A DNA stretch of 55,693 nucleotides from NCBI RefSeq assembly GCF_903933125.1, contig NZ_CAIZIZ010000307.1, positions 1 through 55,693 on the forward strand, read 5' to 3'. This DNA comes from an uncultured Lamprocystis sp. (GTDB taxonomy: Bacteria > Pseudomonadota > Gammaproteobacteria > Chromatiales > Chromatiaceae). Both the position numbers and the translations under genes were made by a program. Positions 1 to 55,693 of this stretch are shown here, in pieces. The notes under the pieces are model-generated. The model did not search any database. It was given only the letters and a program-made list of their open reading frames with translations, and was not told the origin of the DNA. Positions within the stretch are counted from its first letter, which is position 1. Each line of letters begins with the position of its first letter.

Positions 1-1
1 C

Positions 2-118
2 CTGCGCGCGCTTTCTCAGTATCTGCCTTTCGACTCCTGGGATGACCTGTTTGACTTCATGCTGGAGGGTCTGCGGCCGGCTTCGCGCAAGCCCCGAAGC
101 CGGCCAAATACGGGGTAG
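2..118 (+). pseudogene. C-terminal tail of an unrecognised protein
   Basis: An open frame enters from the left window edge and ends with TAG at 116-118, giving about 38 residues that include PFDSWDDLFDFMLEGL. The amphipathic, acidic tail reads like real coding sequence, but I do not recognise the family. It abuts a decayed IS1595-type transposase in another frame, so it could be the tail of another transposase or of a gene cut by the insertion. Only the 3' end is in the window, so intactness cannot be judged. Confidence 0.35.
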
Positions 119-126
119 GGTCAAAT

Positions 127-578
127 TTGGAATTGCTGTCAAAGCAGGTTCGCTTGTGATTACCGACGGGTGGCCAAGCTACAATGGTCTGGAAAAGCTC
201 GGCTATGTGCATCAGCGGATATTGCAGTCCGTGAAAGGAAAAAGCACCGGCGCGTATCTGCCGATGGTCCACCTGATCGTCAGCAACTTGAAGCGGTGGC
301 TGCTGGGAACCCACAAAGGTGCTGTACTGCCTCACCACCTTCCCGCCTATCTCAACGAGTTCACGTTCCGGTTTAACCGGCGCTATTGGCGCGGCCCGGC
401 CTTCCACCGCGCTCTTGGCCTGATCGTCCATGCCGAGAAATGGCCGGAGTACGATACACTCTACAGCGTGGCAAAGGGCGGAGTGGACGCGTGGGTTCAC
501 CCAAGCTCTCCCGCGAACCTCTGCCCGCAGGTCGAGGCCAGCGGCGAGCCCCTGACACTACATGTAGGGGTTACCTGA
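127..578 (+). pseudogene. IS1595 (ISXO2-like) transposase, 5'-truncated
   Basis: The frame encodes the C-terminal half of an ISXO2-type DDE transposase. Visible marks are VITDGWPSYNGL (second catalytic Asp region), a following HQRI segment, then SNLKRWLLGTHKGAV and LNEFTFRFNRRYW, which are typical of the family's C-terminal catalytic part. The N-terminal zinc-ribbon and first catalytic Asp are missing: the frame before about 127 is unrelated sequence, although it stays open from an ATG at 42. The gene is therefore a remnant. IS1595 elements are known to make 8-bp target duplications, the same length as those flanking the MITE family in this window; a link is only a hypothesis. Confidence 0.75.
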
Positions 579-808
579 GCTAACCGGATAGGCATGTTAT
601 CCATAACTGTAAGACTCGACAGTTCATGACAAAAATGCAAGCCCGATCCGCCCAGCAGGAACGCTCCCGACGGCTGGCCTTGTCGTACCCGCCGTAAAAG
701 CGGCTTTCGGCCGCTTCCACGCGCAGGGATGGCGCTTCTCCAGGTCCGCGATGGCTTGAACGATGATCGACGCCCCAAGCCTGAACGACGCCAAGCCGAG
801 CGAGCCCC

Positions 809-943
809 GGCCTTGATCATCGCTCCGGCCGTAGGGTGGACAAGCGCTAGCGCAGTCCACCGAATCCCGCGCCGCGGCAGGTGGACTGTGCGCTGCGCTT
901 GTCCATCCTACGAGGCCGCGTGGCCGGAACCGTGATCAAGGCC
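809..943. mobile_element. MITE-like element, copy A (core type 1)
   Basis: Left arm 809-830 and right arm 922-943 are inverted copies (19 of 22 positions match) of the shared terminal sequence GGCCTTGATCATCGTTCCGG plus CC. The core is a palindrome built from GTAGGGTGGACAAGCGC and its inverse. The flanks CGAGCCCC (801-808) and GCAGCCCC (944-951) match at 6 of 8 positions, like a decayed target duplication. See copies B to I for the family. Confidence 0.7.
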
Positions 944-1074
944 GCAGCCCCCTGTCAGTACCCCCTAAACACTCTGGAAAGCACTCAAGACACCTTTTCC
1001 ACAATATTGTTTTTTAAATTATTCTTGATACCACGACGACCCAAGCGCCAGTCGGTTTATGCCGACCCGCTCGG

Positions 1075-1104
1075 GCGTTATGAGGCAAGATTGCCTCATA
1101 ACGC
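1075..1104. repeat. Perfect 14-bp inverted repeat
   Basis: GCGTTATGAGGCAA (1075-1088), a GA loop, then its exact reverse complement (1091-1104). There is no T-tract, so it is not a standard terminator. The ends (GTTATG / CATAAC) resemble recombination half-sites of some attC sites, which fits the cassette-like region that follows, but this is weak. Confidence 0.5.
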
Positions 1105-1332
1105 ACGAACGGTGCGGTGAGGAACTGCGCGCAATGACTTGACAAACCGAAAAAACTTTGATGCAATCCCAAAAAGGCTCCGATCTATGGGGTAGTTCGT
1201 CCGCCGACATCTCGTTAGGCATTGCTATCAATTTGAAACGACGCTGGTTCGGTCCCATTCGGGTTGCCCCGAATATTCACTGGTAAACCCAACCGATTGC
1301 ATGAATGATAACTCCACCCACGAGCAGAACCC

Positions 1333-1743
1333 ATGAAAAATGCTATCGTCTCTACTCTTGTTCTGTCCTCAATCCTGAGCACCGCTCCGGGCAAAGCGGA
1401 TAGCTTCCAGGACTACGCACCTCTTTATAGTAATGTCAATTCAGCCAATCCTGGTATGGAGATCATAATACCCCGATACAGCCGCAGCAGTGCTGATCCA
1501 TTAGGTAACCCCAAGAGTTATACCTTCCGGTTCGATGTTTACCCTGCCGGGCGGCCTAATCGTCTTTACGGTAGCGCGAGCCGCACGTTTGTCTTTCCAA
1601 ATTCGTGCGTCAACCCACAACCTTATCGGACATGGTCAGAAGATGATAAAGTGGTCGCCTTGCCAAATTCGTCGCGCAGGGTTCTGGCGTTCACGATTAA
1701 TCGAAGCTGTAAGTACATCAATATATTCGCTATGAGCGCTTAA
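1333..1743 (+). CDS. Secreted hypothetical protein
   Basis: 136 residues starting MKNAIVSTLVLSSILSTAPGKA, which is a plausible Sec signal peptide with cleavage after GKA. The mature part is small and rich in Ser, Asn, Tyr and Arg, with two Cys late in the chain (NSCVNP and RSCKY) that could pair in the periplasm. Base composition is clearly lower in GC than the chromosomal genes around it, suggesting transfer. I do not recognise the family. It lies in a possible integron cassette. A second short frame downstream (1772-2095) may be a separate gene or the rest of a once longer secreted protein. Confidence 0.55.
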   Translation: MKNAIVSTLVLSSILSTAPGKADSFQDYAPLYSNVNSANPGMEIIIPRYSRSSADPLGNPKSYTFRFDVYPAGRPNRLYGSASRTFVFPNSCVNPQPYRTWSEDDKVVALPNSSRRVLAFTINRSCKYINIFAMSA

Positions 1744-1771
1744 TTATTTATCTTTCTTTTAAATCAATGCT

Positions 1772-2095
1772 TTGCAATTATTGGCGCCTACAAATATTTC
1801 ACTTGAAGTACTTACCGAGATCACCGGGGGAGCCATCAAACGCAGCTACGGTATCTTTATCTATTCGGCCGTCCTCGCAAACAGTTTAGGCACAGTCTGG
1901 AGTAGGACTTTCACATCCGTCGATGATCTCTACTTGGATTCCTTTCAAGGGGTAGATACCAATGGCGATGACAAGGCCGATGAGATCATGGTTGTTATGA
2001 GCTATGCCACGAGCACTGGATACAACAAGCGGTTTGTTATACTGAATAAGACAAATGGCGAAACCATTTCCGACAGCAGCTATCCGAGCTCTTAG
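1772..2095 (+). CDS. Hypothetical protein with FG-GAP/VCBS-like segment
   Basis: 107 residues from a TTG codon; the start is uncertain because no clear ribosome site is seen. The segment VDTNGDDKADEIMVV followed by beta-rich RFVILNKTNGE is the Asp-rich calcium-binding pattern of FG-GAP/VCBS or EF-hand-like repeats found in secreted proteins. The chain is too short for a full propeller, so it is either a fragment or a cassette-borne small protein. It has the same low GC as the gene before it but lies in a different frame, separated by 28 bp. Confidence 0.35.
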   Translation: MQLLAPTNISLEVLTEITGGAIKRSYGIFIYSAVLANSLGTVWSRTFTSVDDLYLDSFQGVDTNGDDKADEIMVVMSYATSTGYNKRFVILNKTNGETISDSSYPSS

Positions 2096-2146
2096 CAGGG
2101 AATGAGGCAATAGGGGCAAGCGCAATTATTGGGCAATAGGGCCGTC

Positions 2147-2172
2147 GGTTGGGGTGAGGAACGAACCCCAAC
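2147..2172. repeat. Half copy of GGTTGGGGTGAGGAACGAACC palindrome
   Basis: A single copy of the arm found as full inverted pairs at 20301-20374 and 43381-43457. Here only one hairpin (GGTTGGGGT ... ACCCCAAC) is present, between the last short frame and the split attC-like site. Confidence 0.5.
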
Positions 2173-2241
2173 ATTTCCAAGCTCAGACCTCGTTGTGGAA
2201 TAAATGTAAGAAAAAGCCTAACAAGCCGCCTTATTAGAGGA

Positions 2242-2337
2242 TGGGGTCAGGTCTTGCAATCAAGCATCTGGGATACGATGCAAGTATTCATGATTACAAG
2301 ACCTGACCCTCTACATTTTGTGACCCTCTACATTTTG
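2242..2337. repeat. REPIN-like element 1
   Basis: Inverted arms GGGTCAGGTCTTGCAATC (from 2244) and GATTACAAGACCTGACCC (to 2309) enclose a short spacer with GGATACGATG. This is the same sequence as elements at 2475-2577 and 3039-3157. The right end unit TGACCCTCTACATTTTG is present twice in tandem. REP/REPIN sequences of this kind are moved by RAYT (Y1-type) transposases; none is in the window. Confidence 0.7.
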
Positions 2338-2449
2338 CTATGCCCGATAAGACACCCCAAGAGCATACGGCCGTCTCCGGCCCGCCCGGACGCCTCCATG
2401 CTCCACACCTCCACCCGTGCCCACGCTGTTTCAGGGCTCATCGCCTGAG

Positions 2450-2577
2450 GGGAGGATGGGGTCATGAGGGGAGGATGGGGTCAGGTCTTGCAATCAAGCA
2501 TCGGGGATACGATGTAAGTATGCATGACTACAAGACCTGACCCTCTACACTCTTGATTACAAGACCTGACCCTCTAC
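2450..2577. repeat. REPIN-like element 2 with duplicated ends
   Basis: The left end unit GAGGATGGGGTCA occurs twice (about 2452 and 2471). The full arm pair spans about 2478-2545, and an additional right arm GATTACAAGACCTGACCCTC follows to 2577. It ends a few bases before the attC-like right half at 2589-2609. Confidence 0.7.
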
Positions 2578-2613
2578 GCTCTACATTCCGCTCAGCTCAA
2601 CCGTTAGGCGGCC

Positions 2614-2955
2614 ATGAACGCTCTTGCGCAGCTTCAAGACTGGTACCTCTCCCAGTGCAACGGTGACTGGGAGCACACTTACGGTGTTTCTATAGGTACC
2701 TTGGACAATCCGGGATGGTCGCTTGTGGTTGAACTCACTGACTCCAACCTCGACGGTCGCTCCTTCGCACCTGTCAGTCACGGCGTAGGCGCAGACTCTG
2801 TCGAAGACGACCCGGACTGGCTCACTTGCGAGGTCAAGAGCAACAGATTTGTTGCACACGGAGGCCCGCTAAAGCTCGACGAAATGATCATGGTTTTCGT
2901 CAAGTGGGCCGACAGCTGCCCGCCTAACGCAGGGGATGGGGCACCATTTAGCTGA
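2614..2955 (+). CDS. Imm53 family immunity protein
   Basis: 113 residues. The N-terminal half (LQDWYLSQCNGDWEHTYG then IGTLDNPGW) is the hallmark of the Imm53 family, cytoplasmic immunity proteins that protect against polymorphic or contact-dependent toxins. The C-terminal pattern FVKWADSC fits the family's end. No toxin gene is adjacent, so this is an orphan immunity gene. The ATG follows an attC-like GTTAGGC by 4 bp, and GCCTAAC lies inside the 3' end of the frame, the usual arrangement of a cassette gene. The last dozen residues (after SCPP) read into repeat sequence, so the original stop was probably lost when a repeat cut the attC site. Confidence 0.8.
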   Translation: MNALAQLQDWYLSQCNGDWEHTYGVSIGTLDNPGWSLVVELTDSNLDGRSFAPVSHGVGADSVEDDPDWLTCEVKSNRFVAHGGPLKLDEMIMVFVKWADSCPPNAGDGAPFS

Positions 2956-2994
2956 CCCCGGTGCGGGCACGACATAATCCCTCGTGCCCGAACA

Positions 2995-3157
2995 CGTGGG
3001 GAAATGGGGTCATGGGGAAATGGGGTCACATGGGGAAATGGGGTCAGGTCTTGCAATCAAGCATCCGGGATACGATGCAAGTATGCATGATTACAAGACC
3101 TGACCCTCTACATTTGTTCTTGACCCTCTACATTTGTTCTGACCCTCTACATTTGTT
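2995..3157. repeat. REPIN-like element 3 with triplicated ends
   Basis: The left end unit GGGGAAATGGGGTCA is repeated three times (about 2998-3045). The inverted arm pair runs about 3041-3106. The right unit GACCCTCTACATTTGTTCT is repeated three times (to 3157). Its right boundary falls inside the start of a DUF5615-like gene on the minus strand, which it truncates. Confidence 0.7.
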
Positions 3158-3178
3158 CTCGTCTGCGACCAGGTCCAT
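3158..3178 (-). pseudogene. DUF5615-type toxin, first codons only
   Basis: Downstream of the DUF433 gene, after a 12-bp gap, an ATG at 3178 encodes MDLVADE and, reading into the repeat, N. This matches the N-terminal strand of DUF5615 (PIN-like) toxins, whose genes normally follow DUF433 genes. The frame then enters REPIN element 3 and is nonsense. Seven native codons are very little evidence alone; the neighbouring DUF433 gene is what makes the call plausible. Confidence 0.45.
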
Positions 3179-3190
3179 GGGGAGACACCC

Positions 3191-3418
3191 TCAAGCCGCG
3201 TGGGCGGACACCGGATAGAGAACATCGGCGTGGAGGACCTGGGCCGCGAAGCCCAGGGCAGCGCGAATATCCTCCGGCGCCAGCCGCGGATTGGCCTCCA
3301 GGATCTGCTCCTGGGATTCCCCAGCCGCGAGCCGTTCCAAGATGGACTCCACCGTGACGCGGGTGCCGACGATGGTTGGTTTACCCATCATGATGTCGGG
3401 ATTCGAGACGATTCGCAT
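3191..3418 (-). CDS. DUF433 family antitoxin
   Basis: 75 residues (MRIVSNPDIMMGKPTIVGTR...), the compact DUF433 fold: an N-terminal substrate-like strand with GKPTIVGTR followed by a winged-helix-like segment with VESILERLAAGES and EANPRLAPEDIRAAL. DUF433 proteins are antitoxins or DNA-binding partners of DUF5615/PIN-like toxins. The start at 3418 is chosen because AGGAGG lies 9 bp upstream; a longer frame from 3451 would overlap that ribosome site. The usual downstream toxin is reduced to seven codons by a repeat insertion, so the antitoxin is orphaned. Confidence 0.85.
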   Translation of the reverse strand: MRIVSNPDIMMGKPTIVGTRVTVESILERLAAGESQEQILEANPRLAPEDIRAALGFAAQVLHADVLYPVSAHAA

Positions 3419-3451
3419 CGGTGTGTACCTCCTGCAAGGGGCCTTAGTCAT

Positions 3452-3929
3452 CCAGCAGACGCTCGGTCAGCGGTGCCGACCGCGACGAACGAACGCCGCG
3501 ACGAACCTGAACTATACGACCGCAAGGTAATTCCGGGGACAATTTACTTCATTCAAGAGACTCCGAGTCGGCCTTGATCAGGGTTCCGGCCACGCGGGAT
3601 CGTACAAGCGCAGGGCAGTCCACCAGCGACGGCGCGGGATTCGGTAAACTGCGCTGTCGCTTGTTCAGCCTGCGGCCGGAACGACGCAGACCGACACGCT
3701 ACTCAGCCATCATGGCCAGCACGTCCGCCAACTCGCGCACGGTCAGGGGCGCCGACCCGCGGGCGTCGTCGGCCGGACTCGGTCAATCGGGGCGCTTCGG
3801 CTTGGGCAGTGCGATGAGCTGGTTGCGCGGGCCACTGCGAACCGATGGCGAAGTTGATGACGGCATCGACAGGGCGCCGCTGCCCAAGCCGATCGTCTCC
3901 AGGAACACCTGCGCAACATTGGCCAGGAA
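3452..3929. other. Gene-poor stretch before the sensor kinase
   Basis: It contains an AATTCCGGGGACAATTTAC motif near 3530 (resembling another RAYT-associated repeat end) and MITE copy B. On the minus strand, 3704-3745 reads LTVRELADVLAMMAE then stop, which could be a C-terminal remnant of an unknown gene. I cannot support a gene here. Confidence 0.4.
3570..3695. mobile_element. MITE-like element, copy B (degenerate, core type 1)
   Basis: The left arm 3570-3591 matches the family consensus well. The core is a decayed version of the GTGGACAAGCGC palindrome of copy A. The right arm (from 3674, GGCCGGAACGACG) has lost its outer half. No target duplication is recognisable. Confidence 0.55.
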
Positions 3930-5375
3930 GTGAACAGCGGCATTATTGACCGAGAGCAGCATGGGTTCGCGTGTAACATGACCCCGAAAGCCGACGCCGA
4001 TGCAAGCACGGCCCCGACCACTGCCGTCCGGCACGAGGAAGCGGCCGGGGAGGCGCTGTGGATCGAGGTCATCCGCAAGATGGACGAGACCTACGCGGAC
4101 CTGGTCCGCCATCAGGTCGAGCTGGAAGAAAAAAACACCGCACTGGAGGACGCTCAGCAGTTTATCGCGAGCGTCCTGGCGGCAATGACGGACGTGCTGA
4201 TCGTCTGCGACGTGGACGGTCGCATCCAGCAGGTCAACGCCGCGCTGGAGACGCTGGTCGGCGTGCCCGAGGCGCAGTTGCACGGACGGACCTTCCTGTC
4301 CCTGCTCGCGGCGGAGTCCTTGCCGCTGGCGCGTACGTTCGGCGAGAAAATCCGCAGCAAGGCCATCCACGACTGTGAACTGATTCTGGCGGGTCGCGAC
4401 GGACAACCCGCGCCCCTGGCAATGAACTGCACCTCACGCTACGACCACCGGGGCCGACTGGTCGGGATGGTGCTGATCGGCCGACCCGTCGGGGAGCTGC
4501 GTCAGGCCTATGAGAACCTGAACCGCGCCCACGCGGACCTCAAACAGGCCCAGCAGCAATTGATCAGCGCGGAGAAGATGGCCTCGCTCGGCCGGCTGGT
4601 GGCGGGGGTGGCTCATGAACTGAACAACCCCATCAGCTTCGTCTACGGCAACATTCACGCCCTGGCCCGCTACCGCGAGCGGCTGGGCCGTTTCATCACC
4701 GGGGCCGAGGCCGCGGGGCTGTCGCCCGAGCTCCGGGACCTGTGGGATGAACTGCGCATCGGGCGCATCCTCACCGACCTGGACCCGCTGCTCAAAGGCA
4801 CCCTGGAGGGCGCGGAGCGGGTGCGCGACCTGGTGCAGGATCTGCGTCGCTTCTCCTCCGGCGCGCAGGGCGAATATACGGACTTCGACCTCACCCATGT
4901 GGTTCGTACCGCGGTGCACTGGGTCTCCCGGAGCGGCGCCAAGGACGCCGGCCGGCAGACCCAGGCGATCACCCTGGATCTGCCGACGCACCTGAGTGTC
5001 CGCGGCCATCCGGGGCAGATCCATCAGGTGGTGATGAACCTGGTACAGAACGCGCTGGACGCGGTGCGGGGGCGCCCTGAGCCGCGCATTGGAGTGGACT
5101 TGACCACCAGCGGCGCCATGGCCGTGCTGCGGGTGCATGACAACGGCCCGGGTGTCTCCGACACCGACCGCCGGCGCGTCTTCGACCCCTTCTTTACCAC
5201 CAAGCCGGTCGGTCAGGGCACCGGACTCGGACTCTCCATCAGCCTGCGCATCGTCACCGACCACGGCGGCACGCTCGTTCTGGAGCCGACGGCCGCCGGC
5301 GGCGCGGTTTTTCGGATGGAACTGCCGACCGGGATTACTGCTTCGGCTGGGCCGCGGCGACCGTGGTCGGATTGA
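3930..5375 (+). CDS. HupT/HoxJ-type sensor histidine kinase
   Basis: 481 residues if started at GTG 3930; an ATG at 3978 (residue 17) is an equally possible start and neither has a strong ribosome site. Order of parts: coiled N-terminus, PAS domain (about 78-190), coiled linker, H-box KMASLGRLVAGVAHELNNP with phospho-acceptor His229, then a HATPase with N-box (VMNLVQNALDAV), DNGPGVS, FFTTKPVGQGTGLGLS. The H-box flank VAHELNNPISFVYGNIHAL is typical of HupT/HoxJ kinases, which in purple bacteria act with HupR on uptake-hydrogenase genes. No response regulator or hydrogenase gene is adjacent, so the role is by family only. No membrane segment is seen, so it should be cytoplasmic. The 3' end overlaps the convergent gene by 41 bp. 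Confidence 0.85.
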   Translation: MNSGIIDREQHGFACNMTPKADADASTAPTTAVRHEEAAGEALWIEVIRKMDETYADLVRHQVELEEKNTALEDAQQFIASVLAAMTDVLIVCDVDGRIQQVNAALETLVGVPEAQLHGRTFLSLLAAESLPLARTFGEKIRSKAIHDCELILAGRDGQPAPLAMNCTSRYDHRGRLVGMVLIGRPVGELRQAYENLNRAHADLKQAQQQLISAEKMASLGRLVAGVAHELNNPISFVYGNIHALARYRERLGRFITGAEAAGLSPELRDLWDELRIGRILTDLDPLLKGTLEGAERVRDLVQDLRRFSSGAQGEYTDFDLTHVVRTAVHWVSRSGAKDAGRQTQAITLDLPTHLSVRGHPGQIHQVVMNLVQNALDAVRGRPEPRIGVDLTTSGAMAVLRVHDNGPGVSDTDRRRVFDPFFTTKPVGQGTGLGLSISLRIVTDHGGTLVLEPTAAGGAVFRMELPTGITASAGPRRPWSD

Positions 5376-6105
5376 CCACGGCGGGCGCCGCGGCCTGGGG
5401 CGCAGCGGGCGCGGCGGCTTGAGGCACAGCGGGCGCGGCGGCCGGGGCGCAGCCCATGCCGGCGCCGGGTCCGACCGGGCGCGGACCGAAGCCATGCGCC
5501 GCGCGGCGACGGTCACTCTGCTCCTTCATCGCATTGCGGCGCGCCGCCATCTCCTGTCGTGCCTGAGCGCGATGGGCATCCAATGCCGGACCGCGGTTGC
5601 CGGCGAAGTCGGACATGGCGGGACGCTCAAAGCCGGGCATCTCGGGCCAAGCCGGGAACTCGGGGGCCTTGAAGTCGGGGCCGCGCGGGGCCGGCATCTC
5701 GGGCATGGCGAATTCAGGCATGGCCGGACGCTCGAAGCGGCGCTGCTCCGGGCTGGTCGGGAACGCTGGACCGGCCCACGCCGGCGCCGCGGCGTTGCCG
5801 ACCCGGGGGTCCATGGCCGGGGCCGGCCGCGGTGCATTCTTGAAACGAGCCGCCTGCTGCTCGGCGAACTGGCGCCGCGCTGCCATGGCCTGTTCCGCGG
5901 CCTTGGCATGTTGGGCCGCCATCGCCTGCCGCTGCGCGGCGAAGGCCTGCTGTTGCTGCTCAAAGGCCCGCTGCCGGTCGGCGGCGGCCTGTTGCTGCGG
6001 ATCGGTCAGGTAACCGGCCTGATCGGGTGCCCCATACCAGGCGCCGGCCGAGGAGGCGGCAACGGTGAGGACGATAACGGAGGCAGCTTGAACCATCTTA
6101 TTCAT
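5335..6105 (-). CDS. Secreted Gln/Pro-rich coiled-coil protein, possibly SgpD-like
   Basis: 256 residues with a signal peptide (MNKMVQAASVIVLTVAASSAGA, cleavage before WYGAP). Three parts follow. The first is a Gln/Ala coiled coil (about 37-90, many QQQA and AAEQAMAARR units). The middle is Pro/Met/Phe-rich with repeats such as MPEFAMPEMPAP and APEFPAWPEMPGFERPAM. The Ala/Pro tail has repeated PQAAAPA. This architecture resembles SgpD-type sulfur-globule proteins of purple sulfur bacteria, which coat periplasmic sulfur stores, but low-complexity sequence makes the match uncertain. It ends inside the 3' end of the sensor kinase gene on the other strand. A second small secreted protein gene lies upstream on the same strand. 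Confidence 0.6.
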   Translation of the reverse strand: MNKMVQAASVIVLTVAASSAGAWYGAPDQAGYLTDPQQQAAADRQRAFEQQQQAFAAQRQAMAAQHAKAAEQAMAARRQFAEQQAARFKNAPRPAPAMDPRVGNAAAPAWAGPAFPTSPEQRRFERPAMPEFAMPEMPAPRGPDFKAPEFPAWPEMPGFERPAMSDFAGNRGPALDAHRAQARQEMAARRNAMKEQSDRRRAAHGFGPRPVGPGAGMGCAPAAAPAVPQAAAPAAPQAAAPAVVNPTTVAAAQPKQ

Positions 6106-6208
6106 TTTTTAGTACCTTCTCGGACTGAGAATAAAAGGGGTTAAGAGTTTTCAGGTGTTCAACGTAACCCATCCCTGGGCCGGCTCCCTAGGGCAGCGGG
6201 CCCGATCG

Positions 6209-6332
6209 GGCGTTGATCGGAATCCCGGCCAGCGGCGTGCGTAGTCAGGGCTTCCAGCCCTGACGGTGTCAGGCCAGGATGGCCTGACTACGCACCCGGC
6301 GAGCCCAAGTGGCCGGAATCTTGATCAAGGCC
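6209..6332. mobile_element. MITE-like element, copy C (core type 2)
   Basis: Arms 6209-6230 and 6311-6332. The core is a double hairpin: GCGTAGTCAGGG, a CTTCCAGCCCTGAC loop-back, GTCAGGCCAGGATGGCCTGAC and CTACGC. Flanks CCCGATCG (6201-6208) and CCCGATCG (6332-6339) form a 7-8 bp direct repeat. The same core in reverse orientation is in copy E. It lies between two minus-strand secreted-protein genes. Confidence 0.8.
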
Positions 6333-6343
6333 CCGATCGCGCG

Positions 6344-6640
6344 TCACCGTCGACTGCGGACGACTGCCGCGGGTGGGGTGACGGCATGGCCAGCCATCAC
6401 CGGCGCCTGCGTCGGAAAGGCGTATGGATAGCGCCAGCCATAAGCGTCATTGCTGGCGGGGATCTGGGCGAACTGCTGACGGTCGGTCGCGGCGGCCGGA
6501 GCCGCGTCGGTACGGCCCGAAACCGCGTGCGCTGGGCTCTCCCCGCCGTTTTCAACCGACCCGAGCACGCTCAACTCCGCGGCAGCCGCCGCCGCGCAGA
6601 CCAAGCCGAAGATGACCGCCAGTGCGGGCTGGAACATCAT
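6344..6640 (-). CDS. Small secreted hypothetical protein
   Basis: 98 residues. The N-terminus MMFQPALAVIFGLVCAAAAAAE is a clear signal peptide. The mature protein is short, Ala/Pro-rich, and contains DAYGWRYPYAFPTQ, an aromatic patch reminiscent of small sulfur-globule or envelope proteins; there is no firm family match. The stop codon lies 4 bp outside the target duplication of MITE copy C, so the gene was not cut by it. It is on the same strand as the Gln/Pro-rich secreted protein but separated by about 240 bp with the MITE between, so co-transcription would require reading through the hairpins. Confidence 0.5.
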   Translation of the reverse strand: MMFQPALAVIFGLVCAAAAAAELSVLGSVENGGESPAHAVSGRTDAAPAAATDRQQFAQIPASNDAYGWRYPYAFPTQAPVMAGHAVTPPAAVVRSRR

Positions 6641-6766
6641 TGCCTCATCGTTGACGGCCCACGGCGAGCGTTCCGGCCCGACCGTCCCAGGTGAGTGCTC
6701 AGTATATAAGAACTTACTAAATTAGCAATAGATAAATTCCGTTCGGCCGCTCAAGAAGGACCAAAG

Positions 6767-7012
6767 TCACTCGATGGACAGGAGTTCGACGTTCGCGGGC
6801 AGCCGCCAATCCCGCGCCCCGCAGAGCCCCTGGGCGTTGACGGCGCGCACGAAGCCATCGGTATCGCAGTCATTGCCGCTGCAGGAGCCACCGTTCTGCA
6901 CACTCGCCCAGCCGCCCCAACCGGTGCACTGGCCCTCCCGCTCCATGACCACGCTGGCGCGTTGCGCGTCCTGGATAGTGATTCGGAAGGCATTCTGGTG
7001 GCTTCCCATCAA
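6767..7012 (-). pseudogene. DUF1566 (Lcl C-terminal) domain fragment
   Basis: The frame has TDGFVRAVNAQGLCGARDWRLPANVELLSIE, the core of the DUF1566/Lcl domain of secreted lipoproteins (typical NAQGLCGxxDWRLPTxxEL). The frame stops right after this motif, whereas the domain normally continues for many residues, and no signal peptide is present at the start. It is read as a fragment truncated at both ends. Cys residues in ECxxQC-like positions (GQCTGWGGW, SCSGNDCD) match the extracellular style of the family. Confidence 0.6.
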
Positions 7013-7195
7013 GGTTTCGACCCCTTGACAGTGGCACGCCGCAGAACAATCACCTAGACTTTTCTGGAGTTACCTGAAGCATGAGCGGAAACGCACCGTT
7101 GACTTGCTGGACGCGGCCTGACGATGGCAGCTTTTTTGTCAACCAGAGCGATGGGGCGAGTGCAGATGCAACGGTACTTTGCGTGCGGACACGTT

Positions 7196-7339
7196 AACCT
7201 GGTGGCGCAGGACAACTGTCCCAACACGCCGGATCCCGACCAGGACGGAGACGACATTGGTGACGCCTGCGACAACATCGATTTCTGCTGGGAGTGCCTG
7301 CCAAGGCGAGGCGACTGGCGGGCGATTTTCGCGCGGTGA
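7196..7339 (+). pseudogene. Thrombospondin type-3 repeat fragment with GDWRAI tail
   Basis: The frame reads QDNCPNTPDPDQDGDDIGDACDN, a textbook calcium-binding thrombospondin type-3 repeat. It then ends CLPRRGDWRAIFAR and stop. Upstream the frame (open to an ATG at 7124) looks unrelated, so this is the 3' end of a secreted protein gene. The tail is nearly the same as that of the beta-helix protein ending at 8935 (LPDRGDWRAILGR), at both protein and DNA level. Confidence 0.6.
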
Positions 7340-7408
7340 GTTTGGCTGCCCTCAACCCACCGCCGTTCGGCCGTTGCAACAGACAAATTGAAATCACGAG
7401 GTGACGCG

Positions 7409-8935
7409 ATGAAGATCCGGTCGTCCGTAGTGCGAGTGGGTTGCTGGGCGATCCTTGCCACCGGCATGACGCAGGCCGGTGACCTGTATGTCCAACAGAG
7501 CGTCGGCAACGACGCCAATCCCGGCCATGCCTGGGGGACCGGCTACGCCCTGGCCACCATCCAACGGGCCTTGGTCCTGGCCCAGGGGCAGGCGGGGGCG
7601 GATACCATTCATGTCGCGGCCGGGACCTATCATGAACATCTGCAAGTCGGCAGCGATGTTTCACTGCTTGGCAGCTATCCCGCCAGCGGCTCCGGGCCGC
7701 GAAACCGGGACACCTCCCCCAGTATCATCGACGCTGCCGGCATCGTCGATGCCTCCGGGCGCAGGATGTCGGCAATCGACATCCACAATGCCAGCCAGAC
7801 CACACTCGATCTATTCGTTGTGATCAACGGCCGCAACGAGGTGGATGGCAATGGCATCGGCGGCGGCGCTTCCATAATTTATAGCACTGGCCCGGTGACG
7901 CTCAGCAATAACCTGTTCGAGAACAACTGGGCGAGTTGGGGCGGCGGGATCGGTATCATGACTCACTCCGCCGAGCCAGTCCCAGTGATCACACTCACCG
8001 GCAACCTGATTCGCAACAACGACAGCGGCCACGGCGGCGGCGTCAGCGTCTATGATGCCGCCGCGGTCCTCGACAACAATACACTGACCGCCAATACCAC
8101 GAATGAGCAGGGCGGCGGGCTCGTTGCCGGCGAGGCCTCGCTCACCCTGACACGCAATACGATCAGTGCGAACCATGCAAGCAGTGGCGGTGGGGTTGCC
8201 TGGTCAGGGTGCCGGGCATTATCAGCCAGCGGCAACACGATTGTTTCAAACCAGGCCACCACCGACGGCGGTGGGATATTTCATCAGTCCTGCGCTGGCC
8301 ACCTAACCAACAATAGTATTCAGCGCAACAGTGCCGGCAACTGGGGGGGCGGGGTATGCCTTTACACCGCCCATCCCGAGACCTTTGCCAATAACCTGAT
8401 TACCGACAATACCGCCGTCGCCAACGGTGGCGGGGTCAGCCTGTACGATGGAGCAACGGCCGTCATCGTCAACAACACCCTGACCAACAACCAAGCTAAT
8501 GGTTTGGGGGGCGGGCTTTATGCGCACTACGGCACCAGCGCCACCGTCCGGAACAGTATCCTCTGGGCCAATCAGTCCACTCAGATCACCAACAACGGTA
8601 CGGTGCAAATCACTTATTCGGACATTGCCGGCGGCTGGAACGGAGTCGGTAATCTTTCCCAAGACCCACTGTTTGCCGATCCCGCCGCCGGGGATTACCA
8701 TCTACGCTCGCTGGGTGGGCGTTACCAACCAGCGACACTCACCTGGGTCGTGGATAAACAGCACAGCCCGGCCATTGATGCCGGAAATCCAAGGGACGCC
8801 TTCGCCAACGAAACCCAACCCAACGACGCACGGATTAACCTCGGGGCTTTCGGAAATACGGTCCAAGCAAGCCGCAGCGATATTGGTTTGAAGCTGCCGG
8901 ACCGCGGCGACTGGCGGGCGATCCTGGGGCGGTGA
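7409..8935 (+). CDS. Secreted right-handed beta-helix protein (choice-of-anchor Q)
   Basis: 508 residues from ATG 7409, chosen because GAGGTG lies 5 bp upstream. A signal peptide (about 1-25, ending MTQAG) precedes a DUF1565-like start (YALATIQRALVLAQG...DTIHVAAGTYHE) and many parallel beta-helix coils with NNxxxxNxAxxGGG turns (about 120-390). The C-terminal part has QDPLFADPAAGDYHLRS and SPAIDAGNP...RINLGAFGNT, the choice-of-anchor Q type domain of cell-surface or secreted polysaccharide-binding proteins. It ends RGDWRAILGR, a tail shared with the thrombospondin fragment just upstream. The substrate is unknown; the protein should act outside the cell. Right-handed beta-helix proteins bind or cleave polysaccharides, but no catalytic residues can be assigned. 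Confidence 0.85.
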   Translation: MKIRSSVVRVGCWAILATGMTQAGDLYVQQSVGNDANPGHAWGTGYALATIQRALVLAQGQAGADTIHVAAGTYHEHLQVGSDVSLLGSYPASGSGPRNRDTSPSIIDAAGIVDASGRRMSAIDIHNASQTTLDLFVVINGRNEVDGNGIGGGASIIYSTGPVTLSNNLFENNWASWGGGIGIMTHSAEPVPVITLTGNLIRNNDSGHGGGVSVYDAAAVLDNNTLTANTTNEQGGGLVAGEASLTLTRNTISANHASSGGGVAWSGCRALSASGNTIVSNQATTDGGGIFHQSCAGHLTNNSIQRNSAGNWGGGVCLYTAHPETFANNLITDNTAVANGGGVSLYDGATAVIVNNTLTNNQANGLGGGLYAHYGTSATVRNSILWANQSTQITNNGTVQITYSDIAGGWNGVGNLSQDPLFADPAAGDYHLRSLGGRYQPATLTWVVDKQHSPAIDAGNPRDAFANETQPNDARINLGAFGNTVQASRSDIGLKLPDRGDWRAILGR

Positions 8936-9096
8936 TCCGGTGGCCCCACCGCCATGGGGTCGTCGTCGCTGGCCGTGTTCTGCGATCAAGCGCAGAAGCC
9001 GGCGGGGTCGCGTCCGTGGCTTGAGGTATTTGCAATCGACCACAAAGGACACGCAGTTGGTTTTAATCGGTTTTGAAAAAAAGAGGGTCTCTGCTT

Positions 9097-10494
<1,398 letters not shown>

Positions 10495-10573
10495 GGCAGG
10501 GCTCCGGCTCGGTACGGCTGGCACCTGGCCGGCGGGCGGGGTGCGTTCAGCGGAATGGTGTCAGAGCGCTAGT

Positions 10574-10957
10574 TTAACCGTTCGCGCAGAAGCCGTCGGC
10601 GCAGCGGTGTTTGAAGCGCCGGGCGGCGAACCGGCGATAGGCCCGGTCGAGCGGGCCGACCAGCCGCAGACCGGTGACCAAACGGGCCAGGTGCCGGTAA
10701 TAGGGCAGGCGGCGCCACAGGGTGACGAATCCCAGGACGCCGGTCACCAGTACCCCATTGGTATCGAGTACATGCAGTCGGGCCATGGCCTCGGTGGTGC
10801 TGATGCCGGCCTGCCGCAGCCGCTCCGGGGCTTTGAGCAAGTCAACCCACTCGACGGCGCCGGCGCGATCCAGCGCTTGGTAATGGGCGATCTCGCGGCG
10901 GCACAGGGGGCAACCGCCGTCGTAGAAAACGACGGGTCTCGATTCATTTTGCGGCAT
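10574..10957 (-). CDS. DCC family thiol-disulfide oxidoreductase
   Basis: 127 residues. The hallmark VVFYDGGCPLCRREI carries the CxxC of DCC (DUF393) proteins, thioredoxin-fold-like oxidoreductases of poorly known function. It continues with the family's short C-terminal helical segment (RLPYYRHLARL..., LDRAYRRFAARR) and ends CADGFCANG, two more Cys. The start at 10957 (MPQNESRP) is chosen because the family starts just before the VVFYDG strand; the frame is open further but that region overlaps a separate small gene. It ends 80 bp before sthA's start on the same strand; the two may share a transcript. Confidence 0.85.
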   Translation of the reverse strand: MPQNESRPVVFYDGGCPLCRREIAHYQALDRAGAVEWVDLLKAPERLRQAGISTTEAMARLHVLDTNGVLVTGVLGFVTLWRRLPYYRHLARLVTGLRLVGPLDRAYRRFAARRFKHRCADGFCANG

Positions 10958-11034
10958 CGGTACTCTCGGTGGACATCGGGTGTCGGCGCGCCAGGGGCGG
11001 TCGATCCACCCTGGCGCGTTCGGGCGGGTGACGG

Positions 11035-11136
11035 TCAGCGCTGCCCCTCCAGCGCCAGGACGAACACGGTCGCCGCCGCGGCGGAGATCGCGGACAACGC
11101 CCACTTCAGGTGTGCAAGGCCCGGTTTGGTCATCAT
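11035..11136 (-). CDS. 33-residue single-pass membrane peptide
   Basis: A short frame with ATGATG start and GAGGTG ribosome site 5 bp upstream encodes MMTKPGLAHLKWALSAIS and a hydrophobic AAAATVFVLALEGQR end. One transmembrane helix with a positively charged N-terminus is predicted by eye. It lies 77 bp upstream of the DCC protein gene on the same strand and could be its leader or partner. No family recognised. The strong ribosome site and hydrophobic pattern support translation, but conservation has not been tested. Confidence 0.4.
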   Translation of the reverse strand: MMTKPGLAHLKWALSAISAAAATVFVLALEGQR

Positions 11137-11295
11137 AGTCACCTCGTACTGGAATGGTTGCATTGGGTGATTGGCGCGGATTGTCCCGCGCATGCTTGTT
11201 AAAGTCGGTCTAGCAGGCGGAGAATCAACCGTCCGCCCGCACGATGATTGTCGTTGTTTAACTCATTTCTGACGTGTGACTCATGGAGTGCCCAC

Positions 11296-13758
11296 ATGCT
11301 CCGCCGTGTTCTTACCGTTGTCCTGGCGATCCTGCTGGCCCTGGGCCTGGGTGTCGCCGGGGTTCTCCTGTGGATCACCAAACGCGCGGAGCCGGCCTAT
11401 GCCGGTGAGGTCAGGGTCGCCGGGCTGACGGCTCCGGTGCGCGTGCGCTGGGGACCGCACGCGGTGCCGACCATCCAGGCGGATTCGCTGCCCGATCTGC
11501 TGTTCGGCCAGGGATTCGTGGTGGCCAGTGAGCGGATGTGGCAGATGGATCTGATGCGCCGGCTCGCCGACGGGCGCCTGGCGGAGGTCTTCGGGGCGGA
11601 CGCGCTGGACGCGGACCGGTTCTTCCGCACCTTGGGTCTCAATGCCGCTGCCCGCCGCGCCTATGCCGAATTGGACGCACCCGAACGGGCCATGCTCGCG
11701 GCCTATGCGGCCGGGGTCAACGCCTACCGAGCGCAGGCGCTGGAGCGGCTGCCGGTCGAGTATCTGATCGCCGGCTTCGAGCCGGACCCCTGGCGGCCGG
11801 AGGACAGTCTGCTGGTCGGCGCCTACATGGCCTGGACCCAATCGTTCAACTTCAAGGAGGAGTTGACCTTTCTGCGGATGGCGGCACGTCTCGGTGCGGC
11901 CCGGGCGCGCGAACTCTTCCCCACCGATGAGGGAGTGCCAGCCCCGCCGGTGCCGCCCGAACTGCTGGAGCGGCCTGGTGACCTGGGCGGCGCCACCGCC
12001 GCGACGGCGGCCGCGCTGGCCGGCCTCCTGGACCTGCCCGCGCGTTTCGGCCTGCCGACACCCAGTCCGGCCAGCAACGCCTGGGTGGTCACCGGACCGC
12101 GCACCGCCGATGGTGCGGCCCTGCTCGCCAACGACCCCCACCTACCCCCATCGGTGCCTGGGACCTGGTATGAACTGGAGTTGTACGGACCCGATCTGCA
12201 TGTCGCCGGTCTGGCGCTGCCCGGGGTGCCGCTGGTGTTGATCGGCCACAACGCCGATCTGGCCTGGGGACTCACCAGCGCCATCGCCGATACCCAGGAT
12301 CTGTTCCTCGAACGGCCCACCGCCGACGGCACTCAGGTGGAACGGGCCGGGCGTGCGCCCGAGGCCATCACCACCCGGGTGCAGCGCATCATGGTCAAGG
12401 ATGCGCCGCCGGTGGACCTGGTCGTGCGCAGCACCCGTCATGGGGTCATCCTGAACGATCTGCTCGCGCCTGTCCCGGACGCCGCGGACGGGGCACGGAG
12501 CGCATTGCAGCCGTCCGTCGCCGGCCCCTATCTGATCGCGCTGAGTCAGGTCACTGACCCGCCGGACCGCAGCTTCGCCGCGCTCGTCGGTTTGAACCGG
12601 GCGCGCACCCTGGCCGAGGCCCGCCGCGCCGCGCTGGGCTTTTACGCGGTCGCGCAGAATCTGATGCTCGCCCACCGCGATGGGGACATCGCCTGGCAGG
12701 TGACCGGACTCCTGCCGCAGCGCCGCAAAGGGTCCGGGCTCTTCCCCGCGCCCGGCTGGATCGCGGATTATGGATGGGACGGCACGGTGGCGCCCTGGCG
12801 CAACCCAGGGCAGATCGATCCGGCCGGGGCCGCGCTGATCACGGCCAATAACCGCACGATCCCGGTCGACCACCCGGTCAATGTCGGTCATTCATGGATG
12901 GCGCCCTACCGCGCCCAGCGCATCACGCAGCGCCTCAATGAATCCGGACCCTTGACCCCCGCGGCGATGGCCGCCATCCAGACCGACCGCCTGAGTCGCC
13001 AGGCCCTGTTGACACAGCAAGCGCTGCGGCGCGATGAATCGGCGCTGCGCGCCGCGGACCCCGCGGCCTGGGTGATCGCGGAGTCTGACCTGCTCGGCTG
13101 GGACGGTGTCATGGACGGATCGAGCCGTGCCGCGGCCTTCTATGCCCTGCTGGAACCGGCGCTCTGGCGGGCGCTCTATGGCGACGAGTTGGGTGACGCG
13201 GACCTGGCGGTCCTGATGTCGCTGGCGAACCCGACTTATCATTCGTTGCAGGAAACCCTGCATACCGGTGAGTCAAGCTTCTGGGACGACGTGACCACAC
13301 CGGAAGCCGAGACGCCGGCCCACATCTGGGCGCGCGCCCTGCGGACGGCCGCGGCCGATCTGGCGGCGGCCCTGCCCCGGACGCGTGACCAGCGCCTCGA
13401 CCGGCTGCGGACCCTGACCCTGCCCCATGCCTTCCACCAGCAGCCGCTGCTCGGTTGGCTGTTCGATGTCGGACCCATCGGGGTCGGCGGCGCGGCCGAT
13501 ACGGTGGACCTGATGCAGAGCGCGCCCGCTGATCCGCGTCGCGTTCTGATCGCACCGTCGATGCGCGTGGTTCAGGTCCCGGGCAACTGGCCGCAGACCC
13601 GCGGCACCCTGCCGCTTGGTCAGTCCGGTCATCCGCTGTCGCGCTACCGCACCGATCAGCTCGACGATTGGCTGCACGGCGGTTCCCACACCTGGCCCTG
13701 GCACGGCCCCACGACCGAGGGTACACAGGGGCTGCTGGTGTTGCGGCCGCTGCCGTGA
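11296..13758 (+). CDS. Penicillin acylase family protein (Ntn hydrolase)
   Basis: 820 residues from ATG 11296 (GGAG 7 bp upstream); a longer frame from 11248 lacks support. An N-terminal hydrophobic helix (about 3-26) exports or anchors it in the periplasm. The alpha part has VRWGPHAVPTIQADS and FGQGFVVASERMWQMDLMRR. The linker is followed by PASNAWVVTGPRTADGAALLANDPHL, where Ser260 is the expected new N-terminal nucleophile after autocleavage. Later marks are ITANNRTIPVDHP (the beta-chain Asn) and YRTDQLDDWLHGGSHTWPW near the end. Family members cleave amide bonds of N-acyl compounds such as acyl-homoserine lactones, beta-lactams or aculeacin-type lipids; the substrate cannot be told from sequence. 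It is monocistronic, divergent from the small membrane peptide gene. Confidence 0.92.
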   Translation: MLRRVLTVVLAILLALGLGVAGVLLWITKRAEPAYAGEVRVAGLTAPVRVRWGPHAVPTIQADSLPDLLFGQGFVVASERMWQMDLMRRLADGRLAEVFGADALDADRFFRTLGLNAAARRAYAELDAPERAMLAAYAAGVNAYRAQALERLPVEYLIAGFEPDPWRPEDSLLVGAYMAWTQSFNFKEELTFLRMAARLGAARARELFPTDEGVPAPPVPPELLERPGDLGGATAATAAALAGLLDLPARFGLPTPSPASNAWVVTGPRTADGAALLANDPHLPPSVPGTWYELELYGPDLHVAGLALPGVPLVLIGHNADLAWGLTSAIADTQDLFLERPTADGTQVERAGRAPEAITTRVQRIMVKDAPPVDLVVRSTRHGVILNDLLAPVPDAADGARSALQPSVAGPYLIALSQVTDPPDRSFAALVGLNRARTLAEARRAALGFYAVAQNLMLAHRDGDIAWQVTGLLPQRRKGSGLFPAPGWIADYGWDGTVAPWRNPGQIDPAGAALITANNRTIPVDHPVNVGHSWMAPYRAQRITQRLNESGPLTPAAMAAIQTDRLSRQALLTQQALRRDESALRAADPAAWVIAESDLLGWDGVMDGSSRAAAFYALLEPALWRALYGDELGDADLAVLMSLANPTYHSLQETLHTGESSFWDDVTTPEAETPAHIWARALRTAAADLAAALPRTRDQRLDRLRTLTLPHAFHQQPLLGWLFDVGPIGVGGAADTVDLMQSAPADPRRVLIAPSMRVVQVPGNWPQTRGTLPLGQSGHPLSRYRTDQLDDWLHGGSHTWPWHGPTTEGTQGLLVLRPLP

Positions 13759-13769
13759 TGCGCTGATGC

Positions 13770-13850
13770 GCCTTGGTCGTAAACCCGGCCATCGCGGGGT
13801 CTGCGCGGTCCTCGGTCCGCACAGCGGACCCTACAGACCCTCAGCTATGC
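13770..13850. mobile_element. MITE-like half element, copy I (core type 4)
   Basis: A left arm GCCTTGGTCGTAAACCCGGCC (13770-13790) lies 11 bp after the acylase stop, followed by GGTCCGCACAGCGGACCCTAC. The inverted GTCCGC arm is reduced (GCGGACC) and the right terminal arm is missing. The same core occurs in copy H at 26640-26695. Confidence 0.45.
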
Positions 13851-14147
13851 GGACCATCCGCGACTGCATGACCGCAGGACATGCTCCCAAAGCAGCGATC
13901 TCACTCGAACCAAACGCTGCCCGCGGATCACCTTTTTCGATTTTCCAGCTTGCTCCGTGCTGTCTCATCTGTTAAAAGCCGCGCTAGTGGGGCGTTTTTG
14001 GCCTCATGCGTGGCCCTAGGCCCTGGCCTGATGTCCCTGAGTTTATTAGCGATTACCGATAGCGCTTCCTTTTGTTCCCGTCCCCGCGGGCACCCATGCC
14101 TTGCTGATCAAGAACAACGACTGACGACACTACCAGAGGACTCGACC

Positions 14148-15185
14148 GTGTTGCACTTCCTGCATTCACTCTTCGCCCCGCCGTCGCGGCAGATCGGCGC
14201 GGTCGCATCCGCCGCCATCAGCACGGCGGTGGATCGCGTGATTGACGGAACAGATCCGCGACTGCGCGCGGTCCCCCACTACCAGCGCATCCTGGCACGA
14301 CCGGTGGAAAGCGCGCTTGAGTATATCGCCGCGAACGCGGACATTTTTCTGCCGGCCATCACCTTCGATCGGCGCCGTTTTTCGGCCGACCCGCGGCTGC
14401 GCGCCATGTTCGTCGGGCCCAATCACCTGCTGGAGGTCCTGTCCTCGAGCCCCGAGGTCCGCGGCTATCTCAAGGCGAACAGGGGTACCACCCCGCCGGA
14501 ACTGTTCGCCGCGCTGCGCGTGGAGCGCACCGAAAAGCGGGTCTTCGGCATGGCCCTGGATGGTGGGCGGGTGCTGCGCGACGTGCCGCAGACCACGGTG
14601 AATTTCCATAATCATCGGGTCGCCTTTCCGGCCACGTCCGAGGCCGAAACCGTGCTGCAAGTCCAGGCGCGCGCCTTCGATTATCTGATCGAAGTCGCCA
14701 AGACGCACCTGGATGCCATGCGCGCGCGCCGCGAGCAATTGGAGCGCCAGTACCGGCAACTCTGCCAGGGCCGGTCGGCGGTCCCCGGTCGGGCCGGGCG
14801 GGGCGCCTTGAGCCTGACCGCGGGCATCATCCACAGCCCCCATGACCCGGCCGATGCGCGTCGGCTCCAGAGCATGGAGGTCGAACTCGGACGGCTGCGC
14901 GCCCTGGCCGGCACGCTCGGCGAGCAACTCGCTCTGGTCGCCAACATCGTGCGTGAGCCGCACGGGTACCTGCGCTTCGAGCGCGTCGGCATGACCCTGG
15001 ATCGGATGAACACCAAGGTCTCCAAAAACCTGCGCAAATCCGCCGATGACGTGACCTTCAACGAGATGCTGATCGACGGGCAGCGCCGCATTACGCTCGA
15101 ACTGATCCGTTTCCCGAGCAGCGAATTGCTGCCGCCGACCGACCTCGTGGCGAACGCCGAGCGGGCCTTGCAGCGGGCGATCTGA
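14148..15185 (+). CDS. Conserved-looking hypothetical protein
   Basis: 345 residues from GTG 14148, chosen because AGAGGA lies 8 bp upstream; the frame is open to 13881 but the extra 89 residues look non-coding. The protein is soluble and Arg/Leu-rich. Middle part: FDRRRFSADPRLRAMFVGPNH and EVRGYLKANRG. A helical segment (about 185-230, LDAMRARREQLERQYRQL) looks like a coiled coil. Near the C-terminus: NTKVSKNLRKSADDVTFNEM, then ITLELIRFPSSELLPP. I do not recognise a domain. Upstream lies a repeat-rich leader, downstream MITE copy D nested in a palindrome, so it is probably transcribed alone. Confidence 0.6.
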   Translation: MLHFLHSLFAPPSRQIGAVASAAISTAVDRVIDGTDPRLRAVPHYQRILARPVESALEYIAANADIFLPAITFDRRRFSADPRLRAMFVGPNHLLEVLSSSPEVRGYLKANRGTTPPELFAALRVERTEKRVFGMALDGGRVLRDVPQTTVNFHNHRVAFPATSEAETVLQVQARAFDYLIEVAKTHLDAMRARREQLERQYRQLCQGRSAVPGRAGRGALSLTAGIIHSPHDPADARRLQSMEVELGRLRALAGTLGEQLALVANIVREPHGYLRFERVGMTLDRMNTKVSKNLRKSADDVTFNEMLIDGQRRITLELIRFPSSELLPPTDLVANAERALQRAI

Positions 15186-15221
15186 TACAAAACGAGTCCA
15201 AGGCAGTATAGGAGTCGCGTC

Positions 15222-15511
15222 GCGACTCCGTGGGAGCGGCCTCCGGCCGCGACTGAGCCGGGCGCATTGCCGTGGGGTCGGCCATGATCGCCGTTGCGGC
15301 CAAAGCGACCACTCGGATTTATCCACAGATGTCACAGATGTTCACAGATGAGGAAAAACATCTGTTTTCATCTGTGTTCATCTGTGACATCTGTGGATGA
15401 CCTTTCCGGCCCTGAGCCACGGCGAAAGCTGGCCGGAACGATGACCAAGGCCGTGGCGTCAGCAAGCACACCGGCGCCGCATCGCGGCCGGAGGCCGCTC
15501 CCACGAGTGGA
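15222..15511. repeat. Palindrome split by MITE copy D
   Basis: Arms GACTCCGTGGGAGCGGCC (about 15224) plus TCCGGCCGCGA and TCGCGGCCGGAGGCCGCTCC (from 15483) plus CACGAG are inverted copies of one repeat. MITE copy D (15280-15452) sits in the loop, so one repeat was inserted into another. Confidence 0.65.
15280..15452. mobile_element. MITE-like element, copy D (core type 3)
   Basis: Arms 15280-15301 (GGCCATGATCGCCGTTGCGG) and 15431-15452. Core 15322-15397 is a perfect-ended palindrome made of short CACAGATG units (TCCACAGATGTCACAGATG ... and inverse), the same core as in copy F. Flanks GTGGGGTC (15272-15279) and GTGGCGTC (15453-15460) match at 7 of 8 positions. Confidence 0.8.
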
Positions 15512-15641
15512 TTCCTGTCTCGGAGTGGCAGATCCCGCCTTTCCATGCGCAGGATAACCCCTGTCGCCGCCCTGTCGAACCGCCGCCGCGGTGCGATAAT
15601 GCGCCGCTCACCCCGACGCTGACCTCCCAGGACCAGCTCCC

Positions 15642-17891
15642 ATGCCCGATCTCGCCCAGTCCCTTGCCGATATCCTCGCCGCGGTCCAGCGCCCCGGCGG
15701 CTTCCATGTCGCCGGTTCATTCGACATCCACCCGCCGCGCCTGGAGGTGACGGGGGTCGGCCCGATCGCCCTGCCGCTGCTGCCGGTGCAGGCCAAGGCA
15801 CTGCTGCGGGTGGCCGAGCAGGCGCCCTACGGTCGCGGGCCTGAGACCCTGGTCGACACGGCCGTGCGCCGCACCTGGCAGGTGGACGGTGCGCGGGTCG
15901 CCCTCACCGGTCAGCGCTGGGTGGCGGATCTGGCCGAGGTGGTGGAGCGGGTCCGCCGCGGGCTGGCGGTCGCGGGCACCATCGAGGCCCAACTCTACAA
16001 ACTCCTGATCTACGACACCGGCAGCTTCTTCGTCCCCCACCGCGACACCGAGAAGGCGCCGGGCATGTTCGCCACGCTGGTCATCGTGCTGCCCTGCGAT
16101 TACAGCGGCGGCGAGCTGATCATCCGCCACCGCGGCCAGGAGGTGCGGGTCAACCTGCATCGTGACGAGCCCTCCGAGGCGGCCTTCGCGGCGTTCTATG
16201 CCGACTGTCTGCACGAGGTGCTGCCGATTGCCTCCGGCTATCGTCTGGCGCTGATCTACAACCTGGTGCGCGTCGGCCCCGGCCCGTTGCCGCAGGCGCC
16301 GGATTACGGCGCCGAGCAGCAGCGGCTTGTTCAACTGCTCGGTAGCTGGAGCACGGCGGCGCCCGATGCCACCCCGGACAAGCTGGTCTATGCGCTGGAA
16401 CATGCCTACACGCCCGCGGAGATCACCTTCGCCGCCCTCAAGGGCAAGGACGCGGCCGTCGCGCAATGTCTGATCCCCGCCGCCGACGCGGCCGGTTGCG
16501 ACCTGCACCTGGCGCTGATCAGCGTGACCGAGAGCGGCTGGGCCGAGTACGCCGGCGGCGGGCGCTATAGCCCCGAGTTCGAGATCGGTGAAGTGACCGA
16601 GACCAACTGGGAAATCCATGACTGGTGTCTGCCTGACGACCGCCGGCCGGTGATGGATTCGCTCCCGTTCAGCGCGGACGAGCTGTCACCCGCCGACGCC
16701 TTGGCCGATCTGGATGAGACCGAGCCCGAATTCTCCGAGGCCACCGGCAACGAGGGCGCTTCCTTTGAACGCAGCTATCAGCGTGCCGCGCTGGTCCTCT
16801 GGCCGCGCACCCGGCGGGCCGCGACGCTCGCCGCGGGCGGACTCGGCGTCAGCATCCCCGCGCTGCTCGCCCTGGTCCACCGCTGGGAGGCGGCCGGGGC
16901 CACGTCCGGGGACCCGTTATGGCACGAGGCGCGGAGCCTGGCCGCGGCCATCCGCACCGGTTGGCCGACGGACCTCTCGGTGCGCCGTCAGGCGAGTAAC
17001 GACGGCCGGATGCGCGACCTGTTCGCGATTCAACTGCGGCTGGATGACCTCGAGGGCTGTGCCGAGTTCATCGCCCGGCACAGCGCCGACGGCGCCTACG
17101 GGGCCGCGGACAATACCGCCCTGGCGCTGGTGCTCGGGCACCTGCCGACGGGACGGGCGGCGGAATTGCTCAGCGCCGTCATCACCGCCAATGTCGGCCG
17201 ACTCCCCGGCGCCTGTGCCGCGCTGCTGCTGCGCTGCACGCAGAGCGACGACCCGGCCCGCCTCGCCGCCCTGCAGACCCCGGCGCGCGCCCTGCTCGAC
17301 GGGTTCCCGGACGGGCATGTGGCCGCGCCGCTGCCCAATTGGGAACGTCCGGAACCCCTGACCGCGGCCCAGGTCGCCGACGCCGTCAACGCCTTCCTGC
17401 GCATTGATGCCGCCATTGCCGAGCAGGCGGTGATGCGCTTCCTGTCGTTGCCGGCGGTCTACAACCTGGACGGGCTGCTGCTCCCGGCCGCGCTGTTGCT
17501 GAAGGAGGGCGGAACAGACCCGGAGCCCGCGGCGGTGGAGACGCTGCGCCGGGCCGTGCTCGCGCACCTGGACGCGCGCATCGCGCTGCCGCTCGCGCCG
17601 CCGCCGGACTGGACGCGGGACGCCGCCATCCCCTGTTCCTGTCAACACTGCCAGGGCTTGACCCGTTTCCTCGCCGCCCCGACCGAGCGGGTCTGGCTCT
17701 TCAAGGCGGGCGAAATCGACCGGCGACATGTCGCCGACAAGGTCCAGCGCGCCAACGCTGATCTCGCCCTGACCACCGACAAGCGCGGCCGACCCTACAC
17801 CCTGGTCTGCACCAAGAACCAGGCGAGCTACGAGCGGCGGGTGCGCCAGCGGGCGCTGGATTTGCGGCATCGTGAGCGGTTGGGGGGGTGA
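15642..17891 (+). CDS. Large 2OG-Fe(II) oxygenase family protein
   Basis: 749 residues. The N-terminal third is a prolyl-4-hydroxylase-like dioxygenase: YKLLIYDTGSFFVPHRDTEK gives the HxD iron ligands (HRD, about residue 132), MFATLVIVLPCDYSGGELIIRH is the double-stranded helix core, and LHEVLPIASGYRLALIYNLVR supplies the distal His and the 2-oxoglutarate-binding Arg. The remaining about 500 residues are Ala/Leu-rich, probably alpha-helical repeats, and unrecognised. Near the end, CSCQHCQGLTRFL is a compact Cys cluster that could bind metal, followed by a basic tail RRHVADKVQRANADLALTTDK. Single-domain relatives are about 200-300 residues. Target unknown (protein hydroxylation or related is inference). 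Monocistronic. Confidence 0.8.
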   Translation: MPDLAQSLADILAAVQRPGGFHVAGSFDIHPPRLEVTGVGPIALPLLPVQAKALLRVAEQAPYGRGPETLVDTAVRRTWQVDGARVALTGQRWVADLAEVVERVRRGLAVAGTIEAQLYKLLIYDTGSFFVPHRDTEKAPGMFATLVIVLPCDYSGGELIIRHRGQEVRVNLHRDEPSEAAFAAFYADCLHEVLPIASGYRLALIYNLVRVGPGPLPQAPDYGAEQQRLVQLLGSWSTAAPDATPDKLVYALEHAYTPAEITFAALKGKDAAVAQCLIPAADAAGCDLHLALISVTESGWAEYAGGGRYSPEFEIGEVTETNWEIHDWCLPDDRRPVMDSLPFSADELSPADALADLDETEPEFSEATGNEGASFERSYQRAALVLWPRTRRAATLAAGGLGVSIPALLALVHRWEAAGATSGDPLWHEARSLAAAIRTGWPTDLSVRRQASNDGRMRDLFAIQLRLDDLEGCAEFIARHSADGAYGAADNTALALVLGHLPTGRAAELLSAVITANVGRLPGACAALLLRCTQSDDPARLAALQTPARALLDGFPDGHVAAPLPNWERPEPLTAAQVADAVNAFLRIDAAIAEQAVMRFLSLPAVYNLDGLLLPAALLLKEGGTDPEPAAVETLRRAVLAHLDARIALPLAPPPDWTRDAAIPCSCQHCQGLTRFLAAPTERVWLFKAGEIDRRHVADKVQRANADLALTTDKRGRPYTLVCTKNQASYERRVRQRALDLRHRERLGG

Positions 17892-17925
17892 TGCGATAAC
17901 CGTCGAACGGGATAACTGGATTGAC

Positions 17926-18126
17926 GTAGGGGCGGGGTTAAAACCCGCCCTACCCCAAGGATCTGTCTGAATAGCAGGTATGACCGGTAGGGGCGACTTC
18001 AGTCGCCCCTAAACGTCCGTAGATCCTTCCCGGAAATCACTTTTGGCGATTCCCAGGAATAAACATCCCAACTGCGCTTGCCTGCAAAATTCGTAGGGGC
18101 TTTAGGGGCGACTAAAGTCGCCCCTA
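17926..18126. repeat. Cluster of TAGGGGCGAC palindromes
   Basis: Three near-perfect hairpins: 17926-17953 (GTAGGGGCGGGTT type), 17988-18011 (TAGGGGCGACTTCAGTCGCC plus CCTA) and 18103-18126 (same with ACTAAAGT centre). They are separated by GGAAATCAC motifs. The same set recurs at 37929-38140. It fills the gap between convergent genes and could end transcription from both sides. Confidence 0.6.
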
Positions 18127-18170
18127 CACGTTGGTAGATCCTTTTCCGGAAATCACCGAAAACCCGCCCC

Positions 18171-18974
18171 CTACACCTTGAGAAACCCCCTCACCGCGGC
18201 GACGAAAGCGTCCGGCTGATCGGCATAGACCCAATGCCCGGCGTTGGCGATGGTGCGCAGGCGCGCAAGGGGAAAGAGTGCGCGGATGCGCGGCAACCCG
18301 TGTTTGGTCACATAGTCCGAGCGGCTCCCGTAGACGAAGAGCGCCGGGCCGGGAAAGCTGTGCCCCTCGGCGGCCGGGAAGCTCAGGAGCGGTTTGAGTG
18401 AACGGGCCAGCGCGTCCAGATTGATGCGCCAGCGCCAGGCGCCCGCGCGGTCTTTATCGGCGCGGTCATGGATCAGGTTCTGGAGCAGGTAGCCGCGCAC
18501 CGCGGCGGAGTGGATGGTCTGCGCCAAACGGGCATCGGCGTCGCGCCGGTGCGCGATTTCCCCCAGCGGCAGGGCCGCCAGCGCGCTCACCAGGGCGCCG
18601 TGGCGGCTCGGATAGGTCACCGGCGCAATGTCGGCCACCACCAGTGAACCCACCCGCTCCGGCGCCGACAGGGCGAGCCACATGGCGGCCTTGCCCCCCA
18701 TGCTGTGCCCGACCAGATGCGCCCGCGCGATGCCCAGCCGATCGAGCAGCGCTGCCAGATCCAGGGCCATGGCCGGGTAATCCATGCGCGGGTCCCAGGG
18801 GGATGCACCGTGATTGCGCAAATCCGGCACCAGCACCAGGCGCTCATCCGCCAGGCGCTTGGCGATGCCGTGCCAGTTGGCCGCGGAACCGAAGAGGCCA
18901 TGACAGAGCAGCACGGGCAGCGCTTGCGCGGCCCGCTCGCCGTAGTGTCGATGATGCAGTATCACCGCTGCCAT
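18171..18974 (-). CDS. YbfF-like alpha/beta-hydrolase (esterase)
   Basis: 267 residues, cytoplasmic. Oxyanion motif LLCHGLFGSAANWHGIAKRL, strand VLVPDLRNHGASP, nucleophile elbow LVGHSMGGKAAMWLAL, acid region VYGSRSDYV and catalytic His in IANAGHWVYADQP. This is the YbfF family pattern of small acyl-CoA/thioester or carboxyl-ester hydrolases; the natural substrate is not known from sequence. It starts at MAAVILHHRHYG, with family-typical length. The divergent LpxH-like gene begins about 150 bp away, so the region between may hold two promoters. Confidence 0.88.
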   Translation of the reverse strand: MAAVILHHRHYGERAAQALPVLLCHGLFGSAANWHGIAKRLADERLVLVPDLRNHGASPWDPRMDYPAMALDLAALLDRLGIARAHLVGHSMGGKAAMWLALSAPERVGSLVVADIAPVTYPSRHGALVSALAALPLGEIAHRRDADARLAQTIHSAAVRGYLLQNLIHDRADKDRAGAWRWRINLDALARSLKPLLSFPAAEGHSFPGPALFVYGSRSDYVTKHGLPRIRALFPLARLRTIANAGHWVYADQPDAFVAAVRGFLKV

Positions 18975-19127
18975 GAAGGCGTCACCGTACCGTCATCAAG
19001 CGGAATAAAAACAAGATTCTTCACGATATCTTCACCGGTTCTCCATCGTCCTGCAACGAAGATTGGGGAGCATAGGGAGCAAATGAAACAAACAAACGGA
19101 ATGAACAGGATGTCTGAGGTCAAGCGT

Positions 19128-19916
19128 ATGCAGCCCCTGAAGTATCGCAGCATCTTCATCTCCGACGTGCACCTGGGTTTTCGCGGCTGCCAGGCCGGCT
19201 ATCTGCTGGACTTTCTGCAGTCCACCCAGTGTAAGCACCTCTATCTGGTGGGGGATATCGTCGATCTGTGGGCGATGCAGAGTTCAGTCTACTGGCCCGA
19301 GGCCCATAACGCGGTGGTGCGCGAGGTGCTGGAGAAGGCGCGCAACGGCACTCAGGTCATCTACTGCCCCGGCAACCACGACGAACTGCTGCGTACCCAT
19401 CTGGGGGTGGATTTCGGCAACGTCGCGGTCCGCGACGAGGTGATCCATGAGACGGCGGACGGCCAGCGCTTTCTGGTGCTGCACGGCGACCGCTTCGACA
19501 CCGTGGTGCAGGCCGGCCCCTGGCTGGCCCGGCTGGGCGCGCGCGCCTACGACAACCTGCTGGCCCTGAACGGCCTGGTGAGCCGGGTGCGGCGCTATTT
19601 CGGGCTGCGCTACTGGTCGCTGGCCGGGTATCTCAAACACAAGGTCAAGAACGCCGTGAGCTATATCGGCGACTACGAGCAGGCGGTGGCCCAGGAGGCG
19701 CGCCGCCGCGGGGTGGACGGCATGATCTGCGGTCACATCCACCATGCCGAGGTACGCGAACTGGGCGGTGTGCGCTACTGCAACTGCGGCGACTGGGTGG
19801 AAAGCTGCACCGCCCTGGTGGAGCACCACGACGGCCGGCTGGAACTGCTGCGCTGGACCGATGCCCTGCCCGAAACCATCGCCGACCTGGTCCCCGCGTT
19901 GGCACGCGCCGCGTAG
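19128..19916 (+). CDS. UDP-2,3-diacylglucosamine diphosphatase-like metallophosphoesterase
   Basis: 262 residues from ATG 19128 (GAGGTC 6 bp upstream; an ATG at 19083 with AGGGAG upstream is an alternative). Calcineurin-like metal-binding motifs appear in order: FISDVHLG, YLVGDIVDLWAM, YCPGNHDELLR, FLVLHGDRFD and GMICGHIHHAEV. The pattern including YCNCGDWVES near the end matches the LpxH/LpxH2-type family, which cleaves UDP-diacylglucosamine to lipid X in lipid A synthesis at the inner membrane; the family also contains phosphoesterases of unknown substrate. No lipid A neighbour is present. A dispersed repeat (R1) follows 7 bp after the stop. Confidence 0.85.
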   Translation: MQPLKYRSIFISDVHLGFRGCQAGYLLDFLQSTQCKHLYLVGDIVDLWAMQSSVYWPEAHNAVVREVLEKARNGTQVIYCPGNHDELLRTHLGVDFGNVAVRDEVIHETADGQRFLVLHGDRFDTVVQAGPWLARLGARAYDNLLALNGLVSRVRRYFGLRYWSLAGYLKHKVKNAVSYIGDYEQAVAQEARRRGVDGMICGHIHHAEVRELGGVRYCNCGDWVESCTALVEHHDGRLELLRWTDALPETIADLVPALARAA

Positions 19917-19922
19917 GATGCG

Positions 19923-20160
19923 GTGAGGCACGGACACTGGTGGCGAATTCTCCCGACCGCGGAGTCTGGAAAGAACCTATCTCACGCCAAGTCGCCAAGC
20001 ACGCCAAGAAGAGCGCAATTCTGCGGTGACTCCAGTCACTCCGCGAGCGCCTCCGGTTTCGCGATCGCCTTGAAGACCTTGGCGCCTTGGTGTGAGCCGT
20101 TCCGGGTCTGAGCCAAGCCGGTGTGGCGGACGCGCTCGCGTGGGCGCAATTCGTCACCAG
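19923..20160 (+). repeat. Dispersed repeat R1, copy 1
   Basis: About 240 bp beginning GTGAGGCACGGACACTGG, containing CGCCAAGTCGCCAAGCACGC and ending near GTGTGGCGGACGCG. A second copy at 44601-44850 is nearly the same (well over 80% by eye). Both lie immediately upstream of PD-(D/E)XK nuclease-superfamily genes. I see no gene inside. Confidence 0.7.
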
Positions 20161-20254
20161 TGTCAGGAGCGAACCGCATCCTCCGGGTCGGTGCCCTGCA
20201 GGTCAGCGACGGTGCTATGCTCGATACTCGATTCACGTCGCCGGACCCGTTGCG

Positions 20255-20809
20255 ATGTACGACCTGCTCGACCCCAAGAACGACTATGTATTCAAGCGCG
20301 GTAGGTTGGGGTGAGGAACGAACTCCAACGATCGGCGGCCGGGATGTTGGGGTTCGTTCCTCACCCCAACCTACGGCTACGGAGAACTCCAGCCGGCCAT
20401 CGGCATCCATCTGCTCGACTTCGATCTGTTCCAGGACCCGGCGCACCAGGACCAAGCACTGTGGTGTTTTGAGATGCGCGATGCCGCGCGCCCGATGGTG
20501 ACCCTGGGTCAGGAACTGCAGCTCAACGTGATCGAACTGCGCAAGGCCGATCGGCTCCAACAAACAGGGGGCGCACTCGGCGCCTGGATCGCACTCTTTG
20601 AACACTGGCAGGAGGAAGACATCATGGCGCAAATCGTCGAACCACCGGTGCGCGCCGCGCTGGAAAAACTCAAGACCCTGAGCGCCGATGCCGAGGCCCG
20701 GCGCCTGGCCTTCGTGCGCGAGCGGGCGCTGCGCGACGAGCGCAGCCTGCTTAAGGATGCGCGGGAGGAAGGTCGGGAGGAAGGTCGGGCCGAAGCCTTG
20801 CGGACTTAG
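20255..20809 (+). pseudogene. Rpn/YhgA-like nuclease, internally deleted
   Basis: The frame starts MYDLLDPKNDYVFKR, the standard N-terminus of Rpn-type (PD-(D/E)XK, YhgA-like) nucleases, then runs into a 74-bp palindrome with an in-frame stop. After it, the same frame resumes with YGELQPAIGIHLLDFDLFQ, VTLGQELQLNVIELRK, and a charged C-terminal helix ending REEGREEGRAEALRT. About 100 residues normally between these parts, including the catalytic core, are missing. The stop TAG lies at the edge of repeat R2. It is dead as a nuclease. Confidence 0.75.
20301..20374. repeat. GTAGGTTGGGGTGAGGAACG palindrome inside Rpn gene
   Basis: Inverted arms GTAGGTTGGGGTGAGGAACG (20301-20320) and its complement ending CCCCAACCTAC (20374), separated by ATCGGCGGCCGGGATG-type loop sequence. 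The palindrome occupies the place of the missing Rpn core. Related copies: 2147-2172 (half) and 43381-43457. Confidence 0.75.
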
Positions 20810-20990
20810 CGGTGCCGAGCCGAAGGCGTGACGCTATAGGCACCCACGGGGGTGGTGCTTGGTCGACCGCCGGATGCTCAGCAGGCTTCGTATCCGTATC
20901 GTGTCTCTTTGAGACGGCGAGGGGGTGTGGTTATGCCACCGCCCGCCGGACTTACGGCAACCTACGGGCTTGCCTCATTTCAGGGGTCTG
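20805..20990 (+). repeat. Dispersed repeat R2, copy 1
   Basis: About 185 bp from CTTAGCGGTGCCGAGCC to TTTCAGGGGTCTG. It shares blocks with 43504-43697, including GCCGAGCC, CTATAGGCA, GGTGCTTG and TATCGTGTCTCT. It starts exactly at the stop codon of the Rpn remnant. No gene seen inside. Confidence 0.6.
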
Positions 20991-21122
20991 CATCCACGCG
21001 GGGAGGTGGTCGATATCCAGATGTTCGCCGTCGGTGAAAAATTTCAGCCATCTCCCACCGCGACGCGGTAGGACACGAAGCGCTGGGCTTGCCTGCCGCC
21101 GCGGAACTGGCTAGCCTCCTTC

Positions 21123-21276
21123 GTGCCGCAATTCACCTACACCCTGCACGACCTGTCGCCCCGCACCAATGCCGAAATCAAGGGTGCCCTGCTGACCCAC
21201 CTGGTCCAACTGGCCATGCGCTGGATCTTCAGTGACCAACCCATTGATCGGCTGCGTGAGTTGCTCGCCCTCTCGA
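21123..21276 (+). pseudogene. Rpn/YhgA-like nuclease, internal fragment
   Basis: The frame PQFTYTLHDLSPRTNAEIKG then HLVQLAMRWIFSDQPIDRLRELLAL is the helical middle of Rpn-type nucleases that normally follows the catalytic domain. It is cut at about 21276, where it joins, in opposite orientation, the broken CHAT-NTPase gene. It may be a piece of the same gene family as the 20255 remnant, but it cannot be its continuation because the C-terminus is already present there. Confidence 0.6.
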
Positions 21277-22916
21277 GCCGGTCCGCGACCCGCCGGATGG
21301 GGTCGCGCTTGAGCGACTCGGCGAGCAGCCCGATCGAGAGCGCTGCGCCGCGGCGAGCAGCGCATCGAGCCGGGTGCGGTCCGGCCGGTCGGTGCCGGAC
21401 CGGCCGGGCGCGGGCGCGATCAATGACTCCAGGTTGTCCAGGATCAGCAGGGTGGGCACCCGCGCGAGCGCGGCGGCGGCGCGTTCGTCGAGCAGCGACT
21501 CGCCCAGGACCTGCGCCAGGCTGCTGACCGCCCAACCCACCGGGTCGACGCCCTGAAAGTCCGCATAGCTCACCAGACAGACCCGCTCGAACAGGCCGGT
21601 GGCGCGCAGCCAGCGGCCGGCCTCCTGCGCCAGCGTGGTCTTGCCCTGACCACCGAACCCGCAGACGACCAGCCGGCGGGTGCCGGCGACATAGGCGCGC
21701 TCGATCTCCCAGAGTTCGCGCGAGCGGCCCCAAAAGCCGGTGGGCTGGACCGGGGGCAGGTTGTCGGCGGCGGGCACCGCGGCCGGGTCCGGCCGGGCGT
21801 CGGCGGGCGCGGCGGGCTGGGTGAGCAGCGCCGCGTCGTCGCCGGTGCGGTAGAGGGTGGGCAGAAACCAGTCCTGGAGTTTGAGTTCCGTCCAGCCGGT
21901 GCCGCGTCTGCGCTCCCCGCGGACCGGGTGCGCATAGAGTTCGCGCCGGGCATTCTCCAGCGCCGTGCCGAGCGGGCGGCCGCGGCCCAGTTGGCCTTGA
22001 TCGTCGTTCCGGCCACTTGGGCGCGCCGGGTGCGTAGTCAGGCCATCCTGGCCTGACACTGTCAGGGCTGGAAGCCCTGACTACGCATACCGCCGGCCGG
22101 GATTACGATCAAGGCCGCCCAGTTCACGGTACAGATGGCCGAAGAGCGCGCGGGTGGTCTCGACCAGCACCGAATGGGTCATGGCCAGCACATTGGGGAT
22201 GCCGGCGCGGGTGAGCCGGGCGGCGACACTGCCCAAGGGGTCATCGCCGCCGAGCTTGGCGGACTGGCAGGCCGAGAGAATCACCAGCGGGATCTGCTGC
22301 TGGTTGAGCATGTCGCCCAGCAGTGAGGCCGGGACCAGATGCTCTTTGCCGTCGTCGTGCTCGAAGAGCAGATAACCCTGGTGGGCGCCGGTCGCACCGT
22401 CGCCGGCCCGCGCCATGGCGGCGTGCAGCCGCGCGGGGAGCGCGCCGGCGGCCCGCTCGCCCAGGTGTCCGTCCGGGTCGTAAACGCCGTGACCGTCGAA
22501 ATGCGCGGGTTGGCGAGAAAGAGCCAGGTCCCCTCGGGGTGGCGCAGCAGTTCCCAGGGCTGGGCCAGGACGGACGGGTGACCGCTGTCGATGCTGAGCA
22601 GCCGGCCGGGCTCGGCAGCGCGTGCGAACCGCTGATAGAGATCGGCGGCTTCATAGCCTTGCTTGAAGACCGCATCGAACAGCGTGCGGCCCCAGTGCTC
22701 CAGCCGCAGCGCGATCCCCGCGGCCCGGCGGTCGTCGAGCTCGGTGGCGTAGTGGACGGGATAAAGTTCCAGATACCAGTGCAGTTCGTCCTGGTCGGCC
22801 TCGGCGATGGGGCTCTCGAACGGCAGCGGTGCGGTGCGCTGGGGTCGGCCGTTGCCGATCAGCTCGACCTCGACGTGCGCGGGGTCCGGGAAGCTCAGGC
22901 ACAGTTCCATGGTCAT
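21277..22916 (-). pseudogene. CHAT-domain protein fused to NB-ARC-like ATPase, broken
   Basis: Read from ATG 22916 (GGGGAG 8 bp upstream). The N-terminal part ends WLFLANPRI; the frame must then shift at 22492-22504 to continue HFDGHGVYDPDG (CHAT catalytic His), then VILSACQSAKLGGDDPLGS (catalytic Cys) to LYRELG. MITE copy E (21993-22116) interrupts here with a stop. The frame continues RGRPLGTALENARRELY, LQDWFLPTLYR, GFWGRSRELWEIERAY, Walker A GFGGQGKTT, Walker B LLILDNLESLI. A further frameshift occurs near 21340 (GLLAESLKRDPIRRVADRLE), and the 3' end is lost at the Rpn fragment. CHAT proteases with NTPase domains act in caspase-like defence or signalling. The gene is dead. Confidence 0.8.
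21993..22116. mobile_element. MITE-like element, copy E (core type 2), inside CHAT gene
   Basis: Arms 21993-22014 (GGCCTTGATCGTCGTTCCGG plus CC) and 22095-22116. The core is the reverse complement of copy C's double hairpin. It is flanked by a perfect 8-bp direct repeat GCCCAGTT (21985-21992 and 22117-22124). Deleting the 124 bp and one repeat restores LYREL-GRGRPLG in frame, so this is a clean insertion. Confidence 0.9.
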
Positions 22917-23052
22917 GATCGATGCTCCCCGCGGTCCGGCGTCGGTGCGCCCTGGGTGCGGGGTGCGCCGATCCTTTTTGCAGGTCGTACGTGTGGGTGC
23001 TCGGGACACGGGTCCACAAGGCAGGAACAATCAAAGCGGATGAGGGGGGGAA

Positions 23053-23298
23053 TTGCAAGGGCTTCAGAAGTCCCTGCTCGAGGAGGTCAGGCGCATTGCC
23101 GCCGAGGACGGTACGTCCATCAATTGGTTCATCAACGTCGCTGTGGCCGAGAAGGCTGCGGCCCTGCGCACCGAGGCGTACTTCCGCGCGCGTGCGCAAC
23201 GGGCGGATCCGGCCGAATTCGACCGAATCCTGGCGAAGGCGGGAAGCGAGGAACCGCGTGCCGGAGATGCGCTGCCCGTCGGCCCGCCCGGTCGATAG
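23053..23298 (+). CDS. Ribbon-helix-helix (HicB/Arc-like) antitoxin-type protein
   Basis: 81 residues from TTG 23053 (a G-rich run just upstream could serve as ribosome site). The segment SLLEEVRRIAAEDGTSINWFINVAVAEKAAALRT is the helix-turn-helix pair of small ribbon-helix-helix DNA-binding proteins; the N-terminal DNA-contacting strand (usually LRLPxSL) is shortened, so the true start may be lost. The rest (DPAEFDRILAKAGSEEPRAGD) matches the tail of stand-alone antitoxin-like RHH proteins of Chromatiaceae and cyanobacteria. No toxin gene follows. Confidence 0.55.
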   Translation: MQGLQKSLLEEVRRIAAEDGTSINWFINVAVAEKAAALRTEAYFRARAQRADPAEFDRILAKAGSEEPRAGDALPVGPPGR

Positions 23299-23756
23299 TC
23301 GGCGTGGTCGTAGGCGTGGTCACGCATCCCGTGCATTTGTTCCGACCGGTCCGCCCGATGACGATAAGTCCGCGGTGCGGCTCGCGCCCGCGGGCAATTG
23401 ACGCGCGTGGCCGCGGGTAGGAGCCGGGCGCGTCACCGTCGCGTCAAAGGTCACCGCGGCGCGGCCCGGTCCGGCTAACGACCTTGGAAGGAACATCAGC
23501 CACCACGGGAAAGGCATGCAGGTGCAGGTCCGCCCGGAACCAGCGGGTTCCGGGAACTTCGTCGTGCCGGCGCTCCGTCGGTTCGAGTGTCATGGTTGCT
23601 TCCGGCGCTCTTGGGTTACGCTTGCGAGATCGGTTCGTTGGCCAAGATACACACCGGGGCGGGCTGCCTCAATGCGGATCTTCGCGAAGCGAGAACCGCG
23701 ACCCTGACTCGCTACTCTGATCCATCAATCATCCTGATTCACCGACCACGAACCCT
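23299..23756. other. Stretch with only a possible PHP-domain stub
   Basis: Between the RHH gene and rsmE I see one likely gene remnant (23444-23593, minus) and otherwise no convincing coding sequence or repeat. Confidence 0.4.
23444..23593 (-). pseudogene. PHP-domain protein, N-terminal stub
   Basis: A 49-codon frame from ATG 23593, with GGAAG 5 bp upstream, includes PGTRWFRADLHLHAFPVV. RADLHLH is the first metal-binding strand of PHP-domain phosphoesterases, which normally continues HTPAS or similar. The frame soon becomes non-homologous and stops. It is read as the stub of a larger PHP-domain protein, possibly of the ATPase-linked type; evidence rests on one motif. Confidence 0.35.
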
Positions 23757-24491
23757 ATGCGCCTGCCCCGCGTCTACCTGGACCACCCGCTGGATCCCGG
23801 CTCCGAACCCCGTCTCCCGGACGGACCCGCGCGCCACCTGACCCAGGTGCTGCGCCTGGGCCCCGGCGAGCCGCTCCTGTGCTTCAACGGCGACGGTCGT
23901 GACCGCGCCGCCCGCATCGCGGCCATGGGGCGCCAGGGGGTAACCCTGGCGATCGGCGCGGCCGACGATCCGGAACCGCCGCCCGTCCTGGAGATCCGGC
24001 TGGCGCTTGGTATCTCGCGCGGGGAGCGCATGGATTTCGCCATCCAGAAAGCGGTGGAACTGGGCGTCGTCGGCATCCAGCCGCTGTTCACCGAACGCAG
24101 CATGGTGCAACTGCGTGACGCGCGGCTGGACCGCCGACTGGGGCATTGGCAGGGCGTCCTGATCGGCGCCTGTGAACAGTCCGGACGGCGCCGTCTGCCC
24201 GCCCTGGAGCCCGCCCGGCTGTTCGCGGACTGGCTGGCCACGCCCCTTCAGGGCGTGTTGCTGCTCGACCCGCAGGCACCGCAATCACTGACACAACGGG
24301 AGGCCCCGACCGGTCCCGTCACCCTCCTGGTTGGACCCGAGGGGGGCTTGAGTGCGACCGAACGCGCGCGGGCGGCAGCCCGGGGTATCGAGGGTGTGCG
24401 CCTCGGCCCGCGCATCCTGCGCGCCGAGACCGCGCCATTGGCAGCCATCGCGGTGCTGCAGGCGTTGTGGGGGGACTTGCGGGACGGATGA
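23757..24491 (+). CDS. rsmE: 16S rRNA m3U1498 methyltransferase
   Basis: 244 residues, the usual RsmE length. It uses S-adenosylmethionine to methylate N3 of U1498 in 16S rRNA. The N-terminal PUA-like part has RVYLDHPL and RHLTQVLRLGPGEPLLCFNG. The SPOUT (knotted) domain has ISRGERMDFAIQKAVELGV, EQSGRRRLP, LLVGPEGGLSATERARA and LGPRILRAETAPLAAIAVLQ, the SAM-binding knot. It is cytoplasmic. The stop lies 12 bp from the convergent dctM stop. Confidence 0.95.
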   Translation: MRLPRVYLDHPLDPGSEPRLPDGPARHLTQVLRLGPGEPLLCFNGDGRDRAARIAAMGRQGVTLAIGAADDPEPPPVLEIRLALGISRGERMDFAIQKAVELGVVGIQPLFTERSMVQLRDARLDRRLGHWQGVLIGACEQSGRRRLPALEPARLFADWLATPLQGVLLLDPQAPQSLTQREAPTGPVTLLVGPEGGLSATERARAAARGIEGVRLGPRILRAETAPLAAIAVLQALWGDLRDG

Positions 24492-24503
24492 GGATTCCCC
24501 GGT

Positions 24504-25787
24504 TCACAACATCCCCAGGGTTCGCGGCAACCACAGTGACAGACTCGGCCAATAGGTGATGAGCATCAGGAAGATCAGCATGGTGAACAGCCAGGGGAAG
24601 CAGGCGATGGTGGTCTCGGTCATGCCCATCCGCGAGATCCCGCTCGCCACGTAGAGATTGAGCCCCACCGGCGGGGTGATCATGCCGATCTCCATGTTCA
24701 CCACAACCATCACCCCGAAATGGATAGGGTCGATCCCCAAGGCCATGGCCACCGGGAAGAGCACCGGTGCGGTGATCAGGATGATGGAGGTCGGCTCCAT
24801 GATATTGCCGGCCAGGAGCAGCAGGACGTTGACCGCCAGCAGGAAGCCGATCGGCCCAAGCCCGGTATCCACCAGCCATTGGGCGAGTTCCTGGGGGATG
24901 TTCTCGTAGGTCAGGAGATAGGAGAACAGGACGGCATTGGTGATGATGTAAAGCAGCATCGCCGACATGTTGGCCGAGTCCAGCAGCACCCGGGGCACCC
25001 GCTTGAGCGGCATGTCCTTGTAGACGAAAACAGCGATCACGAAGGCATAGACGGCACTCACGGCCGCGGCCTCGGTGGGTGTGAAGGCGCCGCTATAGAT
25101 GCCGCCCATCACCAGCACGATGAGCAGCAGCCCCCAGACCGACTTGCGGAAGGCGCCCCAGCGGGTTTTCCAGTCGGCCCGCTTGAGACGCGGATAATTG
25201 TTGCGGCGGGCAATCCACCAGGTGGTGACGCCGAGCATGAGGGCCAGCACGAAACCGGGGACGATTCCGGCGATGAAGAGCGCCCCGACCGAACTGTTGG
25301 TGGAAACCGCGTACATCACCATGACGATCGAGGGCGGAATCAGGATGCCCAGCCCCCCGGCAGAGGCAATGGTGCCGACCCCAAAGCGCAGCGGAAAGCC
25401 CTGCTTCACCATGGCCGGAATCAGGATGGAACCGATCGCTGCGACCGTGGCCGGCGAGGATCCGGAGACCGCGGCGAACAGGGCGCAGGCAAAGACGGCC
25501 GAGAGTCCGAGTCCGCCATGATAGTGGCCCACCATGCTGGAAGCGAAATTGATCATGCGCCTGGCCACACCCCCGTGGGTCAGGAAGTTCCCCGCCAGAA
25601 TGAAGAACGGGATCGCCATGATCTCGAATTTTTCGATGCCGGTGAAAAGCTTGAGCCCCACCGACTCGATCGGGACCGAGGTCATGGTAAAGAGATAGGT
25701 CAGCACGGTGAGGCCCAACGCGATGGACACCGGCATGCCGGTCAGCATCATGCCGAGCAGGAGACCGAAGATGATCAACGCGGTCAT
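24504..25787 (-). CDS. dctM: TRAP transporter large permease (DctM)
   Basis: 427 residues, about 11-13 hydrophobic segments, standard for DctM. Marks include GMPVSIALGLTVLTYL, FFILAGNFLTHGGVARRMINF, AVSGSSPATVAAIGSILIPAM and GGLGILIPPSIVMVMYAV (conserved PPS loop), and NMEIGMITPPVGLNLYVASGIS. With DctQ and the periplasmic DctP it imports C4-dicarboxylates (or related organic acids) driven by a sodium gradient. The start overlaps the dctQ stop by 4 bp (ATGA), so the two are translationally coupled. Confidence 0.95.
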   Translation of the reverse strand: MTALIIFGLLLGMMLTGMPVSIALGLTVLTYLFTMTSVPIESVGLKLFTGIEKFEIMAIPFFILAGNFLTHGGVARRMINFASSMVGHYHGGLGLSAVFACALFAAVSGSSPATVAAIGSILIPAMVKQGFPLRFGVGTIASAGGLGILIPPSIVMVMYAVSTNSSVGALFIAGIVPGFVLALMLGVTTWWIARRNNYPRLKRADWKTRWGAFRKSVWGLLLIVLVMGGIYSGAFTPTEAAAVSAVYAFVIAVFVYKDMPLKRVPRVLLDSANMSAMLLYIITNAVLFSYLLTYENIPQELAQWLVDTGLGPIGFLLAVNVLLLLAGNIMEPTSIILITAPVLFPVAMALGIDPIHFGVMVVVNMEIGMITPPVGLNLYVASGISRMGMTETTIACFPWLFTMLIFLMLITYWPSLSLWLPRTLGML

Positions 25788-26512
25788 GACCGATCCTCCC
25801 CGCCCTTGCGCACGCCGCTCTCGTCCTGTTTATGCGTATCGCCGGGTGGATGGCGCTCCAAGTGTCCGCCGTGGATGTGTTCACGCTCTTCGGCAAGGGT
25901 AATGGCCTCGCCGAGGTAGACCGGCTCCTGGCGGCCGGCCGCCTGGGCCTGTTCCACCTCCTCCTCCAGCCCCTCGACATAGGCGTGCTCATGGCGCGGC
26001 AGTTCACCGGTTCGGAAGAAGGACCAGGCCACTTCCAGGAAGCGGAAACACATGAGGTAGGAACCCAAAGGTATCGCCAGATAAACGATCCACACCGGCA
26101 GTTCCAGGTCCGGGGAGGTGGCATCGGTATGGGACAGATGCCAGACGAAGTTGACCCCGAAACTGCCCACTAAACCGGTGAATAAGGCACCGGCCAGGAG
26201 CCCGAACAGGACGAATTTGGAGCGCAGTCCTTCGCGCAGATTATTGATGAGCACATCCACGCCGACGTGAATACCGGTGCGCACCCCATAGGCCGCTCCA
26301 AACTTGGCCATCCACACGAACATGTAGATGCACAATTCCTGGGCCCAACTCAGGTTGATGAGAAAAAGCCAGTCGTAGACGGCGTCCCAGCCCCAGGCGT
26401 TCGACAAGTCCATCGTGTAGCGGTGCAGCACCGCGGTAAAAATGAGCAGCGTCGCGGCGCCGATGAGCAAGGTGATCAACCACTCTTCCAAGTGGTCCAG
26501 CAGTCTGAGCAT
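25784..26512 (-). CDS. dctQ: TRAP transporter small permease (DctQ)
   Basis: 242 residues from ATG 26512 (GGGGGA 5 bp upstream). Four transmembrane helices typical of DctQ: EEWLITLLIGAATLLIFTAVL, LINLSWAQELCIYMFVWMAKFG, LFGLLAGALFTGLVGSFGVNF and VYLAIPLGSYLMCFRFLEV. A hydrophilic C-terminal tail of about 70 residues (His/Glu-rich) is longer than usual. It forms the membrane complex with DctM. It is separated from dctP by about 200 bp holding a large hairpin (MITE copy H). Confidence 0.9.
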   Translation of the reverse strand: MLRLLDHLEEWLITLLIGAATLLIFTAVLHRYTMDLSNAWGWDAVYDWLFLINLSWAQELCIYMFVWMAKFGAAYGVRTGIHVGVDVLINNLREGLRSKFVLFGLLAGALFTGLVGSFGVNFVWHLSHTDATSPDLELPVWIVYLAIPLGSYLMCFRFLEVAWSFFRTGELPRHEHAYVEGLEEEVEQAQAAGRQEPVYLGEAITLAEEREHIHGGHLERHPPGDTHKQDESGVRKGGEDRS

Positions 26513-26591
26513 GGTGTCCCCCGAGTGGTCGGCCACTGTGGTGGATCCGGCACGCGCTGACCAACGGTCGATTAGCACCGGGATGCGCGCC

Positions 26592-26695
26592 GACCTTGGT
26601 CATCACAACCCGGCCGCTTCGCCCTCTGAGCGAGCGTTGGTCCGCACAGCGGGCCCTACGATCGCGATCTTACGTAGGGTCCGCTGTGCGGACCG
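26592..26695. mobile_element. MITE-like half element, copy H (core type 4), in TRAP operon
   Basis: A left arm related to GGCCTTGATCATCG (here ACCTTGGTCATCACAACCCG plus GCC) is followed by GGTCCGCACAGCGGGCCCTAC, an ATCGCGAT centre and the inverse ending GTGCGGACC (about 26640-26695). The right terminal arm is missing. The stable hairpin lies in the dctP-dctQ gap and could lower dctQM expression relative to dctP. Confidence 0.5.
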
Positions 26696-26710
26696 ATGAC
26701 GGAAATCGCC

Positions 26711-27715
26711 TTAGAGTTTACTGATATCGCTGCCGGTCGCCTGATAGATCGACTGGATCAGGTCTTTGCCCACGCGGTCCTCCATCTGCTGGTGCACCGG
26801 GGCCAACCGCTTCTTCCACTCCGTTTTCTGCTCAGGCGTGAGTTCGATGATCTCGCTCTTGCCGCTGGCCTTCACCTTGGCGAGTGCGTCGATGTTCTCC
26901 TGTTTCGCAATCTCGTTGGCATAGACGGTCGCCTCCGCCATCGCCTCGTCCAGCGCCTCACGGATATCCGCGGGCAGACCATCCCAGAAGGCTTTATTGA
27001 CGATGACCGCATAGCCGAGGTAGCCGTGTTCCGAATTGGTGACGAACTTCTGGACCTCGAACATTTTTTGAGTATAGAGGTTGGACGGCGGGTTCTCGGT
27101 TCCGTCCACCACGCCGGTCTGGAGTGCCTGATAGACTTCGGAAAAGGCCATGACCTGCGGGTTGGCGCCCAGGGCGCGCATCTGGGCATCCAGCACCTTG
27201 GAGGACTGGATACGCATCTTGAGTCCACGGAAATCCTTGGGGCCCTTGAGCGGCTTGTTGGCGCTCATCACCTTGAAGCCGTTATCCCAGAAGGCCAGGC
27301 CCAGCACCCCCTTGTCGGCCAGTTTGCCGAGGAGTTCCTTGCCGATCGGACCCTCGGTCACCTGATGCAACTGATCGTAGCCGTCGAAGATGTAGGGCAG
27401 GTCGAAGACCTCGAACTCCTTGACGCCCAAGGGGCCGAACTTAGCCAGTGAGGGTGCCAACATCTGCACGGCACCCAGTTGCAGGGCCTCCATTTCCTCC
27501 TTGTCTTTGTACAGCGTGCTATTGGGGTAAACGGTCACTTCCACCCGGCCCTGGGTCTTCTCTTTGGCCAGTTGGGCGAAACGTTCGGCCGCTTTGCCTT
27601 TCGGGGTATCGGCAGCCACCACGTGACTGAACTTGATGGCGATGGGCTCCTCGGCCTGAACGACCAAGACACAGAGCAGCAACAAGAGTCCAAACAGCAG
27701 CGAAGCGGATTTCAT
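26711..27715 (-). CDS. dctP: TRAP transporter solute-binding protein (DctP)
   Basis: 334 residues. Signal peptide MKSASLLFGLLLLLCVLVVQA, then IKFSHVVAADTPKGKAAERFA. The family's binding signature is present: RVEVTVYPNSTLYKDKEEMEALQLGAVQM, FRGLKMRIQSSKVLDAQMRALGANP (ligand Arg) and EVYQALQTGVVDGTENPPSNLY. These match DctP proteins for C4-dicarboxylates such as malate or succinate. It acts in the periplasm and delivers substrate to DctQM. First gene of the operon. Its TAA stop is part of the dispersed motif TAAGGCGATTTCCG, also found at the RND gene's stop. Confidence 0.95.
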   Translation of the reverse strand: MKSASLLFGLLLLLCVLVVQAEEPIAIKFSHVVAADTPKGKAAERFAQLAKEKTQGRVEVTVYPNSTLYKDKEEMEALQLGAVQMLAPSLAKFGPLGVKEFEVFDLPYIFDGYDQLHQVTEGPIGKELLGKLADKGVLGLAFWDNGFKVMSANKPLKGPKDFRGLKMRIQSSKVLDAQMRALGANPQVMAFSEVYQALQTGVVDGTENPPSNLYTQKMFEVQKFVTNSEHGYLGYAVIVNKAFWDGLPADIREALDEAMAEATVYANEIAKQENIDALAKVKASGKSEIIELTPEQKTEWKKRLAPVHQQMEDRVGKDLIQSIYQATGSDISKL

Positions 27716-28031
27716 GGCGGGTACTCTCCATCGGTCGGGGGGTCAGTCGTGGGTCACGCGTCACATCGCGCCGGGCTTGGCGGTCGGCGGAGTTTGAACC
27801 AGACGGCCCCACTTGACCAGTGTCCCGGAGACTGGCGCGTGGAAAATACTGAAATCCCGGCGCGCGCGGACAGCCGGCAGCCCCAGCGGAACATGCCGAG
27901 GTCAAACCAAGGCTCTAGCAGTTTGTCGGACTTGCAGCGTAAGAACTTGATTATAGAAGATAAAAAATTTGCGCCAAAAAAGCTGAAACTCTTTAACTTC
28001 AATCGGTTACCTCATCAAGTCCGACAGGCTG
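27716..28031. other. Upstream region of dctP with MITE
   Basis: No gene is seen. The first about 200 bp should hold the dctP promoter; the rest is the CTAGCAG-ended element at 27915-28035. The AT content rises sharply inside that element. Confidence 0.5.
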
Positions 28032-28035
28032 CTAG
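27915..28035. mobile_element. 121-bp MITE with CTAGCAG ends
   Basis: Terminal inverted repeats CTAGCAGTTTGTCGGACTTG (27915-27934) and CAAGTCCGACAGGCTGCTAG (28016-28035) match at 18 of 20 positions when inverted. The core is AT-rich and unlike the chromosome. It encodes nothing. Its right end supplies the TAG stop codon of ihfB. The ends differ from the GGCCTTGATCA family, so this is a separate MITE family, possibly TA-targeting. Confidence 0.75.
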
Positions 28036-28376
28036 GTCGCGCGCCGAGTGCCCGTCGCATGCTTGGGATTCTGCTCCTCTTCCTGAACCGCCTGGTAGGC
28101 ATCATTGACCCGATCACGCAGTTCCTTGCCGGGCTTGAAATGAGGAACATGCTTGCCGGCCAGCGCGACTGAATCGCCGGTCTTGGGGTTGCGTCCAATG
28201 CGCGGCGGACGGTAATGCAGTGAGAAGCTGCCAAATCCGCGAATTTCGATGCGCTCACCCGTGGCCAGGGCGCCGCTCATCCGGTCGATGACCCTGCGTA
28301 CCGCTTCCTCCACGTCCTTATAGGGAAGGTGGTCCTGCGCGGCGGCCAAAACGTCGATCAACTCCGATTTCGTCAT
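28032..28376 (-). CDS. ihfB: Integration host factor subunit beta
   Basis: 114 residues. [31 protein letters not shown] is the dimerisation helix pair; [31 protein letters not shown] is the DNA-bending arm with the conserved RNPKTG tip. With IHF-alpha it bends DNA in replication, recombination and promoter activation. It lies downstream of rpsA, as in most Gammaproteobacteria. The family usually ends soon after KELRDRVN; here a charged tail (about 23 residues) runs on to a TAG formed by the end of a MITE, so the C-terminus was probably altered by that insertion. Confidence 0.95.
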
Positions 28377-28404
28377 TGCCTTGATTCCTGAGAGGGATTG
28401 GAGC

Positions 28405-28424
28405 GGGGGGCCGCATGGCCCCCC
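28405..28424 (-). terminator. GC hairpin between rpsA and ihfB
   Basis: GGGGGGCC-GCAT-GGCCCCCC perfect hairpin in the rpsA-ihfB gap, with no T-tract. It could attenuate rather than end transcription, so ihfB may be partly co-transcribed with rpsA. Confidence 0.45.
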
Positions 28425-28454
28425 GACAATGGCTTAGTACCCCAGAGGCGACGG

Positions 28455-30134
28455 TCAGTCGCGCTGCGCCTCTTCCATCTGCTCTCTGATCAGATCGCCC
28501 AAGGTGGTCGCGCCGCCGGTGGTTTCACGGGAATAGCCCTTGATCGCCGCCTGCTCCTCATCCTGATCCTTCGCCTTGATGGACAGTGAGATGGTGCGGT
28601 TCTTGCGGTCTACGCCCAGGAACTTGGCCTCGACTTCCTCGCCCAGTTTGAGCACGGCGCGCGCATCCTCGACACGATCGCGGGAGATCTCCGAGGCGCG
28701 CAGGTAACCTTCAACGCCGTCGCCCAAGGCGATCGTGGCGCCCTTGGCATCGATCTCGGTGATGGTCCCGTTCACGAAACTACCCTTTTCATGCAGTGCC
28801 ACGAAGCTGGAGAACGGATCGCGATCGAGCTGTTTGACACCCAGCGAGATACGCTCCCGCTCCGGGTCCACGGACAGCACCACGGTCTCCAGCTCGTCGC
28901 CCTTCTTGTAGCGGCGCAGCGCCTGCTCGCCGGGCTCGTCCCAGGAGATGTCGGACAAATGGACCAGGCCGTCGATCCCGCCGTCCAGACCGATGAAGAT
29001 ACCGAAGTCGGTGATCGACTTGATCTTCCCGGAGACGTGATCGCCCTTCTTGTGGGTGACGCCGAACTCATCCCAGGGGTTCATGGCGCACTGCTTGATA
29101 CCCAGCGAGATGCGGCGGCGCTCCTCGTCGATGTCCAGCACCATGACCTCCACCTCGTCGCCCAGATTGACGACCTTGCTGGGGTGGATGTTCTTGTTGG
29201 TCCAGTCCATCTCGGAGACGTGCACCAAGCCCTCGACGCCTTCCTCGATCTCCACGAAGCAGCCGTAATCGGCAATGTTGGTGACCTTGCCGAAGACCCG
29301 GGTGCTCTCGGGATAGCGGCGCGAGATATTGACCCAGGGGTCCTCGCCCATCTGCTTCAGACCCAGGGAGACACGTTGGCGGTCACGGTCGAACTTGAGA
29401 ACCTTGACCTGAATCTCCTGGCCGATTTCAACCACCTCATTGGGGTGCTTGACGCGACGCCAGGCCATGTCGGTGATGTGCAGCAGGCCGTCGATGCCGC
29501 CCAGGTCCAGGAAGGCGCCGTAGTCGGTCAAATTCTTGACCACGCCGGTGACTTCCATGCCCTCTTCCAGGTTCTTCAGGAGCTGGTCGCGCTCGGCGCT
29601 GTATTCTTCCTCTACGACCGCGCGGCGGGAGACCACCACGTTGTTGCGCTTGCGGTCGAGCTTGATGACCTTGAACTCTTGCTCCTTGCCTTCCAGATAC
29701 GCGGTATCGCGCACCGGACGCACGTCGACCAACGAGCCGGGGAGGAAGGCGCGCACGGTTCCCAGTTCGACCGTAAAGCCGCCCTTGACCTTGCCGTTGA
29801 TCAGGCCCTTGACGGTATCGCCCGCCTCGAAGGCCTTCTCCAGGAAGTCCCACGCCGCGAAGCGCTTGGCTTTTTCACGCGACAGACGAGTCACGCCGAA
29901 GCCGTCCTCGACGGCGTCCAGTGCCACCAGCACCTCGTCGCCGACGGCGACTTCAAGCTGGCCGTCGGGACCCAGGAACTGGCTCTTGGGGATGACGCCC
30001 TCGGACTTGAGTCCGGCGTTGATCACCACGCTGTCGTTGGTGATTTCCATCACGATGCCGGTGACGATGGCACCCGGCTGGAGTTGGGTCGTGGCCAGAC
30101 TTTGTTCGAATAGATCAGCAAAACTTTCGGTCAT
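28455..30134 (-). CDS. rpsA: 30S ribosomal protein S1
   Basis: 559 residues (E. coli 557). Starts [13 protein letters not shown]; an ATG 27 codons upstream is not used by the family. Six S1 (OB-fold) repeats are visible, for example [72 protein letters not shown] and [24 protein letters not shown]1 helps the 30S subunit bind and unfold mRNA. Order aroA-cmk-rpsA-ihfB on one strand is classic. A hairpin with T-run lies between cmk and rpsA, so rpsA probably has its own promoter. Confidence 0.97.
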
Positions 30135-30197
30135 GGGAACCTGTATACCTGGAGAGGCACGCTGTCCCGCTCCGTCCGGTGCGGGGGGGAAGTGGGT

Positions 30198-30229
30198 AAA
30201 ACACAAGGCCGGCACCTGCTGTGCCGGCC
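30198..30229 (-). terminator. Rho-independent-like terminator after cmk
   Basis: On the minus strand, GGCCGGCAC-AGCAG-GTGCCGGCC (30229-30207) is followed by TTGTGTTTT. It lies just upstream of rpsA and could end aroA-cmk transcripts or attenuate entry into rpsA. Confidence 0.5.
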
Positions 30230-30296
30230 GTTCCGGTGGTGTCCCGGCGCAAGCCGGAACACCGCGAGCGTGCGGCCGAGCGGCTCGGCTGCACCC

Positions 30297-30965
30297 TCAG
30301 GGGACCTGATCCGGGAAGACGCGCCTCACCTCTTCAAGGATCAGTTCGAAAACATCATTGATGGACAGGGCGGTGGAATCGACCATCAGCGCCCCCGCCG
30401 CCGGTCGCAAGGGTGCAACGGGGCGATTGCGGTCACGGGTATCCCGTTCGCGGATGTCCACCGCAAGGTCGGCAAGGTTAGCACTCAATCCTTTGCCTAT
30501 CAACTGTTTATATCGGCGCGCGGCGCGCTCCTCGGCGCTGGCGTCGAGAAACACTTTCAGTGGCGCCTGTGGGAACACCACGGTCCCCATATCACGCCCG
30601 TCAGCCACCAACCCGGGGCCGCGGGCTTGGCGCCGCTGCCAGTCGAGTAAGGCTGCCCGCACGGCCGGGTGCGCGGCCACCCGCGAGGCCGCCATCCCGG
30701 CGGTCTCGGTGCGGATCGCGTCACCCAGGTCCTCGCCGTCCAGCAGCACCCGCCCGTCCACGAAGGTCACGTCAAGCTGCGCGGCCAACGCGGCCAGGGC
30801 CGCCGCGTCCTCCAAGTCGATCGCGCGTCGACCGGCGGCCAGACCCAACACCCGATAGAGTGCCCCACTGTCGAGGCAATGCCAGCGCAGATGGTGCGCC
30901 AGACGCACGGCCAGGGTGCCCTTGCCGGTTCCGGAGGGGCCATCGATGGTGATGATCGGCGTCAT
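30297..30965 (-). CDS. cmk: Cytidylate kinase
   Basis: 222 residues from ATG 30965. Phosphorylates CMP and dCMP with ATP. P-loop IITIDGPSGTGKGTLAVRLA, then YRVLGLAAGRRAI (NMP-binding), GPGLVADGRDMGTVVFPQAPLKVFLDASAEERAARRYKQ and IRERDTRDRNRPVAPLRPA (lid Arg residues). The start codon overlaps the aroA stop by 4 bp (ATGA), indicating translational coupling as in many proteobacteria. Confidence 0.96.
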   Translation of the reverse strand: MTPIITIDGPSGTGKGTLAVRLAHHLRWHCLDSGALYRVLGLAAGRRAIDLEDAAALAALAAQLDVTFVDGRVLLDGEDLGDAIRTETAGMAASRVAAHPAVRAALLDWQRRQARGPGLVADGRDMGTVVFPQAPLKVFLDASAEERAARRYKQLIGKGLSANLADLAVDIRERDTRDRNRPVAPLRPAAGALMVDSTALSINDVFELILEEVRRVFPDQVP

Positions 30966-32311
30966 GCGCAACACCCACCTTCGCGCTCCTCGATCCCGAG
31001 GCCGACCGCTGCCGCCAGCCCGGCAAACCCCGGAAAGGAGGTCTCCACGTTGGCGCAGTCGCGGACCTCGAGCGGACCGGCCGCACGCAGTCCGGCGATG
31101 GCAAAGGCCATGGCGATGCGGTGATCGGCGTGCGCCTCCACACTCCCGGCGCCGATCCGGCCGCCGACGATGCGGATGCCGTCCGGACGCGGCTCGACGG
31201 CGATGCCGAGCCGGGTCAGACCGTCCGCCATCACCGCAATGCGGTCACTTTCCTTGACCCGCAGTTCCTCTGCCCCGGTCAGGATGGTCTCGCCCTGGGC
31301 GCAGGCCGCGGCAATGAACAGGGCGGGAAATTCGTCGATGGCATAAGGCACCTGATCCACCGGGATGCGGATGCCGTGCAGCGGCGCCGCGCGCACCCGC
31401 AGGTCCGCCACCGGCTCACCGCCGACGGTGCGCGGGTCCAGCAGTTCGATGTCGGCGCCCATGGCGCGCAGAATCGTGATCACGCCGATTCGGGTCGGAT
31501 TGACGCCAACCCCAGTCAGCAGCAAGTCCGAGTGGGGCGCGATGCTGGCGCCAACCAGAAAGAAAGCGGCCGACGAGATGTCCGCCGGGATCTGGAGCCG
31601 GCAGCCGGTGAGCCGGCCGCCGCCGGTGAGACAGACCTGCGCGCCGCTGCGCCGGACACTGTAGCCGAAACCGCTCAGCATCCGTTCCGTGTGGTCACGG
31701 GTCGGGGCCGGCTCGCTCACGCAGGTGTCGCCCTGCGCGTAGAGCCCGGCCAGGAGCAGGCTGGACTTGACTTGGGCACTCGCCACCGGCATGGGATAGC
31801 TGATCCCGTGCAGCCGCGGAACTGGCGTGATCGTCAGCGGTGCGGTGCCCGCGGCTGTTCCCAGAATGTTCGCCCCCATCAACCCCAAGGGATCAGTCAC
31901 CCGACGCATCGGCCGGCGCGACAGCGACGCATCACCGGCCAGCACCGTGGTGAACGCCTGTCCGGCCAGGAGCCCAGCCAACAAGCGCATGGAGGTGCCC
32001 GAATTGCCCATGTCCAAGGGTCCGTCCGGCGCCGCCAGGCCGCACAGGCCCACCCCCTGCACCCGCACCCGCCCCGCGTCCGGCCCCTCGATGGTCACCC
32101 CCATGCGCCGGAAGGCGACCAGGGTGGCGAGCGCATCGGCGCCTTCCAGGAAGCCTTCGATGCGGGTCTCACCGTCCGCGATGGCGGCAAGCATGATCGA
32201 CCGATGGGAGATTGACTTGTCGCCCGGTACTTGCAGGCGCCCGCTCAGGCCCGTCCCGGTCGCGCCGGGCGTGACCAGAAAGTGTCGATCGGTCTGAGTA
32301 TCCACAGGCAC
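30962..32311 (-). CDS. aroA: EPSP synthase (3-phosphoshikimate 1-carboxyvinyltransferase)
   Basis: 449 residues. It joins shikimate-3-phosphate and PEP in the shikimate pathway. Motifs: PGDKSISHRSIMLAAIADG, LDMGNSGTSMRLLAGLLAG, SASAQ-type PVASAQVKSSLLLAGLYAQG, APTRDHTERMLSGFG, GVNPTRIGVI, IDEFPALFIAAACAQG, RVKESDRIAVMADGL and DHRIAMAFAIAGL. The set GDK-S, SAQ-x-K, R-x-H-x-E and N-x-TR marks the class II group of EPSP synthases, known for lower sensitivity to glyphosate. First gene of an aroA-cmk operon. Confidence 0.96.
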   Translation of the reverse strand: MPVDTQTDRHFLVTPGATGTGLSGRLQVPGDKSISHRSIMLAAIADGETRIEGFLEGADALATLVAFRRMGVTIEGPDAGRVRVQGVGLCGLAAPDGPLDMGNSGTSMRLLAGLLAGQAFTTVLAGDASLSRRPMRRVTDPLGLMGANILGTAAGTAPLTITPVPRLHGISYPMPVASAQVKSSLLLAGLYAQGDTCVSEPAPTRDHTERMLSGFGYSVRRSGAQVCLTGGGRLTGCRLQIPADISSAAFFLVGASIAPHSDLLLTGVGVNPTRIGVITILRAMGADIELLDPRTVGGEPVADLRVRAAPLHGIRIPVDQVPYAIDEFPALFIAAACAQGETILTGAEELRVKESDRIAVMADGLTRLGIAVEPRPDGIRIVGGRIGAGSVEAHADHRIAMAFAIAGLRAAGPLEVRDCANVETSFPGFAGLAAAVGLGIEEREGGCCA

Positions 32312-32456
32312 TCCGATGCCGCCGCAGCGGGCGTCGAGGAAAAGCGGGCGATGATAGACCTGTCCGCGCTATGGGTAAACCACCGTCGACGCGTCATGGC
32401 ACTGCAGCGACTGCGCCTCGCCGCGGTCACCATGCGGCACCGGGGGCATCGTTGCG

Positions 32457-33188
32457 TCAGTGCTTGGCCTTGCGTCGGGCAACGACACCGCCGGCGAGGC
32501 CGATGGCGAGCAGGCCCAAGGTCGCCGGCGCGGGGACAATGCCGGTGATCAGAATGTTGTCGATACCAACCGCTGACGAATTGTTGCCGACGGACTCCAG
32601 CAGATTAAAGCGTATTTGATTGACCCCGGCGGAGAGCAAATCGCTGAGCACCGCGCCGGTCAGCGTCGCGCTGAAAGTACCGCGTGTCGTGCTGACCAAC
32701 TCTGGTCGGTTGGGTGTCAGGGACGTAGCTGAGCCCTGCAAGTAACTGTAAGCATTAGATCCAACCAAAAACTCTACACTGAACAGGTCTGGGTTGGTGT
32801 TAGCGGGGTTATTGGTATCGAACACCCAGTCGTAGCCGATCGTCAGCGAGGTCAGGGCGCTCGGGAGGCTCAGCGCGAAGTCAACATAGGAGCGACCGGA
32901 GTTCGACAAGCCGATGTTGCCGCTGAGATCGCCGACCGCCATGAAACGACTGTTGAAAAACCCGTCGAAGGTGCCGATTGCGGGTCCGCTGCCGTTGATG
33001 CCGCCGGCTTCGACCGCTGGACGCGGGTTGACCCAGCTGTTGCCCTCCGGGGTCGTGATGGACGCGGCACCCAGGTCCCCGCTCTCAAAATCCCTCTCGA
33101 GAATGCTCACCATTGCCGCGTCGGCCGACATCGACAGCCCCATCAGCACGCCGACAATCGTTGACGCGATTTCGCGGTTCATCTTCAT
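32457..33188 (-). CDS. PEP-CTERM sorting-domain protein
   Basis: 243 residues from ATG 33188 (a TTG at 33197 and ATG at 33182 are alternatives; no clear ribosome site). A signal peptide precedes a beta-rich exported domain (FESGDLGAAS..., SYVDFALSLPSALTSLTIGYDWVFD) resembling the jelly-roll style of exosortase substrates. The end VPAPATLGLLAIGLAGGVVARRKAKH is a PEP-CTERM tripartite signal (V-P-A-P, hydrophobic helix, RRK). It is handled by exosortase and linked to exopolysaccharide or envelope in related bacteria; no exosortase gene is in the window. Confidence 0.85.
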   Translation of the reverse strand: MKMNREIASTIVGVLMGLSMSADAAMVSILERDFESGDLGAASITTPEGNSWVNPRPAVEAGGINGSGPAIGTFDGFFNSRFMAVGDLSGNIGLSNSGRSYVDFALSLPSALTSLTIGYDWVFDTNNPANTNPDLFSVEFLVGSNAYSYLQGSATSLTPNRPELVSTTRGTFSATLTGAVLSDLLSAGVNQIRFNLLESVGNNSSAVGIDNILITGIVPAPATLGLLAIGLAGGVVARRKAKH

Positions 33189-33369
33189 TTCAAGCAAACC
33201 ATTGTTGTGGAAGCTCCGACTTTTCCTTGAATCGTCGATGGGGTATGATTTAGTAGTCGATTATAGCGTTCGGCGGCATCGGTTGAGCGCAGAATTTCTG
33301 GGTTGCCGGGCCTGCGCGCCCCTGACCACCGCCTATTCCGATCACAACTGTCGAGAAGGCACAAAAACC

Positions 33370-33972
33370 ATGTTCAACAAGCTCGCTGAAAGTTTAAAGC
33401 CGTCGCAGAGTCACAGCCTCGCCAACGCGTTCCGACGTCTCGGCTGGACCGGCTTCTGGGTCCAGGTCGTCATGGGCGCACTCCCGGTCGTCCTGATGTT
33501 CTATACTTTCGTGTTCAGCCGGTCGCTGACCGGACCGCGAGCCGGGCTCGCGCTCGTCGAATACCTGACGATGATCAGCTTCCTGATCCTGCTGTTCACG
33601 ATCTTCTGGTTTTTTCGTTACACCCGCCTCGCCCCCCGCATCGCGGACGCGAGCACGCGCCCCTCACAGGGCTCGCTGACGGCAACCGCCTGGACCGGGG
33701 TGGTTGCCAGCGTCCTGGGCATCCTGTTCTCGATGACCGTGATGCTGCTCGAGGTCGGCCATCTCCTGTTCTACTTCTTGTCCGCACCGCAAGCCGGCGT
33801 GCCGGTGGTGCAGGCGCAGATGGCGGGCGCGGTCGGCGCCAGTTGGGTGTCGGCGGTCGACATCATGAGCCTGATGTCGCTTATCCTGCTGCTGGGCGCC
33901 GAGGTGGCGGTGCTGATCTTCGGTCTCTGGCTGGTGTTCCGGACGACGCAGACCTCCGCCGAGTTCGCCTGA
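33370..33972 (+). CDS. DUF3611 family membrane protein
   Basis: 200 residues from ATG 33370 (GAGAAGG upstream). After a basic amphipathic start (SLANAFRRLGWTGFWVQVV) come four hydrophobic helices (about 26-48, 63-83, 107-133, 164-190), with the family-like RRLGWTGFWVQVVMGALPVV and WFFRYTRLAPRI segments. DUF3611 proteins are common in phototrophs, including cyanobacteria, and their function is unknown. Divergent from the PEP-CTERM gene across about 180 bp of AT-richer sequence that should hold both promoters. Confidence 0.8.
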   Translation: MFNKLAESLKPSQSHSLANAFRRLGWTGFWVQVVMGALPVVLMFYTFVFSRSLTGPRAGLALVEYLTMISFLILLFTIFWFFRYTRLAPRIADASTRPSQGSLTATAWTGVVASVLGILFSMTVMLLEVGHLLFYFLSAPQAGVPVVQAQMAGAVGASWVSAVDIMSLMSLILLLGAEVAVLIFGLWLVFRTTQTSAEFA

Positions 33973-34141
33973 GCAACCGCGTCTGGAACGCCGGGGCGGG
34001 CCGCCCCGGCGCTTGATCGTTAAACGGGACCAATCAAGGCTCCGCTGTTCGCCCCAAGCGCCGCGCTTGAGACGAACCGGAGCCGTTTCAATTTTACCGA
34101 ACGGGCTCCGGGCACTCGGAACCCACAGGGGAGAGAACGGC

Positions 34142-35725
34142 GTGCCGCCATCCAACCGAAGTCGCTTCAGACGTTATCTGACTCGCGGGCTGATCACGCT
34201 GGCGGTAGTCGCGGCGAGCCTGCTCGGGTTGCGGACCTATGTCGCACTGAACGGGCCGCCGCTGGAACCCTGGCACACCTTCGTGCCGGACGAACTGACC
34301 GTGAACGAGATGGACGCCGCGAACTGGGATCAGTATCTCCAGGCCGAGAACGCGATCTTTGAGCGCATGCGGGTCGAGGTGACTCAGCAACTGGACCCGG
34401 AGGACCGCGTCCCCTACAACCGCTACTTCGATGGCAGCCCGGTTTACCCCGCGAATCTGTTCGAAGACTGGAACCACTCCTATCTGCTGGAACCCGAGGG
34501 GAAGCCCCGCGGCGCCGTGGTGATGCTGCACGGCCTGACCGATTCGCCCTACAGCCTGCGCCACATCGCGCGGCGCTACCGCGAGCACGGCTTCCTGGTC
34601 ATCGGCATTCGCCTGCCGGCCCATGGCACGGTTCCCGCGGCCTTGACCGCGGTGGAGTGGGAAGACTGGATGGCGGCAACCCGGTTGGCCGTCCGCGCGG
34701 CCCGACTACGCAGCGATCCCGCTGCCCCTTTGCATCTGGTCGGCTTCTCCAACGGCGGGGCCTTGGCCGTCAAGTACGCACTCGATGCCATCGAGGACCC
34801 ACAACTGGCACGGCCGGACCGCCTGATCCTGATCTCCCCAATGATCGGCATCACCCGCTTCGCCGGCATGGCCGGGCTTGCCGCGCTGCCGGCGCTCCTG
34901 CCCGCGTTTGAAAAGGCCGCCTGGCTGGGCCTGCTGCCCGAATTCAACCCGTTCAAATACAACTCTTTTCCGGTCAACGGCGCGGTCCAGTCCCATCGCC
35001 TGACCGACGCCCTGCGGCGACAGACGCAACGCCTGGCCGCCGCCGGCCGCCTGACCGGGCTGGCGCCGATCCTGACCTTCCAATCGGTGCTGGACTTCAC
35101 CGTCAGCACGCCCGCGATCATCTCCGGGCTCTATGCCCATTTGCCCGAGAACGGCAGTGAACTGGTGCTGTTCGACGTGAATCGGACGATCAAATTCGGT
35201 CCGCTGATGCGTCCGGCCACCGCGGCGGCGATCGATCGCCTGCTGCCGACCCTGCCGCAGCGCTACCGGATCACCATCATCGCCAATGCCGACACGGATG
35301 ACGCGGACACCGTGGCCCGCACCATCGCCCCCGGCGCGACTACCGCGCAGACCCGGCGGCTCGGGATTCCCTATCCCATCCAGATCTTCTCACTCTCCCA
35401 CGTCGCCATCCCCTTTCCGCTGGACGATTCACTCTACGGCCTGGAGCCGAATCCGAACGAATTCTTCGGGGCACATCTCGGCGCCATCGCCGCGCGCGGG
35501 GAGCGCGGCGCCTTGATCGTCAACCTGGACTCCTTGTTCCGGATCGCCAGCAATCCCTTCTTCCCGTACCTGCTCACCGAGATCGAGGAAGGGATTGCGG
35601 ACCCGGCGCCGGTCGTGTCGCCACAGACCTCGGCGGCCGTTGCCACACCGGCAATGCCGCCGCCCGCGGACCCGCTGCCGGACGATTATGAGGACCTGTT
35701 CCTTCAGCCCGCCGAGGACCCATGA
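34142..35725 (+). CDS. Membrane-anchored alpha/beta-hydrolase (lipase-like)
   Basis: 527 residues from GTG 34142 (GGAGAG 7 bp upstream). An N-terminal anchor (about 11-32, RYLTRGLITLAVVAASLLGL) is followed by a periplasmic or membrane-facing domain. Hydrolase marks: AVVMLHGLTDSPYSLRHIARRY, IGIRLPAHGTVPAAL, LHLVGFSNGGALAVKYAL (nucleophile Ser) and LILISPMIGITRFAGMAG. A C-terminal catalytic His is likely in FSLSHVAIPFPLDD. The tail (about 490-527) is Pro/Asp-rich. Serine hydrolase of unknown substrate. The gene ends 26 bp before MITE copy F. Confidence 0.8.
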   Translation: MPPSNRSRFRRYLTRGLITLAVVAASLLGLRTYVALNGPPLEPWHTFVPDELTVNEMDAANWDQYLQAENAIFERMRVEVTQQLDPEDRVPYNRYFDGSPVYPANLFEDWNHSYLLEPEGKPRGAVVMLHGLTDSPYSLRHIARRYREHGFLVIGIRLPAHGTVPAALTAVEWEDWMAATRLAVRAARLRSDPAAPLHLVGFSNGGALAVKYALDAIEDPQLARPDRLILISPMIGITRFAGMAGLAALPALLPAFEKAAWLGLLPEFNPFKYNSFPVNGAVQSHRLTDALRRQTQRLAAAGRLTGLAPILTFQSVLDFTVSTPAIISGLYAHLPENGSELVLFDVNRTIKFGPLMRPATAAAIDRLLPTLPQRYRITIIANADTDDADTVARTIAPGATTAQTRRLGIPYPIQIFSLSHVAIPFPLDDSLYGLEPNPNEFFGAHLGAIAARGERGALIVNLDSLFRIASNPFFPYLLTEIEEGIADPAPVVSPQTSAAVATPAMPPPADPLPDDYEDLFLQPAEDP

Positions 35726-35750
35726 CGCCGCAACGCGCGGGACGCCCCGC

Positions 35751-35912
35751 GGCCTTGATCATCGTTCCAGCCAGCGGCCGCCGAGACCCTGGGGCGGAAA
35801 GCTGATCCACAGATGCTCACAGATGAACACAGATATTTCTTCATCTGTGAACATCTGTGACATCTGTGGATAATTCCCAATGGTCGCTTTGGCCGGAACA
35901 GTGATCATGGCC
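35751..35912. mobile_element. MITE-like element, copy F (core type 3), at argG stop
   Basis: Arms 35751-35772 (GGCCTTGATCATCGTTCCAG plus CC) and 35891-35912. Core 35806-35870 is the CACAGATG palindrome seen in copy D. Perfect 8-bp direct repeats CGCCCCGC flank it (35743-35750 and 35913-35920). The right arm contains the TGA stop codon of argG. Confidence 0.9.
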
Positions 35913-37131
35913 CGCCCCGCTTACGCCCGGCCACCCGCAGCCGCAGTGCATTGAGCCGGATGAACCCGGTGGCATCACTTTGATCGTAAGCCCCGGCATC
36001 CTCCTCGAAGGTGGCGATTGATGCGTCGAACAGGCTGTCGCTGGCGGAGCGCCGGCCGACCACCATGACGTTGCCCTTGTAGAGCTTCAGGCGCACCTCG
36101 CCGTTGACCACGCTTTGAGTCTGGTCGATGGCCGCCTGCATCATCAGTCGCTCCGGACTGAACCAGAACCCGTTATAGACCAGGCTGGCGTAGCGGGGCA
36201 TCAACTCGTCTTTCAAATGCGCCGCCTCCCGATCCAGGGTCAGTGACTCCATGGCGCGATGCGCCTTGAGCAGGATGGTACCGCCGGGCGTCTCGTAGCA
36301 GCCGCGCGACTTCATGCCGACAAAGCGGTTCTCAACGATATCATCGCGGCCGATGCCGTTCTCGCCGCCGATGCGATTGAGCTCGGCCAGCAGCGTGGCC
36401 GGGCTCATCGCGTGGCCGTCCACCGCCACACAGTCGCCTCCCGCGAAGGTCAGGGTGATCTCGCGCGGCGTGTTCTGGGCATCCTCCGGGGCCAGGGTCC
36501 AGCGCCACATCGGCTTGCCGGGCTCGACCCAGGGGTCTTCCAGGTCATAGCCCTCGTAGGAGATATGCAGCAGATTGGCATCCATCGAGTAGGGCGACTT
36601 GGTGCCGTCACGTTTCATCTCGACCGGGATCTGGTGCTCCTCGGCATAGGCGAGGAGCTTCTCGCGTGAGAGCAGGTCCCACTCCCGCCAGGGGGCGATG
36701 ATCTGGATGTCGGGCTTGAGCGCATACGCGGTCAGCTCGAAACGCACCTGATCGTTCCCCTTGCCGGTCGCCCCGTGGGAAATGGCGTCGGCCCCGGTCG
36801 CGATGGCAATCTCCACCAACCGCTTGGCGATCAGCGGACGGGCAATCGAGGTGCCGAGCTTGTACTCGCCCTCGTAGAGCGCGTTGGCGCGCAGCATGGG
36901 AAACACGAAATCACCGACGAACTCCTCGCGCAGATCGTCGATATAGATCTCCTTGACTCCGGCGGCTGTCGCCTTGGCGCGCGCCGGCTCCAGTTCCTCC
37001 CCCTGCCCGATATCGGCGGTGAAAGTCACCACCTCACAACCGTAGACATCCTGCAGCCACCGCAGAATGACCGAGGTATCCAGCCCTCCGGAGTATGCCA
37101 GCACCACCTTGTTGATCTTGCCCTTAACCAT
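35905..37131 (-). CDS. argG: Argininosuccinate synthase
   Basis: 408 residues from ATG 37131 (GAGAGGT 7 bp upstream; a longer frame to 37302 lacks support). ATP-dependent ligase of citrulline and aspartate in arginine synthesis. ATP-binding P-loop [74 protein letters not shown], and [17 protein letters not shown]. The last residues (AGRKRGGP) and the stop codon are created by MITE copy F; the lost native C-terminus was probably only a few residues beyond the family's usual end. Confidence 0.97.
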
Positions 37132-37306
37132 CGACGCTACCTCTCGACCCACGCAAAGACGCGCATTATAGACTCCCTGGACCGTCGGTACGCGGTCGCA
37201 CAGGCCGTAAGGGTGGGCCGCGCCGGAGAGGGCACGCGCCCAGGTGGCGCGCCAAGTACGCCAGGGAGCGGGGCCAGGGCCGGAGTTGGCGAGGTCTCCC
37301 ATCTTG

Positions 37307-37324
37307 TTTAAATCGCTTTAAATC
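37307..37324 (+). promoter_or_regulatory. Tandem TTTAAATC operator-like repeats
   Basis: TTTAAATC at 37307-37314 and again at 37317-37324, 10 bp apart (one helical turn), in the AT-rich leader of the antitoxin gene. RHH antitoxins bind such short repeats to repress their own operon. Inference. Confidence 0.4.
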
Positions 37325-37363
37325 TTTATGATTCAGAAAGATTAAACAGTAGGAGACCAGACC

Positions 37364-37633
37364 ATGGCACAGACAGATACCAAAGTGTTTACAGCACACG
37401 TACCCCTTGCGTTGGCGGACAAGGTCGATCGGTTGGCGGTCCGTCTCGACCGTTCCCGCGGGTGGATCGTCAAGCAAGCGTTGGCGGCCTGGATTGACCA
37501 GGAAGACGAACGCAGCCGTTTGACTCGCGAAGCCTTAGCCGATGTGGACGCCGGGCACGTCATCGACCACCAAGCCGTGCAAGCCTGGGCCGATAGCCTC
37601 AGCACGGCCGACCCGTTGTCGGTACCTCGTTGA
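37364..37633 (+). CDS. RHH antitoxin (CopG/ParD-like)
   Basis: 89 residues; AGGAGACC stands 3 bp before ATG 37364. N-terminal strand TKVFTAHVPLALADKVDRLAVRLDRSRGWIVKQALAAWI is a ribbon-helix-helix DNA-binding domain (strand, helix A with ADKVDRLA, then RSRGWIVKQAL). The C-terminal half (ERSRLTREALADVDAGHVIDHQAVQAWADSL) is the toxin-wrapping tail typical of antitoxins paired with ParE/RelE toxins. Stop overlaps the toxin ATG by 1 bp. Confidence 0.92.
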   Translation: MAQTDTKVFTAHVPLALADKVDRLAVRLDRSRGWIVKQALAAWIDQEDERSRLTREALADVDAGHVIDHQAVQAWADSLSTADPLSVPR

Positions 37634-37908
37634 TGAGACTGACGTGGACGAGCAAGGCACTATCGGACTTGACGCGGCTGCACGAGTTCCTGGCGCTGGT
37701 GAACAAGCCGGCCGCAGCGCGCACGGTCCAGAAACTCACCGCCGCGGCGGCCGGACTGGCGGCGAATCCGCGGATCGGTGAAAAGCTGGAAGAGTTCGAG
37801 CCACGCGATGTCCGACGGATAATCGTTGGACACTACGAAATACGCTACGAAATTCGCGACGGTACAATCTCTATGCTGCGGTTGTGGCACACCCGCGAGG
37901 ATCGGTAG
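37633..37908 (+). CDS. ParE/RelE-family toxin
   Basis: 91 residues from ATG 37633, overlapping the antitoxin TGA by 1 bp (TGATG). Pattern MRLTWTSKALSDLTRLHEFLALVNKPAAARTVQKL, LAANPRIGEKLEEFEPRDVRRIIVGHYEIRYEIRDG and a final strand ISMLRLWHTREDR is the ParE type. ParE-type members poison DNA gyrase; some relatives cleave mRNA, so the exact target is inferred. It forms a toxin-antitoxin operon with the preceding gene. Confidence 0.92.
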   Translation: MRLTWTSKALSDLTRLHEFLALVNKPAAARTVQKLTAAAAGLAANPRIGEKLEEFEPRDVRRIIVGHYEIRYEIRDGTISMLRLWHTREDR

Positions 37909-37928
37909 CGAAACCAAAGAAGATTGAC

Positions 37929-38140
37929 AGAAATCGCCTTAGGTGATTTCCGGGAAACGATGTACCAACCTGTAGGGGCGACTTTAGTCGCCCCTAAGGC
38001 AGTTTCCGTGAATAGGCATCCCGACTGCGCATGCGCAGAAAGCCTGTTGGGTTGTAGGGGCGAATGAATTCGCCCCTACAGCCCTCTACGGATCCTGCGG
38101 GCGTGCGCACTTGGGGTGTTTATTCCTGGAAATCGCCTTA
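37929..38140. repeat. TAGGGGCGAC palindromes with GAAATCGCCTTA ends
   Basis: Hairpins 37973-37996 (TAGGGGCGACTTTAGTCGCC plus CCTA) and 38053-38080 (TGTAGGGGCGAATGAATTCG plus CCCCTACA), bounded on both sides by the motif AAATCGCCTTA (37931, 38130). It resembles the 17926-18126 cluster, including CAACTGCGC-type and ATCC-type spacers. The right boundary contains the RND gene's stop codon. No gene inside. Confidence 0.6.
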
Positions 38141-41100
38141 GCCCGTCGCCGTCCGAATCCACTCCACCCGCTTGACCATGACCCCGTAGTACACCACCGG
38201 GATGACCACCAGGGTCAGCACGGTGGAGACAAAGAGTCCGAACAGCAGCGAGACCGCCAGCCCCGAAAAGATCGGGTCGTCGAGGATGAAGACAGCGCCG
38301 GCCATGGCGGCGACCGCGGTCAGGACGATCGGCTTGGCGCGCACCACGGCGGAGTTGATGACGGCCTCGGCGAACGGCCGACCCTCGCGCACCTGCTGGT
38401 TGATGAAGTCCACCAGCAGGATGGAGTTGCGCACGATGATGCCGGCCAGCGCAATCATGCCGATCATGGAAGTGGCGGTGAACTTGGCACCCAGGAGCGC
38501 ATGACCGGGCAGAATGCCGATGATGGTCAATGGAATGGGCGCCATGATGATCAGCGGGACCAGATAGCTGCGAAACTGCGCGACCACCAGCAGATAGATG
38601 AGAATCAGACCCACGCCGTAGGCGATTCCCATATCGCGGAAAGTCTCATAGGTGACCTGCCATTCACCGTCCCACTTGATGCTGTATTCATAGGGATTGC
38701 CGGGCTGCTGGGTGTACCACTGCGGCAGGTTCAACTGGTCGGTAAGCGTGGCCGCGATCTCGAACAGACCATAGAGCGGGCTGTCGGTGGGGCCGGCCAT
38801 GTCGCCGGTGACATAGACCACCGGCAGCAAATCCTTGTGGTAGATGCTGGGCGCGCGGGAGGTCTCCGCCAGGCTGACGATCTCCGACAGCGGCACCAGC
38901 GCACCGCTCTGTGACCGCACCCGCAGGGCCAGCACCTGATCCAGGTCGGCCTTGTCGGCCTCGGCGTACTCCACCCGAATGGGCACGGCATATTTGACGT
39001 TAGCCCCGTGCAGGAAGCTCATGTCCTCGCCCTTGAGAACGGTGGAGAGTGCCGCGGCGACGCTGGCCTGGGTGACGCCCAGACGCGCCGCCTTGGCGCG
39101 GTCTATCTCCACCACAAGTTTCCTGGCCGGATGTTCCACCGAGTCGTCTACATCGACGATGTCCGCGGTCGACTCGAACGCCGCCCGCACCTGACGCGCC
39201 TGCGCGATCTGACCCGCGTAATCGAGTCCATAGACTTCCGCGACCAAAGGTGAGAGCACCGGCGGTCCCGGCGGGATTTCGACGAGTTTGGCATTGCCGC
39301 CGTGGCGCAGGGCGATCGTTTGCAGCGGTTCGCGCAACCCCAGCGTGATCGCATGGCTCTGCTGGTCACGGTCATGCTTGTCCACCAGATTGACCTGGAG
39401 GTCACCCAGGTGCGCGCCGGCACGCAAATAGTATTGGCGCACCAGGCCGTTGAAGTTGATGGGCGCGGCGGTGCCGGCATAGGCCTGGTAGTCGGTGACC
39501 TCGGGAACCGTCGCCAGGTATTCGCCCATCTCGGCGAGTACCCGCGCGGTCTGCTCCAGACTGGTCCCCTCCGGCATGTCCAGGACCACCTGAAACTCGC
39601 TCTTATTATCGAAGGGCAGCATCTTGAGGACGACCGCCCGGTTGACCACGAGCAGCAGGGAACCGCCGATCAGCAGCAGGATGCCGAGCAACAGCAGCCA
39701 ACGGTTGACATGGCCCCGGCGGCCCGCCAGGAAGGGGCCGATAACGGTCCCGAACAGGCGCGCGAGCCACCCGTCGTTGGCAGCACCATGCCCATGACCC
39801 GGCGCCCGGCCCGCGGCCAAGGCCTGGTCATGGCGCCGGCCGAGCATGAAGTTGGTCATCCAAGGCGTGAAGATGAAGGCGACGGCGAGCGAGATCAGCA
39901 TGCCCATGGACGCGTTGATGGGAATCGGCGACATATAGGGTTCCATCAGGCCGCTGACGAACGCCATCGGCAGCAGGGCCGCGATGACCGTGAAGGTGGC
40001 CAGGATCGTCGGCCCGCCCACCTCGTCGACCGCGCGCGGCATCAGGTCCAGCAGTCGGGACTGCGACATGACCATGTGCCGGTGGATGTTCTCCACCACC
40101 ACAATGGCGTCGTCCACCAGGATGCCGATGGAGAAGATCAGCGCAAAGAGCGAGACGCGATTGAGCGTGAAGCCCCAGGCCCAGGAGGCGAACAGCGTCA
40201 GCGCCAGAGTGACGACCACCGCGGCGCCGACGATGAGGGACTCGCGCCAGCCCACCGCCAGCCACACCAGCAGGATGACGGAGATAGTCGCGAACGCGAG
40301 TTTGGTGATCAGTTTTTTCGCCTTGGCGTCGGCCGTAGCGCCATAGTTGCGGGTCACCGTGACCTCGACGTCCTCGGGGATGAAGGTGCCGTGCAGTTGC
40401 TCCAGGCGGTCGATGACACGCTGGGCGACATCCACCGCGTTCACCCCCTCCTGCTTGGCCACCGCGATGGTCACTGCCGGGGTGGTGCCCTTGAGATCCA
40501 CACCGACATGATGCGCACCGGGACCGGCACCCAGCCAAGCGTAGCTCTCCGGCTGCTCGGGACCGCGTTCGATGGTCGCCACGTCACGCAAGTAGACGGG
40601 GCGCCCGGCGTGCAAACCCACCACCAGATCGCCGATCTCCTCGGGGCTCGACAGGAAGGTTCCGGCCTGGATCAGCACCTCCTGATTGTCGGCGGTGACC
40701 GTCAGGTTATCGGCATTGAGATTGCCGGCCTGCAGCGCGCGGCGCAGGTCGGTGAGGTCGATGCCGTAGCCGGCCAGGGCTTGCGGCTGCAACAGCACCC
40801 GCACCAGTTGCCGCGGTACCCCCAGGGTATAGACGTCGCGGGTGCCGGGAACGCGCTTGATCTCCTGCTCGATGGCATGGGCGACCTGACCCAGCTCGAA
40901 GGCCCCCTTGCCGTTGTCCGCGGCAGAGCCCTTGGACCACAGGGTGGCGGTGATGATGGGCACGTCGTCGATACCCTTGGGCTTGACGATCGGCATCCCG
41001 ACGCCCAGGTTCGCCGGCAGCCAGTCCTGATTGCTCTGCACCTTGCTGAACAGGCGCACGATCGCATCGGTGTTGTCTTCTCCCACCTTGAACTGGACGG

Positions 41101-41404
41101 TGACCACGGCCATCCCTGGGCGGGAGACCGAGTAAACGTGTTCGATGCCCTTGATCTCGGAAAGGACCTGCTCGGCGGGTCCGGCCACCAGATGCTCGAT
41201 CTCGCTTGCCGAGGCCCCGGGGAAGGGGATGAAAACATCGGCGAAGGTGACATTGATCTGCGGTTCTTCCTCGCGCGGCGTGACCATCACGGCGAACAGC
41301 CCCAGCAGGAGCCCGACCACGGCCAGCAACGGAGTAATTTCGGTCGCCTGAAAGCGCGCCGCGATCCGGCCGGCGAGGCCCAGTCCGACAGGCTCGTTAG
41401 TCAT
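38138..41404 (-). CDS. RND efflux transporter permease
   Basis: 1088 residues. Twelve-helix RND layout: helix 1 EITPLLAVVGLLLGLFAVMV, then a large periplasmic porter domain, central helices with GWRESLIVGAAVVVTLALTL and the RND box SIGILVDDAIVVVENIHRHM (paired Asp residues of the proton relay), a cytoplasmic loop, a second porter domain and final helices GIIVRNSILLVDFINQQ and SLLFGLFVSTVLTLVVIPVVYYG. It works with the adaptor gene it overlaps by 8 bp and an outer-membrane channel not found here. Substrate unknown; sequence is closer to multidrug/organic types (HAE-like) than to metal CzcA, by absence of metal-type motifs seen by eye. The stop codon TAA lies in the motif TAAGGCGATTTCC. Confidence 0.92.
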   Translation of the reverse strand: MTNEPVGLGLAGRIAARFQATEITPLLAVVGLLLGLFAVMVTPREEEPQINVTFADVFIPFPGASASEIEHLVAGPAEQVLSEIKGIEHVYSVSRPGMAVVTVQFKVGEDNTDAIVRLFSKVQSNQDWLPANLGVGMPIVKPKGIDDVPIITATLWSKGSAADNGKGAFELGQVAHAIEQEIKRVPGTRDVYTLGVPRQLVRVLLQPQALAGYGIDLTDLRRALQAGNLNADNLTVTADNQEVLIQAGTFLSSPEEIGDLVVGLHAGRPVYLRDVATIERGPEQPESYAWLGAGPGAHHVGVDLKGTTPAVTIAVAKQEGVNAVDVAQRVIDRLEQLHGTFIPEDVEVTVTRNYGATADAKAKKLITKLAFATISVILLVWLAVGWRESLIVGAAVVVTLALTLFASWAWGFTLNRVSLFALIFSIGILVDDAIVVVENIHRHMVMSQSRLLDLMPRAVDEVGGPTILATFTVIAALLPMAFVSGLMEPYMSPIPINASMGMLISLAVAFIFTPWMTNFMLGRRHDQALAAGRAPGHGHGAANDGWLARLFGTVIGPFLAGRRGHVNRWLLLLGILLLIGGSLLLVVNRAVVLKMLPFDNKSEFQVVLDMPEGTSLEQTARVLAEMGEYLATVPEVTDYQAYAGTAAPINFNGLVRQYYLRAGAHLGDLQVNLVDKHDRDQQSHAITLGLREPLQTIALRHGGNAKLVEIPPGPPVLSPLVAEVYGLDYAGQIAQARQVRAAFESTADIVDVDDSVEHPARKLVVEIDRAKAARLGVTQASVAAALSTVLKGEDMSFLHGANVKYAVPIRVEYAEADKADLDQVLALRVRSQSGALVPLSEIVSLAETSRAPSIYHKDLLPVVYVTGDMAGPTDSPLYGLFEIAATLTDQLNLPQWYTQQPGNPYEYSIKWDGEWQVTYETFRDMGIAYGVGLILIYLLVVAQFRSYLVPLIIMAPIPLTIIGILPGHALLGAKFTATSMIGMIALAGIIVRNSILLVDFINQQVREGRPFAEAVINSAVVRAKPIVLTAVAAMAGAVFILDDPIFSGLAVSLLFGLFVSTVLTLVVIPVVYYGVMVKRVEWIRTATG

Positions 41405-42524
41405 GCCGGGCGCTCCCGTCCCCGGCGTGCCGCTGCGCGCCCTGGGACTTCAGCAGTACGCCAGCCGCAATCGGGTCCAAGGCGACCAACTCGCCCTCGC
41501 TCAGACCCGACAGCACCACGTAGGCATCTTCCAGGGTGCGGCCGAGGCGCACCTGCCGGAAATGCACATGCTCATCGGCCATCACCACGTAGACCCCGGT
41601 GACCTCGGAGCGGTGAACCACGGCCGGCTTGGGCACCGTGAGTTCAGCCCGCTCGCCGACCACGAAGCCGGTTTTCACCAACATGCCGGGAAAGAGCGCC
41701 GGCGTCTCGCGGGGCAGTTCGATTCGCACCTTGAAGGTGTTGGACTCCAGGTCGGCAAAGGGAAAGACCGTGATGGCCCGCGTCTCGATCAACTGACCGT
41801 CCGGGAGATAGACCCGCGCCGATCCGCCCGCGCGCACCGCCGGGATCACACTCTGCGGGACATCGACGATCACCCGCAGCTCATCGGTCGAGATGCCGCT
41901 CATGACCGGCGAGCCGGGGCTGGCGATCTCACCCACCTCCATATGGCGGTGGGTGACGATACCCGAATAAGGGGCACGCACCTCGGTGTATTTCAACTGC
42001 TCCTCGGCCTGCTCCAGCCGGGCGTTTGCCGCCTCCAGGGCAGCCCGCGCGCTGGCCAGATCGGCGGTCGCCTTGTCCATGGCCGAGTCGGACACGTTCT
42101 TCTTCTGATAGAGCCCCGCGACCCGCGTATGCTCGTCGCGCGCCTGCTGCAACTGGGCGGCAGCGGACTTGGCGTCGGCCGCGGCCTGAGCGACCCGGGT
42201 GCGGTGTTCGGTATCCTTGATGCGGGCGATCACCGCGTCCTTCTGCACGACATCATCCACGTCGTAGAAAATTTCCTGCACTTGGCCCTGGGTCTGGGCC
42301 GCGACCGTGGTGCGATTGACCGCCTCCACCACGCCGTCCAGCCGATATTCGCGGGGGACGGTACGACGCTCGGCGGCGGCGGTCGTTAAGGCGGCCGGCA
42401 TCGCGACGATCGTGGAAGCGGGCGCCCGTTCCTGATCCGGCTTAAGCACCGGTGCCGGGTCCGTCGCCCAGGCGGCGAGGGAGAACACTGCGGCCAGGGT
42501 TGCCGCGGGATGGATCAGACGCAT
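41397..42524 (-). CDS. RND periplasmic adaptor (MFP) subunit
   Basis: 375 residues with signal peptide (1-20, cleavage after LAAWA). Domain order: barrel-sandwich half (REYRLDGVVEAVNRTTVAAQTQGQVQEIF), long alpha hairpin (about 90-165, AAADAKSAAAQLQQARDEHTRVAGLYQKKNVSD), second lipoyl half (RAPYSGIVTHRHMEVGEIASPGSP), beta-barrel (FVVGERAELTVPKPAVVHRSE) and membrane-proximal end with LSGLSEGELVALDP. It bridges the RND permease to an outer-membrane channel. The promoter holds a perfect palindrome (42542-42563). Confidence 0.93.
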   Translation of the reverse strand: MRLIHPAATLAAVFSLAAWATDPAPVLKPDQERAPASTIVAMPAALTTAAAERRTVPREYRLDGVVEAVNRTTVAAQTQGQVQEIFYDVDDVVQKDAVIARIKDTEHRTRVAQAAADAKSAAAQLQQARDEHTRVAGLYQKKNVSDSAMDKATADLASARAALEAANARLEQAEEQLKYTEVRAPYSGIVTHRHMEVGEIASPGSPVMSGISTDELRVIVDVPQSVIPAVRAGGSARVYLPDGQLIETRAITVFPFADLESNTFKVRIELPRETPALFPGMLVKTGFVVGERAELTVPKPAVVHRSEVTGVYVVMADEHVHFRQVRLGRTLEDAYVVLSGLSEGELVALDPIAAGVLLKSQGAQRHAGDGSARHD

Positions 42525-42541
42525 GGTGACTACACCAAGAA

Positions 42542-42563
42542 ATATTAGATAACTCTAATATTA
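42542..42563. promoter_or_regulatory. Perfect 8-bp palindromic operator upstream of efflux operon
   Basis: AATATTAG-ATAACT-CTAATATT, 17 bp upstream of the adaptor's ATG. The AT-rich 8-6-8 dyad resembles operators of ArsR-type repressors (such as BigR/SqrR-like sulfur-responsive ones). No regulator gene is adjacent, so the regulator is unknown. Confidence 0.6.
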
Positions 42564-42675
42564 TATGATTTTATGGCTATTTCAAGTGAACTGATCGTTT
42601 CGGGGGAGCGCCGCGGCCGGACCATCGACCCGCGCGTCGCAACGCCGGAGCGGGTGCGAGTCGCCGCGAATCCGC

Positions 42676-43155
42676 TCAACCGCGCGGCGCCAAGTCCGCC
42701 CGCTGCTGTGAGCCGCGGGCCAGATGCTCTTGATAGTAATCCACATAATCCCGATCCTCGGCCATCACATGGTTGAAGAACCAGCGCTTGAAGTCCTGCA
42801 CGGTCTCAGTGCCAAGGCACTGACCGGGCACCTCGCTCAGGGTCCGGCGCAAGTCGACAAACTCGGCAAGTTGCAGCTCATGCTCGCAACGGTGCGCATC
42901 ATAGCCAGGGAAGCGGATGCCCCGCAGAAACGACTCCTCGGCGACGAAATGGCGGCGCGTGAGCGTAATCAGGGCGTCCAATGTGACGAGGACCCCACCG
43001 TTCATGGCGCCCGGGTAGGGGGGTAACACACCCTGTACCGCGCGCTCGTTGACCGCAACCAGTTGGTTCAGTAAGGCGCCGAGTTCCCGGTGATCACCAT
43101 CGATCCAGTCAATGCCGGTCCGCCACTCATCGCGCCAGGTCAGAAAATCGGCCAT
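42676..43155 (-). CDS. Bacteriohemerythrin
   Basis: 159 residues. It carries the diiron ligand pattern of oxygen-binding hemerythrins: IDGDHRELGALLNQL, TRRHFVAEESFLRG, YDAHRCEHELQLAEF and FFNHVMAEDRDYVDYY. It should reversibly bind oxygen in the cytoplasm; such proteins serve oxygen sensing, storage or delivery in microaerobic bacteria. Stand-alone, same strand as the efflux operon but about 150 bp upstream of it. Confidence 0.93.
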   Translation of the reverse strand: MADFLTWRDEWRTGIDWIDGDHRELGALLNQLVAVNERAVQGVLPPYPGAMNGGVLVTLDALITLTRRHFVAEESFLRGIRFPGYDAHRCEHELQLAEFVDLRRTLSEVPGQCLGTETVQDFKRWFFNHVMAEDRDYVDYYQEHLARGSQQRADLAPRG

Positions 43156-43649
43156 GGATTGCCCCCCCGATTGGTCATGGAAAAATGCCCACCGCAGACC
43201 TCCGATCGATCAGCGATGGACGCGGCGGCCGTCGTTGCCTCAGAGTCTAGACGAGAAGCGCCTGCGATTGTTCCGCGATAGCGTCAGTGGCCGAGGCGAG
43301 CCCGATAGCCCGATAGCCCGATGGCGGTCTTGATCGGTCATTTATTACTGAACCCGCTCTGGTTGCCCGATTGAAAGTCCGTAGGTTGGGGTGACGAAGG
43401 AACCCCAACGCTAGCCACCGGTGGCTGACCATGTTGGGGTTCGTCCCTCACCCCAACGGTCACGATCGCCGCGCCCACCCCCTCCCATGAAAGTCGGGCT
43501 ACGCTTAGGGGGCCGAGCCAAGGCCGCGCAGTTATAGGCATCTACGGTTTGGTGCTTGACTCAGCGCCGGAGGCTCAGTTAGCGCCGTACTCTTATCGTG
43601 TCTCTGCGAGACTGCGAGGGTTGTTTTTGTCTCCAGCCCCGCCCGACTT
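43156..43649. other. Repeat-filled gap upstream of hemerythrin
   Basis: No gene is seen. It contains a short tandem of GCCCGATA units (about 43300-43322), the palindrome at 43381-43457 and the beginning of repeat R2 (43504 on). Confidence 0.5.
43381..43457. repeat. GTAGGTTGGGGTGACGAAGG palindrome
   Basis: Inverted arms GTAGGTTGGGGTGACGAAGG and the complement ending CCCTCACCCCAAC, with an inner CCACCGGTGG dyad. Same family as 20301-20374. Confidence 0.7.
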
Positions 43650-43697
43650 TCATGGCAACAATCGGGAAGTAGAACATGGACACTTTCGGGGTCTGAC
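43504..43697 (+). repeat. Dispersed repeat R2, copy 2
   Basis: Shares CTTAG, GGCCGAGCC, TTATAGGCA, TGGTGCTTG, ATCGTGTCTCTGCGAGACT and TTTCGGGGTCTG blocks, in the same order, with R2 at 20805-20990. Here it lies downstream of the Uma2 gene, in opposite orientation relative to that gene. Confidence 0.6.
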
Positions 43698-44615
43698 AAT
43701 CATCGGAACGATTATGCAAAGCTTTCCATAATCCATCCAATGATTATCAGACCCCATTGCCGAACGCCTCGCGGCGAGCAGCCAGGCGCGCCGGCGTTCG
43801 GGGTCGCGGGTACTGCGCAGGCGCTCGCGGGTGCAGTCGTCGACCGCCAGGCCGCGGGCGCTGAGCACGGTCAGGATCGCGTCAGCCAGGCCTTCCTTCC
43901 GCCCTGCCTCATGGATGGCAGCCAGGTCCGTGTAGCCGCGGCGCTGCAAGAGGTTGCGCAGGATCATGTCCTGGGCGGCGGCGCGGTCGAACAGGGCGGC
44001 GACCGGGACCGGATTGCGCAGGATGCCTGGGGCCAGGAGTTGCTCGCCGACGCCGAGGGTCTGCATCGGCTGCCCCGGGGCATGGACCTCGACCCGGCGC
44101 GGGCCGATCAGGCGTACCACCCATACCAGGCGGGTGCCATGGGCTAGCAGGTCGGCGATCTTGGTCCGCAGGTCCGTCTCGTCCTGTCCGCGGGCGGCGT
44201 ATTCCAGGGCGAGCGGCGGGGCCTCGGGGATCCAGCCGCCGTCCCCGCCCGGCACCCCGGTGCGGCCCGCCACCGAGACATCGGGTGCGCGCAGAGTCCC
44301 GGGGTCCGGGGAATAGCCGGCATCGACCCCGGTCCACTGCACGTCCGGGTCGCTGTCGAGCAGGGCGGCCCCGGTCGCGTTCGGGCCCGCGTGGTCGCGC
44401 CCGGATGGGGCGCAGTAGATGGGGTGGCCGTTGGTGAGTTCGTAACGGTCGCCGTCGCGCAGTTGATCGGCCCGAAAGGGACCATGCTCAGGGTTCGGTT
44501 GTCGGTTGCTCTCTTCCGCGGTCGCTCCGGCTGGGATTGCGTCCTCGATCGCACCCGTGGGCGCGGCAGTCAACCGCCGGGCGGCGCATAGAGGACTCGG
44601 GTGAGGTACGGACAC
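43650..44615 (-). CDS. Uma2 family (DUF820) endonuclease-like protein
   Basis: 321 residues from GTG 44615; the start lies within repeat R1 and is uncertain. The PD-(D/E)XK nuclease-like core is visible: FRADQLRDGDRYELTNGHPI, GVDAGYSPDPGTLRAPDVSV, PPLALEYAARGQDETDLRTKIADLLAHGTRLVWVVRL and RVEVHAPGQPM. Uma2 proteins are very abundant in cyanobacteria and some purple bacteria; a nuclease role is inferred from fold. The C-terminal 40 or so residues (after LLAARRSAMG) are read from a REPIN-like repeat and R2, so the native end was replaced. Confidence 0.75.
   Translation of the reverse strand: MSVPHPSPLCAARRLTAAPTGAIEDAIPAGATAEESNRQPNPEHGPFRADQLRDGDRYELTNGHPIYCAPSGRDHAGPNATGAALLDSDPDVQWTGVDAGYSPDPGTLRAPDVSVAGRTGVPGGDGGWIPEAPPLALEYAARGQDETDLRTKIADLLAHGTRLVWVVRLIGPRRVEVHAPGQPMQTLGVGEQLLAPGILRNPVPVAALFDRAAAQDMILRNLLQRRGYTDLAAIHEAGRKEGLADAILTVLSARGLAVDDCTRERLRSTRDPERRRAWLLAARRSAMGSDNHWMDYGKLCIIVPMIVRPRKCPCSTSRLLP
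43688..43755. repeat. GGGGTCTGACAATCAT inverted repeat
   Basis: Arms GGGGTCTGACAATCAT (43688-43703) and ATGATTATCAGACCCC (43740-43755) enclose a short spacer; a REPIN-like structure different from the GGGTCAGGTC family. It overlaps the 3' end of the Uma2 frame. Confidence 0.6.
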
Positions 44616-44850
44616 TGGTCGCGAATGCTCCCGACCGCGGAGTCTGGAAAGAACCTATCTCGCGCCAAGTCGCCAAGCACGCCAAGAAGCGCGCAATGCC
44701 GTGGTGACCCCAGTCACTCCGCGAGCGCCTCCGCTTTCGCTATTGCCTTGAAGACCCTTGGCGTCTTGGCGCCTTGGCGTGAGACATTCCGGGGCTGAGC
44801 CAAGCCGGTGCGGCGGACGCGCCCGACTCGGCGCGATTCGTCGCGAACAA
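44601..44850 (+). repeat. Dispersed repeat R1, copy 2
   Basis: About 250 bp, GTGAGGTACGGACACTGG to GGCGGACGCG and beyond, nearly the same as 19923-20160. It sits immediately upstream of the Uma2 gene and covers its first codons. Confidence 0.7.
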
Positions 44851-44902
44851 GTGGACTAGACAAACCTGGAATGACCCGCTAATATTACTCGTCTCGATTG
44901 AC

Positions 44903-44978
44903 GGGGCCATAGCTCAGCTGGGAGAGCGCAACACTGGCAGTGTTGAGGTCGACGGTTCGATCCCGTCTGGCTCCACCA
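44903..44978 (+). tRNA. tRNA-Ala (GGC)
   Basis: Complete 76-nt cloverleaf with encoded CCA. Acceptor GGGGCCA pairs with TGGCTCC (one G-T). D arm GCTC-AGCTGGGA-GAGC. Anticodon stem CAACA/TGTTG with loop CTGGCAG, anticodon GGC (Ala, codon GCC). T arm with GGTTCGATCCC. Confidence 0.95.
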
Positions 44979-45090
44979 AACATCGGAAATCCGGTTTTCC
45001 TCGGATCATTACTGGAAACCAGATTTTTTATTGTCGGCACCGGAGACTTGCTTCATAGAAGCAGTCCGGCAACCGCAGAAAAACAGTTAG

Positions 45091-45166
45091 GTCCCCATCG
45101 TCTAGAGGCCTAGGACACCGCCCTTTCACGGCGGCGACCGGAGTTCGAATCTCCGTGGGGACGCCA
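45091..45166 (+). tRNA. tRNA-Glu (TTC)
   Basis: Complete 76-nt cloverleaf with encoded CCA. Acceptor GTCCCCA/TGGGGAC, D arm with CTAGAGGCCTAG, anticodon stem CCGCC/GGCGG with loop CTTTCAC, anticodon TTC (Glu). T loop GGAGTTCGAATCTCC. 112 bp after tRNA-Ala, probably one transcript. Confidence 0.96.
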
Positions 45167-45183
45167 ATTCAGTCAAACACAAT

Positions 45184-45207
45184 AGGCCGCATTTTGCGGC
45201 CTTTTTT
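45184..45207 (+). terminator. Rho-independent terminator after tRNA genes
   Basis: AGGCCGC-ATTTT-GCGGCC followed by six T. A strong hairpin with T-tract 17 bp after tRNA-Glu; it ends the tRNA transcript before pyrF. Confidence 0.92.
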
Positions 45208-45299
45208 GTGGGTGTCGTGTTTGACCTGAGTGCTTGCGCTCATTCGCCGCGCGTCGCGGTCAACTCAGTCGTTTTCCCCGTCTACCAAGGTTGCCGCGC

Positions 45300-46031
45300 A
45301 TGAACAGCCATCTGTCGCAAAAAGCCATTCCCCGTAACGAACGCCTGATCCTTGCGCTCGACGTTCCCGACCGCGCGGCGGCCGAGGCACTGGTCAACCT
45401 GCTCGGCCCCACCGTCGTGTTCTACAAGATCGGTCTGGAGCTTTTCATGGCCGGCGGCTATTTCGAGCTGATCGAATGGCTGCGCGGCCAGGGCAAGCGG
45501 GTGTTCTGCGACCTCAAGTTCTTCGATGTCCCGGAAACCGTCGCCCGGGCGGTCCGGCAACTCAAAGACCGCGGCGTCGACTTCGCCACCGTGCATGGCA
45601 ACGACACCATGTTGGAGGCCGCCGCCCGCGAGAAGAGCGACCTGAAAATCCTGGCCGTGACCGTCCTGACCAGTCTGGACCGCTCCGATCTGGAATCCTT
45701 GGGCTTTCAATGCGATGTCGAGGAATTAGTGCTGTCGCGTGCCCGCAAGGCACTGAAGCTGGGCTGCGATGGAGTGATCTCCTCGGGCCTTGAGGCGGCC
45801 CGCCTGCGCGAGGATCTCGGCGAACAGTTCTTGATCGTCTCGCCGAGTATCCGCCCGGTCGACAACACCGTGCGCGCCGATGATCAGAAGCGCGTCGTCA
45901 ATGTCGAGCAGGCGTTCCGCAATGGCGCGGACTATATCGTCGTGGGTCGGCCGATCCGCGATGCCGCTGATCCGCATGCCGCCGCCGCGGCGATCCAGGC
46001 CACTATCGCGGGGTTGTTTCCGGCGGGTTGA
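45300..46031 (+). CDS. pyrF: Orotidine 5'-phosphate decarboxylase
   Basis: 243 residues from ATG 45300 (ribosome site weak). Last step of UMP synthesis. TIM-barrel motifs: LILALDVPDRAAAEALV, VVFYKIGLELFMAGG, VFCDLKFFDVPETVARAV (catalytic Asp-x-Lys-x-x-Asp), FATVHGNDTMLEAA, LAVTVLTS, FLIVSPSIRPVDN and DYIVVGRPIRDAADP (phosphate-binding). Length matches the E. coli type. The tRNA terminator precedes it, so it has its own promoter. Confidence 0.96.
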   Translation: MNSHLSQKAIPRNERLILALDVPDRAAAEALVNLLGPTVVFYKIGLELFMAGGYFELIEWLRGQGKRVFCDLKFFDVPETVARAVRQLKDRGVDFATVHGNDTMLEAAAREKSDLKILAVTVLTSLDRSDLESLGFQCDVEELVLSRARKALKLGCDGVISSGLEAARLREDLGEQFLIVSPSIRPVDNTVRADDQKRVVNVEQAFRNGADYIVVGRPIRDAADPHAAAAAIQATIAGLFPAG

Positions 46032-46091
46032 GCGCCGCTCCGCCCCGCTGGAGTCTTCCGCCTCAACCGCTTGCTCGCGGTGGCGGGCTAA

Positions 46092-46210
46092 TCACGCCGG
46101 AAGAAGCAGTTCTCGTTTCGACAGCGGCACCAGGGTGCGGGCTCGGGTCAGGATGTGTTCGGTGGTGAACGGGCGCTGGTCGCGTTCGGCGTCGATGTGC
46201 CCAAGCCGGA
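46092..46210 (-). pseudogene. Duplicated 3' end of the AAA ATPase gene
   Basis: The frame reads GHIDAERDQRPFTTEHILTR then ARTLVPLSKRELLLPA and stop. This nearly equals the C-terminal part of the ATPase at 48961-50478 (GRIDAERDQRPFTTEHILTR, ARTLVPLSK), so about 100 bp of that gene was copied here, next to the IS4-type element. Confidence 0.75.
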
Positions 46211-46236
46211 CGGGGCATTCGCCCATAGGCGCCAAC

Positions 46237-47154
46237 TTAAGTAACCAGTTGATTTCCTGGCGTACTCAGGAGCGCGATGACGGTGGCCGTAAGCGTTTGT
46301 AAGCGGCGTCGGCGTGGGCGTTCCGTCATCATCTCAAGGCATATCCAGCCAGTCAGAAAGAGGGCCGCTGCGCTTGGCGACCTTCCGGCAGCGCTCACGC
46401 GCCGCGGCGGCAAGCGCACGGCGTGTAGCCAGCCCGGTCCACTCGTCTGCTGGCCGCGCAGCCATACGGGTACCGTGACCGTATCACCCGTCGCCGCGCG
46501 CAGGTGCGCGGCGAGGTCCAGCCGCGCCGCGGCGGGATCGCGTTGCTCCTCGCCCATCTCACGCCGGTATAACGGCATGGCCGTCGGCATCAGGCGCACG
46601 ACCACCCACACCTGACGGGCGCTCAGTTCGAGGATCACCTGCGGCTGATTGTCGCCCCGATCGGCCAGCACGATGTCGCCGGCCTGCCAGGGGTAACGCG
46701 CCAGGCTTTCCGCGCCCTCGACCCCGGTCACTTGCACCACATGCAGGGTCAGATTGGTCAAGTCCAAGACCAAGTGCACCCGGTAATCCGTGCCCTTCGC
46801 ACCCGGTCCTTGTAGCGACGACCCGTCCACCACCAACAGTCGAAAGGATGTCAAGGCCGTCACCGCTGCCGGCAACATGCTGTGCAATAACGCCTTCAGC
46901 CACGGAGCGCACGCTATCAGACGCTGGTGGATCGCGGTATCTGTGAGCCGTTCCTGCCACAACGTGAACGTTCCGGCGGTGGTACGCAGCGCTTGGTCCA
47001 AACCGCAGTACAACAACTGCAGCAGGTCCGCTGGTGTCCTGACTTTGCGACTGCGCGTAAACGCCTTGAACTCCCGTGCTTGCTCGGCATAGTCGGCCGG
47101 CAGTTCCTTCAGAAATTCCTCAAAAGCGACTTCGGCGAGCTTGGGTGCTGGCAT
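46237..47154 (-). CDS. IS4-type transposase, probably C-terminally damaged
   Basis: 305 residues. Pattern RKVRTPADLLQLLYCGLDQALRTTAG, LTDTAIHQRLIACAPWLKALL, LLVVDGSSLQGPGAKGTDYR (first catalytic Asp) and ESLARYPWQAGDIVLADRGD (second Asp region) is that of IS4-family DDE transposases. After LHAVRLPP the sequence departs; SGRSPSAAALFLTGW-like residues appear but the Tyr/Arg/Glu segment with the catalytic Glu is not seen. It is therefore likely inactive. It is inserted between pyrF and the diguanylate cyclase gene. Confidence 0.75.
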   Translation of the reverse strand: MPAPKLAEVAFEEFLKELPADYAEQAREFKAFTRSRKVRTPADLLQLLYCGLDQALRTTAGTFTLWQERLTDTAIHQRLIACAPWLKALLHSMLPAAVTALTSFRLLVVDGSSLQGPGAKGTDYRVHLVLDLTNLTLHVVQVTGVEGAESLARYPWQAGDIVLADRGDNQPQVILELSARQVWVVVRLMPTAMPLYRREMGEEQRDPAAARLDLAAHLRAATGDTVTVPVWLRGQQTSGPGWLHAVRLPPRRVSAAGRSPSAAALFLTGWICLEMMTERPRRRRLQTLTATVIALLSTPGNQLVT

Positions 47155-47195
47155 ATATCCCTGGCGGCAGCCGCATCAAGCCGGCGCGGCTCGGA

Positions 47196-48101
47196 TCAAT
47201 TGACGTTGCTCCGGTACCGGCGTTCCCGGGTATCCGTACAGACCCGGTTGCCCCCTTTCCGCTTGGCGGCGTAGAGGCAGTCGTCGGCTCGAGCGAGGAG
47301 TGCGTCGAGGCTGGCACAGTCGGGTGTCAGGGTGGCGACGCCGATGCTCGCCGTGACTGACAGGGGAGAGCCGTACGGGGTCTTGATCACCAACCCCTCC
47401 AGGTGTTGGCGCAGGTGCTCGGCCTGGGCCGCGGCCTGAGACAGCGCGGACGTAGCGACCAAAAGGGCGAACTCCCCCCCGCCCAGCCGGGCGCACAGGT
47501 CGCGGTGTCCGGTGTGGTTGCGCAGGCTGGTCGCCACCACTTTCAGAACCTCATCGCTGCGGGTGCGACCGTACAGGTCATTGATCTGCTTGAGGTGATC
47601 GATGTCGAGCATCATGGCTGCCAAGGGCAGGGCCTGCGCGCGTGCCTCGGTGAACAGGCGCAGACCATCGGTGAAAAAGGCGCGGCGGTTGGCGAGACCC
47701 GTGAGGGCATCGGTGACCGCCGTGGCGCGCCGGTATTCCACCTGGATGCGCACCCGCGCCAGCAGTTCCTTGCTGTGAAAGGGCTTGGTCACGTAGTCGC
47801 TGCCGCCGACGTCGAAGGCCTGGATGATGCTGGCCTCATCGGTGCGCGCGGTGATGAACAGGACCGGGATGCCGCAGAGGTCGCTGCGGTTCTTGATGTG
47901 GCGGCAGACCGCGAAGCCGTCCATCCCCGGCAGTTCGATGTCCAGGAGGATCACATCGGGGATTTCCCGCGCAAGCATCTCCAGGGCGGTCTCGCCGTCC
48001 AGGGCGACCGTGACCTTATAGTCCTGGAGTAGTCCCAGGAGTATGGCGACGTTGGTCGTACTGTCCTCAACCAGCAGGACCGTGGGTCTGTCGTCAGCCA
48101 T
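47196..48101 (-). CDS. Response regulator with degenerate GGDEF domain
   Basis: 301 residues. Receiver domain 7-120 (VLLVEDSTTN; DVILLDIELPGMDG with phospho-acceptor Asp54; LFITARTDE; YVTKPFHSKEL with conserved Lys). GGDEF domain 128-285: TDALTGLANRRAFF, MMLDIDHLKQINDLYGRT, then RLGGGEFALLV, where the motif is GGGEF (207-211) instead of GGDEF/GGEEF, so the metal-binding acidic residue is missing. No RxxD inhibitory site. It may have lost diguanylate cyclase activity and act as a c-di-GMP/GTP binder or phospho-switch. Start overlaps the upstream Hpt-like stub by 8 bp. Confidence 0.88.
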   Translation of the reverse strand: MADDRPTVLLVEDSTTNVAILLGLLQDYKVTVALDGETALEMLAREIPDVILLDIELPGMDGFAVCRHIKNRSDLCGIPVLFITARTDEASIIQAFDVGGSDYVTKPFHSKELLARVRIQVEYRRATAVTDALTGLANRRAFFTDGLRLFTEARAQALPLAAMMLDIDHLKQINDLYGRTRSDEVLKVVATSLRNHTGHRDLCARLGGGEFALLVATSALSQAAAQAEHLRQHLEGLVIKTPYGSPLSVTASIGVATLTPDCASLDALLARADDCLYAAKRKGGNRVCTDTRERRYRSNVN

Positions 48102-48309
48102 CGAGGTGCTGTGTGATCAGGGTTTTGGCCTCGTTGAAGCGACAGGTGTGGATCACGCCATGGATCTGCACCGGGGTCTCAGCATAGAAGTCGTTGAATT
48201 CTCTGAGGACCTCCCAGAAGCTGGTCCGGTCTTCGCCGACGCGCTCCAAGAGTGCAGCACTGTCGATCCCGCGGATGGACGGGCGTTGATCACCTGGGGA
48301 TGGCTGCAT
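48094..48309 (-). CDS. Truncated Hpt-like domain protein
   Basis: 71 residues. GIDSAALLERVGEDRTSFWEVLREF resembles the start of histidine phosphotransfer (Hpt) domains at the C-terminus of hybrid kinases. The place where the phospho-acceptor His should be (AHTLKG) reads AKTLITQHL, and the frame stops at the diguanylate cyclase start. It is probably a remnant of a larger sensor kinase whose upstream part is gone; translation could still couple to the following gene. Confidence 0.45.
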   Translation of the reverse strand: MQPSPGDQRPSIRGIDSAALLERVGEDRTSFWEVLREFNDFYAETPVQIHGVIHTCRFNEAKTLITQHLDG

Positions 48310-48424
48310 CGCTGCGATTATCTAGTGATACGGATAGGAAATTTAACGACCGGAGACCGGATATGGCTGCGATCTTAGCCGCGCTCAAGACCCCGGGCAA
48401 GCCGGTTGGCGGCGCAGTGGGGCG

Positions 48425-48515
48425 GTCGGGGTCTGCATCGGCCGACTTTGGGTACGAACATCCACCGGGCGCCGACCGGTTAGGCGCACCACCCACACGA
48501 GGCGCGTGTCGTAGG
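48425..48515 (-). pseudogene. Uma2 (DUF820) gene fragment
   Basis: The frame gives RLVWVVRLTGRRPVDV then PMQT, matching the Uma2 protein at 43650-44615 (RLVWVVRLIGPRRVEV, QPMQT). About 90 bp only. Confidence 0.65.
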
Positions 48516-48605
48516 TCCTTCTTTTGGGAGCACATTGCGCCCAGTTTTGTTATTTTGCTGTGTCATGGTGTTTCGATGGGTTGTCTTACCACATTCCGCG
48601 CCTGA

Positions 48606-48694
48606 GTAGGAGCGGGCCATGCCCGCGATCTACCCGATTTACACACTTTTCGGACGCCTAGCGATCTTCTGTCGCGGGCATGGCCCGCTCCTAC
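48606..48694. repeat. GTAGGAGCGGGCCATGCCCG palindrome
   Basis: Arms GTAGGAGCGGGCCATGCCCG (from 48606) and CGGGCATGGCCCGCTCCTAC (to 48694) enclose a 45-bp spacer. The same arm type is the core of MITE copy G at the right window edge. Confidence 0.75.
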
Positions 48695-48834
48695 CGCTAG
48701 GGTAACCAGATCGCGTTCCAGAACGGATAATCTCCGACGCGCCGAACCAAGTAACAAGATAGATTTGTCCCTCAATCGAAACCCGCCCTTTGCGCAAAGC
48801 GGCATGCCCAGGTCTTGCCTGCATGGCAGCCTCC

Positions 48835-48944
48835 GTAGGAGCGCCCCATGGGCGCGAATTAGGATTACCCCATGGGCGCGAATTTGGGATTACCCCATGG
48901 GCGCGATTTAGGGGCGGCTCGTCGCGGGCATGGCCCGCTCCTAC
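48835..48944. repeat. GTAGGAGC palindrome with triplicated unit
   Basis: Outer arms GTAGGAGCG... and CATGGCCCGCTCCTAC. The left side holds three tandem copies of a 25-bp unit (CCCCATGGGCGCGAATT plus GGGATTA), each itself a CCCATGGG dyad. Confidence 0.65.
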
Positions 48945-48960
48945 GAGTCATAAGCATTCT

Positions 48961-50478
48961 TCAATCGAACCGCACTTTCTGCGCGCTGGAGGCGGGTGTC
49001 GCCCGGTCCCAGGCCCAGTCGCGGATGAAGCGGATCTGTTCGTTCATGCTTTTCGACAGCGGCACCAGGGTGCGCGCGCGGGTCAGGATGTGCTCGGTGG
49101 TGAAGGGGCGCTGGTCGCGTTCCGCGTCGATGCGCCCGGCGATCACCGCTTGCTCGATTTCGGCGGCGGTCCACTCACGGCTGTCGCGCACCAGCCGTTC
49201 CAGGTCGAAGGCGGCCGGGTCGCCGTGGTTGTGACGGATGTGCACGGAGAGGATGGCGGCACGCTCCTCGTCGTTGGGCAGGTCGAAGAAGAAGACCTCA
49301 TCGAAGCGGCCTTTGCGGATCATTTCGGCCGGCAGCGCCTCGATGCGGTTGGCGGTGGCGGCGACGAAGACCAGCGGGGGTTTTTCCTGCATCCAGGTCA
49401 GGAAGGCGGAGAGGATGTGGGAGGCGGCGTCGGCCTGTCCGGCGCCGCCGCCGAGGCCGTTCTCGATCTCGTCGATCCACAGCACTGCCGGGGCGACCGA
49501 CTCGATGGTCCGCAGTGCCTTATGGAAGGTCGCCTGGGGGTTGCCGTAGAGGTCGGCATAGATCAGGTTCATGTCCAGCCGGAACAGGGGGACGCGCCAG
49601 GCATGGGCCACCAGCTTGGCACACAGGCTCTTGCCGCATCCGCTGATGCCCATGAACAGGAGCCCCTTGGGCACCGGCAGGCCGCTGTCCACCGTGCGTT
49701 GGTTGAACAGCGGGGTGCGCCGTTCGATCCAGTCCTTGAGGGCGGCCAGACCGCCGATCTGCTTCAAGTCCACCAGATCCGGGACATAGTCGAGAAAGCC
49801 GGCACCGCTCGCCGCCGCCTTCTTGGCCGCCCCGATCTCGGCCAGCATGGCATCGCGGTTGAGGTGCCGACCGGCCAGGATGCGGTACATGACGTGCTGG
49901 ACCTCATCCAGGGTTAGTCCCCGCAGTGCGAGAGTCAGGGCGTCGCGGGCATCCTCCGGTAAGGGTTTGGTCGTGTAGCCGCTCCACACGGTCTGCACCT
50001 GATCCCCGATCTCCTGCGTGTCCGGCAGCGGCAGTTCAACCAGCAGTACGTTGGGTCGCAGCGACGGTGGGATGCTGACCTCGGACGCGACCATCAGGAG
50101 TGCGCTGCCCGGTCGGCCCATCAGGGTCGCGTGCGCGTCACGCAGGGCGCGCGCCACCTCCGGTCGTTCCAGGAAGGGGGTGAGATCCTTGAACAGAAAG
50201 AAGCCGCGCCCCGCCGTCGCGGCGGCCGTCTGGATGGCCAGCACCGGGTCGCGGGTGTCGGGCGCCCGCGCGGTCGGATCAGCGGAGGGCGCCGGTCGGG
50301 TGCCGCTGGTTTGGATCTCGAGTCCGCGGGTGCAGGTCCAGCTATAGAGTGCGATGGCGGGATCGAGGTCGACGGCCAGCCGGCGCACCCGTTCAGTCAC
50401 GCGCGCTTCTTCGGCCGAGTGGACATAGATCAGGGGGTGGCGGCCGTCGATGGCGGCACGGAGCGGGTCGGTGAACAC
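48961..50478 (-). CDS. Ycf46-like AAA ATPase
   Basis: 505 residues from GTG 50478 (GGAGGACACC upstream). N-terminal non-catalytic domain (1-230) including GRHPLIYVHSAEEARVTERV and RGFFLFKDLTPFLERPEV. The AAA module has LKDWIERRTPLF, Walker A LLFMGISGCGKSLCAKLVA, Walker B AVLWIDEIENGLGG, sensor FVAATANRIEALP, and arginine finger MIRKGRFDEVFFFDLP. This is the family of Ycf46 proteins of cyanobacteria and plastids, linked to CO2 uptake or acclimation there; here the role is unknown. It follows the SQR-like gene by 17 bp on the same strand, so the two form an operon. Confidence 0.92.
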   Translation of the reverse strand: MFTDPLRAAIDGRHPLIYVHSAEEARVTERVRRLAVDLDPAIALYSWTCTRGLEIQTSGTRPAPSADPTARAPDTRDPVLAIQTAAATAGRGFFLFKDLTPFLERPEVARALRDAHATLMGRPGSALLMVASEVSIPPSLRPNVLLVELPLPDTQEIGDQVQTVWSGYTTKPLPEDARDALTLALRGLTLDEVQHVMYRILAGRHLNRDAMLAEIGAAKKAAASGAGFLDYVPDLVDLKQIGGLAALKDWIERRTPLFNQRTVDSGLPVPKGLLFMGISGCGKSLCAKLVAHAWRVPLFRLDMNLIYADLYGNPQATFHKALRTIESVAPAVLWIDEIENGLGGGAGQADAASHILSAFLTWMQEKPPLVFVAATANRIEALPAEMIRKGRFDEVFFFDLPNDEERAAILSVHIRHNHGDPAAFDLERLVRDSREWTAAEIEQAVIAGRIDAERDQRPFTTEHILTRARTLVPLSKSMNEQIRFIRDWAWDRATPASSAQKVRFD

Positions 50479-50495
50479 GGTGTCCTCCGGTCAGG

Positions 50496-51623
50496 TTACC
50501 GATACTGCCGCAGATACCACCACTCGAAGAAGCGCTTCATCCAGTGGAAAAGGCGCATGGAGGGCAAGACGAAATTGTATTTCTCGTTGCGGGCAACCAG
50601 CATGCCGCGGTCATTGGTGTCGACGATACACAACAACTCGACCTTATAGGTCTCCCGCGGCTCTCGTCCCATGCATTCGGCAGCCAGGTTGCGCGCGGCG
50701 GCGCGCGCCTGCAAGTCCGCCATGTGCGCTTGCTTGGGCATCCAATCCGGACCGGGGAAGCTGCCCGCGTCACCCGCCACATAGACGCGCTCGAACCCCG
50801 GCACGCGGCACTGGGCATCGGCCTGGAGCAGGCCGCCGGGGGAGCGCGGCAGGTCGGTGTTGTCGAACCAGGTGTTGCCGGTCATGCCCGGCATGAAAAT
50901 GATCAGGTCGGCGTCGAAGGTGCCGCCCTCGGTCGTCACCGTTCGGTCGGTGAAGCCCTTGAGCTTGTGGCCGAGATGGGTCTCGATCCCGAGCCTGGCC
51001 ATTTCCTTGAGCAGACTGCCGACCGCCTTGGGCCCCAGTCGGTTGCCGGGATTCGGCGCCGGGGTAAAGAAGACGAGCTTGAAGCGCTCGCGCCGGCCTT
51101 CTTTGCGCAATTGCTGGTCCATGCCGAAGAGGAACTCGAAGACGGGTCCGCCGCGCATGGAACTGGGCTCGTTGGGGTTGCCGGCGAAGCCCATGGCAAT
51201 GGTGCCGCCCTCCATGGCGCGCACCCGGTCGCGGATGCGCTCTGCGGAGGCGATGCCCTCGCAGGGGGTGATGGCATGCTCGATCCCCGGCAGCTTTTTG
51301 ATGAAGCGCCCGCCGCTGGCGATGATCAGGCCCTCGTTGGCGACCGGCCCGGCGCTGGTCTGCAAGGTACGGCCCCCATCGGTCAGCCCGGTCGCCTCGG
51401 CGGCAAGGTGAGTCACCCCCGTGCGCTTGAAGAATTGCTTGAGGTTGATCCGCAGGTCATCGCCGGTGCGCAGACCGCTGGGGACCCAGATCAGGGCGGG
51501 CAGGTAGACGAACTCGGCCTTGGGGCTGACCACCGTGAGGTCGGCACTCAGGCCCGACTCACGGAGTGTATTCACAGCGGTCAGGGCGCCGAAACCCGAG
51601 CCGACGATGGTGATGCGATGCAT
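50496..51623 (-). CDS. SQR-like FAD-dependent oxidoreductase
   Basis: 375 residues from ATG 51623 (GGAG 8 bp upstream). Disulfide-reductase fold: FAD motif ITIVGSGFGALTAVNTLRESG, GLIIASGGRFIKKLPG and a second FAD motif RVYVAGDAGSFPGPDWMPKQAHMADLQA. Cys121 (ITPCEG) and Cys332 (ELLCIVDT) correspond to two of the three catalytic Cys of sulfide:quinone oxidoreductases. The middle Cys (near 156-160) is absent: the segment reads GNPNEPSSMRGGPVFEF. The amphipathic end RLFHWMKRFFEWWYLRQYR could dock to membrane. Likely an SQR-family member of the type without the middle Cys, or a related NADH/sulfur reductase. Operon with the AAA ATPase. Confidence 0.82.
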   Translation of the reverse strand: MHRITIVGSGFGALTAVNTLRESGLSADLTVVSPKAEFVYLPALIWVPSGLRTGDDLRINLKQFFKRTGVTHLAAEATGLTDGGRTLQTSAGPVANEGLIIASGGRFIKKLPGIEHAITPCEGIASAERIRDRVRAMEGGTIAMGFAGNPNEPSSMRGGPVFEFLFGMDQQLRKEGRRERFKLVFFTPAPNPGNRLGPKAVGSLLKEMARLGIETHLGHKLKGFTDRTVTTEGGTFDADLIIFMPGMTGNTWFDNTDLPRSPGGLLQADAQCRVPGFERVYVAGDAGSFPGPDWMPKQAHMADLQARAAARNLAAECMGREPRETYKVELLCIVDTNDRGMLVARNEKYNFVLPSMRLFHWMKRFFEWWYLRQYR

Positions 51624-51746
51624 GGAAGACTCCGGGGGTGTCGTGATTAGGCGACAGAAATCGCCTTGTAACGAGTCAAGAATTAAGTTAAACCCAAACG
51701 ACAACGAGTGTTTAGTGTATTTCTGACTCGTTCAATTGTCTTTCGG

Positions 51747-52397
51747 CTAGCCCGCACCCAGCAGCGGGGCCAGTACGGGCCAGACATTCTCCAGGATACG
51801 CGGTTGGGCCGCGGCCGTCGGATGGATGTCGTCGGCCTGCATCAGCCCTCGATCCTCAGCGACTCCCTCCAGCAGGAAAGGGACCAAGGGTACTCCGTGC
51901 GCGGCAGCCACTTCCTGGAACACGGCTTGAAAGGCCCGCTCGTAAGCCGCACCGTAGTTGGGCGGCAGACGGATGCCGATGAGCAGAACCTGACTGCCGG
52001 CCGCTTGACCGAGTTGCACCATGCGGGTCAGATTCTCCCGCAGGACCTCGGTCTTCAGGCCGCGCAGCCCGTCATTCGCGCCGAGTTCGATGAGCAGCAG
52101 CGCCGGGCGGTGACGCGCCAGGAGCGCCGGCAGGCGGGTCAGTCCACCGGCGGTGGTGTCACCCGAGATCCCGGCGTTGACGACGGCGTAGTTGAGGCCG
52201 CGTCCGCGCAGCCGCTCCTGCAGCAGCGCCACCCAACCGTCAGCCTGGGCGAAGCCGTAGGCGGCGCTCAGACTGTCTCCCAGCACCAGGATCGTCGGTG
52301 GTCCGCCCGGCGTCATGGTCGTTGCATCGCTCGCGCGGCCCGTACCGGCAATCGCCAGCACACTCGTAAGCACAGCAGTAAGCAATAGGCGCATCAT
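51747..52397 (-). CDS. tesA: TesA-type GDSL arylesterase/acyl-hydrolase
   Basis: 216 residues. Signal peptide MMRLLLTAVLTSVLAIAGTGRA. SGNH motifs: ILVLGDSLSAAYG (Ser block I), NAGISGDTTAGGL (Gly block II), IELGANDGLRG (Asn block III) and LMQADDIHPTAAAQ (Asp/His block V). TesA-type periplasmic enzymes hydrolyse thioesters and esters. The gene is divergent from ybbA as in E. coli, but here the two ATG codons overlap, so each leader lies inside the other's coding region. Confidence 0.94.
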   Translation of the reverse strand: MMRLLLTAVLTSVLAIAGTGRASDATTMTPGGPPTILVLGDSLSAAYGFAQADGWVALLQERLRGRGLNYAVVNAGISGDTTAGGLTRLPALLARHRPALLLIELGANDGLRGLKTEVLRENLTRMVQLGQAAGSQVLLIGIRLPPNYGAAYERAFQAVFQEVAAAHGVPLVPFLLEGVAEDRGLMQADDIHPTAAAQPRILENVWPVLAPLLGAG

Positions 52398-53085
52398 GAC
52401 AGGCATTCCGGTCGAGGTCGTAGTCCAGGCCCAAGGTTTAGGCAAGCATGTTAACGGTCCCAGCGGGGATCTGACCATCCTGAAAGGTCTCGATCTTCAG
52501 ATCCAGGCCGGCGAGGCGGTGGCCATCCTGGGAGCCTCCGGCTCCGGCAAGTCCACGCTGCTTGGGCTATTGGCCGGACTCGACGGCGCCACCGCGGGCG
52601 ACGTCTGGCTGTGCGGCCAGCGGCTCGACGGGCTGACCGAAGACGGGCGCGCAGCCTTGCGGGCCGGGCGCGTCGGTTTCGTGTTCCAGAGTTTCCAACT
52701 GCTGCCCACGCTCACCGCCCGCGAGAACGTCCTGCTGCCGTTGGAACTGACCGGCACCCGCGACGCCGAGACGCGTGCCGACGAGGCCCTCACGCGCGTC
52801 GGGCTCGCCCCGCGCGCCGGCCACTACCCGCGCCAGCTCTCGGGTGGGGAACAGCAGCGGGTGGCCATCGCCCGCGCCTATGCCCCACGCCCGGTCGTCT
52901 TGTTCGCGGACGAACCGACCGGCAACCTGGACCAGGCGACCGGCGAACACATCATCGACCTGCTGCTGGACCTGCGCGCCGAGGCCGGCGCGGCGCTGGT
53001 ACTGGTCACCCATGACCCGGCGCTGGCCGAGCGCTGCGACCGCCGGCTGCGGATGCGCGATGGTGCCTTGGAGCGTATCGCATGA
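52396..53085 (+). CDS. ybbA: ABC transporter ATP-binding protein YbbA
   Basis: 229 residues from ATG 52396; no later start is in frame near the conserved N-terminus. Walker A AVAILGASGSGKSTLLGLLAG, Q-loop FVFQSFQLLPTLTARENVLLP, signature QLSGGEQQRVAIARA, Walker B VVLFADEPTGNLDQATG, and H-loop LVLVTHD. LolD/MacB-like MetN type. It works with the downstream permease, which it overlaps by 4 bp. The role of the YbbAP system is not settled; the family handles hydrophobic compounds at the inner membrane. Confidence 0.93.
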   Translation: MTGIPVEVVVQAQGLGKHVNGPSGDLTILKGLDLQIQAGEAVAILGASGSGKSTLLGLLAGLDGATAGDVWLCGQRLDGLTEDGRAALRAGRVGFVFQSFQLLPTLTARENVLLPLELTGTRDAETRADEALTRVGLAPRAGHYPRQLSGGEQQRVAIARAYAPRPVVLFADEPTGNLDQATGEHIIDLLLDLRAEAGAALVLVTHDPALAERCDRRLRMRDGALERIA

Positions 53086-55607
53086 CAATGGGAGCGCTCC
53101 TGAGGTTCCCCACCTGGCGCATCAGCCTGCGTCTGCTCCGTCGGGATTGGCGCAGCGGCGAACTCTATCTGCTGGCCGCCGCGCTGATCCTGACCGTGGC
53201 CGCCGTGACCGCCGTCGGGTTCTTCACCGACCGCATCGAGTCCGCCATGGTCCGTCAGGGCGGCGAGTTACTCGCCGCGGATCTGGCCGTCGACGGGTCA
53301 TCCCGGCCGCCGGACGCGTACCTCAACCAGGCGGTCAGCCTGGGGTTGGAAAGTGCCCGCACCCTGGAGTTCCCGAGCGTGGTGATGGGCGCCGCCGGTG
53401 CCCAGTTGGTGCAGGTCAAGGTGGTGGACGCGGCTTATCCGCTGCGCGGCCGGCTGCGCCTGCGTGACGGCGTCACCGATCCGGAACGCACCGTCGAACA
53501 GGGGCCGCCGGCCGGTGAGGTCTGGGTGGAGGCCCGTCTGCTGCGGCTGCTGGAGGCCCGGATCGCTGATCCGGTCGGGCTGGGAGAGACCCGGTTGCGG
53601 ATCGGCGCCATCCTGAGTTACGAGCCGGACCGGGGCGGCAACCTCGTCAATCTGGCCCCCCGGGTGCTGATGAACGACGCCGATCTGTCGGCGACCGGGC
53701 TGGTGAGCGAGGCCAGCCGGGTGCGGCACCGCCTGTTGTTGGCCGGTGAGGTCGATGCGGTCGCCGCTTTTTCCGCTTGGCTCAAGCCCCGTTTGCCGGC
53801 CAATCTCACGCTGGTCGACGGGCGCACCGCCCGGCCCGAGTTCGAATCCGCATTGGATCGTGCCTCGCGCTTTCTGCACCTCGCCACCCTGGTTACCCTG
53901 CTGGTGGCGGGCAGCGCCATCGCGCTCGCCAGCCGCCGTCTGGTGGAGCGCCAGATCGATGCGGTGGCGATCATGCGCTGTCTGGGCGCGCCGCAGCATC
54001 TGCTGCTGCGGGTTTTCCTGCTGCGGCTGGTCCTGTTCGGGCTGGTCGCCAGCCTGCTGGGGTCGCTGGTCGGCTGGGTCGGGCAGCTTGGGTTGGTCGC
54101 GGCCCTGGCCGACTGGTTCGGGACGGATCTGCCGGCGGCCTCGCTGACGCCGGTGGTGGTGGGCGTGCTCACCGGTCTGATCGCCTTGCTGGGGTTCGCC
54201 GTGCCGCCCTTGCTGCAACTTACCAGGGTATCACCGTTGCGCGCGTTGCGGCGCGATCTGGGCACCCCGCGCGCATCGGCCGCGGCGGCGGTGCTGGGGG
54301 CCTTGCTGGCGCTGGCGCTATTGGTGTTCTGGCAGGCGGGTGACGCGGTCCTGGCCGGTCAGCTCCTGGCCGGGGTGGCGCTGACCCTGGTCACGCTGAT
54401 CCTGGCCGTTTTGGGTCTGGTGAAGGCGGCGAGCGGTCTGGCGGGTCGGACCCGCGGGGTCTGGCGGCTCGGGCTCGCGGCGCTCACCCGGCGGCCGACC
54501 TTTGCGGTGCTGCAGATCGCCGGATTCGGGTTGGGCATCCTGGCGCTGCTCCTGCTCGCGGTGGTGCGGGTGGACCTGCTCGAAACCTGGCGGCAGGGCC
54601 TGCCCGAGGGCGCGCCCAATCAGTTCCTGATCAATATTCAACCCCAGGAGGTCGAGCCGTTGCGCGCCTTCCTGGCGGAGCAGGGCATTGCCCAGGCGGA
54701 ACTTTACCCGATGATTCGGGGGCGGCTGATCCGCATCGGCGAGCGTCCGGTGAACCCGTCCGATTACCCCAACCCGCGTGCCGAAAGCCTGGTTGCCCGC
54801 GAGTTCAACCTGAGTTTCAGCGATGCGCCCGCCTTGGCGGGCCGGACGGATAACCGTCTGGTCGCGGGCCAGTGGTGGGCGGCGGGGGAGACCGCGCCCC
54901 AGTTCTCGCTGGAGCAGGGACTGGCCGAGACGCTGGGGATTCAACTTGGCGACCGGCTGACCTTCTTCGTGTCCGGTCACGAGGTCAGCGCCCCGGTGAC
55001 CAGTCTGCGCGAAGTCCGCTGGGACAGCTTCAACGTCAACTTCTTCGTGGTCTCCCCGCCCGCCTTGCTCGGGGTCGAACCGGCCACCTACATCACCAGT
55101 TTCCACCTGTCCGCGGACCGGGAGGCGGTGATCCCCGCGCTGATCCAACGTTTCCCCAGCGTCACCCTGCTGGACGTGGATGCCCTGCTGACCCAGGTCC
55201 GCGCGGTGGTCGACCGCGGGGTCCTGGCGGTGGAGTACGTGTTCCTGTTCACCCTGGCCGCCGGGGTGCTGGTCATGTTTGCCGGCATCCAGGCGAGTCT
55301 GGCCGAGCGCCGCGCCGAGCACGGCATCCTGCGCACCCTGGGCGCCGGCCGCAACGCCCTGCTCGGCAGTCTCGCGGTGGAGTTCACGGCCGCCGGGCTC
55401 CTGGCCGGGTTTCTCGCGTCCATCTTCGCCGAAGTCACCGGCTGGCTGCTGGCGGAGCAGTTGTTCGGGCTGCAATTCAGCTTCAACCCGCTGCTGTGGG
55501 TCACCGGTGTGCTGGGTTCCGGGCTGCTGATCGGTCTGGCCGGCACCCTGGCCACCTGGCCGCTGCTGATCCGGCCGCCATTGCAGACATTGCGCCGGGC
55601 GGCGTGA
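53082..55607 (+). CDS. ybbP: ABC transporter permease YbbP (FtsX-like)
   Basis: 841 residues, FtsX-like double arrangement. First helix ELYLLAAALILTVAAVTAVGFF, then a periplasmic domain (about 40-250), helices with ATLVTLLVAGSAIALASRRLVE and RQIDAVAIMRCLGAPQHLLLRVFLLRLVLFG, more helices near 340-470, a second periplasmic domain, and final FtsX part (VEYVFLFTLAAGVLVMFAGIQASLAERRAEHGILRTLGAGRNALL). It pairs with YbbA. Its start overlaps the ybbA stop (ATGA). It ends 17 bp before MITE copy G. Confidence 0.94.
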   Translation: MTMGALLRFPTWRISLRLLRRDWRSGELYLLAAALILTVAAVTAVGFFTDRIESAMVRQGGELLAADLAVDGSSRPPDAYLNQAVSLGLESARTLEFPSVVMGAAGAQLVQVKVVDAAYPLRGRLRLRDGVTDPERTVEQGPPAGEVWVEARLLRLLEARIADPVGLGETRLRIGAILSYEPDRGGNLVNLAPRVLMNDADLSATGLVSEASRVRHRLLLAGEVDAVAAFSAWLKPRLPANLTLVDGRTARPEFESALDRASRFLHLATLVTLLVAGSAIALASRRLVERQIDAVAIMRCLGAPQHLLLRVFLLRLVLFGLVASLLGSLVGWVGQLGLVAALADWFGTDLPAASLTPVVVGVLTGLIALLGFAVPPLLQLTRVSPLRALRRDLGTPRASAAAAVLGALLALALLVFWQAGDAVLAGQLLAGVALTLVTLILAVLGLVKAASGLAGRTRGVWRLGLAALTRRPTFAVLQIAGFGLGILALLLLAVVRVDLLETWRQGLPEGAPNQFLINIQPQEVEPLRAFLAEQGIAQAELYPMIRGRLIRIGERPVNPSDYPNPRAESLVAREFNLSFSDAPALAGRTDNRLVAGQWWAAGETAPQFSLEQGLAETLGIQLGDRLTFFVSGHEVSAPVTSLREVRWDSFNVNFFVVSPPALLGVEPATYITSFHLSADREAVIPALIQRFPSVTLLDVDALLTQVRAVVDRGVLAVEYVFLFTLAAGVLVMFAGIQASLAERRAEHGILRTLGAGRNALLGSLAVEFTAAGLLAGFLASIFAEVTGWLLAEQLFGLQFSFNPLLWVTGVLGSGLLIGLAGTLATWPLLIRPPLQTLRRAA

Positions 55608-55624
55608 GTTCAGGGCGTACGGCG

Positions 55625-55693
55625 GGCCTTGATCATCAATCCGGCCAGATCCAAGCCGACACTCGTCGCGGCCGCGGGCCGCTCCTACCGTAG
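55625..55693. mobile_element. MITE-like element, copy G (core type 5), cut by window edge
   Basis: Left arm 55625-55646 (GGCCTTGATCATCAATCCGG plus CC), then a GTCGCGGCCGCGGGCCGCTCC-like core related to the GTAGGAGC palindromes at 48606 and 48835. The right half lies outside the window. Confidence 0.6.

What the first reader, a model, noticed from the sequence alone, without database searches (positions are those of the whole stretch)
809..55693. Modular MITE family: one set of terminal arms, at least five unrelated palindromic cores
Copies A (809-943), C (6209-6332), D (15280-15452), E (21993-22116) and F (35751-35912) are complete; B, G, H and I are partial. All share about 22-bp inverted arms (GGCCTTGATCATCGTTCCGG plus CC). 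The cores differ: GTGGACAAGCGC type (A,B), GTAGTCAGGG double hairpin (C,E), CACAGATG palindrome (D,F), GGTCCGCACAGCGG type (H,I), GTAGGAGCGGGCC type (G). Flanking 8-bp direct repeats: E GCCCAGTT and F CGCCCCGC perfect, C 7-8 bp, D 7/8, A 6/8. Several core types also occur alone in this window (for example 48606-48694), so the arms seem to mobilise, or be grafted onto, different hairpin sequences. I know of no described family with swapped cores of this kind.
Basis: seen in the sequence. Interest (0 to 1): 0.85.

Follow-up and report, generated by a model that had tools for sequence, protein, structure and literature searches.

The report
Mobile DNA ends carrying swapped hairpins
In a group of purple sulfur bacteria, many tiny jumping DNA pieces share the same two ends but carry different sequences, mostly hairpins, in the middle; the ends match those of a full-length jumping gene of an apparently unnamed family, and most of the hairpins belong to a second, unrelated kind of mobile repeat that seems to travel as cargo.

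Summary
In detail: arms pair, carry 8-bp (7-9) target duplications and bound unrelated cores, in this genome and its genus. Copies E and F each have a precise empty site in a sister species. IS1595 is not the donor. The arms are the ends of a 1.8-1.9 kb insertion sequence encoding a ~566-aa HTH + DUF6399 protein with an invariant D-D-E triad; ten full-length elements in eight genomes have exact 8-9 bp duplications, and no NCBIfam IS model fits. Of 35 duplication-supported short elements in two genomes of the genus, 27 carry REP motifs, 4 other repeats, 4 neither. Six core types flank RAYT genes. In another genus the same arms move a core without a hairpin, so the hairpin is cargo, not required. 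Core exchange is visible three times: two mosaics with a shared duplication using one end of each of two elements, and one orthologous site with different cores in two species. New variant of a known kind; whether REPINs were inserted or captured is unresolved.

The parts
809..943 (.). Copy A: arms 809-830 and 922-943, R4 REP pair as core (831-847 and 895-911)
   Evidence: duplication 6/8
3570..3684 (.). Copy B: left arm 3570-3591, decayed R4-like core, truncated right arm from 3674
6209..6332 (.). Copy C: arms plus R1 REPIN (6241-6264, 6268-6291)
   Evidence: 7-bp repeat CCGATCG offset by one
13769..13834 (+). Partial copy: left arm (13769-13790) and one R3 REP (13814-13834), no right arm found
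15280..15452 (.). Copy D: arms plus CACAGATG palindrome
   Evidence: duplication 7/8
15230..15504 (.). R7/R12 REP halves (15230-15253 and 15481-15504) on both sides of copy D: a MITE lying between two REP halves
21985..22124 (.). Copy E 21993-22116 with R1 REPIN; duplications GCCCAGTT at 21985-21992 and 22117-22124; precise empty site in G168:C24
35743..35920 (.). Copy F 35751-35912 with CACAGATG core; duplications CGCCCCGC at 35743-35750 and 35913-35920; precise empty site in G142:C130, diverged filled site in G168
26639..26694 (.). R3 REP pair without arms
48606..48694 (.). Solo R7-like REP pair (4-5 mismatches to the motif) without arms
55625..55693 (+). Left arm followed by an R7-type core, cut by the contig end
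753..774 (-). Isolated arm-like sequence (18/22), probably a decayed copy; not the end of the adjacent IS1595 remnant

Best explanation
The arms are the terminal inverted repeats of a DUF6399 insertion sequence; the short elements are non-autonomous derivatives (MITEs) moved in trans by its transposase, which acts at the arms and leaves an 8-bp (sometimes 9-bp) target duplication whatever lies between. [Shown: shared ends, duplications, two empty sites. Inferred: catalysis by the DUF6399 protein, from its invariant D155-D209-E482 and HTH.] Cores change because elements of this family land in or beside one another; since all ends are alike, the next transposition can use one end of each, or two direct arm copies can recombine. 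[Three end products shown; path and frequency inferred.] Most cores are REP/REPIN repeats of RAYT systems of the genus, which thereby travel on a second transposase as cargo. [Shown: cores match REPs beside RAYT genes, and composites carry the duplication. Not shown: whether RAYT put the REPIN into a MITE or the arms captured it.]
For: Full-length element G107:C1:310888-312804 bounded by the arms with a 9-bp duplication; ten full-length elements in eight genomes with exact 8-9 bp duplications. DUF6399 in 13 of 13 aligned homologues, triad invariant. DUF6399 fragments beside arms in the own genome (C176, C215, C225). Outside the genus 7 of 10 arm-rich genomes (>=20 matches, a cut chosen) hold a homologue against 29 of 176 others, p=0.0005 (counted by me). 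Duplication-supported pairs: G000 23 of 43, G107 12 of 18, against 1.4% of random placements. REP motif in 19 of 23 (G000; 17 are R1) and 8 of 12 (G107), D or T repeat in 3 and 1 more; any listed motif in 1.8% of random 140-bp segments. RAYT flanked on both sides: R1 L282, R2 L180, R4 L178, R5 L176, R7/R12 L174 and L280, R8 L169 and L284. Empty sites for E and F. Mosaics L185 and L008; core exchange L028 vs L293. G002: none of 12 supported elements has a listed motif; its main core folds no better than shuffles (z 0.3) while three REP cores give z -5.6 to -9.6.
Against: The transposase is assigned by genetics only: AlphaFold mean pLDDT 54, no transposase among solved structures matched, integrase-core model rve in 1 of 13 homologues at E 0.05. 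Of 36 DUF6399 loci, nine have an arm pair without a matching duplication, two end at a contig edge and 15 show no arm pair (many truncated; the Acidobacteriota homologue L155 has no arm). No intact DUF6399 gene is assembled in the own genome. G127 (285 arms) and arm-rich G057, G074 and G185 show no homologue. No MITE with the same inner flanks but without its REPIN was convincingly found. In the orthologous exchange the outer pair has no matching duplication. D and T cores have no RAYT link.
Confidence: 0.78

Rival explanations
1. REPINs are inserted into pre-existing MITEs by their own RAYTs (for example into the loop of the extruded arm palindrome), so each composite is the product of two transposases acting in turn.
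For: 27 of 35 supported elements carry a REP motif although any listed motif is in only 1.8% of random segments. Different REPs were acquired (six RAYT-linked core classes), R2, R5 and R8 in two or more flank settings by eye. REP arrays also sit inside other REPs (R6 in R2, L028; R12 in R5, L084, L016, L093). A 37-bp arm-arm palindrome served as a target in L010 (length by my arithmetic).
Against: No empty counterpart with matching flanks; no orthologous MITE seen with and without its REPIN; by eye, inner flanks are class-specific rather than shared between classes (output partly cut). Many of the 27 are one lineage (R1, 17).
Confidence: 0.35
2. The arms captured REP-containing DNA: two elements inserted on either side of a REP, or template switching during gap repair filled an excised element with REP sequence, and the new arm-bounded segment was then amplified.
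For: Alternative-end transposition is directly seen (L185, L008). Class-specific inner flanks. Cores without listed motifs exist (L100 752-874, G002).
Against: Supported elements lie within 100 bp of a listed repeat in only 4 of 39 cases, random 2.6%: too weak a preference to explain by itself that 27 of 35 cores are REPs.
Confidence: 0.45
3. The elements are remnants of IS1595-type (or IS66/IS256-type) insertion sequences, as the first reader suggested checking.
For: 8-bp duplications; an IS1595 transposase fragment ends about 230 bp from copy A.
Against: Intact relatives of that transposase end in CATGCCTATCCGGTTGCCTC (L035, L036), and the window remnant carries such an end at 581-596. IS66/IS256 ends were not searched.
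Confidence: 0.02
4. Arms and cores are host regulatory or structural repeats, not mobile.
For: REP cores form strong hairpins, and REPs have proposed cellular roles (PMC3733652, abstract passage).
Against: Precise empty sites and target duplications.
Confidence: 0.01

Closest known systems
Bacterial MITEs (Nezha, RUP, NEMIS/Correia, QMITEs; review PMC10969869, only passages found by search were seen)
   Same: Short, non-coding, terminal inverted repeats, target duplications, moved in trans by an IS with the same ends
   Different: One arm set with many unrelated cores, most of them REP/REPIN repeats; donor is a DUF6399 IS. That named MITEs have one core each is recall plus one figure legend seen.
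[quoted passage not shown] PMC4133298, abstract and outline read; PMC13367494, listing only)
   Same: Non-autonomous ends that mobilise different intervening DNA, giving mosaics
   Different: TIMEs are Tn3-derived, duplicate 5-6 bp and gain plasmid segments or genes; here cores are short repeats and hybrids use one end of each element
REPINs and RAYTs (PMC3116915, PMC3733652, passages read; PMC2817692, PMC3686654, listing only)
   Same: GTAG/GGAG-type palindromes in inverted pairs, with the same REP on both sides of RAYT genes
   Different: Here many REPINs sit inside DDE-type terminal repeats and move with them
Thiomargarita 'MITEtron' (MITE in a group I intron; PMC4853749, passages read)
   Same: A MITE combined with another kind of mobile element in a sulfur bacterium
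   Different: Intron host, no REPIN, no shared arms with many cores in the passages seen
SINE V-domain riding the MER6 DNA transposon (PMC6887750, search listing only)
   Same: One repeat family amplified as cargo of an unrelated DNA transposon
   Different: Eukaryotic; a single cargo in the abstract start seen

Membership tests
MITE | Short element bounded by terminal inverted repeats | tested here: met
MITE | Target-site duplication of fixed length | tested here: met
   8 bp (7-9): 49 simple pairs; 49 of 83 pairs pass (G000 23/43, G107 12/18, G002 12/15, other 2/7) against 1.4% of random placements
MITE | Precise empty site in a relative | tested here: met
   E in G168, F in G142; the site of L094 was looked at too and was not informative
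MITE | Autonomous IS with the same ends | tested here: met
MITE | Movement by that IS's transposase | not testable with these tools
   needs a transposition assay
REP/REPIN (cores R1-R8, R12) | GTAG/GGAG-type palindromes in inverted pairs, many copies | tested here: met
   by sequence; R8 and R12 begin with (T)GGGAG rather than GTAG
REP/REPIN (cores R1, R2, R4, R5, R7/R12, R8) | Same repeat flanks a RAYT gene | tested here: met
   57 of 83 Y1_Tnp matches examined. NF047646 over its cut-off for R4, R8 L169 (90 bits) and R7/R12; below it for the R2 and R5 stretches (38 and 41 bits, only the matched stretch scored) and for R1 (66 of 80)
REP/REPIN (core R3) | Same repeat flanks a RAYT gene | tested here: inconclusive
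   only the similar R9 flanks a RAYT on both sides (L179)
REP/REPIN (CACAGATG and AACAAGATG cores) | Same repeat flanks a RAYT gene | tested here: not met
   D motif at none of 57 Y1 loci; T at one (L279), about 1.2 kb away
IS1595-derived MITE | Ends equal those of an IS1595 element | tested here: not met
IS66- or IS256-derived MITE | Ends equal those of such an element in this genome | not tested
   no IS66/IS256 search was run
Known IS family in NCBIfam | Transposase passes a family model cut-off | tested here: not met
   P0002: IS481 18.4 bits against 224; the best E-value of any IS model over 13 homologues is 0.001
DDE transposase superfamily | RNase H-like fold with DDE triad | tested here: inconclusive
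   D155, D209, E482 invariant in 13; strand-strand-strand-helix-strand around the first two acids, but pLDDT 54; rve E 0.05 in 1 of 13

The most novel reading that the evidence does not exclude
A two-engine element: REPINs of several RAYT families are repeatedly put into, and then spread by, a DDE-type MITE platform of a new (DUF6399) IS family, letting a REPIN family multiply where its own RAYT is absent. R1 fits: 206 motif matches in this genome, 17 of 23 clusters in held stretches (chosen for arm hits, so biased) between two arms, and no R1-flanked RAYT among the 16 Y1 matches of this draft genome.
Probability: 0.35. Interest if true: 0.78.

Novelty: new variant of a known kind. Interest (0 to 1): 0.62.

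Why it matters
It points to DUF6399, listed in Pfam as a family of unknown function, as the probable transposase of an unclassified IS family with 8-bp duplications, which would re-annotate those genes. It indicates that in bacteria one repeat class (REPINs, normally tied to a RAYT) can travel as cargo of an unrelated transposon. It also gives natural end products (mosaics with a shared duplication, an orthologous core exchange) for how MITE families with one set of ends acquire unrelated interiors, a question discussed mostly for eukaryotes (recalled).

Tried and rejected
IS1595 as donor: rejected, other ends. The arm-like site at 753-774 as end of the IS1595 remnant: rejected; that remnant's end is at 581-596.

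Cores as deleted IS interiors: not supported; beyond the arm, MITEs share at most about 15-25 bp with IS ends (75-87% identity, G002 copies and a few G107 copies), apart from nested arms, a 22-bp match in L078 and the L185 mosaic.

A core-less MITE for each class: inconclusive (weak matches at 4-5 mismatches only). Insertion preference next to REPs: weak, 4 of 39 against 2.6%. Orthologues of the L094 composite: not informative.

Structure: pLDDT 54, so no fold search was made. No DUF6399 relative in viral contigs or phages. Rfam at gathering thresholds: only two tRNAs in the window.

Limits of the counts. G000 stretches were chosen because they hold arm hits; G107:C1:1-1,200,000 is one contiguous stretch not chosen for arms. 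In one search a left arm with several right arms was given the one with the best duplication. Pairs without an acceptable duplication were left out of the core counts: 20 of 43 G000 (17 of these carry a listed motif), 6 of 18 G107 (4), 3 of 15 G002 (2), 5 of 7 other (1). With a stricter rule (>=7/8, 8/9 or exact 7) 21 G000 and 9 G107 pairs remain, 17 and 6 with REP motifs. Of the 3 supported G107 pairs without a motif, two look by eye like R7 and R5 and one has another palindrome. REP motif names R1-R12, D, T and Q are mine; R3/R9 and R7/R12 resemble each other, and palindromic motifs can count on both strands (in the controls too). L161 and L170 are one locus. In one search the ORFs of L174, L176 and L180 were read on the wrong strand; one search repeats them on the right one.
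Full report
WHAT IS THERE. The five complete copies lie at the stated coordinates. Arms exceed chance by a wide margin: 14 in the window against a mean of 0.08 in 60 shuffles (the matrix was built from these arms), 2105 against 350 control matches in the 7.1 Mb genome at <=3 mismatches. All 8 genomes of the genus hold 200-515 matches at <=1 mismatch with 0-1 control matches; most of the other 186 family genomes hold 10 or fewer, with ten at 20 or more (counted by me).

WHO IT IS. The transposase search in named genomes gave 6 loci: two in Lamprocystis purpurea, one in Ca. Thiodictyon intracellulare, and one each in Desulfobacterales, Magnetococcales and Acidobacteriota MAGs; a Ca. Thiodictyon syntrophicum plasmid also has it. 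So the genus is taken to be Thiodictyon/Lamprocystis, family Chromatiaceae (inference; lineage). G107 has a 6,837,296-base main contig and is probably Ca. T. syntrophicum (inference, size recalled).

THE ARMS. In G107 two arms 1917 bp apart, with a 9-bp duplication, enclose a 566-aa ORF: an N-terminal HTH and a C-terminal DUF6399 (E 7e-55). Homologues occur in 43 of 194 family genomes. Of 36 loci examined, nine are full-length with exact 8-9 bp duplications (L122, L123, L128, L135, L142, L143, L153, L154, L156), one has 7/8 (L132), nine have an arm pair without a matching duplication, two end at a contig edge and 15 show no pair; L221 adds one with 8 bp. These ten lie in eight genomes, are 1.79-1.92 kb long and begin GGC.T.G.TCAT; the ORFs of L153 and L156 are broken. 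D155, D209 and E482 are invariant in 13 homologues. No IS model of NCBIfam fits; 3 of 4 plasmid hits are annotated 'DUF6399 domain-containing protein', the fourth record has no annotation; no paper in the library holds the word DUF6399. The IS1595 fragment in the window is unrelated: relatives end in CATGCCTATCCGG, seen in the window at 581-596.

MOBILITY. Copy F: in G142 the two flanks meet, overlapping by exactly the 8-bp target; G168 has a diverged filled site. Copy E: the flanks meet with an 8-bp overlap in G168. These two composites, with a CACAGATG and an R1 core, therefore moved as units. A-D had no usable flank matches in the stretches compared.

THE CORES. In one contiguous 1.2 Mb of G107 (not chosen for arms), 18 pairs were found, 12 with duplications: 8 carry a REP motif, 1 the T repeat, 3 none. 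In G000 23 of 43 pairs have duplications: 19 carry a REP motif (17 R1, 2 R4), 3 D or T, 1 none. Random 140-bp segments carry any listed motif in 1.8%. In the 1.2 Mb of G107 the clusters lying between two arms are R2 4 of 26, R8 3 of 16, R5 2 of 18, R3 2 of 45 (R9, overlapping R3, 2 of 45), R7 1 of 10, T 1 of 2, and none of R4 (10), R6 (2), R12 (10) or D (1); random positions 0.11%. So most REPs of G107 lie outside arm pairs, though far more lie inside than chance gives. REP motifs flank Y1/RAYT genes on both sides: R1 L282, R2 L180, R4 L178 (1-2 mismatches), R5 L176, R7/R12 L174 and L280, R8 L169 and L284, and R9, seen next to one arm (L066 3638), L179; 12 of 57 examined loci hold three or more copies of one motif against 2% of random 3.2-kb windows. 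The R1 RAYT is unusual: it lies inside a PglX-like ORF. CACAGATG and AACAAGATG cores have no such link. A hairpin is not needed: in G002, of another genus, none of 12 supported copies (8/8 in eight, 7/8 in four) has a listed motif, and its main core folds no better than shuffles (z 0.3; another G002 core, L105, z -2.8), whereas three REP cores give z -5.6, -7.9 and -9.6. L100 752-874 in G000 has a core without a listed motif (z -1.4) and 8/8 duplications.

HOW CORES CHANGE. (i) L185 15809-17766: an IS plus the last 42 bp of an R8 MITE, with duplication CTCGCCAC for the whole 1958 bp; the IS's own right arm was passed over. (ii) L008 1501-1667: the left end of a T-class MITE joined to an R1 MITE, duplication GCCTTTGG for the whole; the R1 copy sits in T sequence. 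(iii) L028 in G000 and L293 in G168 are one orthologous site (left flank, left arm, right half and right flank shared), but between the left arm and TGAYATCC the first has the left half of the R2 palindrome and the second a complete R3 element. The simplest path is insertion of an R3 MITE into the R2 MITE and recombination between the two direct left arms (inference). Nesting is also seen in L010, an R1 MITE with 8/8 duplication inside a 37-bp arm-arm palindrome, and in window copy D, which lies between two REP halves.

WHAT IS NOT SETTLED. Whether RAYTs place REPINs into MITEs or the arms capture them. Class-specific inner flanks (by eye) and the mosaics favour capture; the predominance of REPs and REP-in-REP nesting favour insertion. 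The assignment of transposition to DUF6399 rests on co-occurrence and ends, not on an assay; the model is too weak to judge the fold.

KNOWN OR NEW. MITEs, REPINs and mosaic TIMEs are known kinds; the combination and the IS family were not described in any paper that I saw listed by searches in an open-access library (lists capped). Filed as a new variant of a known kind.

Noticed in passing
L282 223-3174 (G035:C58); also L175 and L285 (G107, G142): A Y1_Tnp domain lies in frame inside a restriction-methylase/PglX-like ORF in three species (Pfam; BREX PglX and RAYT models match L282 below their cut-offs); in L282 it is flanked by R1 REPINs and the frame stays open throughout.
   Followed up: partly
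L254 (G107:C1:4830001-4850000), repeats at 2706-3308 and 11752-12343: By eye a BREX-like cluster (recalled features); CACAGATG palindromes lie between its genes and as a 120-bp in-frame tandem array (4.9 copies) inside a 1130-aa PglX-like ORF. A similar array is in L255.
   Followed up: partly
window 135-596: Truncated IS1595-family transposase (only PF12762 match found in the genome) with its own terminal repeat at 581-596; the sequence before about 135 matches other contigs as a separate repeat.
   Followed up: partly
G079, 3.0 Mb genome: Highest arm density of the genus (362 matches at <=1 mismatch) with only partial DUF6399 matches and no Y1_Tnp match; possibly the ciliate endosymbiont Ca. 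T. intracellulare (inference).
   Followed up: no
G127:C37:3006-3091: R1 REP three times in tandem at 31-bp spacing.
   Followed up: no
L247 about 14943-15336 (G142:C130): An insertion of about 390 bp, relative to the window at 26696, made of repeated R3 REPINs and ending in an arm.
   Followed up: no
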